From Eunapius fragilis (taxonomy: Eukaryota; Porifera; Demospongiae; Spongillida; Spongillidae), in contig OY811976.1 in NCBI GenBank assembly GCA_963681505.1, forward strand, positions 3,577,588 to 3,641,587: DNA of 64,000 nt, in the 5' to 3' direction. Position numbers and translations under genes: made by a program. Numbering within the stretch: the first letter of the stretch is position 1; every line of letters starts with the position of its first letter. Below the pieces are notes generated by a model. The model worked only from the letters and a program-made list of their open reading frames with translations. It searched no databases and had not been told where the DNA came from. This document shows, piece after piece, positions 1 to 64,000 of the stretch.

Positions 1-1868
1 TGACAATCATACTAATGTGCACAATGAATCGAACCAAGTAAAAGAGACTGGTTCCACTATTGACTCTCATATGCAAATAGACATTCTGCACCTACATCAA
101 TGCACTTAAATAGGGATACAAGGGAAGGGTAAAGGTCACATGCACTACTACATACATTAAAAGCCTGACAGACTAGTCAGTTACTGCATAAAAGAGTACC
201 ATTAAGTCAAGCTTGTTACATCACTCCCTCCTATAGCAGACATGTCCACATTAGTCAGTACATAATCCAGGTTCCAAGTGTTTCTGGTGGTCTCCTATCA
301 TAAATTGATTAATACAATCCTTGTCATTTTCCGTGATCACTTGGTATACTGAAACATTGTTTGGCAATACATTGTTATCCTGCTGCAGAACTGTAATGGC
401 CTCACCTCCAACAGACCATTTTGAATGAACATGTTGTCATACATGTCTTCTACTTCATCATTGTTTTTTTAGTGTCAGACATGGTCTGCTGTTGGTCCTT
501 GTTCCTCTTGCCTGTTCAGATATGGCTTTAAACGATCAATGTGTACCACCCGCTGCTTATGTGGAGGGAGATTCCATTTAATTTGATACAGTCCTTTATC
601 ATACCCCTTGTAATCGTGTATGGTCACATCCAATATGCATTGAGCATTTTGGAAAGCCCCTGGGGTACTGCTGGGCAATATAACCAGACCATTTCTCCCT
701 CCTTAAAATGTTTACCTTCCACCGAATGGTCGTACAGCTGCTTGTGTCTATGTTGCTCTGTACCTAAATGTTGGCTTACGTGGTCATAGGCTTCAGTCAG
801 GAGTTGTTCTAACATCTTTGCAAACTCCAAAGTGCTAGCTGTGGACATGCCTGGGGGTTTTCCAAACATTACGTCAATGTGTAATTGCACTTCTCGTCCA
901 AACATATGAGAAGATGGTGTAACCTTGTGGTCTCATGGAGAAAGGTACAATAAGCCATCATGAGGCAAGGTAAATTGTGGTCCCAATCATGTTCATCCTG
1001 ATTACTGACCATTTTCAACATTGAAAGCCAGGTGCGATTGAATCTTTCGATCATGCCATTGGACCGGGGATGATAGGGAGTAGTCCTGCTCTTCACAACC
1101 CCTAGTAACCTGCAAATTTCTTTTACAAAGTTAGGCTCAAAATTTCTGCCATGGTATTTGTGATGATATGCAGGAGCCCCATTTATAACAACATATTCCT
1201 TCACAAATAGTCACTGCCACACGTTGATTGGGTTTGCTGTTCTGTTTATCAACCTCCGTGATAGAACGCAGGTGCTTCATGGGAGACTTTTGGGCACCAC
1301 ACAGTACAAGCCCAGCACCATTCTTCAATATCAAGCCATTGTCCCACCCTTTTAAACCTCTGGCATGTTTTGTCTAGCACCTTTGTCACTCCAAGGTATC
1401 CACCAGTTGGGGCATCATGCAACTCAGAAAGCAAAACCTTGGGTAAGACCAATTGCAAGCAGCGATTCTGACCATTCCCAGATGCATCCTTCCGTGACCG
1501 GTAAAAAACGCTGGGACCAGAGGCTCTCTAAAGTGATGCTAGCTGTATGTGGACATGTTTTAGGGAAATCATGTTGCATCCATTTCACCATCTGCACATT
1601 GTGAGGATCATCACACTGAAACCTAATGACAATCTGTTTTGTCCAATGCAATGCCCGACCACCTGCATCATTATCCATCTGGCTACACACCACTTGCTCA
1701 GTACCTTAGATATTCTGCGACTGGACAACTCCTAAGTCATCATCACTTGTATCACAGTCCACACTAAATTCTTCTTTAAAATTTGGGTAAACTAGCATTG
1801 GGGCAGGAGTACGCTTGGTTTTAAGAGCTTCAAATGCTCTTCCACACTGCTCAGTCCAGAGCTCAAAC
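1..1868 (-). mobile_element. Ty3/gypsy remnant A (RNase H, integrase, 3' LTR)
   Basis: Fossil Ty3/gypsy element on the minus strand. Read from high to low coordinates it keeps an RNase H tail, the integrase zinc-binding region, the integrase core (TTPYHPRSNGMIERFNRT), the GPY-like C-terminal region (QIKWNLPPHKQRVVHIDRLK), a purine-rich tract and a terminal repeat (about 1-223, cut by the window edge). Gag, protease and most of the reverse transcriptase are absent. It is clearly broken, with several breaks across the retained part. Close copies lie at 20638 and 36226, so it predates the segmental duplication. Confidence 0.8.
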
Positions 1869-2730
1869 TGTAGTAGGAACTACTGCTAAGCACTACTATC
1901 TCGACAGTCCTCCTACATAAATGCCTATTGGGCGATGGTTGTAACTTAGCAACCAATCTGAGTTTGATCACGTGCCTTAGAAGAATATTACTTCCAAACA
2001 CTTTTATAAAGATGTCAAGCAGTAAAACACACTGCATCCATGTCTATTCACATTGTCATGAGAACAGAATTTTATGTTCATTTCAAGCCCGAATTTAAAT
2101 CGTTGGCCCGCTTTGAGGGGTGGCCAGCCCATTTATAAACTGGCCATCTGGGCCACTTGGAAGAAACTGATGAACGTAGTAACCTTAACATGCTACGTTT
2201 GTGATAACTATCACTCTTTGAAGATGAGATGAAAGTCTTAAAATCGGCCAGCTCGTGCATGATCTCCATGCGTGTCAAGTCTGTACTGCCTTCATGTGTG
2301 TATATGGAGAGTCTTGCGAGGTGAAAGTCGTTGCTGTAGTTTTGATATGTGTACAAGAATGCTTAGATTAAAATGTGTTCATTCAATGCAAAGGGAAGCA
2401 CAAAAACCATATAAACGCAGAACATTAAAAAAAACATGGGGATTGGGCTAAATATCAGGCATGTTCAGTACAATAGGTCGATACTAAAGTTTGTAGGACA
2501 ATTGTGCGAAATATAAGACGAAACTTAGCACATGTATATGTATTTTCACTCTGAACAAATAACATTATGTCCTACAAATTCTTGCGCATTTAAGGTGATT
2601 CCGCGCATCACATAATTGAAAATGAGATTAGCCATACTGAAATCAATGACGTTGCTTATTCAAACAAGCCATTAGCATATTGTGCGCTATCTGTATTCTG
2701 TTTCCTTCATCTGCTTGCATGCCTTAATTT
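1869..2730. other. Conserved upstream region of F1 gene 1
   Basis: No coding feature. About 850 bases that recur upstream of every F1 gene. They include a GGCCAG-rich inverted motif near 2125-2160, a TGATAACTATCA near-palindrome near 2200, and the inverted pair around 2487-2582 described separately. The boundary with the gypsy remnant is seen by comparison with the unit upstream of 63100, which lacks the gypsy sequence. Confidence 0.6.
2487..2582. promoter_or_regulatory. Inverted GTAGGAC motif pair upstream of F1 gene 1
   Basis: Left arm TTTGTAGGACA (ends 2500) and right arm TGTCCTACAAATTCT (2568-2582) face each other across about 65 bases. Between them are an ACGAAACTTA motif and a CATGTATATG stretch. 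The same arrangement precedes the other F1 genes (for example 62799-62813 with 62881-62895). Conservation in position and spacing suggests a regulatory role, which is inference; it could also be a relic of a palindromic MITE. Confidence 0.4.
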
Positions 2731-2740
2731 GTATATAAAG
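2731..2740 (+). promoter_or_regulatory. TATA box of F1 gene 1
   Basis: GTATATAAAG lies about 40 bases before the start codon at 2780. The equivalent box is at 23478-23486, 39377-39383, 59735-59743 and 63052-63060 (+), at 15925-15932 and 31544-31552 (-), and before the F3 genes at 17191 and 32680. A conserved ATTAGCAT (POU/octamer-like) element sits 50-60 bases further upstream. Confidence 0.65.
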
Positions 2741-2779
2741 TTGTGTATAGATCATTGCAAACCATCTCGGAAAACAAAA

Positions 2780-3383
2780 ATGGTGTTCGTTGCGACATTA
2801 GCTGCAATGCTAGTGATCTCCATCAGTACTATGCAGTGTGCTCCTACTAAAAGACAAAACTCTGCGGAAAAAGATGAGAAATTGGAAAGTCTTATTAGAG
2901 GTGTTCTTTTCCTTGGTAGCTTGGCTCCAGGATCTACGGTGCGTGTATCCCAAAACAATATAATACTTTCAGATTTACATTTATAACAGGTGGTAAATAT
3001 CACCGATGAGATTTCCAAGGTACTTCTTGCAGTATGTCTTTTGAAGAACTTACCGTGGTCACGTGAAAACACCAGTGACACCCAGTTCCATGCATTGATG
3101 GCAGTCAAGGAAGCTGTTATCAACAACACGTGCGCATGGGTAAGAGCAAAGAATTATAGTGTGGATTCTTTATTCACTACTTGTAACATTTCAGCTATCA
3201 TCATCGCTACAATCGTTTTCATGCGACGATCTGTCTGCTTACTGCAGTACAGCGGAGATTGTGAATGTTCTACATATAACATTCAAAGATAGTAAACCCG
3301 CATCGTGCGATGAATGGATCACCAACAATCTCAGTAGTTACAATGACGAAATTAGATCAGTTTTTCGCGATCAGTGTGCATGA
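2780..3383 (+). CDS. F1 small secreted six-cysteine protein, copy 1
   Basis: Unrecognised host gene. Three exons, 2780-2938, 2990-3139 and 3195-3383, joined by phase-0 introns of 51 and 55 bases with GT...AG ends; spliced product 165 residues. Residues 1-20 are a hydrophobic signal peptide (MVFVATLAAMLVISISTMQC), followed by APTKRQ with a dibasic KR that could be a processing site. Mature cysteines are at about 69, 101, 113, 120, 141 and 164, and sequons include NIT, NTS and NLS. Exon 3 carries SCDDLSAYC, ASCDEWI and a C-terminal CA. Predicted secreted. Start chosen at the ATG after the TATA box because it opens the signal peptide. No domain family is recognised; a disulfide-bonded helical fold is possible but unproven. 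Confidence 0.8.
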
Positions 3384-3504
3384 CGTACTACGTCAAACCC
3401 GCCCAAATTGTACCTTACACTGAATATATACAATTATAATTAATATAACATCAATTTTTATGGGGTCGATCGCGAGGCAGCGTAGCGGGACGTAACCCCT
3501 TTTT

Positions 3505-3625
3505 TATATTATCTACGAGAAAGTTGGCAGCATATAGGTTTGGAAGGAAATAGTGGTGTAAAATGTAAGGATACAAGGGTCTCATAAGAAGAAGAAATGT
3601 AATAGTCTTACATTTCGCACAAGAT
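3505..3625. repeat. MITE single arm downstream of F1 gene 1
   Basis: Contains GAGAAAGTTGGCAGCATATA followed by a GGAAGGAAATAGTGGTGTAA-type stretch and ends near TTACATTTCGCAC. It matches one arm of the palindromic MITEs at 18601, 19708, 34113 and 35359. An equivalent arm follows most F1 genes. Confidence 0.6.
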
Positions 3626-4831
3626 AACTTTGAATTTTTTAATGGTGTTGCGTTATTCATCATTCTCACACAATTGAATCTTGCAATTTAATCAGCCACA
3701 CAAATGACCAATTTGAAACTAAGCAATTTGTTTTAAATACTAGCTTATATGAACACCCATATTCATATTCTGTGGGCGATAATGACATGAACTGCAACAA
3801 TGTTTAGTTTCGGCAGACCCCTCCCCTGATATGAAGAGCCAATCAGCAACTGCCCAGGTAGACTTTTGGTCTGTATAAAGTAAATAAATAAAAAATCGTT
3901 GCTAATAATTTTCTGGAATCACAGATGAATAGCATAGTGTATGGCCAGGGTTACAAGAATTTTTGTATTTTGTCCGATGGGTTGTACATATAATCCGGAT
4001 ATATGCTGAAGCTGTTGGTGTTCATGAACAACGTTTCTAGCTTGAGTTCCTCATAGCGGAAGGAAGGAGAATGATGGCGAATACTGTTGGACCGGGTACG
4101 AAACGTAGGCACGAGTATCTTTGTTCTCTTAAAGCGCGCATTGTTACGACACAGAACCAACGTAAAACTGCTCTTATTTGTGTTATCGTACGATAACGAC
4201 AAAGAGGGATAGCTGTTGTCACACACTCGGCACTATGTGCCAGGCATAGCAACTGTTTATTCCGTAAGGTTTCCCAAGGATGGCGGTATACACGTAGAGC
4301 TCCGATCAAACACTGTACAAGAGTGGCTGTCCGGATGTGACGTCAAACTAATCAAGGATGATTAAATTCGTAGTACCTTACGCGCAACTCGTCCATTTAA
4401 TTGGTCAGTCGATAACATCACCACGATCAATTGATCTCTAATGCTCGAACATTTACTCATTTATTTGGCAAGTTCTTCACATGCATACTTGGTGGAAATG
4501 TTTTAATCCAAGCTGGTATATCCTTATTCATAAATGTGTCATCCATTGGTGTTAGAGGAGAAGTATAACAACTATAACAGAATTGCTGTATTATTTTGTT
4601 TAAAATTTGTATTGCCATACTTTGGTTACTCTTTGGAACGTTTGTTGAGGCAGATATAATTGTAGCAACATAAGCGCTAAATATTAATGCCCTCCTTTGA
4701 TGTTCTCAGCCATGCCTGTAATACATTATAACATTGGATTTATTGTCCTCGCCTGTTGAAATTTATTAAGCAAACTATTCGCAAACTTGCAGTGCAAATG
4801 TCAGCAAGGGAATAACATCATATACAAATCA
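3626..4831. other. Intergenic tract shared by blocks A, B and C
   Basis: No gene supported. This tract between F1 gene 1 and the F2 pseudogene recurs at 24350-25250, and in part at 40260-41040, 60650-61400 and inverted at 14307-15030. Short open frames in it are not conserved in frame. Confidence 0.5.
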
Positions 4832-5510
4832 CTAAGCACAACTCAGATCCAATGGAGAACCAGCGCCGAGAAGCGGATTAAAAGATAAGATGTCAACAAA
4901 CACATAATTGATCAATCTGCATGTAACATTTTTCGCATTAAAGTATGGAGGTGTAGTGATAAAAGAGAAAACCAAGGGCTGCCACAACTGCGCTATGTGG
5001 AAAGGAATACGGATCGTAGCAATTTCATTCAAGGCGCACATTAATTCAATCACTTGCTCGCAACTATAAATGGAATGAATGTACTGGAGGGGGAAAACGA
5101 CAAATCATATACTAATGCACGCTTTCCAATACAGTTACAATTATTATTCGCAACTCACAGGCTGTTGCTCCACATATGAGCACGTCATATTCCGAACGCA
5201 ATTCAAGTTCACAGACGGGGTGCAATCATTACTTCTTGCTTGCCGCAGGACGTTTACAGGATGCGATAAACTTATCATTGTTATCTTGTATTTCGAACTG
5301 TACATGTGGACCAAAATGTTTATTCAAAATGAACACTTCATTGACTGGCCATTTCCATCACGTTCTATAAAGTGCATAACTCAAGCCGTCCAAAACCTGA
5401 AAATTATTCATGAGTGAAGTCAATCTATCCTCTAAAGTGGCGTAATTCACCACTGCCAGTGAAAGAATGCAGGCTGCCTGCAGTTGGACATGGAAGTTCA
5501 TCACAAACAT
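4832..5510 (-). pseudogene. F2 secreted cysteine protein, broken copy a
   Basis: Minus-strand copy of the gene that is intact at 47703-48392. Exon 1 starts at 5510 (MFVMNFHVQLQAACILSLAV), exon 2 begins at 5297 and exon 3 is 5083-4832, ending in LSCA. Compared with the intact copy, about 10 bases covering the first splice donor are missing, and exon 2 has an extra base after the TCCTGT codons that shifts the frame, so a full protein is unlikely. Exon 3 is open for 83 residues and keeps SCEQVIELMC, VTC and the terminal SCA. Confidence 0.7.
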
Positions 5511-6050
5511 TTTCTACTGATGTTGCTCCCGCCTCGTAATTTATTCTGTAGTGCAGTCGCGTATTTATACCAATGAATGCTTACTAGCCTCTTCTATGTC
5601 CGGACGTGACGAGCGATAGGTTGCAATATTATCCGCCATAGGAATTAATAAAGATTTTCAGGAGGCTGGTTGGAAAAACTTGAATCGTCCATTTAAGGTA
5701 TAAGCCCTATTACTCACTATGATAACCGATTTAAACCTGCAAGAATGTGAAGTTAGGAGTAAATGCATGATTAAGCGTTCAGTGAAGTAGATCGTAGTTG
5801 CATGCTGGTCGATATGTACAATGCGTCATTGTGCGCGTGAGTTAACGAGGCCTTGTCAAACCGGACTGATCAATCGGCTTTTTATTGTTGCATGCAGCAT
5901 GGAACTCGCGGGACCACCTTTAATGAACGATGTACCGCGCGGAAGATTGGGAGTCACCTGCATGCAGAAGGATTTGAAACACTAAGGGGCAGTGCTGCCA
6001 AAGGCCTGCGGGCCTGTCAGGCCGACCTGATTGGCAGACCCATGGCCTTC
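5511..6050. other. Upstream region of F2 copy a
   Basis: No coding feature. It matches, in inverted orientation, the region 47340-47700 upstream of the intact F2 gene, so it is probably the ancestral F2 promoter region. A TATA-like TATTTATACC (minus-strand GGTATAAATA) lies near 5563-5572. Confidence 0.5.
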
Positions 6051-7540
6051 GCTTTAGCCTTAGATACACCCTATCCTAAACGCCAGAGTTTTGAATCATC
6101 TCTCACAATCGAAGCTATTCCAGTCAAGGTAAATGTAAAGCAATGCTGCATTCTTTTATACACAAGTGCTGGGTCACAGGCTACGGTGGGGAGCACCCCG
6201 CCAACGCCTGCCCCCTTGCCTTGGACTGCTTGAGCTCCAGCAACTCAACGATCATCCTTACAAGGCCTGCGTCTCCTGGCGGTGTGCATGTCCTGGACCA
6301 TCGGCTACAACGGACCTCACTTGCCTTTCACTGCACGCAACTAATTTCACTGTCTATTACTCCACAATTGACGATGTGGTGGGGCCCTTAGCAGATTTGA
6401 AAAACGAGCCATGATGGCCAAGGTTGACCTAAAATCTGCATTCAGAATGGTTTCAATCGAGGTCTCTGAATGGAATTCCAGGCCTTTGAATGGAGTTCCA
6501 GGCCTCTGAGTGGATTCCCCATTCAGAGGCCTTGATTGGAACATTCTGAATGCAGATTTTTAAGGAGGCTCCACCACCATATCCATCTTAATTCTGAAGC
6601 CAGAGCTGACATATACGATGGTGGAACAGCTTCCTACCATCTTGGAATGGCATTTCTATGTTCATCTCCCCAGATTGGATATATTGCAGAGCCTATCCAG
6701 TTGTACGCGGATGCCTCCGGTACCTGTAGTTATGGGGCCTACTTGGATGGGGCTTGGTTCGGAGGGAACTGCCCACATGCACCAGTGCCTCAAAAGCTGG
6801 CAGAGCTCTAGAAGGTCGCCTGAGACACCTCCTCCACAGAGCTGTGGCCTGTTCAACGTCCACCACGTACAGGGCAGGGATCAGGAAGTACTACGCCTTC
6901 TGTCATAATTTTTACCTAGGAATCAAACACCCCATCAACCTTTTTACTGCGTATCTCAGTCCAACGGGGAGTGAGGAAGGATCGTCTATGGGAGAGGAAT
7001 GTTTGTCAAAGCGGGCATGCTTACCCCTCTTGACATCGTGCCTCGAGGGGGTAGCCGGGGACATGGTAGTGAAGGCAGAAGGGGGCGATGAGGAAGCTGC
7101 TCTCCCGCCACCTGGAGTGGTGGGTCCTCTCGCGCCACTTGAACTTCTTCTTCTTGCATGCGCGTCGGAGTCGCTGGACTCAGACGACGAGCTGCTTGAC
7201 CGAAGATGAGGATCAGTTGTGGCAACGTTTCTCTGTCTGTGCCTTTTTGGCACGATTGTGAGGAGCTTGCTTCGTACCTCTCGAACCGATTGCTCGTGAT
7301 CAAATATATATACCCATAGCAGAACGCCGTAACAAAGAGGCTTCCCATATCCTTTTGGTAAGCTTACGAAACGTGTCCCGACCACGCACCACGTCTTCGA
7401 TGACACGGAACTGTTCATCCTTAACTTTGGCATGCCCCATACGTTCACCCGCCGACTGAATCGAACGTTATTCTATATATTATCTTTTGTTACATCATCC
7501 ATCTCTAGCCTTACCGCAATAACCGATAACTTCGATCGAT
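6051..7540 (+). mobile_element. DIRS-like tyrosine-recombinase retroelement remnant, copy A
   Basis: Fossil retroelement. Fragments of three domains are visible on the plus strand: a reverse-transcriptase stretch (MAKVDLKSAFRMV near 6410-6450), an RNase H stretch (YADASGTCSYGAYLDGAW near 6690-6755) and a segment resembling the N-terminal SAM-like domain of DIRS-type recombinases (STSTTYRAGIRKYYAFCHNF near 6855-6915). Much of the element is missing and it is broken in several places. A foldback with 20-base internal repeats sits in it (6429-6560). A near-copy at 28310-29820 shows it predates the duplication. Family assignment is from motifs only. Confidence 0.5.
6429..6560. repeat. Foldback with short internal tandem repeats
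   Basis: Left arm AAAATCTGCATTCAGAATGG and right arm CATTCTGAATGCAGATTTTT face each other. Between them is a 20-base unit of the type CTCTGAATGGAATTCCAGGC repeated about three times. A copy lies at about 28690-28817. It may be a small palindromic insertion or a rearranged piece of the surrounding retroelement. Confidence 0.6.
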
Positions 7541-8671
7541 AACTAAAGTATGCAATCGCATGGGCGACGAAGCGCGGATGATATCCTACGGTCATTCGGT
7601 CTATCTGCGGAAGAATCAAAAAAGTACAGTGTCGTAAAGGGCAAATTTGAGTCTCATTTTGTCCCTCGGAGAAACGTTATATTTGAAAGAGCTAAGTTTA
7701 ATCAAAGGAGACAAGAAGATGGGGAAACTGTGGATGCTTTTAGAACGGATCTCTACCGGCTGGCTGAATTTTGCGATTATAAGGCGCTTCAAGGAGAAAT
7801 GATTAGGGACAGAATTGTGGTGGGTATACGGGATTCACAACTGTCAAAAAAATTGCAGATGGACCCTAACCTTACCTTAGAGAAAGCAGTAGCACAATCT
7901 CGACTGGCGGAAAGTGTGAGGAAACAGCAGGCAATAATTCGATGTGGTCAGTCTCAACTCCAGCCTGCCAACATTGATGCAGTCTCTCCTGGTAGACAGC
8001 AGCAGCAGACCTTACATACAAAAGGACTACAACCGGCAATACGGAAGTCAACCAGTTAACACAGGGGACACCGAGTAAATGCCCAAATTGTGGGAAAGGG
8101 TTCCCACATGATCGCAGATATTCTCCAGCAAGTAATGTAACTTGCAATAAATGTGGAAAACTTGGGCATTTTCGGGCTGTGTGTAGGTCATCTACAAGAG
8201 TCAAGGAGGTGTTTTCTGACAATTCAGAAGTATTGGATGCAGTGTATATACATGACCTTGCTAACCATAGGGCAGGGAGAAATGATTCTTGGTTGGTGAC
8301 TTTGCAACTCAATGGACAACCTGTCACCTTCAAGATGGATACAGGTGCTGATGTGACAGTTATACCAATGGGTGTGCTTCGCCGCCAGAGGAAGACAAAA
8401 ACACTTTACCCAGCTCAAAAATGACTGCATGGTCCTAATAACCAGGAGTTGCCAGTAAAAGGGTGTCTTAAAGCTACCTTGGCGTACAAGAATGCTACTA
8501 TTGTTGAGGAAGTGTACGTGGTGCCAGGGCTGCATACGCCTTTACTGGGAAGACCTGCAATAGAGTCCTTGGGTATGATTACACAAGTTGCTAGCAGGGG
8601 ATCAGATACCGTTACACTACCCTAACCAGTTCAAGGGACTGGGGACGTTGGAGGGAGAATACACAATTCGG

Positions 8672-11206
8672 CTAAGAGAAGAGCTTGCTCCTTTGCATTT
8701 GTGACAAAGACCAGAAGTTCTGGATAAACTTTCTGTAATAGGAGGCAAATCCAAGAAACTGGCGCAACGTTTCGTGATTGTTGGGCACTGGCCAATTTTT
8801 AACACAACTCGTTTTCAGAGGATCAATCTCAATGCCTTTCTCAGACACCACGTACCCCAGATATTGAACACTTTTGCGAAACAGTTGGCACTTACTAGGT
8901 TTTAATTTCAAGCCAGCTTCGTTTAACCTTCTGAGCACGTCTGCCAGGCGAGTAAAGTGTTCCTCTACTGTCTGGCTAAAGACGATTATATCGTCCAGGT
9001 AAACCAAGCAGGTACTCCAACTTAGACCAGCTAATACCAAGCCCATCAACCTTTGAAAGGTGCTAGGTGCATTGGTCAACCCAAAGGGCATCACACGGAA
9101 CTGGTGGAGACCAAAAGGGGTAACGAACGTGGTCTTCTCTTTATCAGAAGGATCCATCTCCACCTGCCAGTATCCGCTGGCCAAGTCAATTGTCGAGAAC
9201 CATTTTGCTCCTGCAAGGGTATCTAATGCATCGTCAATTCTGGGTATGGGATGTACATCTTTTTTTGTTACATCATTGACACGACGATAATCGACGCAGA
9301 ACCTGAACGAACCGTCTTTCTTCTTCGCCAGAACTATGGGCGATGACCATGATCCATCAGCTGGTTCAATGATCCCTTGCTCTAACATCCCCTGGATCAT
9401 TTTTTGGACCATGTCTCGCTGATGGAAAGGCAGCCTGCGAGCCTGTTGATGAATAGGCAAAGCATCCCCAGTATTAATCTTATGACGTAATACCCGTGTC
9501 CGTCCCAGGTCCCCATCCCCAACAGAAATGACATCAGCAAACTCTCGTAACAGACTCTTGAATTTAGTGTTTTCTCCCACGGTTAGGCCCTGCACTTTAC
9601 TAGCCATGTCATCAATTGTCTTACGGATAGCTTCCTCTGAACGCACTGTTGGTTTCTTATCCAATGATGGTTCTACCAGCCTCACCGTGTCCGCTTCCTG
9701 CAAAAATGACAGCTTACCAATCTTTTCCTGGCTGTAAAGGGTCACTGGGACAGGTGTTGGATTTATCAACTGTATTGTCGTTTTCCCTCCGTAAGTTGGA
9801 GATACAGAGTGAGCAACCATAACACCTCCGTGGTCTTCAGCAAAGTCTGTTTTAGGTTCAAACAGACCAACATGACCCGGAAAGTCTTCATCTGACGCCA
9901 GGTCTACAGGAAGCTGGACTTGATGATAAGCAGGAATAACAACTGTTTCCTTAACAAGAACATGACAAGTACTAGCACAGTCTCCAGAAAACAATGGTAC
10001 AGGTGTCACATGCCCCGCTATTGTTAGCGTTCTACGACCCAAGTCAATAACACAATTGTGTCGCTCCAAATAGTCTGTTCCCAACAGACATTCTTGTGTC
10101 ATTTCTTTTACAACAAGAACACTATGCACACCAACATGCTCTCCCACCTTTAACAAGACATCACCTTGTCCACTCAGAACAAGACTTTCACCATTCACTG
10201 CCATCACTGGATACTTAGCTGGACTGAGCTGTTTCTGTCCCCTCACCGCAGCTTTCCAGACGTTCTCGTGAAGAAGGGTCACTGATGAACCTGTGTCAAC
10301 TAACATGTGGGTGGTGTAGCCTTCTACAGCACCTTTTAGGGTAAGCGTACACGCAACCGCCGAGGTATGCCTCGCTGACCTATCTCCGTTTCCGTTACCT
10401 GCTCGAAGCTGTGGACAATTTCGACGCACATGACCTGGTTTCTTGCAGTGCCAGCAATTCACCCTTCTCGAGTTCTTTGTCTGGTGTTCCTGTTTGAGCA
10501 GGCTGTCTAACCGCTGCGTCAATGATGTCACCTGCGCAGCTAATTCCTGGTAGCTCCCACTGTTTCCACTTGCCGTTGCAGCGTTAATGCCCCTTGTAGT
10601 ATCTTCTGAAGGAGTTCCGACCTGTTTTGCTGTCTGCAGCATGCGCTGGGCTGACTCTATCGACTCCAATTGACATGCAAGCGTGACAGCACCGTCAAAT
10701 GTGTTGGGCCTCTCCTGCATAAGTTTCAACTGGATGGACGAAGATATAACACCGTTAATAAACTGGTTACGAGCCATTTCGAGTCTTTCGTTTGCTTTCC
10801 ATGAAGGGAACGCTTTATCAGCTAACATACGTAACCTTCCAGCAAACTCGGTCAGGGATTCTGTACTCTTTTGCTGCGCTGCATGCAGCCGTCGCTGCCA
10901 TTCCAATTCCACGCCAGCTGGTGAGAACTGTCTCTGAAGGCACGTCTTCACTGCTGTGTACTCAACTTTGTCAGCACAAAGCAAACCCATCTGACTTACG
11001 ATTCGAAACGCGTCGTCTTCCAGCAGTGAGACGAGTTCCTGGCCTTTCTTTTCATCGGGTATCTCCGCTTCCTTCATGTACAGCTCTACTCTCTGAATCC
11101 ACAGGGTGAAGTCTGTTCCAGACACAAATCTTGCCGGCGGCCTCACACTGAACCGAGCTGTCTTCTTCTCATCACCCATATCCCACTTCTGACACCAATG
11201 TGACAA
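8672..11206 (-). CDS. Gag-protease-RT frame of element E
   Basis: One frame of about 844 codons on the minus strand; the likely start is the MGDEKK methionine just inside the primer-binding site. It contains a gag region, a CCHC knuckle (CWHCKKPGHVRRNC, about residue 250), a retropepsin motif (MLVDTGSSVTLLH, about residue 300) and a reverse transcriptase with VYLDDIIVF (about residue 735). The frame ends shortly beyond the element edge in element D sequence. It belongs to a retroelement fossil and is not a host gene. Confidence 0.8.
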   Translation of the reverse strand: MSHWCQKWDMGDEKKTARFSVRPPARFVSGTDFTLWIQRVELYMKEAEIPDEKKGQELVSLLEDDAFRIVSQMGLLCADKVEYTAVKTCLQRQFSPAGVELEWQRRLHAAQQKSTESLTEFAGRLRMLADKAFPSWKANERLEMARNQFINGVISSSIQLKLMQERPNTFDGAVTLACQLESIESAQRMLQTAKQVGTPSEDTTRGINAATASGNSGSYQELAAQVTSLTQRLDSLLKQEHQTKNSRRVNCWHCKKPGHVRRNCPQLRAGNGNGDRSARHTSAVACTLTLKGAVEGYTTHMLVDTGSSVTLLHENVWKAAVRGQKQLSPAKYPVMAVNGESLVLSGQGDVLLKVGEHVGVHSVLVVKEMTQECLLGTDYLERHNCVIDLGRRTLTIAGHVTPVPLFSGDCASTCHVLVKETVVIPAYHQVQLPVDLASDEDFPGHVGLFEPKTDFAEDHGGVMVAHSVSPTYGGKTTIQLINPTPVPVTLYSQEKIGKLSFLQEADTVRLVEPSLDKKPTVRSEEAIRKTIDDMASKVQGLTVGENTKFKSLLREFADVISVGDGDLGRTRVLRHKINTGDALPIHQQARRLPFHQRDMVQKMIQGMLEQGIIEPADGSWSSPIVLAKKKDGSFRFCVDYRRVNDVTKKDVHPIPRIDDALDTLAGAKWFSTIDLASGYWQVEMDPSDKEKTTFVTPFGLHQFRVMPFGLTNAPSTFQRLMGLVLAGLSWSTCLVYLDDIIVFSQTVEEHFTRLADVLRRLNEAGLKLKPSKCQLFRKSVQYLGYVVSEKGIEIDPLKTSCVKNWPVPNNHETLRQFLGFASYYRKFIQNFWSLSQMQRSKLFS

Positions 11207-11318
11207 AGACCAGCTTTAATCACCAGACTGCCTGTTAAGTACACTTACATTAGTATATATGCACAATGGATACTACTGCGCATGTGCGTGCATGATGTCA
11301 CAATGTCCGTACGCTACA
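8700..11318 (-). mobile_element. Nested Ty3/gypsy element E inside element D
   Basis: A partial gypsy element in reverse orientation. Its 5' terminal repeat is 11199-11318 (120 bases, TG...CA), followed by a primer-binding site matching the 3' end of a leucine tRNA (TGGTGTCAGAAGTGGGAT on the minus strand, about 11180-11197). Gag, protease and reverse transcriptase follow; RNase H, integrase and nearly all of the 3' terminal repeat are not present, but its last 15 bases are at 8700-8714. CATT flanks both ends (8696-8699 and 11319-11322), a 4-base target duplication typical of gypsy-type integration. The part that is kept reads without interruption, so the insertion looks young. Confidence 0.85.
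11199..11318 (-). repeat. Terminal repeat of element E
   Basis: 120 bases bounded by TG...CA with TATATATGC inside; next to the tRNA-type primer-binding site on one side and a CATT target duplication on the other. No second full copy is present. Confidence 0.75.
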
Positions 11319-13716
11319 CATTGATGACACCAAGGCGAGTTGCCATACCACTCCTGCCGAGAGATTAAAGCAGAACTTGAGAGGATGGTGCAATAGGAGG
11401 TGATCTCCCCTGTTGAGGATCCCACAGAATGGTGTGCCGGGATGGTGGTAGTTCAAAAAGCTAATGGCTCTGTGCGAATATGTGTGGACTTGGATAGACT
11501 TAACGAAAGTGTCTGTAGAGAGCGACATCCACTTCCTGTTGTGGAACAAGTATTGGCCCAGTTAACATGGGCAAAGTTGTTTTCTAAGCTCGACGCTAAC
11601 AGCGGATTCTGGCAGATCCATTATCACCTGAATCTGCTTTACTACAACATTCATCACACCATTTGGGCGGTTCTGTTGTCATCGGCTTCCATTCGGCATC
11701 ACATCAGCCCCAGAACATTTTCAAAAACGGATGCTCTCAATCCTCTCAGGTGTAGAGGGAGTGCTGTGCATGATGGATGATATTCTGGTTCATGGCATGC
11801 AAGACTCAAGCTAGAAGAACATGATTGTTGTTTACATGAAGTTCTTCGTAGAATCCAACGTTCTGGTCTCACCCTAAATAAAGACAAGTGTTTCTTTTCC
11901 AAAACCTGAAGTAAAATTTCTTTGTCAGGTGAGGGAATCATGCCAGATCCTGCTAAAGTTAGTGCGATTCTTCAAGTTCCAGAACCAACAAACATAGGAG
12001 ATGTCCGTAGGTTTCTCGGCATGGTCAATCAGCTAAGTAAATTTTCACCCAACGTTGCAGATAAAACACAGCCTTTGAGAGATGTACTGTCAAAGAGAAA
12101 TATGTGGATTTGGGGAGAGGCAAGAAAGAAGGCCTTTCATGAAGTAAATGAAGCCTTGAGCACAAGACTTCTGTTGGTTTTCTTTGATCCAGTTCGGGAG
12201 ACAATAATTTCTGCAGACGCTTCCTCCTTTGGACTTGGTGCGGTGTTGTTGCAGAAGCAGCTGAAAGGCAAGTTGCGTCCTACAGCATATGTGTCCAGGG
12301 CAATGACGCCTACGGAGAAAAGATTACGCACAAATTGAAAAGGAAGCTCTAGCTTTAACATGGGCATGTGAACGATTCTCTGATTATTTGATTGGCTTGC
12401 AATTTCATCTTCAGACAGATCACAAGCCTTTAGTACCACTCCTCAGTAATAAGAACTTGGACGAATTGCCAATACGGGTTCAACGTTATCGACTGCGTCT
12501 GATGCGGTACTCGTTCACAATTTCTCACGTAGCAGGCAAGGATTTAGCAATTGCAGAAGCATTGTCTCGTGCTCCAGTCTCAGAGCCCACAGCAGATGAT
12601 TTGCTGCTACAGAAGGCAACAAATGCATTTATAGATTTCACGATGGAGTATCACCCCAAGTCAGAGAAGGGTATCCAACAGACTCGAAGGCAGCAGGAAG
12701 TGGATGCAGTAATCAAACAAGTCGCTAGGTACTGCTTGGATGGATGGCCTGAAAAGAAAAAGCTGCCAGGACCAGGAAAAGCTTATTCTCAAGTGTCTGC
12801 AGATCTCACAGTTGTGAAGTGTTTTTTGATGAGGGGAGCAAGAATAGTTATTCCAGAATCCACGAGGCCTGAAATGTTGAAGAAGATCCATGAAGGACAT
12901 TAGGGCATATCTAAATGCAGAGAACGAGCTAGTCAGTCCGTCTGGTGGCCAGAATTGTCAAAACATATGTGCAGCGGTGCCCAACATGTTGTAAAGAGCA
13001 GATTCAAAAAGCAGAACCTTTGTTGACAACACCTTTACCTACCTTGCCATGTCAGAAGGTTGCCACGGATATTTTTAAATGGGAAAGTGTAGCTATGTCC
13101 TTGTGGTATGCTATTATTCAAGGTTCATAGAGGTAACCAGGTTGGGAGGTCTGTCAACTGAGGCTGTGATAGGAGCAGTGAAAGGCATTATTGCAAGACA
13201 TGGAGTGCCAGAAGAAGTTGTATCTGATAATGGTCCTTGAGAACATTTCAGAACTTCAGTAGGGAGTATGGTTTTGAACACAACACTAGTAGCCCATTTT
13301 ATCCACAGTCCAATGGGGAAGCAGAGAGGGCAGTAAGAACAGTGAAGAGTCTATGGAAAAAAGAAAAAGATCCATTTTTGGCCTTGCTTATATACCGTGT
13401 GACTCCCCTTGAAATCGGTTACAGTCCAGCTGAATTGCTCATGTGTAGGAGACTCAGAACCACTTTGCCTCTGGCCCAGGAACAGAGAGTCCCCAATCTT
13501 CCGGATCCTACAGTACAGTCGAACAAATATGACCATGTAAAAGGGAGACAAAAAAAAGAATTTTGATGCAGATCATGGAGTAAAGATGCTTCCTACATTG
13601 CACCCGAGAGATACAGTGTGGATTTCGGATCAGCGCACTACAGGGAGGGTTGTGAAAGAGATCGCTCCACGATCCTTTGTGGTGGAGACACAAGATGGAA
13701 ACTTCATACGAAATAG

Positions 13717-13810
13717 GCGTGCTTTAGTTCTTATGCCAAAAGACCAATATGACAGAGGAGGAGTCCTCTGTCATCTTGGTCTTTTGGCATAATAACTAAA
13801 GCACGCCTTA
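13717..13810. repeat. Long near-perfect hairpin in the 3' part of element D
   Basis: A 40-plus-base arm centred on GCCAAAAGACCAATATGACA is followed, after a few bases around 13762, by its inverse copy (CTTGGTCTTTTGGCATAATA). Only a few mismatches separate the arms. It probably arose by a local inverted duplication. Confidence 0.75.
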
Positions 13811-14169
13811 CCTAGATGTCAGAGGAGATGGAAACTACAGATGAACAGTCAGGCTAAGAGAAGAGCGGAGGACGAGAGTGATAAATTGAGGGATGTATCA
13901 GAAGAGGAAAAACAGGTGGACCCAGAGATATCAAATAGGGAACATCAAGATGAAGAAGAGAAAGATGAAGGGGAAAAACATGTGGATACAGAGAAAGCAA
14001 ATAGGGAACCTCAAGATGAGAATGAGAAAGGCAAAGGAGACGGGATGCTAAAGATCCACGCATGGAGAGGCAAGCACCAAGGATGGGTCCCAAAGAAGAG
14101 CATGTAATAAGAACAAGAAGTGGGAGAATATCTAGACGGCCAGACTATTATTGAACTTACAAAGGGGGA

Positions 14170-14305
14170 TGTAATAGTATGTATGCGCATGCGCTGTGGG
14201 GTGGAGGCGCGGGGGTTCTTATTGGAGTTCGTGCGTAGGTAGTGCGTGTATGTTGAGCTGCGGGATTGAAGAGATTATTCGTACATAATCCGGTACAACG
14301 CTACA
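14170..14305 (+). repeat. 3' terminal repeat of element D
   Basis: Begins TGTAATAGTATG after a purine-rich tract (ACAAAGGGGGA, about 14158-14168) and ends CGCTACA. Length 136 bases. The partner repeat at the 5' side is not in the window, so the boundaries rest on the TG...CA ends and the purine tract. Confidence 0.55.
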
Positions 14306-15270
14306 AGAAGCATGTATACCCACCCATGGGGCGTAATGGAAAAGCGAGTTGTACCTGATTTGGTATATAGGGCTCGATTAACAAAAATCTTGTACCCTGG
14401 CCATACGCCTACTATGCTATTCATCCACAGTCACACCTATGCAAGACCGCTTTGGTTATTAATAGTCCTCAGTTTAAAGAAATCAACAAAGCGAGCATGA
14501 CATTATAAGCGAATCCCATAAAGAAGAAGGTGGCAACGACAAGGCTGATATACAGAAAAGAAGGACTAAGAGTGCGTCAGCTACGCAGGAGCTAGGCTAA
14601 TCTAGAAAGAAGGTCTATGAGTCCGCGACAGTGACAGCTGCGAGGCTGATCCAGAATAGAAGGCCGGCACCTATATGAGCTTGACAGCAGGGAGGCTGAT
14701 CCAGATCAGTAGAAGGCCTATGAGCGCGACAACCTCTGTGAGTCCAGAAAATAATTGGTAACGATTTTTTATTTATTTACTTTACAGACCAAAAGCAGTT
14801 GCTGGTGGGCTCTTCATATCTGGGGAGGGATCAGCTGAAACTAAGTATTATTGCAGTCCAATTGGACACCATGTCATAATCACCCACATAATATATGAAT
14901 ATGGGTGTTCATATAAGCTATTATTTACAACAAAATGCTTCGTTTCAAAGTTGTCAATTGTGTGGCTGGTTAAATTACAGGAGTGAAGTGTGTGAGAATA
15001 ATGAATTACACAAAAAAATTAAAAAAATTAAAAATTGTCTGGTGCGAAATATAGGACTATTACATCCTCCTTATGAAACCCTTGTATCCTTCACCACTAA
15101 TGCCTTCCAATCCCATATCCCGCCAACTTTCACATAAAGAATGTTTTTATTACTTATAATATCTCTGTTAGGTCCCTTTTCGCTTGCCTCGTGATTGACT
15201 CCTTGATTTAATATTTATTATAAATATATACATTCAGTGTAAGGAAAGCTTTGGGCGGGATATGGCACAG
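14306..15270. other. Inverted intergenic tract with ~55-base minisatellite
   Basis: No gene. From 14306 it reads as the inverse of 60950-61330. About 14540-14750 is an imperfect tandem array of a unit near 55 bases with GAGGCTGATCCAGAA and AAGGCCTATGAGCGCGACA. A palindromic-MITE arm lies at about 15035-15140. Related arrays are at 30270-30350, 40555-40760 and 60950-61080. Confidence 0.5.
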
Positions 15271-15274
15271 TGCG

Positions 15275-15885
15275 TCATGTACACCGATCGCGAAAAACTG
15301 ATCTAATTTCGTCACTGTAACTACCGAGATTGTTGTTAATCCATTCATCGCACGATGCGGGTCTGCTACCTTTGAATGAAGTATGTAGAACATTCACAAT
15401 CTCCGCTGTACTGCAGTAAGCAGACAGATCGTCGCATGAAAACGATTGTAGCGATGATGATAGCTGAAATATTAAAAGTATAGTGAATTAAGAACCCATG
15501 CCACATTGCAATTCTTTGCTCTTACCCATGCGCATGAGTTGTTGATAACAGCATCCTTGATTGCCATCAATGCATAGAACTGGCTCTCACTGGTGTTTTC
15601 ACGTGACCACGGTAAGTTCTTCAAAAGACATACTGCGAGAAGTACCTTTGAAGCCTCATCGGTGATATTTACCACCTGTTATAAATGCAAATCTGAAACT
15701 ATTATATTGTTTTGGGATACACGCACCGTAGATCCTGGAGCTAAGCTACCAAGGAAAAGAACACCTCTAATAAGACTTTCCAATTTCTCATCTTTGTCCG
15801 CAGAGTTTTGTCTTTTAGTAGGAGCACACTGCACAGTACTGATGGAGATCACTAGCATTACAGCAAATGTCGCGACGAACACCAT
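15275..15885 (-). CDS. F1 small secreted six-cysteine protein, copy 2
   Basis: Minus-strand F1 gene. Exons 15885-15727, 15675-15526 and 15463-15275; introns of 51 and 62 bases, phase 0. The product is 165 residues with signal peptide MVFVATFAVMLVISISTVQC. All six mature cysteines are kept; the C-terminus ends RDRCT instead of RDRCA. A minus-strand TATA element (GCATATAAAG) is at 15925-15932. It lies head-to-head with the F3 gene at 17243, with about 1.35 kb between the starts. Function unknown; predicted secreted. Confidence 0.8.
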
Positions 15886-17190
15886 TTCTGTTTTCCGAGA
15901 TGGTTTGCAATCATCCATACACAACTTTATATGCAAATTAAGGCATGCAGGCAGATGTAGGAAACAGAATGTAATATGCTAATGGCTTGTTTGAATAAGC
16001 TTCGTCATTGATTTCAGTATGGCTAAGCTCATTTTCAATTGTGTGATGCGCGGAATCACCTTAAATGCGCGTAGAATTTGTAGGACATAATGTTATTTGT
16101 TCAGAGTGAAAATACATATACATGTGCTAAGTTTCGTCCTATATTTCGCACGATTGTCGTACAAATTCTAGTTTCGTCCTATAGTATAACATGATATGTA
16201 GCCCAATCGTCGTGTTTTCTTTATGATATGCGTGTATATGTTTTTCGTGCTTCCCTTGACATTGAAGGAACATATCTTTATCTATGCATTCTTGTACACA
16301 TATCATAGCTACAGCAACGATTTTTATCTCGCAAGACTCTCTATATACAAGTGCAGGCAATCAGTGGCGGTGTGGCTGGGGGGACAAACCAGTATTTCAC
16401 CGTATAATCACCAGTAAACTAGAAAATACTGACAAGTATGCGAACGTCCGCAGGTTTACCCCCCCCCCCCCCCCCCCAAGCCACACCGCCATTGCAGGCA
16501 ATACGGACTTTACTCGCATGCGGACCAAGCACGAGCTGGCCGATTTTTAGACGTTCTTCTCATCTTCAAAGTGTGATAATTATCACAAAGGTAGCATGCT
16601 TACATTCCTACGTTCATCTGTTTCTTCAAAGAGGCCCAGCTGGCCAGTTTTAAAATGAGCTGGCCTACCGCAAAGCGGGCGAGCGGTTTAAAGTCGAGCC
16701 TTGACACATGTACATAGAATTCTGTGCTCATGACAATGTGAATAGTCATGCATGCATTGTGTTTTACCGCTCAATGCCTTTGTAAAAGTGTTTGGAAGGA
16801 TTATTCTTCTTTAAAGGTACGTGATGAATCTCTGATTGGTTGCTTAGTTACAACCATCGCCGAATAGGCATTTATGTGGGAGGGCTATGATGATAGTAGT
16901 ACTAGTAGTAATACTTTGTGAATTCCTACAATAGTGTAAGCAGTATCAGTGTCTTAAGTCATGCAGGTAAGAAACAGCATTAGATTGGGTACTATATGCG
17001 GATGGGAGTAGCTGTTTGAGTCCTGTGGGTGGAGTATTAATAATGTAATGCAGAACTACATGTAGCAACACATATGTCGTATGTGAACTCTGAAATCCAC
17101 ATTACTGGCTATAGACGGGCTACCTTCCATTGTGTGTGTATTCTTATTTCCTGGTATTATATGCTTTTTTTGTGGGTGCTGCTTAATTAG
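15886..17190. promoter_or_regulatory. Bidirectional intergenic region between F1 copy 2 and F3 copy A
   Basis: Holds the conserved F1 upstream blocks in inverted orientation (GTAGGAC motifs, GGCCAGCTGGGCC-like motif near 16635) and the F3 promoter with TATATAAAG at 17191. A 133-base hAT-like MITE interrupts it at 16362. No coding feature is seen. Both genes could share regulatory elements (inference). Confidence 0.5.
16362..16494. mobile_element. hAT-like MITE with 8-base target duplication
   Basis: 133 bases with ends CAGTGGCGGTGTGGCT and AGCCACACCGCCATTG, a C-run inside, and CAGGCAAT directly repeated on both sides (16354-16361 and 16495-16502). The matching site in block B near 31982-31995 has the uninterrupted GTGCAGGCAA stretch, which is the empty site. 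The 8-base duplication and CAGTGGCG ends point to the hAT group. Confidence 0.85.
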
Positions 17191-17242
17191 TATATAAAGT
17201 TGTGATAGATCATTGCTAACCATGCCATCTAAGAAAACAGAA

Positions 17243-17719
17243 ATGGTGTTCGTCGCCAAATCTGCTGAAGTGCTAGTAATCTCCATCAGTACTACACAGG
17301 GTGCTCCTACCAAAAGCCCCGCCGACAAAGATGAAAGTTTGGACAGGATTATGAGAAGCGTTCTTTTCCTCAGTCGCTTAGCTCAAGGATCTAATGTAGT
17401 GCTGCCGCTTTTTGCCGATATCATCGAAATTAACATAACCCAACATGAATACAAAACATGGATACAATATAAATATATAAAAGCTGCAGATATGACATCG
17501 TGCTGGTGCCAAACTTAAGCATGCATGATATTCCTAATGTGCTGAATGTTCAATCATACCTTTCCATCAATATATTATCCATTGTAGATATTGATACAAT
17601 GTTCAGTTACAAATTCTCTCTTTCTATTGTTACAGAAGTCAAATGTTCTCCATTACAACCCGGCAGTCGAACGTGATACCCTCCAAAAGGATGTTCAAAC
17701 TCCTTTGAGGAGTGCCTGA
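17243..17719 (+). CDS. F3 secreted peptide gene, copy A (F1 signal exon, different 3' exon)
   Basis: A TATA box at 17191-17199 and an ATG at 17243 open a signal peptide close to that of F1 (MVFVAKSAEVLVISIS), then GAPTKSPADKDESLDRIMRSV, matching F1 exon 1 through about codon 51. A weak donor follows at 17396. The F1-type second exon is not found. A candidate last exon, 17636-17719, follows a pyrimidine-rich TTACAG acceptor, starts KSNVLHYNPAVERDTLQKDV and ends at TGA; the exact equivalent in block B is also open. The alternative is read-through of exon 1 to a stop at 17518. Splicing is inferred. The product would be a short secreted peptide of about 80 residues without the F1 cysteines. Confidence 0.45.
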
Positions 17720-17724
17720 ATATA

Positions 17725-18030
17725 CAATTGCACATGTGTAAAAAAACCCTACCCTCCTATTGACAGATCCATCACATGACCTTCATGGCCTGCAGACTGG
17801 TCCAAGTCTCATGATCCCCTCCATGGCCACTTTTGGTGATGAATAATGGGTGAATAGTCTTCAGGAATATCTGTGCACATGTGAAAATGAAACACCACCC
17901 AGCTATTGACTCACTTCTCGATGAGATCACACCCGTCACATGATCTCCATGAAGACCACATGGGGACCACACACATCCTAGTAACAGGATCCCCTCCATG
18001 GCAACCTGTAAAAGGGTGAACAGTCACAGA
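17725..18030. repeat. Two diverged ~150-base direct repeats after F3 copy A
   Basis: Two units share GCACATGTG near the start, then CACCC/ACCCT, CTATTGAC, ATCACATGA-type, CTCCATGGC and GGGTGAACAGTC-like blocks in the same order. The block B counterpart is at 33247-33560. Confidence 0.5.
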
Positions 18031-18600
18031 ACCTGTTGAAATGAGAACTCGAATAATGGTTAAATATTTCTTCACCGGTATCGGAAATTTGGCTAGAAAG
18101 TTCATTTAAGATTTGACACCGAATATGAAATCATTATAAACACGCGACCCCTACATAACGAGACTCCTGGCGATCTGATCACTTAGCTAATTGTTTTATT
18201 CAAACAATAGTATGAAACTGCGTAATTTCGTCGTTTGTTTGATTCGCAAACCCGACCGGTTGCAGGGAACAATAGGGTACAGCCCGTCCTCGTACCCAGT
18301 CCCGGAATTATCCTCATTCTCATCTTGACCGCGAATAGAAACTCATTTAAAGAAAGGAAATTTCACCAATAGCTTCAGAGTTTCCTGCATGGAGAAGTGC
18401 CTACTGTGATCAAATACTCGATTGTATATTTTGGCAATTGTTTTGTTACATTGGGCCGTACTAAACGCTACTCGTGGTAGAATCTTGAAGAGTTTAGAAA
18501 TCTCGATAACCAAACCAGAAAATACAGGAGCAGTAGCAAACGATTTATAATTAACTACATCAATTAAGATGTATATAATTAGACAAGTAAATAAAAAAAG

Positions 18601-18796
18601 TTCTCTATGAGAAAGTTGGTGGAATATAGGATTTGAAGGCATGCAATGGTGGTGTAAAAAGCAAGAAACTACAAGGGTTTGTAATAATAAATATAGGACC
18701 ATGACATTTTCCCTTACTATTACAGAATCTTGTTTCTTGCTTTTTACACCACCATTGCCTTCAAATCCTATATCCCACCAACTTTCTCGTGGAGAA
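18601..18796. mobile_element. Palindromic MITE 1
   Basis: Starts TTCTCTATGAGAAAGTTGGT and ends with the inverse, ACCAACTTTCTCGTGGAGAA. The arms continue inward through GGTGTAAAAAGCAAGAAAC and its complement for about 75 bases. Confidence 0.8.
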
Positions 18797-18952
18797 GGTT
18801 TTTTATTTTCTTGTTTCATTCATTGTTTCTTTGTTCGTGCACATTGATCCGTAATGTTCAGCCACCAATGTTATATTGTAAACCAAGCTTCGTAAGAGTA
18901 GATAGCTACATTTACATACCATTGAATAATTTTATAGGTTTACTCTTTCGAT

Positions 18953-19150
18953 CAGTGGCGTCCTGGCTGTCTTTTACCAGGGAGGGGGAAGAACCATAAA
19001 TGGCGCCCCTTGTATTAATTTAACGCACCGTACAATCACATTATCTTAGCCATTTTGGCGCCCTTGCCAATTTGGCACCCCCTCATTTGAGTCCAGTAGG
19101 GAGTGCATTGCCCCCCCCCCCCTCCCCCCTCCCCGGCCAGGTCGCCACTG
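18953..19150. mobile_element. hAT-like MITE, copy A
   Basis: 198 bases with ends CAGTGGCGTCCTGG and CCAGGTCGCCACTG, a C-run inside, and CTTTCGAT repeated on both sides (18945-18952 and 19151-19158). The same insertion with the same flanking duplication is at 34515-34749, so it predates the A/B duplication. Confidence 0.85.
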
Positions 19151-19707
19151 CTTTCGATCGTTTCGTTTGACTTTGCAGGGTACGCTTGGCCCTCCCGTAC
19201 CGCACTCTCTTTGCCTTTTAGCGGACCGTTTCGTCTTGCGTCTCCTTGATGCTACCATTTTTATTTTAACATATATTAAAATGTTATCTAATTATGCGTC
19301 GTACATGTACATATACCGTATAGTCGATTGATTATCAAAACATAACATGGGCTATTGTATATGAAAGTGGCTCTTCCAGTCTATTCTGAAACTATTTGGT
19401 GAAAATTTCATTAATTAAAAGTGTTATGCGTTGCCAAGGAGACCATGTTCCGGGACTGGGTACGAGGGCGGGCAGTACCCTTTTGTTCTCTATAACCCCG
19501 CGGTTCTATGACATAAAACAAAGACGAAACTGCTCATTTTTTAACTTCTAGATCGATTGCTATGACAAGCTTAATGATCCGATCGTCGGGAATTTTGTTA
19601 GAGACGGGTCACGTATTTTTAATGAAATTCATAGTCGGGGTCAAATCCTATATGGAAATTTCTAGCGAAACTTCCGATATGAATGTATACAAGTATAATT
19701 AATAACA

Positions 19708-19964
19708 TTCTCTAAAAGAAAGTTGGTAAGATATAGGATTGAAGGCAATGGCAATGTAAAAAGCAAGGAAACAAGTTTGCAATAGTAAGGTATTAAAAAT
19801 GTCCTAGTCCTTTATTTAGCTCGTTTGCTAGAAAAAATACTATGTTCGTGTGCTAAATATAGGAATATGACATTTTCTCTTACTACTACAGACCTTTATT
19901 TCCTTGCTTTTTGCACCACCATTGCCTTCAAATTCTATATCTCACCAACTTTCTCATAGAGAAC
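19708..19964. mobile_element. Palindromic MITE 2
   Basis: 257 bases; the arms, about 75 bases each, share AGAAAGTTGGT, GATATAG, GGCAATGG and AAAAAGCAAGGAAA with their inverse copies. The core holds an A/T-rich stretch around 19800-19870. Copy in block B at 35359-35613. Confidence 0.8.
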
Positions 19965-20030
19965 TTTTTAGTTACTTGTACGCACAGAATAATTACCACC
20001 ATTGTTATATGAATTGTATTATCTTTTTTT

Positions 20031-20328
20031 CAAAGATGGTGTTATCAACAACTCGTGCGCATAAGTAAGAGCAAAGAATTACAATGTGGATCATTTATTC
20101 CACTACTTTTAACATTTTAGCTATCATCATCGCTACAATCATTTTCTTGTCTGATTACTGCAGTACAGTGGAGATTGTGAATGTTCTACACTCCACGTTC
20201 AAAGGAAGCAACCCGCACCGTATCACCAACAATAAAAATCTGTGTACTACAAGAACAAAATTAGATCATTATTTAGTTGTACATAACGTACTATTATTCC
20301 TACATGTCCAAATTGCAATAGCTATGTA
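20031..20328 (+). pseudogene. F1 3' fragment, copy A
   Basis: Keeps only the end of F1 exon 2 (GTTATCAACAACTCGTGCGC), the short intron and most of exon 3 (starting 20121). Exon 1 and most of exon 2 are replaced by MITE sequence. Exon 3 lacks a few bases near the first two exon-3 cysteines, which breaks the frame, and the 3' end diverges. Equivalent fragments are near 26.4, 35.7 and 53.0 kb. Confidence 0.7.
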
Positions 20329-20637
20329 ACTAAGTTGGAGGAGCGGTGAATACAACTGCCAATCAATGTATCGATTGTTCAATCACCTACATGTATTTGG
20401 ACGAGGTGTATGCACGTGTAGCATAGCGTACCTAGAGAATATGTCATGAAGGAAGTACTGATATCATGCAGTATGTGTGTCGGGTAGACGCACATAATGT
20501 TTTTGGTATGTACTAGGTTTCATGAATGAGCGTATAAGCGTCGGCAGCTATAAAATGTGCATTTATCAAGTAGTTTTATTTTTATATCTAAACCGATGTA
20601 TTGGGGGATTTTTTAGTTACTAGATGCTCTGCATGCA
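20329..20637. other. Flank of the F1 fragment up to the gypsy terminal repeat
   Basis: No gene. This 300-base flank recurs after each F1 fragment (inverted at 26200-26420 and 52642-52985, direct at 35976-36225), showing that fragment and flank moved together. Confidence 0.5.
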
Positions 20638-22613
20638 TGTGTTAAAAACCACAGTGACACTCATACACATGTGCACAATGAATAGAACCAAGTAAAAGAG
20701 ACTGGTTCCGCTATTGACTCATATGCAAATAGACATTCTGTACATACATCAATGCACTTAAATAGGGATACAAGGGAAGGGTAAAGGTCACATGCACTAC
20801 TATATGCATTAAAAGCCAGACAGACTAGTCAGTTACTGCATAAAAGAGTACCATTAAGTCAAGCTTGTTACATCACTCCCTCCTATAGCAGACATGTCCA
20901 CATTAGTCAGTACATAATCCAGGTTCCAAGTGTTTCTGGTGGTCTCCTATCATGAATTGATTGATACAATCCTTGCTGTTGTATAGGTTCCTCTGTAACA
21001 TCCTGTAAACCTTCATTCTCAGGCGCATTTTGTACTCGTTTTTCAGTCTGGTCATATTCCATGATCACTTGGATATACTGAAACATTGTTTGGCAATACA
21101 TTGTTATCCTGCTGCACAACTGTAATGGCCTCACCTCCAACAGACCATTTTGAATGAACATGTTGTCATACATGTCTTCTACTTCATCATTGTTTTTTTA
21201 GTGTCAGACATGGTCTGCTGTTGGTCCTTGTTCCTCTTGCATGTCCAGATATGGCTTTAAACGATCAAAGTGTACCACCCGCTGCTTATGTGGAGGGAGA
21301 TTCCATTTAATCTGATACAGTCCTTTATCATACACCTTGTAATCGTGTATGGTCACATCCAATATGCATTGAGCTGATTGGAAAGCCCTTGGGGTACTGC
21401 TGGGCATTATAACCAGACCATTTCTCCCTCCTTAAAAGGTTTACCTTCCACCGAATGGTCGTACAGCTGCTTGTGTCGATGTTGCTCTGTACCCAAATGT
21501 TGCCTAACGTGGTCACAGGCTTCAGTCAGGAGTTGTTCTAACATCTTTGCAAACTCCAAAGTGCTAGCTGTGGACATGCCTGGGGGTTTTCCAAACATTA
21601 CGTCAATGTGTAATTGCACTTCTCGTCCAAACATAAGAGAGAATGGTGTAACCTTGTGGTCTCATGGAGAAAGGTACGATAAGCCATCATGAGGCAAGGT
21701 AAATTGTGGTTCCAATCATGTTCATCCTCATTACTGACCATTTTCAGCATTGAAAGCAAGGTGCGATTGAATCTTTCGATCATGCCATTGGACCGGGGAT
21801 GATAGGGAGTAGTCCTGCTCTTCACAACCCCTAGTAACCTGCAAATTTCTTTTACAAAGGTAGGCTCAAAATTTCGGCCATGGTATGTGTGAAGATATGC
21901 AGGAGCCCCATATATAACAACAAATTCCTTCACAAATAGTCACTGCCGCACCTTGATTGGGTTTGCTGTTCTGTGTACCAACCTCCATGATAGAATGCAG
22001 GTGCTTCATGGGAGACTTTTGGGCACCACACAGTACAAGCCCAGCACCATTCTTCAATATCAAGCCATTGTCCCACCCTTTAAAACCTCTGGCATGTTTT
22101 GTCTAGCACCTTTGTCACTCCAAGGTATCCACCAGTTGGGGCATCATGCAACTCAGAAAGCAAAATGGAAGGTACCAGTTCTACCTTGTATAAGACCAAT
22201 TGCAAGCAGCGATTCTGACCATTCCCAGATGCATCCTTCCGTGACCGGTAAAAAACGCTGGGACCAGAGGCTCTCTAAAGTGATGCTAGCTGTATGTGGG
22301 CATGTTTTAGGGAAATCATGTTGCATCCATTTCACCATCTGCACATTGTGAGGATCATCACACTTAAACCTAATGACATTCTGTTTAGTCCAATGCAATG
22401 CCCGACCACCTGCATCATTATCCACCTGGCTACACACCACATGCTCAGTACCTTAGATATTCTGCGACTCGACAACTCCTAAGTCATCATCACTTGCATC
22501 ACAGTCCACACTAAATTCTTCTTTAAAATTTGGGTAAACCAGTATTGGGGCAGAAGAACGCTTGGTCTTAAGAGCTTCAAATGCTCTTCCACACTGCTCA
22601 GTCCAGAGCTCAA
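20638..22613 (-). mobile_element. Ty3/gypsy remnant B (RNase H, integrase, 3' LTR)
   Basis: Block B copy of the gypsy remnant at 1-1868, same order of parts and same lineage. Terminal repeat 20638-20875 (TG...CA, 238 bases); integrase core with TTPYHPRSNGMIERFNRT around 21790. Broken in several places. Confidence 0.8.
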
Positions 22614-23470
22614 ACTGTAGTAGGAATTACTGCTAAGTACTACTATCTCGACAGTCCTCCCACATAAATGCCTATTTGGCGATGGTTGTAGCTTAGCAAC
22701 CAATCTGAGTTTGATCACGTGCCTTAGAAGAATATTACTTCCAAACACTTTTATAAAGATGTCAAGCAGTAAAACACACTGCATCCATGTCTATTCACAT
22801 TGTCATGAGAGCAGAATTGTATGTTCATGTCCAGCCCGAATTTAAATCGTTGGCCCGCTTTGAGAGGTGGCCAGCTCATTTATAAACTGGCCATCTGGGC
22901 CACTTTGAAGAAAATGATGAACGTAGTAACCTTAACATGCTACGTTTGTGATAACTATCACTCTTTGAAGATGAGATGAAAGTCTTAAAATCGGCCAGCT
23001 CGTGCATGATCTCCATGCGTGTCAAGTCCGTATTGCCTTCATGTGTGTATGGAGAGTCTTGCGAGGTGAATGACGTTGCTGTAGTTTTGATATGTGTACA
23101 AGAATGCTTAGATTAAAATGTGTTCATTCAATGCAAAGGGAAGCACAAAAACCATATAAACGCAGAACATTAAAAAAAAACATGAGGATTGGGCTAAATA
23201 TCAAGCATGTTCTGTACAATAGGACGATACTAAAGTTTGTAGGACAATTGTGCGAAATATAAGACGAAACGTAACACATGTATATGTATTTTCACTCAGA
23301 ACAAATAACATTATGTCCTACAAATTCTTGCGCATTTAAGGTGATTCCGCGCATCACATAATTGAAAATGAGATTAGCCATACTGAAATCAATGACGTTG
23401 CTTATTCAAACAAGCCATTAGCATATTGTGCGCTATCTGTATTCTGTTTCCTTCATCTGCCAGCATGCCG
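22614..23470. other. Conserved upstream region of F1 gene 3
   Basis: Same blocks as 1869-2730, including the inverted GTAGGAC pair (left arm ending near 23251, right arm TGTCCTACAAATTCT near 23313-23327). No gene. Confidence 0.55.
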
Positions 23471-23525
23471 TAATTTGTATATAAAGTTGTGCATAGATGA
23501 TTGCAAACCATCTCGGAAAACAAAA

Positions 23526-24129
23526 ATGGTGTTCGTTGCGACATTTGCTGTAATGCTAGTGATCTCCATCAGTACTATGCAGTGTGCTCCTACTAAAAGA
23601 CAAAACTCTGCGGACAAAGATGAGAATTTGGAAAGTCTTATTAGAGGTGTTCTTTTCCTTGGCAGCTTAGCTCCAGGATCTACGGTGCGTGTATCCCAAA
23701 ACTATACAATACTTTCAGATTTGCATTTATAACAGGTGGTAAATATCACCGATGAGGCTTCCAAGGTACTTCTTGCAGTATGTCTTTTGAAGAACTTACC
23801 GTGGTCACGTGAAAACACCAGTGACACCCAGTTCCATGCATTGATGGCAGTCAAGGAAGCTGTTATCAACAACACGTGTGCATGGGTAAGAGCAAAGAAT
23901 TATAGTATGGATTCTTTATTCACTACTTGTAACATTTCAGCTATCATCATCGCTACAATCATTTTCATGCGACGATCTGTCTGCTTACTGCAGTACAGCG
24001 GAGATTGTGAATGTTCTACATACAACATTCAAAGGTTACAGACCCGCATCGTGCGATGAATGGATCACCAACAATCTCAGTAGTTACAATGACGAAATTA
24101 GATCAGTTTTTCGCGATCAGTGTGCATGA
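23526..24129 (+). CDS. F1 small secreted six-cysteine protein, copy 3
   Basis: Exons 23526-23684, 23736-23885 and 23941-24129; phase-0 introns of 51 and 55 bases; 165 residues. Signal peptide MVFVATFAVMLVISISTMQC and all six mature cysteines are present. It is the block B counterpart of the gene at 2780 and shares its SDTQFHALMAVKEAVINNT stretch, which differs from the SESQFYALMAIKDAVINNS of the other copies. TATA at 23478-23486. Function unknown; predicted secreted. Confidence 0.8.
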
Positions 24130-24264
24130 CGTACTACATCAAACCCGCCCAAATTTTATCTTACACTAAATGTATATAATTATAATTAATATTACATCAA
24201 TTTTTATGGGGTCGATCGCGATGCAGCGTAGCGGGACGTAACCCATATTTTATATTATCTACGA

Positions 24265-24375
24265 GAAAGTTGGCAGCATATAGGATTGGAAGGAAATAGT
24301 GGTGTAAAATGTAAGGATACAAGGGTCTCATAAGAATAAGAAATGTATTAGTCTTACAATTCGCACAAGACTACT
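24265..24375. repeat. MITE single arm downstream of F1 gene 3
   Basis: GAGAAAGTTGGCAGCATATA with the same following stretch as at 3505. It belongs to the palindromic MITE family but only one arm is recognisable. Confidence 0.55.
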
Positions 24376-25253
24376 TTGAATTTTTTAATGGTGTTGCGTT
24401 ATTCATCATTCTCACACACTTGAATCCTGCAATTTAACCAGCCACACAAATGACCAATTTGAAACTAAGCAATTTGTTTTAAATACTAGCTTATATGAAC
24501 ACCCATATTCATATTCTGTGGGCGATAATGACATGATGTCCAATTGAACTGCAACAATATTTAGTTTCGGCAGACCCCTCCCCAGATATGAAGAGCCCAC
24601 CAGCAACTGCCCAGGTAGACTTTTGGTCTGTATGGAGTAAATGAATAAAAAATCGTTGCCAATAATTTTCTGGAATCACAGATGAATAGCATAGTGTATG
24701 GCCAGGGTTACAAGAATTTTTGTATATTGTCCGATGGGTTATACATAAAATCCGGACATATGCGGAAGCTGTTGGTGCTCATGAACAACGTTTCTAGCTT
24801 GAGTTCCTCATAGCGGAAGGAAGGAGAATGGTGGCGAATACTGTTGGACCGGGTACGAAACGTAGGCACGAGTATCTTTGTTCTCTAAAGCGCGCATTGT
24901 TTCGACACAGAACCAACGTAAAACTGCTCTTATTTGTGTTATCGTACGATAACGAAAAAGAGGGATAGCTGTTGTCACACACTCGGCACTATGTGCCAGG
25001 CATAGCAACTGTTTATTCCGTAAGGTTTCCCAAGGATGGCGGTATACACGTAGAGCTCCGATCAAACACTGTACAAGAGTATAGCTGTCCGGATGTGACG
25101 TCAAACTAATCAAGGATGATTAAATTCTTTGTACCATGCGTGCAACTCGTCCATTCATTTGGTCAGTCAATAACATCACCACGATCAATTGATCTCAAAC
25201 TTTTCGCAAACTTGCAGTGCAATTGTCAGCAATGGAAGAACGTCCTATACAAA
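24376..25253. other. Intergenic tract, block B copy
   Basis: Matches the corresponding part of 3626-4831 in block A, without the 4440-4790 segment. No gene supported. Confidence 0.45.
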
Positions 25254-25737
25254 TTACTGAGCACAACTCAGATCCAATGGAGAACCAGCGCTGAAAAACG
25301 GATTAAGAGATGAGATGTCAACGAACACATCATTGATCCATCTGCACATAACATTGTTCGCATTAATGTATGGAGGTGCAGTGATAAAAGAGAAAACCAA
25401 GGGCTGCCACAACCGCGCTATGTGGAAAGGAATACGGATCGTAGCAATTTCGTTCAAGGCGCACATTAAGTCAATCACTTGCTCGCAACTATAAATGGAG
25501 TTAATGTACTGGAGGGGGAAAACGACAAATCATATACTAATGCACGCTTTCCATTATAGTTACTATTATTATACGCAACTTACAGGCTGTTGCTCCACAT
25601 ATGAGCACGTAATGTTCTGAACGCGATTCAAGTTCACTGACGGGATGCAATCTATCCTCTAAAGTGGCGTGATTCACCACTGCCAGTGAAAGAATGCAGG
25701 CTGCCTGCAGTTGGACATGGAAGTTCATCACAAACAT
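25254..25737 (-). pseudogene. F2 secreted cysteine protein, broken copy b
   Basis: Exon 1 (start 25737, MFVMNFHVQLQAACILSLAV) is fused directly to the last third of exon 2 by a deletion that removed the end of exon 1, intron 1 and most of exon 2, with loss of the exon-2 reading frame. Exon 3 (25508-25254) is open and ends LSCAQ, as in the intact copy. It is unlikely to make the normal product. Confidence 0.7.
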
Positions 25738-26419
25738 TTTCTACCCCTTTATATGTGTGGGGCAGATAACTGGTAAGCTAAGAACACAGAACGCTTACCT
25801 ATATATACATTTAAGGTAGAATTGTAGGTACATGTAATATTAAACAGCATATGTGATATATGTTATTACCATCGCAATACTAAACACTACGGGCGCCGTT
25901 AGCCTCAATAGCTATAATCAACACAATAAAAAAAAAAACTCATTTCCACTCTAGCATGCCCCTCAGCCCCACCCCATCGGACGAGGTGTGGATGCACATC
26001 AATTCGCACATAAGCGACGAACCATATTTTTGTAAAAGCTCATTTGTGCGCTTATGTGTGACTCGCGCTGTGTTTTTTTTTTTACCTGTACATGCTAAAT
26101 GCATGCATAGCACCTTGTTATTAAAATTCCCTCAATGCCTCGGTTTAGAGATAAAATTTAAACAACTTGGCAAATGCACATTTTATTGCTGCCCACGCTT
26201 ATAATCTCATTCATAAAACGGAGTATATACCTGGAGTAGAAAACATGCACCCGACATGCATACTGCATGATATCAGTACTTCCTTAATGCCCTTGAAATA
26301 TATTCTCTAGGTACGATATGCTACACGTGCATACACCTCGCCGAAATAGGTGATTGAACTACATTGATTGGCAGTTATACACACCGCTCCTCCAACTTAG
26401 TTACTTAGCTTTTGCAATT
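25738..26419. other. Block B-specific intergenic stretch
   Basis: No gene. The first 180 bases resemble nothing else in the window; the part from about 26200 is the inverted flank of the F1 fragments. An A-run (25928-25939) and a T-run (26073-26082) are the only local features. Confidence 0.4.
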
Positions 26420-26714
26420 TGGACATGTAGGAATAATAGTACGTTATGCATAACGAAATAATGATCAAATTTTGTTCTTGTAGTACACAGGTTTTATATT
26501 GTTGGTGATACATTGATTACACGGTGCGGGTTTGCTTCCATTGAACGTGGTGTGTAGAACATTCACAATCTCCGCTGTACTGCAGTAAGCAGAGACGAAA
26601 ATGATTGTAGCGATGATGATAGCTGAAATGTTAAAAGTAGTGGAATAAATAATCCACATTGTAATTCTTTGCTCTTACCCATGCGCACGAGTTGTTAATA
26701 ACAGCATCCTTGAA
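26420..26714 (-). pseudogene. F1 3' fragment, inverted copy in block B
   Basis: End of exon 2 and most of exon 3 (starting 26622, reading leftwards), with the same structure as the fragment at 20031. No exon 1. It is absent from the matching place in block A. Confidence 0.65.
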
Positions 26715-27408
26715 AACGGGATAAGACAATTCATATAACAATTGTGGTAATTATTGTGCGTACAAGTAACTAAAAAGTTCTCTATGAGAAAGTTGGTGAG
26801 ATATCGAGAGTTACGTTACTCTCATATAGGGTTTGACCCCGATTATGAATGTCATTAAAAAAAACGCGACCCGCTTCTAACAAGACTCTCGACGAGCGAA
26901 TGGCTTACCTTGTTGTTGTCGTCGTACAAGAAGGCAACAACAAGCAGTTACGTGTTTGTTTGATGTCACAAAACCACGTGGTTGTAGAGAACAAAACTAT
27001 TTTCCAAACTCATACCCAGTCCCACGTATTTCTCGTTCTTATTCTTCTTCTTCTTCTTCTTCTTGTTCTTGTTCTTCTTGACCAAGCATAACTGTATCTT
27101 ATTTGTTAATGCAACGTACATACACATGCGTATGCATGTACACATAGCATGTATGCCTGTAGGTCATGTCGTCATCATGCAGCATATCAGTCGGCAATTT
27201 ATATGGTGGACTTTCAGGATCCGATTGGGCGGAAGAGTTAGAAAGATTATTCCCTCATGTGCAGTAACTGCCATAAGACGAGCGTTTCCTGAACTGGACA
27301 ATAATTATGTAGGCTATAAAGAATATGTTGCATTGTAATACAGTGCCGGTTTGTACTAACAAAATCGTGAACAGTGTTCCTTTATTAATTTGTCTTTTTT
27401 GGGACGCA
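26715..27408. other. Diverged foldback arm and simple repeat
   Basis: Contains a MITE end (TTCTCTATGAGAAAGTTGGT at about 26779-26798), a diverged arm of the large foldback (about 26820-27030) and a TTC/TTG-rich run at 27037-27078. No gene seen. Confidence 0.45.
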
Positions 27409-28086
27409 CTAGTTCTTTGGAATCATGCAATATTCTCTGCCACTTAGTTGTAACTTAATCACATCTTCAACCATGTCATGAAAATAGGAGTACTGCTTTC
27501 GCTGGATGTAGCCCTCGCGAATGAAATGGTCGCTACATACACGAGCGTTTGCATCATTTATGGAAACATGAACAAGTAACCACTGAAACATCATAAGTGT
27601 GATCGATTTTATTTCAGCATTCGATATTTGCGTACGCAAGTCGAAAAGCACGAACAAAAACTTACCTGATGAAGCAGAGATGCAGAGGCGGATCCCGGGG
27701 GGGAGGGGGGGGGGGAGGGGGCTATGGGGGCTGTAGCCCCCCCCCCCCCCCTTTTCGGATATGTAACGTAAATAATTACGACAAATTAACTACACGTATA
27801 TACGCGCTCACTGCATGTATTATGCATTATTATTTATAATGCTACACCTGTATTAACTTATGCGCACAAAGTGAAGCATCGTTCCTACTTGAACCGAAAT
27901 GGTGTTTAATTAGTGCCCCATGCACAGATTTAGAATACAACTTTTTTATAATAAGCCCCCCCCCCCCTTTCAAAAATCCTAGATCCGCCCCTGAGATGGG
28001 TTCTTTCTTGGAAAACGATGAAAACTAACACCCTTTGTCAACTTATTATCTCGATTCATACATCCTTTGGCAATGCAGTGAGGCAA
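27409..28086 (-). pseudogene. THAP-domain gene remnant split by a MITE
   Basis: On the minus strand, from about 28086, the sequence reads LPHCIAKGCMNRDNKLTKGV then SFHRFPRKNPS, is interrupted by the MITE at 27683-27993, continues LLHQ to a GTAAGT donor at 27665, and resumes after a TTTCAG acceptor at 27582 with WLLVHVSINDANARVCSDHF. C-x4-C, SFHRFP, W and C-x2-H are the THAP zinc-finger signature, so this is a DNA-binding domain from a host gene or a P-like/Harbinger-like transposon. The usual initiator MP is LP here (TTG for ATG). The second exon stops after MIPKN at 27409. Intron 83 bases. Confidence 0.6.
27683..27993. mobile_element. CAGGGGCGGAT-type MITE inserted in the THAP exon
   Basis: 311 bases with ends CAGAGGCGGAT and ATCCGCCCCTG, long G and C runs next to the ends, and AGATG directly repeated on both sides (27678-27682 and 27994-27998). 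The end sequence is of a kind common in invertebrate genomes. A related element is at about 61415-61694 and a fragment near 51370-51410. Confidence 0.75.
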
Positions 28087-28309
28087 TCTATATACGCGCG
28101 CAATGCAGTCCTAAGACCAGTGACGTAGACAATATTTGATTGTAATAAAAACATGGTGACCAAACGTGTTGTGTTATCTTGAATGTATCTTGAATATAAG
28201 CGCAAATAATTACTACATGATATTTGCAATTCTTGCTTTCTACTCAAATGCTATAAACTGAGATAGATTATTTTTTCTTGGCAGTTCCCCTTTAAGGAAG
28301 CGATCATCA
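28087..28309. other. Short intergenic stretch before the DIRS-like remnant
   Basis: No feature recognised; AT-rich with no conserved frame. Confidence 0.4.
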
Positions 28310-29820
28310 GTGCGCTTAGCCTTAGATACACCCGATCCTAAACGCCAGCGTTTTGTATCATCTCTCACAATCGAAGCTATTCCAGTCAAGGTAAATGTAA
28401 GCAATGCTGCATTCTTTTAAACACAAGTGCTGGGTCACAGGCTGCGGTGGGGAGCACTCTGCCAAGGCATGCCCCCTTGCCTGAGAATGCGTGAGCTCCA
28501 GCAACTGAAAGATCATCTTTACAAGGCCTGCGTCTCCTGGCGGTGTGCATGTCCACCTGCTACAACGGACCTCACTTTCCTTTCACTGCACGCAACCTAA
28601 TTTCACTGTCCATTACTCCTCAATTGACGAAGTGGTGGGGCTCCTTAGCAGATTTGTAAAAAGGAGCCTTGATGGCCAAGGTTGACCTAAAATCTGCATT
28701 CGGAATGGTTCAATCGAGGTCTCTGAATGGAATTCCGGGCCTCTGAATTAAGTTCCAGGCCTCTGAGTGGAATCCCCATTCAGAGGCCTTGATTGGAACC
28801 ATTCTTAATGCAGATTTTTAAGGAGGCTCCACCACCACATCCATCTTAATTCTGAAGCCAGAGCTGACATACGATGGTAGAACAGCGTCCTACCATCTTG
28901 GAATGGCATTTCTATGTTCATCTCCCCAGATAGGAAATATTGCAGAGTCCATCCAGTTGTACACGGATGCCTCCGGTGACTGTGGCTGTGGGGCCTACTT
29001 GGATGGGGCCTGGTTCGGAGGGAACTGCCCACATGCAGAAGTGCCTCAAGAGCTGGCAGAGCTCTAGAATATCGCCTGAGACACCTCCTCCACAGAGCTG
29101 TGGCCCCTTCAACGTCCACCACGTACAGGGCAGGGATCAGGAAGTACTACGCCTTCTGTCACAATTTTAACCTAGGAATCAGGCACTCCATCAACCTTTT
29201 TACTGCGTATCTCAGTCAAACGGGGAGTGAGGAAGGATCGTCTACGGGAGAGGGATGTTTATCAAAGCGGGCATGCTTACCCATCTTGACTTCGTGCCTC
29301 GAGGGGGTAGCCGGGGACATGGTTGTGAAGGCAGAAGGGGGCGATGAGGAAGCTGCTCTCCCGCCACCTGGAGTGGTGGGTCCTCTCGCGCCGCTTGAAC
29401 TTCTTCTTCTTGCATGCGCGTCGGAGTCGCTGGACTCAGACGACGAGCTGCTTACCGAAGATGAGCCCGATGAGGATCGGTTGTGGCATCGTTTCTCGGT
29501 CTTTCCCTTTTTTTGGCACGATTGTGAGGAGTTTGCTTCGTACCTCTCGAACCGATTGCTCGTCAAATAAATACTCATAGCAGAACGCCGTAACAAAGAG
29601 ACTTCCCATATCCTTTTGGTAAGCTTACGAAACGTGTCCCGACAACGGACCACGTCTTCAATGACTCGGAACTGTTCATCTTAACTTTGGCATGCCCCAT
29701 ACGTTCACCCGCCGAAATGACTTAATCGTACGTTTCTTTGTATATTATCTCTGGTTACATCATCCATCTCTAGCCTTACCACGTCACCATAACCGATAAC
29801 TTCTATTGATAACTAAAGTA
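28310..29820 (+). mobile_element. DIRS-like retroelement remnant, copy B
   Basis: Block B copy of 6051-7540 with the same parts: reverse-transcriptase stretch (AKVDLKSAF near 28675), foldback (28690-28817) and recombinase N-terminal-like segment (STSTTYRAGIRKYYAFCHNF near 29110). Incomplete and broken in several places. An open antisense frame rich in serine and arginine (about 29216-29653) is also present in copy A. Confidence 0.5.
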
Positions 29821-30895
29821 TGCAATTAGCGCTTACAGTACCTCAAATCAGATTGGTCGCCCCAACATTCCAGGGGAGTTGGACAGAAACTTGTACAGGA
29901 GGCCATCAGACCCACTTCTCGCGTAGCGGTGATGTAACCATCCGCAGCTGCGATGTGGGTCTGGGTACGAGACAAGCAACGTCACAAGTGCAGCACATTG
30001 CTAGCCTCTGTTGTCTCTGTAGCAGTACAAGATGGACATTGAAATGTTTTACTTAGATTATTCGTAAGCTTTAAAATGCGTTCTCCTTAGTCTAAACCAA
30101 ACTAGAAATCAAAGTTCCCAGTCATAGCCTCCACTCAAACAAAAACAGTCATGATTGTCGTGAGCGGTTATTGGTTATGAGATTTGTAACAATAACGCTT
30201 AATAATTTTCCGATCGGGGAAAAAAACTGATCCTGCCATGGCCTGACCGACTGGGCTGGCTGCTACGGCCCGGCGCCTATATCAGCTTGACAGAAACGAG
30301 GCTGATCCAGAACAGTAGAAGGCCTATGAGCGCGACAACCCCTGTGAGTCCAGAAAATAATTCGTAACGATTGTTCATTTATCTACTTTACAGACCAAAA
30401 GCCTACCTGGGCAGTTGCTGGTGGGCTCTTCATATCTGGGGAGCGATCTGCTGAAACTAAGTATTGTTGCAGTCCAATTGGACACCATGTCATTATCACC
30501 CACATAATATGAATATGGGAGTTCATATAAGCTATTATTTACAACAAAATGCTTAGTTTCAAAGTTGTCAATTGAGTGGCTGGTTAAATTGCAGGAGTGA
30601 AGTGTGTGAGAATGATGAATAACACAACAAAATTCAAAATTGTCTAGTGCGAAATATAGGACTATTACATTCTCCTTCTTATGAGACCTTTGAATCCTTC
30701 CTTCTTACACCACTAATGCCTTCCAATCCTATATGCCGCCAACTTTCTCATAAAGAATGTTTTTATTACATATATTTTCCCTGTTAGGTCCCTTTTCGCT
30801 GCCTCGCGATCGACCCCATAAAAATTGATTTAATATTTATTATAAATATATACATTCAGTGTAAGGTAAACTTTGGGCGGGTATGGCACAGTGCG
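29821..30895. other. Intergenic tract before F1 copy 4
   Basis: 29821-30060 is unlike block A at this point. From about 30270 it matches 14660-15270, including part of the ~55-base minisatellite and a MITE arm (about 30650-30765). No gene. Confidence 0.45.
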
Positions 30896-31504
30896 TTATG
30901 CACACCGATCGCGAAAAACTGATCTAATTTCGTCATTGTAACTACTGAGATTGTTGGTGATCCATTCATCGCACGATGCGGGTTTGCTACCTTTGAATGT
31001 AGTATGTAGAACATTCACAATCTCCGCTGTACTGCAGTAAGCAGACAGATCGTCGCATGAAAACGATTGTAGCGATGATGATAGCTGAAATGTTAAAAGT
31101 AGTGAATAAACAATCCATGCCACATTGTAATTCACTGCTCTTACCCATGCGCATGAGTTGTTGACAACAGCATCCTTGATTGCCATCAATGCATAGAACT
31201 GGCTCTCACTGGTGTTTTCACGTGACCACGGTAAGTTCTTCAAAAGACATACTGCAAGAAGTACCTTGGAAGCCTCATCGGTTATATTTACCACCTTCTA
31301 TAAATGCTAAACTGAAACTATTATATAGTTATGGGATACACGCACCGTAGATCCTGGAGCTAAGCTACCAAGGAAAAGAACACCTCTAATAAGACTTTCC
31401 AATTTCTCATCTTTGTCCGCAGAGTTTTGTCTTTTAGTAGGAGCACACTGTACAGTACTGATGGAGATTGCTAGCATTACAGCAAATGTCGCGACGAACA
31501 CCAT
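30896..31504 (-). CDS. F1 small secreted six-cysteine protein, copy 4
   Basis: Exons 31504-31346, 31294-31145 and 31084-30896 on the minus strand; 165 residues; signal peptide MVFVATFAVMLAISISTVQC; all six mature cysteines kept. Intron 2 is 60 bases and open in frame, so retention would add 20 mostly hydrophobic residues (VRAVNYNVAWIVYSLLLTFQ). TATA element at 31544-31552. Head-to-head with the F3 copy at 32735, as in block A. Function unknown; predicted secreted. Confidence 0.8.
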
Positions 31505-32679
31505 TTCTGTTTTCCGAGATGGTTTGTAATCATCCATACACAACTTTATATACAAATTACGGCATGCAGGCAGATGAAGGAAACAGAATACAGATAGCGC
31601 ACAATATGCTAATGGCTTGTTTGAATAAGCTTCGTCATTGATTTCAGTATGGCTAAGTTCATTTTCAATTATGTGATGCGCGGAATCACCTTAAATGCGC
31701 ATAGAATTTGTAGGACGTAATGTTATTTCTTCAGAGTGAAAATACTTATACATGTGTTAAGTTTCGTCCCATATTTTGCACATTCGTCCTAAAAATTCTA
31801 GTTTCGTCCTATAGTATAACATGATATGTAGCCCAATCGTCGTGTTTTCTTTATGTTATGCGTGTACATGTTTTTCGTGCTTCCCTTGACATTGAAGGAA
31901 CATATCTTTATCCAGGCATTCTTGTACACATATCAAAACTACAGCAACGACTTTCACCTAGCAAGACTCTCCATATATACGTGCAGGCAAAACGGACTTT
32001 ACTCGCATGCGGACCATGCACGAGCTGGCCGATTTTTAGACGTTCTTCTCCTCTAAAAAGCGTGATAATTATCACAAAGGTAGCATGCTTACGTTCCTAC
32101 GTTCTTCAGTTTCTTCAAAGAGGCCCAGCTGGCCAGTTTCCAAATGGGCTAGCCTCCCTCAAAGCGGGCCAGCGGTTTAACGTCGGGCCTTGACACAAGT
32201 ACATAAAATTCTGTGCTCATGAAAATGTGAATAGTCATGCATGTAGTGTGTTTAACTGCTCGATGCCTTTGTAAAAGTGTTTGGAAGGATTATTCTTCTT
32301 AAAAGGTACGTAATGAATCTCAGATTTGTTGCTAAGTTACAACCATCGCCGAATAGGCATTTATGTGGGAGGGCTGTGATGATAGCAGTACTTGTAGTAA
32401 TATTTTGTGAATTCCTACTACAGTGTAAGCAGTGTCAGTGTATTAAGTCATGCAGGAAAGAAACAGCATTAGATTGGGCACAATATGCGGACGGGCGTTG
32501 CTGTTTTAGTCCTGTGGGTGGAGTATTAATAATGTAATGCAGAACTACATGTAGTAACACATATGTCGTATGTGAGCTCTGAAGTCCACATTACTGGCTA
32601 TAGACGGGCTACCATCCATTGTGTGTGTATACATATTTCCCGGTATTATATGCTATTTTTGTGGGTGCTGCTTAATTTG
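31505..32679. promoter_or_regulatory. Bidirectional intergenic region between F1 copy 4 and F3 copy B
   Basis: Block B copy of 15886-17190, here without the small hAT-like MITE. It contains the conserved F1 upstream blocks in inverted orientation and the F3 promoter (TATATAAAA at 32680). No coding feature. Confidence 0.5.
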
Positions 32680-32734
32680 TATATAAAAAAGTTGTGATAG
32701 ATCATTGCTAACCATGCGATCTAAGAATTCAGAA

Positions 32735-33240
32735 ATGGTGTTCGTCGCCAAATCTGCTGTAGTGCTAGTAATCTCCATCAGTACTACACAGGGTGCTCCT
32801 ACCCTCCTACCAAAAACCCCGCGGACAAAGATGAAAGTTTGGACAGGCTTTTGAGAAGCGTACATTTCCTAAGTTGCTTAGCTCAAGGATCTACTGTAGT
32901 GCTGCCGCTTTTTGCCGATATCATTGATATTAACATAACCCAGCATGTATACAAAACATGGATATAATATAAATACTTATAAAAGTTGCAGTTATGGCAT
33001 CATGCTGGTGCCAAACTTAAGCATGCAAGATATTCCAAATGTGTTGAATGTTCAATCATACCTTTCCATCAATAATTTACCCATTTTAGATATTAATACT
33101 ATAATTTAAAAATATATAATTCTGTTCAGTTACAAATTCTCTCATTCTGTTGCTACAGAAGTCACATGTTCTCCATTACAACCCGGCAGTCGAACGTGAT
33201 AACCTCCAAAAGGATGTTCAAACTGCTTTGAGGAGTGCCT
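32735..33240 (+). pseudogene. F3 secreted peptide gene, copy B, frame broken
   Basis: Signal exon starts at 32735 (MVFVAKSAVVLVISISTTQG). An 8-base tandem duplication of CTCCTACC just after GCTCCTACC shifts the frame relative to copy A, so the mature part is lost. The candidate last exon (about 33162-33240, KSHVLHYNPAVERDNLQKDV to TGA) stays open with the same reading frame as in copy A. Confidence 0.5.
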
Positions 33241-33246
33241 GAGTAT

Positions 33247-33560
33247 ACAATTGCACATGTGTAAAAAACCCTACCCTCCTATTGACAGACCCATCACATG
33301 ATCTTCATGGCCACCAGTCTGGTCCAAGTCACATGATCCCCTCCATGGCCACTTTTGCTGACGTAAAAGGGTGAACAGTCTTCAGGAGTACCTGTGTACA
33401 TGTGAAAATGAAACCCCACCCAGCTATTGACACACCTCTCGATGAGATCACATCCATCACATGATCTCCATGAAGACCACATTGCGACCACACACATCCA
33501 AGTAACAGGAACCCCTCCATGGCAACCTGTAAAAGGGTGAACAGTCACAGAACCTGTTGA
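33247..33560. repeat. Two diverged ~150-base direct repeats, block B
   Basis: Counterpart of 17725-18030. Confidence 0.5.
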
Positions 33561-34112
33561 TATGAGAATTCGAATAATGGTTAAATATTTCTTCACCAGT
33601 ATCGTCTAGAAACTCCATTTACATGTAAGATTTGAGCCCGAATATGAATATCATTAAAAACACGCGACCCCTTTATAACGAGACTCCTGGCGATCGGATT
33701 GCTTAGCTAATTGTTTTATTCAAACGATAATACGATAGTGTGTAATTTCGTCGTTTGTTTGATTCGCAAACCGGGGCGGTTGCAGAGAACAAAAGGGTAC
33801 TGCCCGTCCTCGTACCCAGTCCCGGAATTATCCTCATTCTCGACTTGACTGCGCATAGAAACACATTTAAAGAAAGGAAATTTCACCAATAGCTTCAGGG
33901 TTACCTGCATGGAGAAGTGCCTACTGTGATCAAATACTCGATTGTATATTTTGGCAATTGTATTGCTACATTGGGCTGTACTAAACGCTACTCGTGGTAG
34001 AATCTTGACGAGTTAAGAATTTTCGATAACCAAACCAGAAAAATACAGGAGCAGTAGCAAACGATTTATAATCAACTACATCAATTAAGATGTATATAAT
34101 TAGACAAGTAAA

Positions 34113-34358
34113 TCTATAAGAAAGTTGGTGGGGTATAGGATTTGAAGGCAATGGTGTTGTAAAAAGCAAGAAACAAGGGTCTGTAATAGTAAAGGAAAAT
34201 GTAATAGTCCTATATTTAGCCCGTTTGTAGCATATACTATGTTCATGTGCTAAATATAGGACATGACATTTTCCGTTACTATTACAGACCCTTGTTTCTT
34301 GCTTTTTACACCACCATTGCCTTCAAATCCTATATCCCACCAACTTTCTTATAGAGAA
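34113..34358. mobile_element. Palindromic MITE 3
   Basis: Starts TCTATAAGAAAGTTGGTG and ends with the inverse near TTCTTATAGAGAA; arms contain GGCAATGGTG and AAAAAGCAAGAAAC. It is longer than MITE 1 because it keeps the A/T-rich core. Confidence 0.8.
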
Positions 34359-34514
34359 GGTTTTTTATTTACTTGTTTCATTCATTTTTTCTTTATTCGT
34401 GCACATTGATCCGTAATGTTCAACCACTAAAGTCATATTGTAAACCAAGCTTAGTAAGAGTAGATAGCTACATTTACATACCTTTGAATAACTTTATGGG
34501 TTTACTCTTTCGAT

Positions 34515-34749
34515 CAGTGGCGCCCTGGCTGTATTTCACCTGGCGAGTGGGGGGGGGGGGGGGGGGGGGGGGGGGCCAAGAACCATAAATAGCGCCCCTT
34601 ATATTAATTTCACGCACGCGTACAATCACGTTATCTTAGCCATTTTGGCGCTCTTGCCAATTTGGCGCCCCCTATACTTTGAGTCCCGCAGGGAGGGCAT
34701 TGCCCCCCCCCCCCCCCCCACCTTCCCCCGCCCTGCCAGGACGCCACTG
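34515..34749. mobile_element. hAT-like MITE, copy B
   Basis: 235 bases, ends CAGTGGCGCCCTGG and CCAGGACGCCACTG, flanked on both sides by CTTTCGAT (34507-34514 and 34750-34757). Same insertion as 18953-19150 but with an expanded G-run (about 34549-34575). Confidence 0.85.
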
Positions 34750-35358
34750 CTTTCGATGGTCTCGTTTGGTTTTACAGGGTACGCTTAGCCTTCGCGTACC
34801 GCACTCTCTTCGCCAAGCGAGCAGATTCAGGACTCTACCAATAACATTGCCTTTCAGCGGACCGTTTCTTCTTGGGTCTCCTTGATGCTGCCATTTTTAC
34901 TTTAAGATATCTAAAATGTTATCTAATTATGCGTCTTACATATACCATATAGTCGATTGTCAACCAAAACATAACATGGGATAATGTATATGAAAGCGGC
35001 TCTTCCAGCCTATTCTGAAGCTATTGGTGAGAATTTCATTGATTAAAAGTGTTCCAATCTCGAGTTATGCGTTGCCAAGAAGAAGATGAAAGAGACCATG
35101 TTCCGGGACTGGGTACGAGGGCGGGCAGTACCCTATTGTTCTCTACAACCGCGCGGTTCTATGACATAAAACAAAGACTAGACTGCTCATTTTTGACTTC
35201 TAAATCGATTGCTATAACAAGCTTAACGATCCGATCGTCGGGAGTTTTGTTAGAGACGGGTTGCGTATTTTTAATGAGATTCATAGTCTGGGTCAAATCC
35301 TATATGGAAGTTTCTAGCGAAACTTCCGATATGAATGTGAAACAATTAATTAATAACA

Positions 35359-35613
35359 TTCTCTATGAGAAAGTTGGTAAGATATTAGATTAAAGGAATG
35401 GCAATGTAAAAAGCAAGGAAACAAGTTTGCATTAGTAAGGTATTAAAAATGTCCTAGTCCGTTATTTAGCCCGTTTGCTGGAAAAAATACTATGTTCGTG
35501 TGCTAAATATAGGAATATGACATTTTCTCTTACTACTACAGACCTTTATTTCCTTGCTTTTTGCACCACCATTGCCTTCAAATTCTATATCTCACCAACT
35601 TTCTCATAGCGAA
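35359..35613. mobile_element. Palindromic MITE 4
   Basis: Block B counterpart of 19708-19964; starts TTCTCTATGAGAAAGTTGGT. Confidence 0.8.
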
Positions 35614-35679
35614 CTTTTTAGTTACTTGTACGCACAATATAATAACCACCATTGTTGTATGAATTGTACCTCTTTCAAA

Positions 35680-35975
35680 GATGGTGTGTTATCAACAACT
35701 CGTGCGCATGGGTAAGAGCAAAGAAAAACAATGTGGATTATTTATTCCACTACTTTTAACATTTCAGCCATCATCATCGCTACAATCATTTTCGTGTCTG
35801 CTTACTGCAGTACAGTGGAGATTGTGAATGTTCTACACACCACGTTCAAAATGCAACCCGCACCGTATCACCAACAATAAAAATCTGTGTACTACAAGAA
35901 CAAAATTAGATCATTATTTCGTTGTACATAACGTACTATTATTCATACATGTCCAAATTGCAAAAGCTAAGTAAC
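35680..35975 (+). pseudogene. F1 3' fragment, copy B
   Basis: Counterpart of 20031-20328: end of exon 2, intron, and a frame-disturbed exon 3 from 35768. No exon 1. Confidence 0.65.
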
Positions 35976-36225
35976 TAAGTTGGAGGAACGGTGAATATAA
36001 CTGCCAATCCACGTATCGATTGTTCAATCACCTATTTCGGCGAGGTGTATGCACGTGTAGCATAGCGTACCTAGAGAGTATATCATGAAGGAAGTACTGA
36101 TATCATGCAGTATGTGTGTCGGGTAGACGCACACAATGTGTCTCCAGTAGTTTTATTTTTATATCTAAACCGATGTATTGAGGGATTATTAAGTTACTAG
36201 ATGCTCTGCATGCATTGAGCATGCA

Positions 36226-38512
36226 TGGGTTAAAAACCACAGTGACACTCATACACATGTGCACAATGAATCGAACCAAATGAAAGAGACTGGTTCTGCT
36301 ATTGACTCTCATATACAAATAGACATTCTGTAATGCATCAATGCACTTAAATAGGAATACAAGGGAAGTGTAAAGGTGACATGCACTACATTAAAAGCCA
36401 GACAGTCTAGTCAGTTACTGCATAAAAGAGTACCATTAAGTCTAGCTTGTTACATCACTCCCTCTAATAGCAGACATGTCCACATTAGTCAGTACATAAT
36501 CCAGGTTCCAAGTCTTTCTGGTGGTCTTCTTTCATGAGTCGATCGACACAATCCTTGCTGTTGTATAGGTTCCTCTATAACATCCTGTAACCATCATTCT
36601 CAGGCACATTTTGTTCTAGTTTTTCAGTCTGGTCATTTTCCATGATCACTTGGTATACTGAAACATTGTTTGGCAATACATTTTTATCCTGCTGCACAAC
36701 TGTAATGGCCTCACCTCCAACAGACCATTCTGAATGAACATGTTGTCATACATGTCTTCTACTTCATCATTGTTTTTTTAGTGTCAGACATGGTCTGCTG
36801 TAGGTCCTTGTTCCTCTTGCCTGTTCATATATGGCTTTAAATGATCAATGTGTACCACCCGCTGCTTATGTGGAGGGAGGTTCCATTTAATCTGATACAC
36901 TCCATTATCATACACCTTAGTAATCATGTACAGTCCATTCCAATATGCATTGAGCTTTTTGGAAAGCTCCTGGGGTACTGCTGGGCAATATAACCAGACC
37001 ATTTCTCCCTCCTTAAACGGTTTATCTTTCACCATATGGTCGTACAACTGCTTGTGTCTATGTTGCTCTGTACCCAAATGTTGCTTAATGTGGTCATAGG
37101 CTTCAGTCAGGTGTTGTTCTAACATCTTTGCATCCTCCAAAGTGCTAGCTGTGGACATGCCTGGGGGTTTGCCAAACATTACATCAACGTGTAATTGCTC
37201 TTCTCGTCCAATCATAAGAGAGAATGGTGTAACCTTGTGATCTCATGGAGAAAGGTACGCTAACCCTTCATGAGGCAAGGTAAATTGAGGTCCCAATAAT
37301 GTTCATCCTCATTACTGACCATTTTCAGCATTGAAAGCAAGGTACGATTGAATATTTCAATCATGCCATTGGACTGGGGATGATAGGGAGTAGTCATGCT
37401 CCTCACAATCCCTAGTAACCTGAAAATTTCTTTTACAAAGCTAGAATCAAAATTTCTGCCATGGTATGTGTGAAGACATGCAGTAGCCCCTTCAAATTCC
37501 TTTACAAATAGTCATTACCACACGTTGCAGGGGTTTGCTGATCTGTGTACCAACCTCCATGGAAGAATGCCGGTGTTTCATGGGAGACTTTTGGGCACCA
37601 CACACAGTACAAGCCCTGCACCATTCTTCAAAATCAAGCCATTGTCCCACCCTTTAAAACCTCTGGCATGTTTTGTCTAGCACCTTTGTCACTCCAAGGT
37701 ATCCACCAGTTGGGGCATCATGCAACTCAGAAAGCAAAATAGAAGGTACCAGTACTACCTTGGGTAAGACCAATTGCAAGCAGCTATTCTGACCATTCTC
37801 TGAAGCATCCTTCCATGACCAGTAAAGAACTCTGGGACCAGAGGCTCTCTAAAGTGATGCTAGCTGTATGTGGGCATGTTTTAAGGAAATCATGTTGCAT
37901 CCATTTCACCATCTGCACAATGTCAGGATCATCACACTGAAACCTAATGACATTCTGTTTTGTCCACTGCAATGCCTGACCACCTGCATCATTATCCACC
38001 TGGCTAGAAGCAATGACATTAACTTCGACAAGCTGGTCACCATGCTGGTGACAGGGGTGGCGGGACAAAGGTGTCAGCATTGCCATGCTTCTTGCCAGAC
38101 CTATGCTCTACTGTAAAGTTGTATTCTGCCAAGGATTCCAGCCATCGGGCCACCTGGCCTTTAGGCTCTTTAAACGAACACAGCCACTGTAAAGCACCAT
38201 GGTTGGTCCATGCAATAAAATGCTAGCCATACAGATTAATGTCTGAACTGGCCCAAACCCCACACTAGTGCTAACATTTCCTTCCTAGGGGCACAATACT
38301 TTAGTTCAGCCTTGGTGAGAGTTTGACTTGCATAGCACATCGCATGCTCAGTACCTTAGATATTCTGCGACAACTACTAAGTCATCATCACTTGCATCAC
38401 AGTCCATAATAAATTCTTCTTTAAAATTTGGGTAAACTATCAATGGGGCAGAAGTAAGCTTGGTCTTAAGAGCTTCAAATGGTCTTCCACACTGCTGGGT
38501 CCAGAGCTTGAA
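36226..38512 (-). mobile_element. Ty3/gypsy remnant C (RNase H, integrase, 3' LTR)
   Basis: Third copy of the gypsy remnant. Terminal repeat 36226-36457 (TG...CA, 232 bases). The integrase C-terminal part around 36784-37215 (for example KEGEMVWLYCPAVPQELSKK) is the best preserved of the three copies. More of the RNase H region (about 38000-38340) is kept. Broken in several places. Confidence 0.8.
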
Positions 38513-39376
38513 CTGTAGTAGGAATTACTGCTAAGTACTACTATCGTGACAGTCCTCCCACATGCATAAATGCCTATTTGGCGATGGTTGTAACTTAGCA
38601 ACAAAAACTGAGTTTGATCACGTACCTTAGAAGAATTTAACTTCCAAACACTTTTAATAAGACGTTAAGCAGTAAAACACACTGCATCCATGACTGTTCA
38701 TATTGTCATGAGCACAGAATTTATGCACATGTCAAGGCCCGAATTTAAACCGTTGGCCCGCTTTGATGATGGCCAGCCCATTAAAAAACTGGCCAGCTGG
38801 GCCTCTTTGAAGAAACTGATGAACGTAGGAACCTTAGCATGCTACCTTTGTGATAACTATCACGCTTTGAAGATGAGATGAAAGTCTAAAAATCGGCCAG
38901 CTCGTGCATGATCCCCAAGCGCGTAAAGTCCTTATTGCCTTCATGTGTATATGGAGAGTCTTGCGAGGTGAAAATCATTGCTGTAGTTTTGATATGTGTA
39001 CAAGGATGCTTAGATAAAGATTGTTCCTACAATGCCAAGGGAAGCACAAAAAACATAAACCCAGAACATTAAAAAAAAACCACAGGATTGGGCTAAATAT
39101 CAGTCGTGTTCTGTACAATAGGACGAAACTAAAGTTTGTAGGACATTTGTTCGAAATATAGGACGAAACTTAACACATGTATATGTATTTTCACTCTGAA
39201 CAAATAACATTATGTCCTACAAATTCTTGCGCATTTAAGGTGATTCCGCGCATCACATAATTGAAAATGACCTTAGCCATACTGAAATCAATGACGTTGC
39301 TTATTGAAACAAGCCATTAGCATATTGTGAGCTAACCATATTCTGTTTCCTTCATCTGCCTACATGCCTTAATTTG
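38513..39376. other. Conserved upstream region of F1 gene 5
   Basis: Same blocks as upstream of the other F1 genes, including the inverted GTAGGAC pair (left arm near 39134-39146, right arm TGTCCTACAAATTCT near 39212-39226). No gene. Confidence 0.55.
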
Positions 39377-39423
39377 TATAAAGGTTGTGTATAGATGATT
39401 GCAAACCATCTCGGAAAACAGAA

Positions 39424-40026
39424 ATGGTGTTCGTCGCGACATTTGCTGTAATGCTAGTAATCTCCATCAGTACTGTACAGGGTGCTCCTACTAAAAGACA
39501 AAACTCTGCGGACAAAGATGAGAAATTGGAAAGTCTTATTAGAGGTGTTCTTTTCCTTGGTAGCTTAGCTCCAGGATCTACGGTGCGTGTATCCCAAAAC
39601 AATATAATACTTTCAGATTGCATTTATAACAGGTGGTAAATATAACCGATGAGGCTTCCAAGGTACTTCTTGCAGTATGTCTTTTGAAGAACTTACCGTG
39701 GTCACGTGAAAACACCAGTGAGAGCCAGTTCTATGCATTGATGGCAATCAAGGATGCTGTTATCAACAACTCGTGCGCATGGGTAAGAGCAAAGAATTAT
39801 AATGTGGATTCTTTATTCACTACTTATAATATTTCAGCTATCATCATCGCTACAATCGTTTTCATGCGACGATCTGTCTGCTTACTGCAGTACAGCGGAG
39901 ATTGTGAATGTTCTACATACTACGTTCAAAGGTATCAGACCCGCATCGTGCGATGAATGGATCTCCAACAATCTCAGTAGTTACAATGACGAAATTAGAT
40001 CAGTTTTTCGCGATCGATGTGCATGA
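39424..40026 (+). CDS. F1 small secreted six-cysteine protein, copy 5
   Basis: Exons 39424-39582, 39633-39782 and 39838-40026; introns 50 and 55 bases, phase 0; 165 residues. Signal peptide MVFVATFAVMLVISISTVQG (residue 20 is Gly here, Cys in most other copies, so that cysteine is not needed in the mature protein). Six mature cysteines kept. TATAAAG at 39377-39383. Exon 3 carries GIRPASCDEWISNN. Function unknown; predicted secreted. Confidence 0.8.
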
Positions 40027-40159
40027 CGTTTTATGTCATGTATATATAACCGCCCAAATTTTACGTTACACTGAATATGTACAATTATAATAAGTATTAC
40101 ATTAATTTTTATGGGGTCGTTCGTGAGGCAGCGAAAAGGGACGTAAAACGTATTTTACA

Positions 40160-40275
40160 TTCTCTATGAGAAAGTTGGCGGCATATAGGATTGGAAGGCA
40201 ATAGTGATGTAAAAAGGAAGGATACAAGGGTCTCATAAGAAGAAGAAATGGAGCAGTCATATATTTCGCACTAGA
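40160..40275. repeat. MITE single arm downstream of F1 gene 5
   Basis: TCTCTATGAGAAAGTTGGCG and following stretch, as after the other F1 genes. Confidence 0.55.
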
Positions 40276-41640
40276 CAATTTTGAATTTTTTAATTTTGTT
40301 GCCTTTTATTCATCATTCTCACACACTTCACTAACCAGCCTCACAATTGACAAATTTAAATCTAAGCAATTTGTTTTAAATGCTAGCTGATATGAACACC
40401 CATATTCATACTCTGTGGGCGATAATGACATGATGTCCAATTGGACTGCAACAATATTCAGTTTCAGCAGGCACCTCCCCAGGTATGAAGAGTGCCCAGG
40501 TAGACTTTTGGTCTGCATAAAGTAAATCAATAAAGAATCGTTACCAATAATTTTCTAGACTCACAGAGATTGTCGCGCTCATAGGCCTTCTACTTTTCTG
40601 GACAAGCCTCGTAGCTGTCACGCTGATATAGGCCTTCTTCTTTTCTTAATCAGCCTCGCAGCTGTGACTGTCGCGGGCTCATAGACCTTCTTTCTGGATT
40701 AGCCTATAGCTCCGGCGTAGCTGACAGTCTGTATATCTGCCTTGTAATTGCCGCCTTCTTCTTTATGGCATTTGCTTATAATATTATGCTCGCCTTGTTG
40801 ATTTCTTTAAAGTGGGGACTATTAATGACCAAAGGGGTCTTGCGTAGGTGTAACTTACAGTATGTGGATGAATAGCATAGTTGGTGTATGGCCAGGGTTA
40901 CAAAGATTTTTGTATATCGCCCGATGGATTATACATGCTTCTGACTCCTAAAGATAAAATCCAGTTATATGCTGAAGCGATTGGTGCTGTTGGTGCTCAT
41001 GAACAACGTCTCTAGCTTGAGTTCCTCATGCGAAGGAAGGACATATGGAGAAATCGCCCATACATCGGCGGTGATCTTGCATTTTATTTCAAATTGAATT
41101 CTAAGTGACCTCGTAAAATACTAAAAATTGTTCTGAATTTGAATTGTAGTTATCATTGCGTTGCAATAAAGCATTTTAATACAAAAATCAAGACAAAAAA
41201 ATTAATTACCATCGCTAGTAATTAGTCTCGCTCCGGACCTGGGAACGATACCAACAGGTAATTACAATTTTAACTGCTCTCTATTACTTAACTATAGCTT
41301 CAAATAAATGTCATTTTAATTGCGTTTCGTTAATGAACTCCTATACTGCACTTCTGTCTCCTACCCCATCCGACAAGAGAGGTGGATGCGCATGAATTAT
41401 TACTAATAACAAAACTAATAGTCGGACTTCCGCTGCGACATTTAGTACCCGTTTACCAAGGCAGTCTGTTAAACTTAAGCGCTAGCCCCTATAGCCTTGG
41501 GAACCCATGCATTGCCGTAGTTCTCTTTCAAGATGCGTATGGCTACCGTTTTTTCAAAATGTACTCTGTAAGATACTGTGACGTCACGTTGAGAGCCTCA
41601 TAGCAGGGCCTGTACTTTTACCTTTGTTGTGTGCATATAT
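40276..41640. other. Intergenic tract with ~55-base minisatellite
   Basis: 40555-40760 is an inverted copy of the GAGGCTGATCC-type array. 41040-41110 contains a stretch (CCCATACATCGGCGG) that recurs near 49790. No gene supported from 41110 to 41640. Confidence 0.45.
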
Positions 41641-41691
41641 TAGGAAGTCCTGGTAGCAACTCACGCATGCAGTAATGTATATTCAGGTGTC

Positions 41692-41775
<84 letters not shown>

Positions 41776-41776
41776 A

Positions 41777-41811
<35 letters not shown>
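41692..41811 (+). repeat. (GT)n microsatellite
   Basis: About 120 bases of GT with one small interruption (CATGTGC). It produces spurious Cys-Val and Thr-His frames. Confidence 0.95.
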
Positions 41812-41815
<4 letters not shown>

Positions 41816-42176
41816 GTTGCATGCTCATAAGGTTTCTTGAACACACCACATCAGCAGTGGTCTTCTTGTGTATACAGATCCCAAATTGATTTGTCACATC
41901 TACAATTTTGTAGCCAGGCTGGTTTCACAGGACAATGTCCCATACCATGCCTTACACATGTGTGAATCATCATGAAAGTCCCCTGTTGTGCTGAGCCATT
42001 TGATTGATATTTGTGGCATTTGCCCATTGCTACAGAAATCATTTTATGTGGAGAGAACTGAAATGTTCAAATAAATTCTATATATAACACACATACAGTT
42101 TGATTCATGCACATGTTAGTGACCTCCGTTCTCTTTTCCAAACCTTACTCCAATATGGTTGGTAGTCATGGCTCTG

Positions 42177-42177
<1 letters not shown>
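41812..42177. other. Spacer between two microsatellites
   Basis: No gene. The segment after the GT run (GTTTCTTGAACACACCACAT) resembles 50679-50700, so a small repeat includes this flank. Confidence 0.4.

Positions 42178-42272
<95 letters not shown>
42178..42272 (+). repeat. (CA)n microsatellite
   Basis: About 95 bases of CA with one CT interruption, 370 bases from a (GT)n run of opposite polarity. Confidence 0.95.
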
Positions 42273-42274
<2 letters not shown>

Positions 42275-42803
42275 GGGGAGGGGCACATTGTGATGGAAAT
42301 CTAGCTTCAACAGTAGTCTCCTGCGCAAGTGCCTTAATGAGACTAGCATCTATTTCAAATATCATGTAATACGCATTGTCAAAGACAGAGACATTCAAAT
42401 ACAAACCCAGAATCACAGTTTTAGGATTATCAGCTCTCTGTAAAATTTGTGCTAAGGTAGTTTATATAGTACATCTACGGCTTCAGAGTTTGATGCGTTT
42501 TATGACAAAACCAGGCTTGTGGTATACATGTATCTGAACCTGCGGCAGCAGGTTCAGTATAGGATTAATTGAGGGTTGATGAATGTCATTAATAAAACTG
42601 CACTAGCGTCTGGAGGGACAACGGAGAAACGGATCGCTTATCTCTTTATCGCGATGGAATGAGAGCACAACGATCTACAGCTCTACGTTGGTTCCGTGTA
42701 GCGGTACCGCAGGGGTCACAGAACTACCACTACCACCAAAGGTATGTTATGGCATACATTAAAAAGCTGTGCATGCACGTACATTTGTAGAGCATAGACC
42801 GGC
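42273..42803. other. Unassigned stretch before the hairpin
   Basis: No gene or known repeat recognised. Confidence 0.4.
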
Positions 42804-42870
42804 GGCCCTACTACCGCGTTTGGTCGGGCTTGTCTCCCTATACTACCTGACCAAACGCGGTAGTAGGGCC
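42804..42870. repeat. Perfect 22-base-pair hairpin
   Basis: GGCCCTACTACCGCGTTTGG (first 20 of 22 bases, 42804-42825) is exactly complementary to the inverted arm at 42849-42870. Loop 23 bases. The stem is GC-rich and stands out from its AT-rich surroundings. Confidence 0.9.
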
Positions 42871-43020
42871 CGCCCGACTATGTACAGCACGGATCTGCAC
42901 AAAACCATTCATGCACCTCACATGTAAAGCATGCTCGGTGACTCAACTGTGTGTACAGTAGTGTCTATTGTTTTAATCTGATGTATAAAAAGGCTTCCTT
43001 ATCTGAAGGACACCACGAAA

Positions 43021-44733
43021 AACTGCATGCAGGCATTGCTGAAAGCGCAGACTGCAGTGAAGAAAATCAATGAAGCAAGAGAGGAGGAAGGGGTTCACCT
43101 CCTGCAGTAGAAGATGCTTTCTTTAACGGTGAAGCTAAGGCAGCAATGGAAGATGTGTTCCATCTGAATGAGTTACACACTGATACGGTTGAAGATCGGG
43201 TTGCTAAGCTCAATGCAGATCAATTACGAATTATCAATAACATGAATGACCATCTTTGCCACAAAAAAATGCATGAGAATAGCAAATGCTTCTGTACTAC
43301 ACATAAGCCTATGTCCATGTTCATTAGTGGTGTGGGTGGTACAGGAAAATCCTTCCTAATTCATACGATCCGAGGAAAGGTTAATGAACTATGGAAGGAT
43401 AACAAAGATTCCATCAGGTGTGCACTCGCAGCTCCTTCGGGATTGGCTGCATTTAACATAGATGGTGTGACTGTAACTACTAATAGAGCATGATTCTAAG
43501 ACATCGACTTACTGGTCACTTCCTAAAGAATCACTTAAAGTAATGCGGAACGGTTTCATGCATGTAAAGTTAATCATCATTGATGAGGTTAGCATGTTGT
43601 CAAGCCTGACCCTAGCTTACATTCATTTGAGGCTTGAAGAGTTGTTTGGAGGTGATCAATGGTTTGGGTCCATGAACATTCTGTTCTTTGGTGATTAGTT
43701 ACTACATCTCCCTCCTGTTAATGGTTCTATTATGTTCCAAAACATTTCTAATAAAATCATTGCCGCAAGGCTAGGCTGTGTGACAGCAGTGAACATTTGG
43801 AGGGAATCTGTAGTGTATGATGAACTGACCATAAATGAACGACAAAAACGGGACCCAGAATTTGGTCAGTTATTAAATGGACAGGGTGAATAGTATATCT
43901 GATAAAACTGTTGCACTTTTAAACACTGCGGTCATAAAATGCACAGCTGTAGAAAAATTCCAAGGTCTATTAGGCCAGGGTTTGTCCTCTGTGTGTCTGT
44001 TTGCTACGAGACGATGTTGTGACCAACTTAACACAGAGATACTTTCAAATGCAGGCTCACAAATAGTACACATGCCCTGCATGGATGAGTTTGATGAAAC
44101 AGCAGGGAAAGTGAAGTGGACTAAAAGGGCATCATCTGCACTAGAAAAGTTTAATGCTGGTCTAGAGGCAGAGCTAAAACTGGTTGTAGGTGTTAGAGTC
44201 ATGCTAAGACGGAATCTAGATACCAGTCAAGGGTTGGTCAATGGAGCCATAGATTGAATACCGTAAGGTCTTCGATCTATGATGGAGCACTGGGTACTGT
44301 TTCTGCTATTAGCAAGGACTGCATTCAGGTTACATTTGATCACACTCCTAAATTGCAGTTTAAAATTGAACGCGTGCGTAGTATGTTTCAAATATTACGC
44401 CATTTATATGTGTACAGTAAACAGTTTCCTTTAATACTGGCATTTTCAGTTACAATCCATGGTTTGTCATTAGACTGTGCAATTGTGGACCTGTCTAGCG
44501 ATGTACTTGCAACAGGAATGGCCTATGTTGCCATGTCACGTGTGAGAACACTGGCTGGTCTGTATCTCTTAGCATTTAATCCTATATCGATAAAAGTCAG
44601 CAGGGAGTGTACTGAAGAAGTAAACAGGTTACGTAAACTATATAAAAGTGACATTCCATATATAGAGCGTACTTGTGATCGACCTCTGGCCTTCTGTCTT
44701 CCATTTCTGTACTGTCGTAAGGAAAATAGATAA
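43021..44733 (+). pseudogene. PIF1-type helicase remnant, probably from a Helitron
   Basis: Motifs of the PIF1/RecD helicase family appear in order: Walker A in ISGVGGTGKSFLIHTIRG (about 43325), Walker B in VKLIIIDEVSMLSS (about 43567), and the C-terminal block VTIHGLSLDCAIVDLS then GMAYVAMSRVRTLAGLYLL (about 44450-44575). In animals such clustered, broken PIF1 genes mostly come from the helicase of rolling-circle Helitron transposons. No Rep nuclease domain is seen in the window, so the Helitron origin is inferred. The frame is broken about four times, so no functional helicase is expected. Inverted pieces of its 3' end lie at 45495-45585 and 46925-46990. Confidence 0.7.
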
Positions 44734-44810
44734 GAAAATCAGAGGAATTAATTATCTCTTCTCTTATCTCATTAAGAAAGTAAACACAGATGGAACAAGT
44801 AATAAAAACA

Positions 44811-44910
44811 TACTCAATGAGAAAGATGGTAAGATTGGAAGGCAATAGTGGTGTAAAAAGGAAGGAAACAAGGGTCTCATAAGCAGAGGAAATGTAATAG
44901 TCCTATATTT
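44811..44910. repeat. MITE single arm after the helicase remnant
   Basis: CTCAATGAGAAAGATGGTAA with GGCAATAGTGGTGTAAAAAG; same family as the F1-linked arms, but away from any F1 gene. Confidence 0.5.
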
Positions 44911-45584
44911 TGCACACAAGTGCAATACTGCACATGTACAATACTGCAGAGAAAGAGCGAACGTATTTTAATTGTCGAGCCCACTGCGCGTATTTTGAGG
45001 GAGGGCACCGATGATTACCTTCCCCGCCGGGTCCCCAGACGTGCAACTAAGTTTTGATTACATCACAATGTTTCTTTTTACCGATTAATTAACCTGTTAG
45101 TATGCCTTTGTAAAAGCGAAGGGCATGTAAAAAGGGGTAATCGCCCAATTTCTGCATATGAATGAAACGAATATCGACTAATCGCGACTAAGAAAAACAA
45201 AATTGGTTATTTCGACTAAAGGAAATTCTGAAATCGGTAACCTGCAATTCTAGTAAGTGCATAGTCGACCGAATTGGTAATCGCGAATAACCAATAGACC
45301 TAAAAAAAAACCTGAAAATCGGTTACACACCTTACCAGCCCTAAGTATGAAATGAATGCAATTTTATTTTAATACTCATATTATACGGTCAAACAACACA
45401 TGCCAGAAGTGTGTTGGCCATTCAGGGTGGGTTTATGAGCGAGAAAGGAGTGGTAAAAGCGAGAGCATCTTAGAAGGAACATGTGTTGATAGGAATTAAA
45501 TGTCAGAGATAGTTAATTCCTCCGATTTTCTCCTTATGACAGTACAGAAATGGAAATCAGCAGAAAACATATTCTTGTACTGAC
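44911..45584. other. Unassigned stretch with inverted helicase tail
   Basis: No gene seen. The last 90 bases contain an inverted, diverged copy of the sequence around 44700-44770 (GACAGTACAGAAATGGA). Confidence 0.45.
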
Positions 45585-46924
45585 GGTGTCGGAGGATTGG
45601 GTGATCCCCCGGATACAGTGACCCCCGGTCACTGCATTCTAGGATACAGTGACCCCCCCCCCCCCATCCGGGTCACTCTATCCTAGGATGCAGTGACCCG
45701 GGGTGGGATAGGGTGACTGCATCTATATACCGCATGCGCACTAATTTTAAGCCAAGAGTTCGATTGTCAAAACGATGAAAGCATATATCGATTTTTGACT
45801 GAGAAGACTTATCCAAAAGGGATGGAAAAGAGTGAAAAGCGAAACTTCCAACGAAAGGTTTGTCTGTGTAAGGTACATGTGATGATGTGGTTTGTCCATG
45901 TCGGCAACGAAAAGTAAAAAGTACATGTGGCTTGTCAAGCCAATACCGACCATCTGATACTGCACGTGTCTATATGTGAACACTTATGTTGGTATAGTCA
46001 ACGCTCGCGGTGAGATGGACACTAATATATTTGATTCCCGACCTTCCGCCAAAACGCGAAGGTCGGGTTATGTGAATAAAGGATATATAGCTTTGGGTGG
46101 TAAGAATTGCCTGTGTTAGTCCTGATGTATGACAATAAAACACGCGCGATTGTTTTTGTAATGCAACGTCAAGTGGGAAGAACAGTCATGGTTCGCTCAC
46201 TGAATATGAGCTTGCTGTGTGGAACCATTGTGAAATTATAAGAAAAGAAGAAGTTATTGAAAGACAGGTTGCTTCTTGGTTCTGGGAACCTACTATGGCA
46301 ATATAAAATCAGTGGTGCATGAAATTATAAGTATTTCTGCATCTTATATTCTATAGGCTATAAACAACTTCAAATGTACGCAGGCATTTTGTATTATAGA
46401 AGTTGTTCTTGAATAGAAGCTAAGTCACACCAGGAGTGGAGAATCTGTATCTGATCAGAGGAGGAGAAGCAAAAAAAAATCCTTTAGGCTTGCCATTGCT
46501 AAGACACAGGTAATTTTGTGCTTACTTTATTCAGCTTCATTTCCATGTAGTTGAAAATGTTCACTTGTAAGGTATTGGCATGCATCAAAGGCAGTTGACC
46601 TTAAAATTGATATAATTGACAGATCATACCTGCTAATGTCACCGTTGAGTTTAGATGAAGTTTGTAATTGGATATACAATGAGAGGAGAATTTGGAATAA
46701 CAATCTGCTACAGTAAAGAATACATCCATCTCACTTAACAAAGGTATATTTCATTAATTCAGTACACCAGTACACACATGCACTAGTACACACATGCACC
46801 AGTACACACATGCACCATGTACACGCATGCACACATGCACCATGCACCAGTGACTGGGGGTCACTGCATCCTAGGACACAGTGACCGGGTCACCGCAAGG
46901 GGGGTCACCCAATCCTCCGACACC
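45585..46924. mobile_element. 1.34-kb inverted-repeat element of unknown family
   Basis: Ends GGTGTCGGAGGATTGGGTGA and its inverse TCACCCAATCCTCCGACACC. Inside each end are iterated CAGTGACCC/GGGTCACTG motifs and CTAGGA stretches. The core shows no convincing protein. A short minisatellite (unit CAGTACACACATGCAC, about 46761-46850) lies near the right end. The element separates two pieces of an inverted helicase-tail copy, which supports its being an insertion. The target duplication is not clear. Confidence 0.65.
46761..46850. repeat. CACACATGCACCAGTA minisatellite
   Basis: Four to five diverged copies of a 16-18-base unit. Confidence 0.75.
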
Positions 46925-46990
46925 GGACAGCTATGAGATACGACGGAGGCGTAAAAAAACCAAAAGGCCAGAGGTCGATCACAGTAAGCG

Positions 46991-47640
46991 GGAGTGATTC
47001 AAGTAGCGACAATGAGACTGAACTGCAATAGGAACAGGAATAAATGGATGGTTATAACCCTAATGCCTCTGGTAGCTTCGGTTTTTGAACACATTATTCT
47101 AGATGATCCCTTGCTAGCCAAAACTTTGATGTGGTGAGCTTCAGTAAAACGCCAGCTCTGTTGATACATCACTGATTTGGATTTTGTTCACATAATACTG
47201 TCCTTTGGCTTTTGCGGAACAGTGCATCATCCCTCATGCAGATGAATTTTGCAAGCTAAGCGTGATGACAAGTGGACAGGTCATCGGTGAATTTCATCAG
47301 TGGCTGAGGTTGATCTTCGGTGCATCGTTTTTTGTGGGATCCCTAAAAATCCGGTCGTTCAGTCCGGTTTGACAAGACAGGCCTCGTTAACTCGCACGCA
47401 TTGTACATGTTGCCCGGCTTGCAACTACGATATACTTCACTGAACGCTTAATCATGCATTTACTCCTAACTTCACATTCTTGCAGGTTTAAATCGGTTAT
47501 CATAGTGAGTAATAGGGCTGATACCATAAATGGACTATTCAAGTTTTTCTGACCAGCCTCCGGTGAATCTTTATTAATTCCTATGGCGGATATATATTAA
47601 CCCTATCGCTCGTCACGTCCGGACATAAAAGAGGATACAT
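46991..47640. other. Upstream region of the intact F2 gene
   Basis: From about 47340 it matches, inverted, 5511-5860 upstream of F2 copy a. No gene from 46991 to 47340. Confidence 0.45.
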
Positions 47641-47643
47641 TGG

Positions 47644-47651
47644 TATAAATA
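47644..47651 (+). promoter_or_regulatory. TATA box of the F2 gene
   Basis: TATAAATA, about 55 bases before the start codon at 47703. Confidence 0.6.
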
Positions 47652-47702
47652 CGCGACTGCACTACAGAATACATTACTAGGCGAGAGCAACATCAGCAGA
47701 AA

Positions 47703-48392
47703 ATGTTCGTGATGAACTTCCAAGTCCAACTGCAGGCAGCCTGCATTCTTTCACTGGCAGTGATGAATTACGCCAATTTAGAGGATAGATTGACTTCACT
47801 CATGAATAATTTTCATGTTTTGGACGGCTTGAGTTATGCAGTAAGTTGTTCTTTATAGAACGTGATGGAAATGGTCAGTATATGATATGTTCATTTGAAA
47901 AAACTTTTTGGTCCACATGTACAGTTCGAAATACAAGATAACTATGATAAGTTTATCGCATCCTGTAACGTCCTTCGGCAAGCAAGAAGTAATGATTGCA
48001 CCCCGTCAGTGAACTTGAATCGCGTTCGGAATATTACGTGCTCATATGTGGAGCAACAGCCTGTAAGTTGCGTATAATAATAGTAACTATATTGGAAAGC
48101 GTGCATTAGTATATGATTTGTCGTTTTCCCCCTCCAGTACATTAACACCATTTATAGTTGCGAGCAAGTGATTGACTTAATGTGCGCCTTGAACGAAATT
48201 GCTACGATCCGTATTCCTTTCCACATAGCGCAGTTGTGGCAGCCCTTGGTTTTCTCTTTTATCACTACACCTCCATACTTTAATGCGAACAATGTTACAT
48301 GCAGATGGATCAATGATGTGTTCGTTGACATCTCATCTCTTGATCCGCTTTTCAGCGCTGGTTCTCCATTGGATCTGAGTTGTGCTCAGTAA
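47703..48392 (+). CDS. F2 secreted cysteine-containing protein, intact copy
   Basis: Unrecognised host gene. Exons 47703-47840, 47925-48062 and 48138-48392; introns 84 and 75 bases with GTAAGT donors, both phase 0; 176 residues. The N-terminus MFVMNFQVQLQAACILSLAV looks like a signal peptide. Mature cysteines at about 60, 71, 85, 100, 108, 147 and 174. The pattern AxC ... NxTC | SC-x7-C ... C-x2-WI ... CA parallels F1 (AVC ... NNSC | SC-x6-C ... C-x2-WI ... CA), with introns at equivalent places. F2 has one extra cysteine and a longer loop (QLWQPLVFSFITTPPYFNAN). Predicted secreted; function unknown. Two broken copies exist in blocks A and B. Confidence 0.8.
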
Positions 48393-48989
48393 ATTGTATA
48401 GGATGTTTTTCCTTTGCTGACATTTGCACTGCAAATTTGTGAATAGTTTGATTAATAAATTTCAACAGGCAAAGACAATAAATGCAATGATATAATATAT
48501 TACAGGCATGGCTGAGAACGTAAAAGGAGGGCATTACTATTTAGTCGCCTAAGATTCTAAAATTGTATCTACCTCAGCAAACGTTCCAAACAGTATCAAA
48601 TGCATAGAAATACAAAATTTAAACAAAATGATACAGCAATTCAGTTTTAGCTGTTATACTGCTCCTCTAACACCAACGGATGACTCCTTTATGACTTAAG
48701 CTGGATTTACAATGTGACGCTCGCTGAATGTTGCGTCAGCGTCAGCATCAGCGTCGCTGAAACGTCATATTGTAAACAATAATTTGTATACCCCAGCTGA
48801 CGTGACATGACGTGACGTGACGCTGGAATAGACTGGAGTTCTATTGATGTTATTGACTGACCAATTGAATGGACGAGGCACAAAGAATTTAATCATCCTT
48901 GATTAGTTTGACGTCACATCCGGACTGCTGCTATTGTACAGTGTTTGAACGTGTATACCACCATCCTTGGGAAACCTTACGGAATAAAC
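48393..48989. other. Intergenic with GTGACG-rich foldback
   Basis: About 48699-48830 contains facing TTACAATGTGACGC and GACGTTTCAGCGACGC-type sequences and a run of TGACGTGACATGACGTGACG. It looks like a small foldback MITE. No gene. Confidence 0.45.
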
Positions 48990-49790
48990 AGCTGCTATGC
49001 CTAGCACATGGTGCCGAGTGTGACAACAGCAAGTCTGGCGATCCAAATGCCTCCTTTCATAGATTCACTACAAACCTAGAAAGGCGGCTATCTGGCTAGC
49101 TTACCGTGTTTAACTTACTGCCAAAGCCTCACCATCGCGTTTAGCTCCATCAGACATTTTCCAAATAGCGATATGAATAACTCCGAAACTACCCTCGGGA
49201 ATAGGTTATCCTCGACCCCCTCGAGCCAAGAGGGCAAAAATCCGAGAGGCCAATAAGCAGCTAATTGGACTATAGATTCTCTATCGTCAACGTCAGTAAC
49301 ATCGGCACCATCAAGCAGCAAGTCTATGACAACATCCACCTTTATACAACCTCCACTTTCTGTAGCTGATTTCGGAGAACAACTAGGGAGCGACTATCAA
49401 GTGCATGAGTTGCCCAACAATGTTGACGATGCCTCACAGTCTAGCGCATTGCCTACCGATGAGTTTCAATCTAGCTCCCTTCAGACTGAATCATTAGTTA
49501 ATGCTGCCCTGCTAGCCTGTATAGAATATCTAGAAACTCAAAATATACTTCCAGAAACGAATATACACCTACAAAGGTTAACTTCAGGATCAAACAAGAT
49601 GATTGCCTAGTTAGATTATATACTGGGTTCATAAATATCAGGCCTTCTACAACTTCCTTGGTCCAGTTATTAATGATCTGCAGGAGATTACACAATTTTG
49701 TACCAACTTGTTTTGACGGTGAAGAACATGTATTTCCTACAATTGATAAGTTTGGAAGCTTTTGAGTAAATGCATATATCGAGAAATTGC
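48990..49790 (+). pseudogene. THAP plus DDE_Tnp_4-like transposase remnant
   Basis: Weak but ordered signals on the plus strand: KSGDPNASFHRFTTNLERR (about 49030-49087) resembles the middle of a THAP finger; a polar region with RAKRAKIREANKQLI and an open 94-residue stretch (49326-49610) follow; then DDCLVRLYTGFI and FYNFLGPVINDLQ (about 49593-49682) resemble the start of transposases of the DDE_Tnp_4 group that carry THAP domains. The frame is broken more than once, and catalytic residues are not seen. A Harbinger/ISL2EU-like DNA transposon is the best guess. Confidence 0.4.
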
Positions 49791-50468
49791 CCATACATCG
49801 GCGGTCATCTTGCATTTTATTTCAAATTGAATTATAAATGACGTTAAAAAATTCTAAACATCGATCTCAATGTTTGCTAGTATTTTCACTGCAATAAGAG
49901 CAAGCAATGTTATACGAAAATCAAGGCAAATTACTACCGCATCTAATTATAATATTCAGCACATAACTACAGTTAAGTCATCGTTTTATTAATTAATTTT
50001 CAGCTGTTACTAAACCCTTTACTTGATCACGTGCTACAATTACGGATGACGTAAAATAATAGATCGTTATTGCAAATGGATTCGCTTTCGCACTATACCT
50101 GCCTGCAGTGCCTGGTCTGCCTGCCAAGGCTATTGTAATTCGTTTTCTCAAAGCTTATGGGGGCATTCCTGGATTTGGTACCATTTGATCTGCGGCGCCT
50201 AAAGCTGTCCTGGGGGGGGGGGGTGTGTAGGCAAATTTGTAGGCCTAGTTCGCGGTCCCTATATAACTACGAAGGCTGAGCCCAGCTCGAACCAAGCACT
50301 CAGCCTCGAACCAGGCGTATTAGTACTACAATAGCACTAGTATGACTTGCCGTATGCCTAGTTCGAGCTCGGCCTAGTTAGGTTCAGTGGTATGATCGAT
50401 AGCGCAAGTCGCGGTTCATTATATTCATTCTAGCAATTAAAAGGCATACATGTAATGTGATATGTGGC
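49791..50468. other. Unassigned stretch
   Basis: No gene. Begins with the CCCATACATCGGCGG stretch shared with 41060; a G-run is at about 50212-50223. Confidence 0.4.
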
Positions 50469-50493
50469 GGGGGGGGGGGGGGGGGGGGGGGGG
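50469..50493 (+). repeat. Poly-G run
   Basis: About 25 consecutive G; further G runs at 50617-50633. Confidence 0.9.
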
Positions 50494-51674
50494 AAGTGGA
50501 TGAGGTACATATGTAACCATGTCCGGTTGTCTTCGTATGATGTCATCAGTAGGAATAGCCATTGATCCATCAGTTGACAAGGAGACAATTGTATGGGTCA
50601 GGAGGCAAGTGGGGAGAGGGGGGGGGGGGGGGGTTAGATGTCTTTTTCTTTTTTTTTTTTTGTATGGCATGCACTACGTTTCTTGACCACATCATATCAG
50701 CAGTGCATGGGCAATTGGTTTGGTGTTGTGTAAATAAGCCATACAAATGTTTTTAGTAAAATCAGCCAGGCGAAAAATAGTTTTGAAAAAAACTTCATGC
50801 ATTGGCCCACATAACCTAGCTAACGTGTCCATACACCTGTGTGAGCCATCATGTCGTTGATTTATTCTTTTAGCTGCTCTGTTAAAAAAAAAAGACCCGA
50901 AGGGTGTTAGGTTTGAGGCGCTATGATAGCAATATACATTAATGCAGTACAGTATATACAAAAATCCATGCACTTTATAAACTACACCCTCACGAAGCTC
51001 CATTGTTGTGATGTCTGAGTTCGACCGTGAGATAATATTTAAATATTTATAATATAACTAGGTATACTGGATATAATTTAAAGTTGAAAATGAAGATTTA
51101 GGAACAATCGGAGAATGGGCCACAGCAAAAAGAACTGAAACCCGCAATTTATTATCATTAGTAACAATTAAGAATTATTGCAAAGTAAAGATGGCTGAAA
51201 TTCGTATTACAACTGTGCATGCAGCTCTGCGAGCAAACAAACGGTAAGGCAGTATCATAGCGTTATGTAGTGTTTTGCGCATGACATAATAATGAAAAAG
51301 CGTTGGCGGTTGGGGCTCCGCCTTTGACCTCCTAGAAGGATACCCCTCCCGCACCCTCCCCGCTTTAAATTTAATTAACAACCCCCCTTTTCTGGATCTG
51401 CCCCTGTTCCACGTAATTGGACACCCAGTGCCTGCATCCTTGCAGCGAAGGGCCACTCGATCCACACAGATAGCCTGTATCCACATAGGAATTGTATTCC
51501 ATATTGAACTCATATCCTGTGAACCGAACAGGTAAATGGAGCGTAAGGCATGAAGTTCAGTAACACAAAGAGTTCAATCGAATCGAGTCCAATGAAGTAG
51601 TTACGGAGTTCTGGCACTCAGGAAAGCAGAGTATACGGAGGCCAGCTCCAGACTCCGTCACTTTAAAAATATAT
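50494..51674. other. Unassigned stretch with MITE fragment
   Basis: 51370-51410 (CCCCCCTTTTCTGGATCTGC then CCCTG) is one end of the CAGGGGCGGAT-type MITE. Open frames on either strand here lack recognisable domains. Confidence 0.4.
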
Positions 51675-51924
51675 GGGGCAGTGCAAGAGAAAATTGGGCT
51701 TTTGCAATTTTTTTCAAGTTTTCAAATTTAACAGTTTTTGGATACAAGATAGCGCTCTCTACAAAACAGTTCTTACGCATCCAAAATTGGACAGTGTATC
51801 ATAGAGCTACAAAGCGCTGAATTTTTAATTAGCCATACATTTCAATGGCAAGCATTACTTTCTTTTAGTTGTCTTGGAATTTCTCAAAATCCTACATAAG
51901 CCCGAATTACTCTTGCACTGCCCC
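51675..51924. mobile_element. TA-flanked MITE with GGGGCAGTGCAAGAG ends
   Basis: 250 bases; ends GGGGCAGTGCAAGAG and CTCTTGCACTGCCCC are perfect inverted repeats, with weaker symmetry inward to about 31 bases. ATAT/TATA lies outside both ends, as expected for TA-targeting (mariner-type) insertions. A partial relative may lie near 62050-62085. Confidence 0.8.
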
Positions 51925-52139
51925 ATATATATATATATTCACGTTATTTACATTGTGGTATGCTTTTACTACACTTTTCTACGCGAAGGGATTACTTTTC
52001 TACTAATATTAGTACAACTGTGAAGGCTAATGAACATCAACGCAAACAGTTGTATTTTCCAAAAGCTACAGATATTATCAATGTAAATAAAGTGCTATGT
52101 TTTAAAATTGTTGAAAAACGATGGCATATGAACCAATGT
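51925..52139. other. Spacer before gypsy fragment
   Basis: No feature recognised. Confidence 0.4.
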
Positions 52140-52641
52140 TTTTGCCTGTGTTGGAGGTGAGGCCATTACAGTTGTGCAGCAGGATAACAATGTATTGCCA
52201 AACAATGTTCCAGCACAACAAGCGATCGTGGAAAATGACCATGCAGACTGAAGAACCAGAAGTAAATGCGCCTATAAGAGTAGTCCTTAAGTCTAGCTTG
52301 CTATATCACTCCCTCCTTTAGTAGACATGTCCACATGTCAGCACATAATCCAGTTGGTTGTATCCTTTCACGAGCTGATTGACACAATCCTTGCTGTAGT
52401 ATAGGTTTCTCTTTAACATCCTGTAAACCTTCATTCTCAGGATATGCAGTAACTGACTAGATTGCCTGGATTTTAATGTAGTGCATATGACCTTTACACT
52501 TCCCTTGTATCCCTATTTAAGTGCATTGATGTATGAAGAGAATGCTTTTTGCATATGAGAGTCAATAGCGGAACCATTCTCTTTCACTTGGTTCGATTCA
52601 TTGTGCACATGTGTATGAGTGTCACTGTGGTTTTTAACCCA
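52140..52641. mobile_element. Rearranged gypsy terminal-repeat fragment
   Basis: About 52440-52641 is a terminal repeat of the 1/20638/36226 gypsy lineage in inverted orientation, ending TTTTTAACCCA. The part before it contains short segments of the sequence next to the purine tract in the opposite orientation, so the piece has been rearranged. It is only a fragment. Confidence 0.6.
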
Positions 52642-52989
52642 TGCATGCTCAATGCATGCAGAGCATCTAGTAACTAAATAATCCCTCAATACATCGGTTT
52701 AGATATAAAAATTAATAAAACTTGACAAATGCACATTGTATAGCTGCCCATGCTTATAAGCTCATTCATGAAACCGAGCACATACCTGCAGTAGAAGAAA
52801 CTATTTGCACGTGTACCCAACATGTATACTGCACGATATCAGTACTTCCTTAATGCCCTTGAAATATATTCTCTAGGTACGCTATGCTACGCGTGCATAC
52901 ACCTCACCGAAATAGGTGATTGAACAATCGATAAATTGATTGGCAGTTATATACACCGCTCCTCAAACTTAGTTACTTAGCTTTTACAA

Positions 52990-53398
52990 TTTGGATGAGT
53001 ATGAATAACAGTACGTTATGCACAACGAAATAATCATCTAATTTTGTTCTTGTAGTGCACAGATTTATATTGTTGGTGATACATTGATTACACGGTGCGG
53101 GTTTGCTTCCTTTGAACGTGGTGTGTAGAACATTCACAATCTCCGCTGTACCGCAGTAAGCAGACACGAAATGATTGTAGCGATGATGATAGCTGAAATG
53201 TTAAAAGTAATGGAATAAAGAATCCACATTGTAAATCTTTGCTCTTACCCATGCGCACGAGTTGTTGATAACAGCGTCCTTGAGTGCCATCAAAGCATCG
53301 CAACGGCTCTCATTGGTGTTTTCACTTGACCACGGTAAGTTCTTCAAAAGACACACTGCAATAAGTAGTTTGGAGCCTAATCGGTGATATTTCCCCCC
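52990..53398 (-). pseudogene. F1 3' fragment near 53 kb
   Basis: Exon 2 is nearly whole (53398-53249, with VCLLKNLPWSSENTNESRCD and VINNSCAW) and exon 3 starts at 53192. Exon 1 and promoter are absent and exon 3 is frame-disturbed as in the other fragments. The right boundary, just past exon 2, joins unrelated sequence. Confidence 0.65.
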
Positions 53399-53728
53399 CT
53401 TATAAACGCTAATCTGAAAGTATTGTGAGCACGCAATGTAGACAGCGCTGCCGCGATGTATCACGATATTTTGCGATATATGCGATGTATTTTGGTCCTA
53501 TCGCGATACAAACATGCATATTATATACAAAGATAGACGGAAGAATGGATGGAAATATACGAAAAGAAATTCAGCAGGTGTAACTATAGTGTTCGGCCAT
53601 ACACGCTGTCGTACTGCTTACACATGCCGTAAATATTCCGCCCCGATCGAAATAAAAATGGCTCGTACTTAAACGTGTAAGAGCGAACGCTTTTTTTTAC
53701 GTCAAGTACATCAGTGGGTTATTTTAAT

Positions 53729-53765
<37 letters not shown>

Positions 53766-54735
53766 GGTGGGCTTTCTTGTATATAGAAATAGAGGCGAAA
53801 TTACACGCTTTGCATTATGCCACTCCATGAAACAAAGTCGTTCTGGTAAGTGGCTCCATCATTTCTTTTCTGGTTCATATGACACATGCTGTGGGAAACC
53901 CTTCTGAAGGTACGTGAACATAGATGAGATAAAAATTCTCTACGATATCCCCGTGCCCTACAGCATGATATGACGGTTAATGTGTTGGGATTTTTTTGTC
54001 GCGGAGCCACAACAACGCAGCCTCAACAATGATAATGGTGTGAATATTAACAAATATTATTAACATATTGTCTATTTGCATCCTAAAATGTGTACAGTGG
54101 TACACAAATTAATCCTTTCATTTTGCTGCATATCACATACCACCAGGGAGCATTATACACAACTTGTGAAAATCTATACCCCCTATGGTGGTATTAACTT
54201 GTGGTTAAATGTGTAATGAATATGCTAATTTTGGCTAATTGCAATAACAACTCTTAATCCTGTTATCTATAGCACTGCAGAACACTGTAAAAGTTAGAGA
54301 TTAAAACAAACATGATGGGAACATTCTCAATAAGTCAAATTTTTTATTTTGTATGTACATCAATCAAATGCTGTTTCTTTTTGGTAATCACTTTTACCGT
54401 CAAATGCTCTGATTTGTGTACACCTGTACACATATTACATTGCTTAGCATACTGTTTTCAAATGAGTATTGAAAGTGATAGAGGTCATGATATAGTAACT
54501 ATAAATTATTTATGTGGTTGTATCAGGAAAGTTTTGCAGTAAAATATGTACAGGTGTACACAAATTAGCCCAATATGCAGGAAAATGATGTTGATTGCAA
54601 AAGAATCATGCAAATTCAACTACTTGTGTATCAAAAACAGCAACAATGCAAGTGCATCATAAATGTTTATGTTGTCTCAGTAGTATCACTCCACCATCTC
54701 AGGGCAGTCTGCTGCTTTAGATTTGAGGTTTTACT
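53399..54735. other. Unassigned stretch with G-run and short palindromes
   Basis: A G-run covers 53729-53763. Near 54410-54440 and 54545-54570 are repeated TGTACACCTGTACACA-type palindromes. No gene supported. Confidence 0.45.
53729..53763 (+). repeat. Poly-G run
   Basis: About 35 consecutive G. Confidence 0.9.
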
Positions 54736-54992
54736 TCTGCACTCCTACTTGCACTTCCTCTACCTCTACTTGCACTTCCTCTACCTCTACTTGCACTTCC
54801 TCTACCAATACTTGCACTTCCTCTACCTCTCTTGCACTTCCGCTACCTCTACTTGCATCTCCTCTACGCTTTCACTATTTGCACCTTCAGTGTTTGCACT
54901 TCACTATTCGCGCCTTCACTATTCGTGCCTCCACTATTTGCACCACCACTACTCACGCCTCCACCATTTGCACCTCCACTATTCGAGCCTTC
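54736..54992 (+). repeat. Compound minisatellite
   Basis: First half: units of about 21 bases (TTGCACTTCCTCTACCTCTA). Second half: units of 15-18 bases around CACTATTCG-CGCCTTCACTA. It sits where an F3 gene would be expected by comparison with block A, since the inverted F3 upstream sequence starts directly after it. Confidence 0.85.
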
Positions 54993-55846
54993 GAATTCAG
55001 TGCTCTATAGTTAAGCAGCACCCACAAATAAAGCATATTATACCAGGAAATCCTAGTTATATACATTCGCGCAATGGAAGGTAGCCCGTCTATGGCCTGT
55101 AATGTGGACTTAAGAGCTCACGTACACATGCATTCAACACATGTGCTGCTACACCATTACATTATTAATACTCAAGCAAACAGGCCTTAAATATAGCTAC
55201 TCCCGTCCGCATTTTGTGCCCCGTCTAATGCTGTTTCTTTCCTGCAAGCCTTGAGACACTTACACTGCTTACATTGTATACGTAGCAGGAATTTACTAAG
55301 TATCACTACTGCCATCATCACAGCCCTCCCACATAAATACCTATTCGGCGATGGTTGTAACTTAGCAACCACTCTGAGTTTCATCAAGTACCTTTTTAAG
55401 GAATAATCCTTCCAAGCAGTTTTATAAAGACATCAAGCAGGAATGCACACTGCAAGTATTACTATTCACATTGTTATGAGCATGTCGAGGCCCGACTTTT
55501 AACCGCTGGTCTGCTTTGAGGGAGGCCAGCCCATTTTAAAACTGGCCAGCTGGGCCTCTTTGAAGAAACAGATGAACGTAGGAACGTTAGCATGCTACCT
55601 TTGTGATAATTATCACGCTTAGAAGATTAGAAGAACGTCCCAAAACCGGCCAGCTCGTGCTTGGTCCGCATGCGAGTAAAGTATACACGTGTGTCTTGCG
55701 AGGTGCAAGTGGTTGCTGTAGTTTGATATGTGTACAAGAATGCTTAGATAAAGACATGTTCCTTCAATGTCAAGGGAATCACGAAAGACATAAACGCAGA
55801 ACATGAAGAAAACACGAGGATTAGGCTAAATATCAGTCATGTTCTG
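54993..55846. other. F1/F3 upstream region left of the pogo element
   Basis: 55010-55190 is the inverted F3 upstream region without its gene; 55190-55846 is the distal F1 upstream region (GGCCAGCTGGGCC near 55544). No coding feature. Confidence 0.5.
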
Positions 55847-55848
55847 TA

Positions 55849-58800
55849 AGGGTAATTTTCCATTTAAGAACCGATGTCCTAATAAGAACCGGAAGGGGGG
55901 GTAGGGGGTCTGTGCGTACCGCGTAAGGGTGACGAGTTTTTTCAAAAGCGAAACAAACCAAAACCGTGTAGCCTTGTGATTTTCCTTCTTGCTCTTGTTC
56001 AGCTTCTAGTACAAGCGGGGGGAGGGGCGGGAAAGTATTTGGACGAAAACAACAACCGAAACCAGCCTTGTTGGCTCGGTTCCTCCGCTCTTGTGTTTAT
56101 CCTCCACTCGGAGCTAAACACGGCCATGACTTGTTTCTTTTTGACGCTCAGGTGTAATATTAAAATAGACTTTAGCTTTATTGCTATAGTATACTACTCT
56201 TACTAGTAATTTGTAAACCCGCAATTATGGCGGCTCTGTGGTACTACTCCAATCTTGAAGATGCTAAAACTGCCTACCCGTTCAGTGAGTTTCAGCGACG
56301 CTTGTGTCAGGACAAGGGTGTTAAGGTTGGTGTTAAGAAGGAGCATTATGACACTTTTATCGAGGCCCTTCAGGGTCGTCGCTTTCAACAAGTTATTTCT
56401 CGGTCGAAAGTGAAACATCTCTTAGAGTTCCCATCCCTGATCAAAACTCATGACATCCATGATAAAGCACAGGATATAGCTACGATTATCTTACAGGAGG
56501 AAGCAGCAACTAGGGCTATGATTGAGAAAGATCAAGAACAGCCACAGTCGTCCAGGGGTGGGAGACCTCCTAAGAATGCTAAGGGTGGAGGGAGGAAGCC
56601 CCTGGCCCAGCTTATTGGCCAAGCCTCTAATGCCTTACATGTTCGGCAATCTACTGTCAGACCTACTGGTAAAGAGAACAAGACCAAGAGAGCCATAAAG
56701 AAGAAAAAGAAGGGGGTGAAGGTCAGGAGCCAAAAGCTGCAGCGTACTAACTATTCACAAGGTGAAGCCCATGTTCGATTGACCGAAGCTGTCAAATGTG
56801 CTGAAGAATTGAAGACACTGAGGGTGAATGGTGAGGCTGCACCTCAGGAGTGGGGAGGAGTATGGCCATCTCAGAAATGCATTGCCATGAAGTATAAGGT
56901 GGCTAGGTCTGTGCTTACCAAGACACTACTGGGGAAGAGGGATCTGGATACTCATCAGGGCCGCCAATGTGTTCTAGGAAAGGATGTTGAGCATAAAATT
57001 GTGCAATATGCAACCGACATGGATGACCACGGCTTTGGCCTCAATATGAAGAGCATGATGTGGTTAACCCAGCGGGTGGCTGCTGCCTATGGAATGCAGG
57101 GCTTCAAGGCCACATACAGATGGCTGGCTGGCCTTTTCCGCCGTTATGCAGAGCTTGCCAAAAGGAGGTCTCAAGCCTTTCAGCGGCTAAGGGCCGGAGG
57201 GATGAATGCTACCCAGATCAGTGAGTATTTTACCATACTTCCGAAGGTAATTGATGAATGCTTGACTGCAGATGACCTAATGGAGATGGATCCAAACCTC
57301 ATTGCCAACCTGGATGAGACCAACATCACACAGGACATTCATGGTGGTTTGATCATATCTAAAAGAGGGAAACGAGATGTCAAAAAAGTGAGGAATAAGG
57401 GATCTGGAAAGAGTCGCTGTACATCAGTCAATGTGATCAGTGCTGGTGATTACATCTATGACAGCTTCCTCCTATTAGAGGGGCAGGAGGTGGATAAGAA
57501 ACAGATTCTAAGACATCCTGATGGGAGGGAAGATCTGAAATGCCTGAAGGAAGGAACAGGGTGGGCCATGACTCCATGTGGTTACATGAATGATGAGACA
57601 TGGGATGAGAAGGTGACACCATGGATCATAAACCAGGTAGGTCTAACTGTCCATCCATGATTTATTCATATCTATCATGTCTTTGTTGTAGGTGAACAAG
57701 ATGAGGGAGGCTACAGGTAATCAGAACAAGCATGTCATCCTTGTTCTCGATGGATTTGGGAGCCACTGCTATAGCTGGAAGTCCCTTCATAAGATGGCTG
57801 ATGCCAAGATCAAGGTGATAAAAATGCCTTCCCATACATCCAGTGCCCTCCAGCCTTTGGATGTGGCAGTTTTCAAGGTACTCAAAGGGGAATGGCGGGC
57901 CTTTGTAGACCTGTACCAGTTGGCCATGCCAGGAGAAGCCATGAGCAAATATGATCTGTGTAAGTGGTTCCAGGTCATATGGGAGAAGATTATGGAGGGA
58001 AATGAGTTGGCCAGACAGGGTATGAAGAAGAGTGGTTTATGCCCTTTTAATTCTAAGTGGGTGGTGGAGAACAAGGACAAGCTTACCATTTCTGAGTCCT
58101 TCACTTGTACAGAAGACGATCTGGCAGTTCTTGCTGTGGCTGAAGAGTATGACATCCAGTCAGAAACGGTAGCAAGGGATATCATCACTGTGAGGGGCAT
58201 GTTATCATCGCCTCGCCTGCAAGAATCCATTAACACCATCATTGACTCAGCTGAGATTGAGCAGACTGTCACAGCTGATGATGTGATGGACTTGCTGCAT
58301 AGGGTGGAGAGGTACGAAGTATCATTGGACTTACCAGAGGATGCAATCCTTGCCAAGCCATGGTGGCAAGAGAAGATTAAAGAATGGCTTGAGAGGGCTG
58401 GCTGTGGTGATGATGCAGTTGATGGTGCATGTGACGATGGCCATTCACAAGGCCCAAGCAGGAAGAAGGCTCGTGGACCTAAGATCCATAAGGCCACTGG
58501 AGAGAGATTAAGTGCCCCATGGGATTGTACAGCACCCTCAAGATTGGCCATGTTGGCAGAGCAATTAGATAAAGAAATGGAGGCAGAACAGGAGAAGAAG
58601 GCCAAACAACTTGAAAAAGAAGAAAAGAAGAGAAAGAGAGAGGAAGAGGCTGCCAAAAAGGCACAGGACAAGGCAAAGATGTTAGAAGAGCAGCACATGG
58701 TTGTCACTCTTCTTGAGTCCCTGGGCTTTTTACCAGCCAGTTTCAACTTAGCTACCAGCATTATTACAAAGAGTATCTTGAGTCAGTTCATTAAAGCCCA

Positions 58801-59437
58801 AAAGTTAAATAAGCAAGAGTGGAAGTCATATGTCACTAGGAAGCAATTAGACTCAAAGCTCGGGATTAGTTCGAAGGGAGTGACCTCCAGTATGCTTGTT
58901 ACCTTCCTAAAGGATATCCTAGAGGAGCAGCCAGGGCGCCAGTGGCTTGCCAAGACTATTACTACCCCTATCCCTTTGGAGACTGTGGAGGCTCCTATAT
59001 AGATGTCACTCAAAACATTGTCCCCCTCTCTTACTCACATCACACCAATATTTTGAACTTGCACCTTTTACAACCTGTGTGCTTGTATGTGTGCATTCAC
59101 ATCCGCATCAGCAGTTACATGTAGGTATTGATCATTGATTGAGCTAGTGGTTGAAGCAAACATTTAATCCAGCTGTAATAAGTCTAACTTAACAGTAAGC
59201 CCATCAGTGATGCTATCTAGACCATTGGTTCTTATTAGGTCACACACTCCCAACCCCCCCTATACCGTAAGGGGTCCAAAACAGGCCAATGATACCAGAT
59301 GGAGACAAACAAATAGTTTATCCATGTTCTTTGATGAATTTGGAAATGGGTTTTAAAGAAATAATAACAAAATTCGGTGTGTAAAGAGAGCCGTGATTTC
59401 TGAAAGTAAACGTGGTTCTTAAACGGATTTTTACCCT
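55849..59437 (+). mobile_element. Whole-looking pogo-like DNA transposon
   Basis: 3589 bases. Terminal inverted repeats of 24 bases match at 20 positions: AGGGTAATTTTCCATTTAAG (55849 onward) and the inverse ending at 59437. A second inner pair, CCTAATAAGAACC (from 55878) and GGTTCTTATTAGG (59227-59239), follows. The target TA is duplicated (55847-55848 and 59438-59439). The undisturbed target is seen in F1 upstream regions, for example TGTACTATAGGACG near 62780. It encodes one two-exon transposase with an uninterrupted frame and could be young. Confidence 0.85.
56227..59002 (+). CDS. Pogo/Tigger-like DDE_1 transposase
   Basis: Two exons, 56227-57636 and 57692-59002, joined across a 55-base GT...AG phase-0 intron; 906 residues. 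Residues 1-150 are an unrecognised N-terminal extension with an AT-hook-like GGRPPKN near 111-117. A lysine-rich stretch (about 154-171) could be a nuclear signal. A CENP-B/Tc5-type helix-turn-helix region lies at about 240-305. The DDE_1 catalytic core has Asp363 (NLDETN), Asp490 (LVLDGFGSH) and Asp527 (LQPLDVAVF), giving DD36D spacing. A charged coiled coil (about 755-805) precedes the C-terminus. It would bind the element's ends and cut and paste it into TA sites. All three catalytic aspartates are present and no stop interrupts the frame. Confidence 0.85.
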
Positions 59438-59439
59438 TA

Positions 59440-59734
59440 CTATAGGACGAAAGTAGAATTTGTAGGACATAACGTGATTTGTGTGCGAAACATAGGACGA
59501 AACTTAACGCATGAATACGTATTTTCATTCTGAACAAATAACTTCATGTCCTACACATTCTATGCGCATTTAAGGCAATCACATAATTGAAAATGAGTTT
59601 AGCCCTAACGAGATCAATGATGCTGCTTAGTAGACCTATCACGATGTATAACGAAACTACTCATTCAAGCCATTAGCATATTGTGCGCTATATCTATATT
59701 CTGTTTCGTTCATCTTCCTGCATGCCTTAATTTG
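59440..59734. promoter_or_regulatory. Proximal upstream region of F1 gene 6
   Basis: Keeps the inverted GTAGGAC pair (AGAATTTGTAGGACA near 59456-59470 and TGTCCTACACATTCT near 59548-59562) and ATTAGCAT, but is cut off from the distal upstream blocks by the pogo-like element. Confidence 0.5.
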
Positions 59735-59782
59735 TATAAAAAGTTGTGTATAGATCATTGCAAACCATCTCGGAAAACAGAA

Positions 59783-60387
59783 ATGGTGTTCGTCGCGACA
59801 TTTGCTGTAATGCTAGTAATCTCCATCAGTACTATGCAGTGTGCTCCTACTAAAAGACAAAACTCTGCGGAAAATGATGAGAAATTGGAAAGTCTTATTA
59901 GAGGTGTTCTTTTCCTTGGTAGCTTAGCTCCAAGATCTACGGTGCGTGTAAACTAAAAACATATAACACTTTCAGATTTGCATTTATAACAGGTGGTAAA
60001 TATCACCGATGAGGCTTCCAAGGTACTTCTTGCGGTATGTCTTTTGAAGAACTTACCGTGGTCACGTGAAAACACCAGTGAGAGCCAGTTCTATGCATTG
60101 ATGGCAATCAAGGATGCTGTTATCAACAACTCGTGCGCATGGGTAAGAGCAAAGAATTACAAAGTGGATTCTTTATTACACTACTTGTAACATTTCAGCT
60201 ATCATCATCGCTACAATCGTTTTCATGCGACGATCTGTCTGCTTACTTCAGTACAGCGGAGATTGTGAATGTTCTACATACAACATTCAAAGGTAGCAAA
60301 CCCGCATCGTGCGATGAATGGATCACCAACAATCTCAGTAGTTACAATGAAGAAATTAGATCAGTTTTTCGCGAACGGTGTGCATGA
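59783..60387 (+). CDS. F1 secreted protein, copy 6, with one cysteine replaced
   Basis: Exons 59783-59941, 59993-60142 and 60199-60387; introns 51 and 56 bases; 165 residues; signal peptide MVFVATFAVMLVISISTMQC. The fourth mature cysteine (residue 120) is Phe here (SAYFSTAEIV against SAYCSTAEIV elsewhere), leaving five, which should leave its partner unpaired. SLAPRST replaces SLAPGST at the end of exon 1. TATAAAAAG at 59735-59743. An AATAAA lies near 60440. A 3.6-kb transposon sits 345 bases upstream. It could be drifting towards a pseudogene. Confidence 0.75.
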
Positions 60388-60535
60388 CGTACTATATCAT
60401 ACCCGCCCTAATTTTACGTTACACTGAATATATACAATTATAATAAATATTAAATCAATTTTTATGGGGTCGATTGCGAGGCAGCGAAAAGGGACCTAAC
60501 AGGTATATTACAAGTAATATAAAACATCATTCTGT

Positions 60536-60650
60536 ATATGAGAAAGTTGGCGGCAAATAGGATTGGAAGGCAATAGTGGTGTAAAAAGGAAGGATACAAG
60601 GGTCTCATAAGATGGAGAAATGTAATAGTCCTATATTTCGCACTAGACAA
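60536..60650. repeat. MITE single arm downstream of F1 gene 6
   Basis: GAGAAAGTTGGCGGCAAATA with the usual following stretch. Confidence 0.55.
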
Positions 60651-61414
60651 TTCTTAATTTTTTTAATTTTGTAGTGATATTCATTATTCTCACGCAATTC
60701 ACTCCGGCAATTTAACCAGCCACATAATTGACAACTTTGAAACTAAGCAATTTGTGTTAAATACTAGATTATGTGAACACCCATTTTCATATTCTGTGGG
60801 TGATTATGACATGGTGTCCAATTGGACTGCAACAATATTTAGTTTCAGCAGACCCCTCCCCAGATATGAAGAACTCACCAGCAACTGCCCAGGTAGACTT
60901 TTGGTCTGTGAAGTAAATAATTAAACAATTGTTATCAATTATTTTCTGGACTCAAAAAGGTTGTCGCGCTCATAGGCCTTCTTCTTTTCTGGATCAGCCT
61001 CGTAGCTGTCACTGTCGCGCGCTCATAGACCTTCTTTCTGGATTAACTGACGCACTCTTAGTCCTTCTTTTCTGTATACCCACCTTGTAGTTGCCACCTT
61101 CTTCTTTATGGCATTCGCTTATAATGTCATGCTCGCCTTGTTGATCTCTTTAAACTTAGGACTATTAATAACCAAAGGGTCTTGCATAGGTGTGACTTAC
61201 CGTATGTGGGATGAATAGCATAGTAGGTGATATGGCCAGGGTACAAGATTGTTTGTCTATCAAGCCCTGTATACCAATTTAGGTACTATATATTCGCTTT
61301 TGTATTTCACCCGATGGGTGATACATGCTTCTGACCCCTAAATATAAAATCCAGATATATGCTGAAGCTGTTGGTGCTCATGAACAACGTTTCTAGCTTC
61401 GGAAGAAACTCGTA
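60651..61414. other. Intergenic tract with ~55-base minisatellite
   Basis: 60950-61080 holds the CTCATAGGCCTTCTTCTTTT / GGATCAGCCTCGTAGCTGTC array; the rest matches 40276-41040. No gene. Confidence 0.45.
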
Positions 61415-61694
61415 CCCGGGGGCGGGGGCACCGGGGGCCCGTGCTCCCCCCCCCCCCTCCCCCCCCTTTCTTTTGCCTAATTATATATTCATAGTCGCAC
61501 AATGTATAGCGTTTTAAAGTGCATTTTGAACGTACAGCTACCAAAAGCGTCCGCGATTCGCGCGGGAGGGGGGATCCTCCCGCAACCACCCGCTCTCTGC
61601 GAACCTCGCCCACATCTCACTTAATTATAACTTTTCTCTATTGGTGCCCCCCCCCCCCCCCCCCCCCCTTTCAAAAATCCTGGGTCCGCCCCTG
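61415..61694. mobile_element. CAGGGGCGGAT-type MITE, second copy
   Basis: The right end, CCCTTTCAAAAATCCTGGGT then CCGCCCCTG, matches the element at 27683. The left end (GGGGGCGGGGGCACCGG) is diverged, so the left boundary is approximate. Long C runs flank a GC-rich core. Confidence 0.6.
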
Positions 61695-61720
61695 AATGCA
61701 TCCTTTGGTTGTGGAGGTGT

Positions 61721-61722
<2 letters not shown>

Positions 61723-61754
<32 letters not shown>
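61723..61754 (+). repeat. Poly-G run
   Basis: About 32 consecutive G. Confidence 0.9.
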
Positions 61755-61756
<2 letters not shown>

Positions 61757-62085
61757 AAGCGGCTATCAATGTGCTTTTACCCTGTCAAAAAAGTAGCCAC
61801 TCAGCTGTGTTGACCTCTAAATGAGGTTATATCCACCATTTACAGTCGCCTCAGCCTCACCCTCATGAGGCAGAATGCCAGGGCAATGTTGGCCAGATGT
61901 GTCCCACCAACCACATCTTGTGACTTTGAGTTGTTGTAGTGCTTTCATGTGCATATTATTATGATTATTATTGTATTCACTGCTTATACATTTATGAAGT
62001 ATATTTAATAATTATTATAATATTATTAGGCGGTATGGAGGGACCTAGCGCAACTTTTTTCAAGTTTCCAAATTATGTCGAATCC
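61755..62085. other. Unassigned stretch
   Basis: No gene seen. AT-rich with TATTATTA stretches around 61955-62030; the end resembles part of the MITE at 51675. Confidence 0.4.
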
Positions 62086-63050
62086 TAAATGACTACTCCC
62101 ATCCGCATATTGTGCCCAATCTAATGCTGTTTCTTACCTGCATGACTTAAGACACTGATACTGCTTACACTGTAGTAGGAATTCTCAAAGTATTACTACT
62201 AGTACTACTATCATCACAGCCCTCCCACATAAATGCCTATTAGGCAATGGTTGTAACTTAGCAACCAATTAATCTGAGTTTCATCACGTACCTTTAAAGA
62301 AGAATAATCCTTCCAAACATTTTTACAAAGGCATCAAGCAGTAAAAGGCACTGCATGCATGTCTATTCACATTTTCATGAGCACAGAATTTTACGTACAT
62401 GTCAAGGCTTGCCTTTAAGCTGCAGGCTCGCTTTGAGGGAGGCCAGCCCATTTTAAAACTGGCCAGCTGGGCCTCTTTGAAGAAACTGATGAACGTAGGA
62501 ACCTTAGCATGCTACCTTTGTGATAACTATCACGCTTTGAAGATGATAAGAACGTCTAAAAATCGTCCAGCTCGTGTATGGTCGGCATGCGAGTAAAGTC
62601 CGTATTGCCTGCACGTGTATATGGAGTGTCTTGAGAGGTGAAAGTCGTTGCTGCAGTTTTGATATGTGTACATGAATGCTTAGATAAAGATATGTTCCTT
62701 CAATGTCAAGGGAAGCACGAAAAACATAAGTGCATAAATAAAGAAAACACGAGGATTGGACTATGCATATCAGTCATGTTGTACTATAGGACGAAACTAG
62801 AATTTGTAGGACAAATATGCGAAATATAAGACGAAACTTAACACATGTATTTGTATTTTCACTCTGAACAAATAACATTATGTCCTAAAAATTCTATGCG
62901 CATTTAAGGTGATTCCGCGCATCACAAAATTGAAAATGAGCTTAGCCATACCGAAATCAATGACGATGCTTATTCAAACAAGCCATTAGCATATTGCGCG
63001 CTACCTGCATGTATATTCTGTTTCCTCCATCTGCCTGCGTGCCTTAAATT
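62086..63050. promoter_or_regulatory. Upstream region of F1 gene 7, undisturbed reference copy
   Basis: The most complete F1 upstream region without a gypsy or pogo insertion. It holds the GGCCAGCTGGGCC palindrome (about 62460-62472), the TGATAACTATCA motif (62520-62531), the uninterrupted TGTACTATAGGACG site near 62780 and the inverted pair 62799-62813 / 62881-62895. Confidence 0.55.
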
Positions 63051-63099
63051 GTATATAAAGTTGTGTATGGATGATTGCAAACCATCTCGGAAAACAGAA

Positions 63100-63542
63100 A
63101 TGGTGTTCGTCGCGACATTTGCTGTAGTGCTAGTAATCTCCATCAGTACTATACAGTGTGCTCCTACTAAAAGACAAAACTCTGCGGACAAAGATGAGAA
63201 ATTGGAAAGTCTTATTAGAGGTGTTCTTTTCCTTGGTAACTTAGCTCCAAGATCTACGGTGCGTGTATCCCAAAACAATATAATAGTTTCAGATTTGCAT
63301 TTATAACAGGTGGTAAATATCACCGATGAGGCTTCCAAGGTACTTCTTGCGGTATGTCTTTTGATGAACTTACCGTGGTCACGTGAAAACACCAGTGAGA
63401 GCCAGTTCTATGCATTGATGGCAATCAAGGATGCTGTTATCAACAACTCGTGCGCATGGGTAAGAGCAAAGAATTACAAAGTGGCATGGGTTATTACACT
63501 ACTTGTAACATTTCAGCTATCATCATCGCTACAATCGTTTTC
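63100..63542 (+). CDS. F1 small secreted six-cysteine protein, copy 7 (3' end in gap)
   Basis: Exons 63100-63258 and 63310-63459 are complete; exon 3 starts at 63517 and enters the N gap at 63543. Signal peptide MVFVATFAVVLVISISTIQC. Cysteines 69 and 101 are visible; the rest would be in the gap. Intron 2 is 57 bases and open in frame (VRAKNYKVAWVITLLVTFQ), as in copy 4. TATATAAAG at 63052-63060. Confidence 0.75.
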
Positions 63543-63742
63543 NNNNNNNNNNNNNNNNNNNNNNNNNNNNNNNNNNNNNNNNNNNNNNNNNNNNNNNNNN
63601 NNNNNNNNNNNNNNNNNNNNNNNNNNNNNNNNNNNNNNNNNNNNNNNNNNNNNNNNNNNNNNNNNNNNNNNNNNNNNNNNNNNNNNNNNNNNNNNNNNNN
63701 NNNNNNNNNNNNNNNNNNNNNNNNNNNNNNNNNNNNNNNNNN
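63543..63742. other. Assembly gap of 200 N
   Basis: 200 consecutive N inside F1 exon 3. The sequence after the gap does not continue the F1 gene, so the true gap size or the join is uncertain. Confidence 1.
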
Positions 63743-64000
63743 TTGAAACTGTTCATGCTCCCAAAGTGTGTCCTTCCCTCTTTGAAGCAGAGAAGTGTCG
63801 TCAACCCACACACCCCAATCGAGTCACTGTGCAAGATGTGGCTAAATAATGATCTGGTCACCCTCTGGTCAATGTCTGTAACCCGAGCCAACCTCCATAA
63901 TTCTTCCAAAAACCTCAGAACATCTACCCACAGTCAAGAAATCTCTTCAGCCATTTCACTAGGCCGCTCAGGATTGATGGGAAAAGCTTGCCGCATGCTG
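63743..64000. other. Sequence after the gap, unassigned
   Basis: 258 bases without similarity to the rest of the window and without a recognised domain. It could belong to a different locus if the scaffold join is wrong. Confidence 0.5.

Follow-up and report, generated by a model that had tools for sequence, protein, structure and literature searches.

The 64,000-nucleotide stretch of Eunapius fragilis DNA analyzed here, referred to as the window, raises the question of whether a cluster of small six-cysteine reading frames, designated F1, consists of genes, and what their products might do. The initial annotation counted seven F1 genes in the window. Seven copies were indeed located, six of them with complete three-exon models and the seventh with an unreadable exon 3. 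The copies are as follows:

2780..3383, plus strand: F1 gene, 165 aa, three-exon model (exons 2780-2938, 2990-3139, 3195-3383)
15275..15885, minus strand: F1 gene, 165 aa, three-exon model (exons 15885-15727, 15675-15526, 15463-15275)
23526..24129, plus strand: F1 gene, 165 aa, three-exon model (exons 23526-23684, 23736-23885, 23941-24129)
30896..31504, minus strand: F1 gene, 165 aa, three-exon model, upstream region mosaic (exons 31504-31346, 31294-31145, 31084-30896)
39424..40026, plus strand: F1 gene, 165 aa, mosaic of two copy classes (exons 39424-39582, 39633-39782, 39838-40026)
59783..60387, plus strand: F1 gene, 165 aa, mosaic, Phe for the fourth cysteine (exons 59783-59941, 59993-60142, 60199-60387)
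63100..63542, plus strand: F1 copy, exons 1 and 2 open, exon 3 unreadable in the given sequence

Both orientations are represented, as had been described, with starts at 2780, 23526, 39424, 59783, and 63100 on the plus strand and at 15885 and 31504 on the minus strand. The introns of the six complete copies are GT-AG and measure 50-51 and 55-62 bases, which agrees with the 50-62 bases given earlier; the phase 0 assigned to them, like the three-exon layout, was a constraint built into the gene-model search and is not an independent result. All six ordered cysteines were found in five of the six complete copies, the fourth (Cys120) being replaced by Phe at 59783 with no other cysteine lost. Each complete copy carries three to four N-glycosylation sequons, in line with the "several" reported before.

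Fragments between the copies had also been noted, and they were recovered at the following positions:

17243..17401, plus strand: exon-1-like fragment, 64% protein identity, Lys-Arg pair gone
20030..20293, plus strand: exon 2/3-like fragment with stops and frame breaks
26437..26713, minus strand: exon 2/3-like fragment
32794..32901, plus strand: weak exon-1-like piece (E = 0.023)
35687..35960, plus strand: exon 2/3-like fragment
52985..53424, minus strand: exon 2/3-like fragment

Beyond the window, the first pass of the similarity search gave at least 48 matches, with 40 of 480 first-look candidates scored. From the similarity hits, 35 candidate places in the genome were picked by hand, several short fragments being left out, and complete three-exon models were obtained at 24 of them. 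F1 places lie on contig 6 at about 1.74-1.83, 3.18-3.64, and 5.49 Mb, as well as on contig 4; these further clusters were not part of the initial annotation. Eight places gave no model at first; one of them (contig 4, 3063900) yielded a model once the start window was widened and the other seven did not, and the searched stretches at 3307900 and 1734100 extend past the end of the sequence examined. Four models were removed by hand before F1 genes were counted:

3474778: acceptor lost
3298204: frame shift
1818620: exon 2 damaged
3640687 (contig position): exon 3 unreadable

In a random control, in which at most 3000 models were scored per stretch, 263 of 300 window stretches away from F1 yielded no model, and the top random score was 39, compared with 305 for the lowest-scoring accepted F1 gene. 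The F1 subfamilies share 39-68% protein identity with one another. Across the four subfamily pairs compared, exon identity was 56-84%, and intron identity was 61-67% in the closest pair and 42-54% in the other three; shuffling intron 1 of one subfamily pair 200 times gave a mean identity of 40% and a maximum of 47%. The exon plan is thus kept while the introns decay towards chance, and the F1 copies are therefore genes. The F1 family is real. Unspliced reading across intron 2 was ruled out in 15 of 23 listed genes by a length that is not a multiple of three or by a stop; intron 2 is open in the remaining 8, where splicing rests on paralogues.

The predicted protein begins with a hydrophobic, leader-like stretch, read directly from the sequence, and the leader peptide reported earlier can accordingly be read in the F1 copies. 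Behind it, three to five residues past the expected leader cleavage point, a Lys-Arg pair occurs in all 24 complete genes, a feature absent from the initial annotation. The predicted mature part has 134-155 residues (14.7-17.1 kDa, ~15 kDa) and is acidic, with a pI of 4.55-5.13 in 22 of 24 genes and of 5.24 and 6.33 in the contig-4 pair. A cationic antimicrobial peptide was ruled out on this basis, since all but one of the 24 mature parts have a pI under 5.3. The number of sequons varies from two to six over the 24 genes, the best kept being N80 (24/24), N98 (22/24), and N56 (21/24), and the product is probably secreted and glycosylated. No internal repeats were seen in the alignment.

The cysteines occupy positions 69, 101, 113, 120, 141, and 164, spanning 96 residues. 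Cys69, Cys141, and Cys164 were found in all 24 genes and Cys120 in 23, while Cys101 and Cys113 were present in 22 and missing together from the same two contig-4 genes. From this joint absence, Cys101 and Cys113 are inferred to pair as a disulphide. A single ancestral loss probably explains their absence from both genes, and the evidence for pairing therefore counts as one event. The absence of Cys120 from one complete window copy, with no partner lost, is a point against the reading preferred below.

The initial annotation could not assign F1 to any domain, and the searches bear this out. The 2780 protein had no Pfam match at E values up to 10, SRCR included. With nine members as queries, no Pfam-A family exceeded its curated cut-off, two families appearing with one member each (best E 0.016 and 0.056). 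Searches of the PDB by sequence and by profile returned no convincing relative; the lone match, to the activator RamA at E 2.4, was dismissed as chance helix similarity. The F1 protein and alignment A1 found no relative among prokaryote and viral contigs, collections that contain no animal genomes. Two AlphaFold2 models were mostly helical at low confidence (mean pLDDT 46.9 and 51.7, pTM 0.36 and 0.34), their inputs including 37 of 177 and 20 of 132 intron-encoded residues, and Foldseek with a low-confidence model listed 47 matches up to E 10, the best at E = 2.3 and none at 0.001. F1 is an orphan family, apparently undescribed and in its kind unremarkable; literature searches by topic words would miss a family that has no name.

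Family size and local turnover had been taken as hallmarks of proteins at an outer interface. Both are present, and turnover is evident from the mosaic copies and fragments; they are nevertheless weak evidence, because tandem clusters of identical structure are common in Ephydatia muelleri, according to its genome description (PMC7385117). An arms race at such an interface is so far not borne out by pN/pS across copies, which was 0.60 in the main cluster (95% interval 0.39-0.94) and 0.24 in the 1.8 Mb cluster (0.10-0.52). In the main cluster, the interval for the mature part, 0.39-1.14, spans 1, a value reached or exceeded by 6% of resamples, and the post-leader portion of exon 1 shows a pN slightly above pS there (0.030 vs 0.025); for these reasons, relaxed constraint is possible. 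Among the six subfamilies compared, none of 2000 resamples reached 1. As judged from these alignments, selection on F1 is purifying or relaxed, and diversifying selection is not supported. Main-cluster copies are nearly alike, and the conversion-like mosaic copies point to gene conversion among F1 genes.

For 21 of the 24 genes, a strict TATAWAR motif, a pattern picked after the promoters had been viewed, lies wholly within 41-100 bases upstream of the ATG, compared with 3% of random 60-base stretches. The window is also rich in element remnants, and the duplicated blocks carry integrase-like pieces below the cut-off. F1 may be mobile-element cargo, the flanks of distant clusters having been compared by eye over ~120 bases.

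The reading tentatively preferred, and quite possible on the sequence evidence, is that F1 is a secreted glycoprotein family of a demosponge, amplified for dose and acting at an outer interface. Copies have spread by segmental duplication and were apparently homogenised via gene conversion. TATA promoters would drive bulk secretion from one or few cell types; the leader would be cut off, and a convertase would then trim a short propeptide at Lys-Arg. Furin-like and other prohormone convertases are present in sponges, as an Amphimedon study indicates (PMC6850559). The mature protein would fold into a globule that is largely helical and held by disulphide bonds, Cys101 pairing with Cys113, and could coat or condition the mesohyl, the lining of the canals, or the sponge's surface, or bind microbes or particles there. 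The many copies most likely serve dose rather than diversified recognition, since they are similar and diversifying selection is not supported. Young copies homogenised by conversion would look equally alike under any function, a point against dose.

Diversified defence or self/non-self recognition, in which every copy would have its own microbial or self ligand and conflict would drive copy number and turnover, is possible but unlikely. The leader, the clustering, turnover, fragments, and mosaics would suit it, as would an acidic glycoprotein with no obvious structural repeat and the slight pN excess in exon 1 behind the leader of the main cluster; many novel or uncharacterised Ephydatia muelleri genes are also reported to respond to algal symbionts (PMC7882143). 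Amino-acid change is, however, not in overall excess within or between clusters, main-cluster copies are closely alike, and genes unrelated to F1 commonly form similar clusters in a freshwater sponge (PMC7385117). A secretion with a structural or reproductive role (the coat of gemmules, a product of eggs or larvae, or matrix of the mesohyl or around spicules) is rather improbable: alike, constrained copies with TATA promoters suit an abundant product, but the alignment has no internal repeats and the data indicate no stage or tissue.

A ligand of the helical-cytokine type, released by removal of a short pro-piece at Lys-Arg and acting on a putative receptor as a disulphide-bonded helical bundle, is improbable. 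Size, sequons, the Lys-Arg pair, and the low-confidence helical prediction agree with it, yet the fold is only putative (mean pLDDT 46.9 and 51.7; Foldseek best E = 2.3) and many near-redundant ligands would be odd. That F1 is restricted to the freshwater-sponge lineage and comprises secreted helical ligands resembling cytokines, or recognition glycoproteins, freed from a very short propeptide with Lys-Arg at its end, is quite improbable; if true, it would give a neuron-less animal a new class of secreted proteins for signalling or immunity. Very improbable is a passenger sequence with no present function, most of its copies being dead and having spread through segmental duplication rich in mobile elements. 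The many element remnants in the window, the integrase-like pieces below cut-off in duplicated blocks, and the 11 of 35 places that are broken, fragmentary, or unreadable would fit it; against it stand 24 open spliced frames, the invariant Lys-Arg and three cysteines, and the failure of all 2000 pN/pS resamples between six subfamilies to reach 1.

If expressed, F1 is a clearly delimited orphan family: its gene models are well defined, it has an apparent processing site and a likely disulphide, and it belongs to a lineage, most likely that of the freshwater sponges, with large numbers of genes without annotation. Greater weight would attach to it only if expression falls in a cell type concerned with immunity, recognition, or signalling.

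Among known protein types, saposin-B-like proteins have paired cysteines close together at either end of about 80 residues, whereas F1 has no close pair (69, 101, 113, 120, 141, 164) and no Pfam match. Insect odorant- and pheromone-binding proteins have three residues between the second and third of six cysteines; F1 differs in having eleven between Cys101 and Cys113, again with no Pfam match. Four-helix cytokines form an up-up-down-down four-helix bundle, and F1 resembles them in small size, leader, sequons, cysteines, and predicted helicity (low confidence); the Pfam and PDB searches and Foldseek with the low-confidence model gave no sequence or fold match.

Sponge knottins such as the stryphnines are likewise cysteine-rich and of sponge origin; they are mini-proteins with a tight cysteine knot, unlike F1 with its cysteines over 96 residues and mature part of 134-155 residues (PMC13418204). 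The MorF survey of Spongilla lacustris counts 3875 unannotated proteins with pLDDT >70, of which 316 are without a Foldseek hit (PMC10176882), and F1 orthologues could be among the unannotated set. The clusters named in excerpts on Ephydatia muelleri are integrins, E3 ligases, mGABA receptors, actin, and leukotriene receptor, with no secreted six-cysteine family among those named there (PMC7385117). Tandem clusters whose members share one exon structure are common in that genome, and the duplicates can recur in several places, their introns and intergenic DNA being variable (PMC7385117); F1 resembles them in its clustered copies, shared exon-intron structure, and variable introns.

The F1 family, composed of small, probably secreted six-cysteine proteins encoded in three exons, was confirmed and extended beyond its initial annotation, with 24 complete genes found in the genome, 6 of them within the window. 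The splice sites proposed for the 165-residue model at 2780-3383 were borne out at 2938/2990 and 3139/3195 in the predicted model. A DNA search of the species' own genome (219 Mb, 24 contigs) yielded at least 48 matches, a lower bound with 40 of 480 candidates scored, and all listed ones lay on contig 6, which holds the window's cluster. A protein search with an E limit of 1 yielded 97 matches at the exon level.

From the matches of both searches, 35 places were chosen for a spliced-model search, in which three exons and phase 0 were imposed. Of the 27 models obtained, four (broken or unreadable) were removed by hand, and one was added from a wider window, giving the set of 24. The search was not permissive, since no model at all emerged from 263 of 300 random stretches of the window and the top random-stretch score was 39, compared to 305 for the lowest-scoring accepted gene.

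The strongest evidence that the F1 copies are genes was provided by the distant copies. Among six subfamily representatives (15 pairs), pairwise residue identity was 39-68%. In four subfamily pairs compared part by part, exons were 56-84% identical. Intron identity was 61-67% for the closest pair and 42-54% for the remaining three; the chance level, determined for intron 1 of one pair (200 shuffles), was 40% on average and 47% at maximum. The pN/pS ratio among the six representatives was 0.56 (95% 0.47-0.65), none of 2000 resamples reached 1, and corrected dN/dS values between them were 0.26-0.68.

For the 13 genes of the main cluster, pN/pS was 0.60 (0.39-0.94). Their mature part alone gave 0.64 (0.39-1.14), and 6% of resamples reached or exceeded 1; in the post-leader portion of exon 1, pN was 0.030 versus a pS of 0.025. 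The four genes at 1.8 Mb gave a pN/pS of 0.24 (0.10-0.52). Overall, these comparisons point to constraint on F1, and diversifying selection was not demonstrated; relaxed constraint could apply to the youngest copies.

Two copy classes, plus-strand and minus-strand, were observed in the main cluster. At the 85 sites separating four plus from seven minus copies, copies 39424 and 59783 (named by window start) were patchworks of both classes, and copy 30896-31504 displayed a class switch in its upstream region. Gene conversion or recombination between copies on opposite strands would produce such a pattern. Around plus-strand copies 2780 and 23526, blocks of about 4 kb matched at 95.5% identity; plus and minus copies had a core of about 2 kb in common. 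F1 fragments, among them those near 17243 and 20030, were broken pieces of exon 1 or exon 2/3.

All 24 proteins displayed a hydrophobic start followed by Ala-Pro and, one to three residues further on, by Lys-Arg. The part behind Lys-Arg comprised 134-155 residues (14.7-17.1 kDa); its calculated pI was 4.55-5.13 for 22 of the genes, and 5.24 and 6.33 for the two on contig 4. Cysteines 69, 141 and 164 were kept in all 24 proteins and cysteine 120 in 23. Cysteines 101 and 113 were each kept in 22, and the same two contig-4 genes (3063900 and 3257700; L065 and L066) lacked both, a joint loss that fits a putative 101-113 disulphide, although it was probably a single event, since these genes pair in the tree with support of 98/96. 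Sequons were present at N80 in 24/24, N98 in 22/24, N56 in 21/24 and N148 in 9/24. In 21 of the 24 genes a strict TATA motif, picked only after the promoters had been inspected, lay wholly inside the stretch 41-100 bases before the ATG, versus 3% of random 60-base stretches.

F1 had initially been matched to no familiar domain, and Pfam and PDB searches likewise gave no convincing match. No prokaryotic or viral relative was found in the prokaryote and viral contigs searched. In the species' own genome, matches at E up to 0.05 were confined to contigs 6 and 4, with a weaker one on contig 1 (E 0.36). Two AlphaFold2 runs, both on inputs with intron-encoded residues, reached a mean pLDDT of 46.9 (mostly helical, three short strands in and around intron 1) and 51.7 (helices without strands); a fold search with the second, low-pLDDT model gave a best match of E 2.3.

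A Pfam scan covered 28 further open frames of the window; the majority gave weak matches or none, and clear matches were mainly to mobile-element genes. The features of the window, and one of the stretch L040, were as follows:

872-1210, 21601-21939 and 36784-37215, minus strand: integrase-like remnants, all matches below cut-off
8672-11206, minus strand: long open frame of a retroelement, probably Ty3-like, matching aspartyl protease, zinc knuckle and reverse transcriptase
26988-27335, plus strand: open frame matching the P2RX7 intracellular domain (E 5.3e-6, above cut-off)
43074-44254, plus strand: Pif1-helicase pieces in two open frames (Pfam matches)
57692-59002, plus strand: open frame matching the DDE_1 endonuclease (Pfam, E 3.8e-12)
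L040 689-1465, plus strand, inside the contig-6 F1 cluster region: frame matching PHD finger and Ulp1-type protease

Three duplicated blocks hold the integrase-like remnants, which lie 1.6-2.2 kb upstream of plus-strand F1 copies. PNMA and gag matches of the retroelement frame were below cut-off, and the Pif1 pieces are perhaps a Helitron remnant. For a 477-residue frame directly before the DDE_1 frame, Pfam gave nothing at E 0.01 or below.

In the same assembly, contig 24 (28.5 kb) carried a cox1 whose matched part contained nine TGA codons; read with table 4 and AGR as arginine, it was normal. At about 9.625 and 9.675 Mb of nuclear contig 9 (L051-L053), cox1-like pieces were interrupted by many stops, as expected of nuclear mitochondrial copies.

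Judging from its motifs, the F1 protein would be secreted, trimmed at Lys-Arg and glycosylated, with a fold that may be held by disulphide bonds. On sequence grounds, it is best read, tentatively, as a glycoprotein of the surface, canals or mesohyl. Diversified recognition factors, a product for reproduction or the matrix, a ligand and a passenger sequence were all ranked behind this reading. The main-cluster copies resemble one another, were apparently homogenised and are for the most part under constraint, a pattern that suits amplification for dose more than a repertoire of recognition variants.

The earlier placement of the family at an outer interface is plausible, but it was based on the size of the family and its turnover, features shared by many kinds of genes in the freshwater sponge Ephydatia muelleri (PMC7385117).
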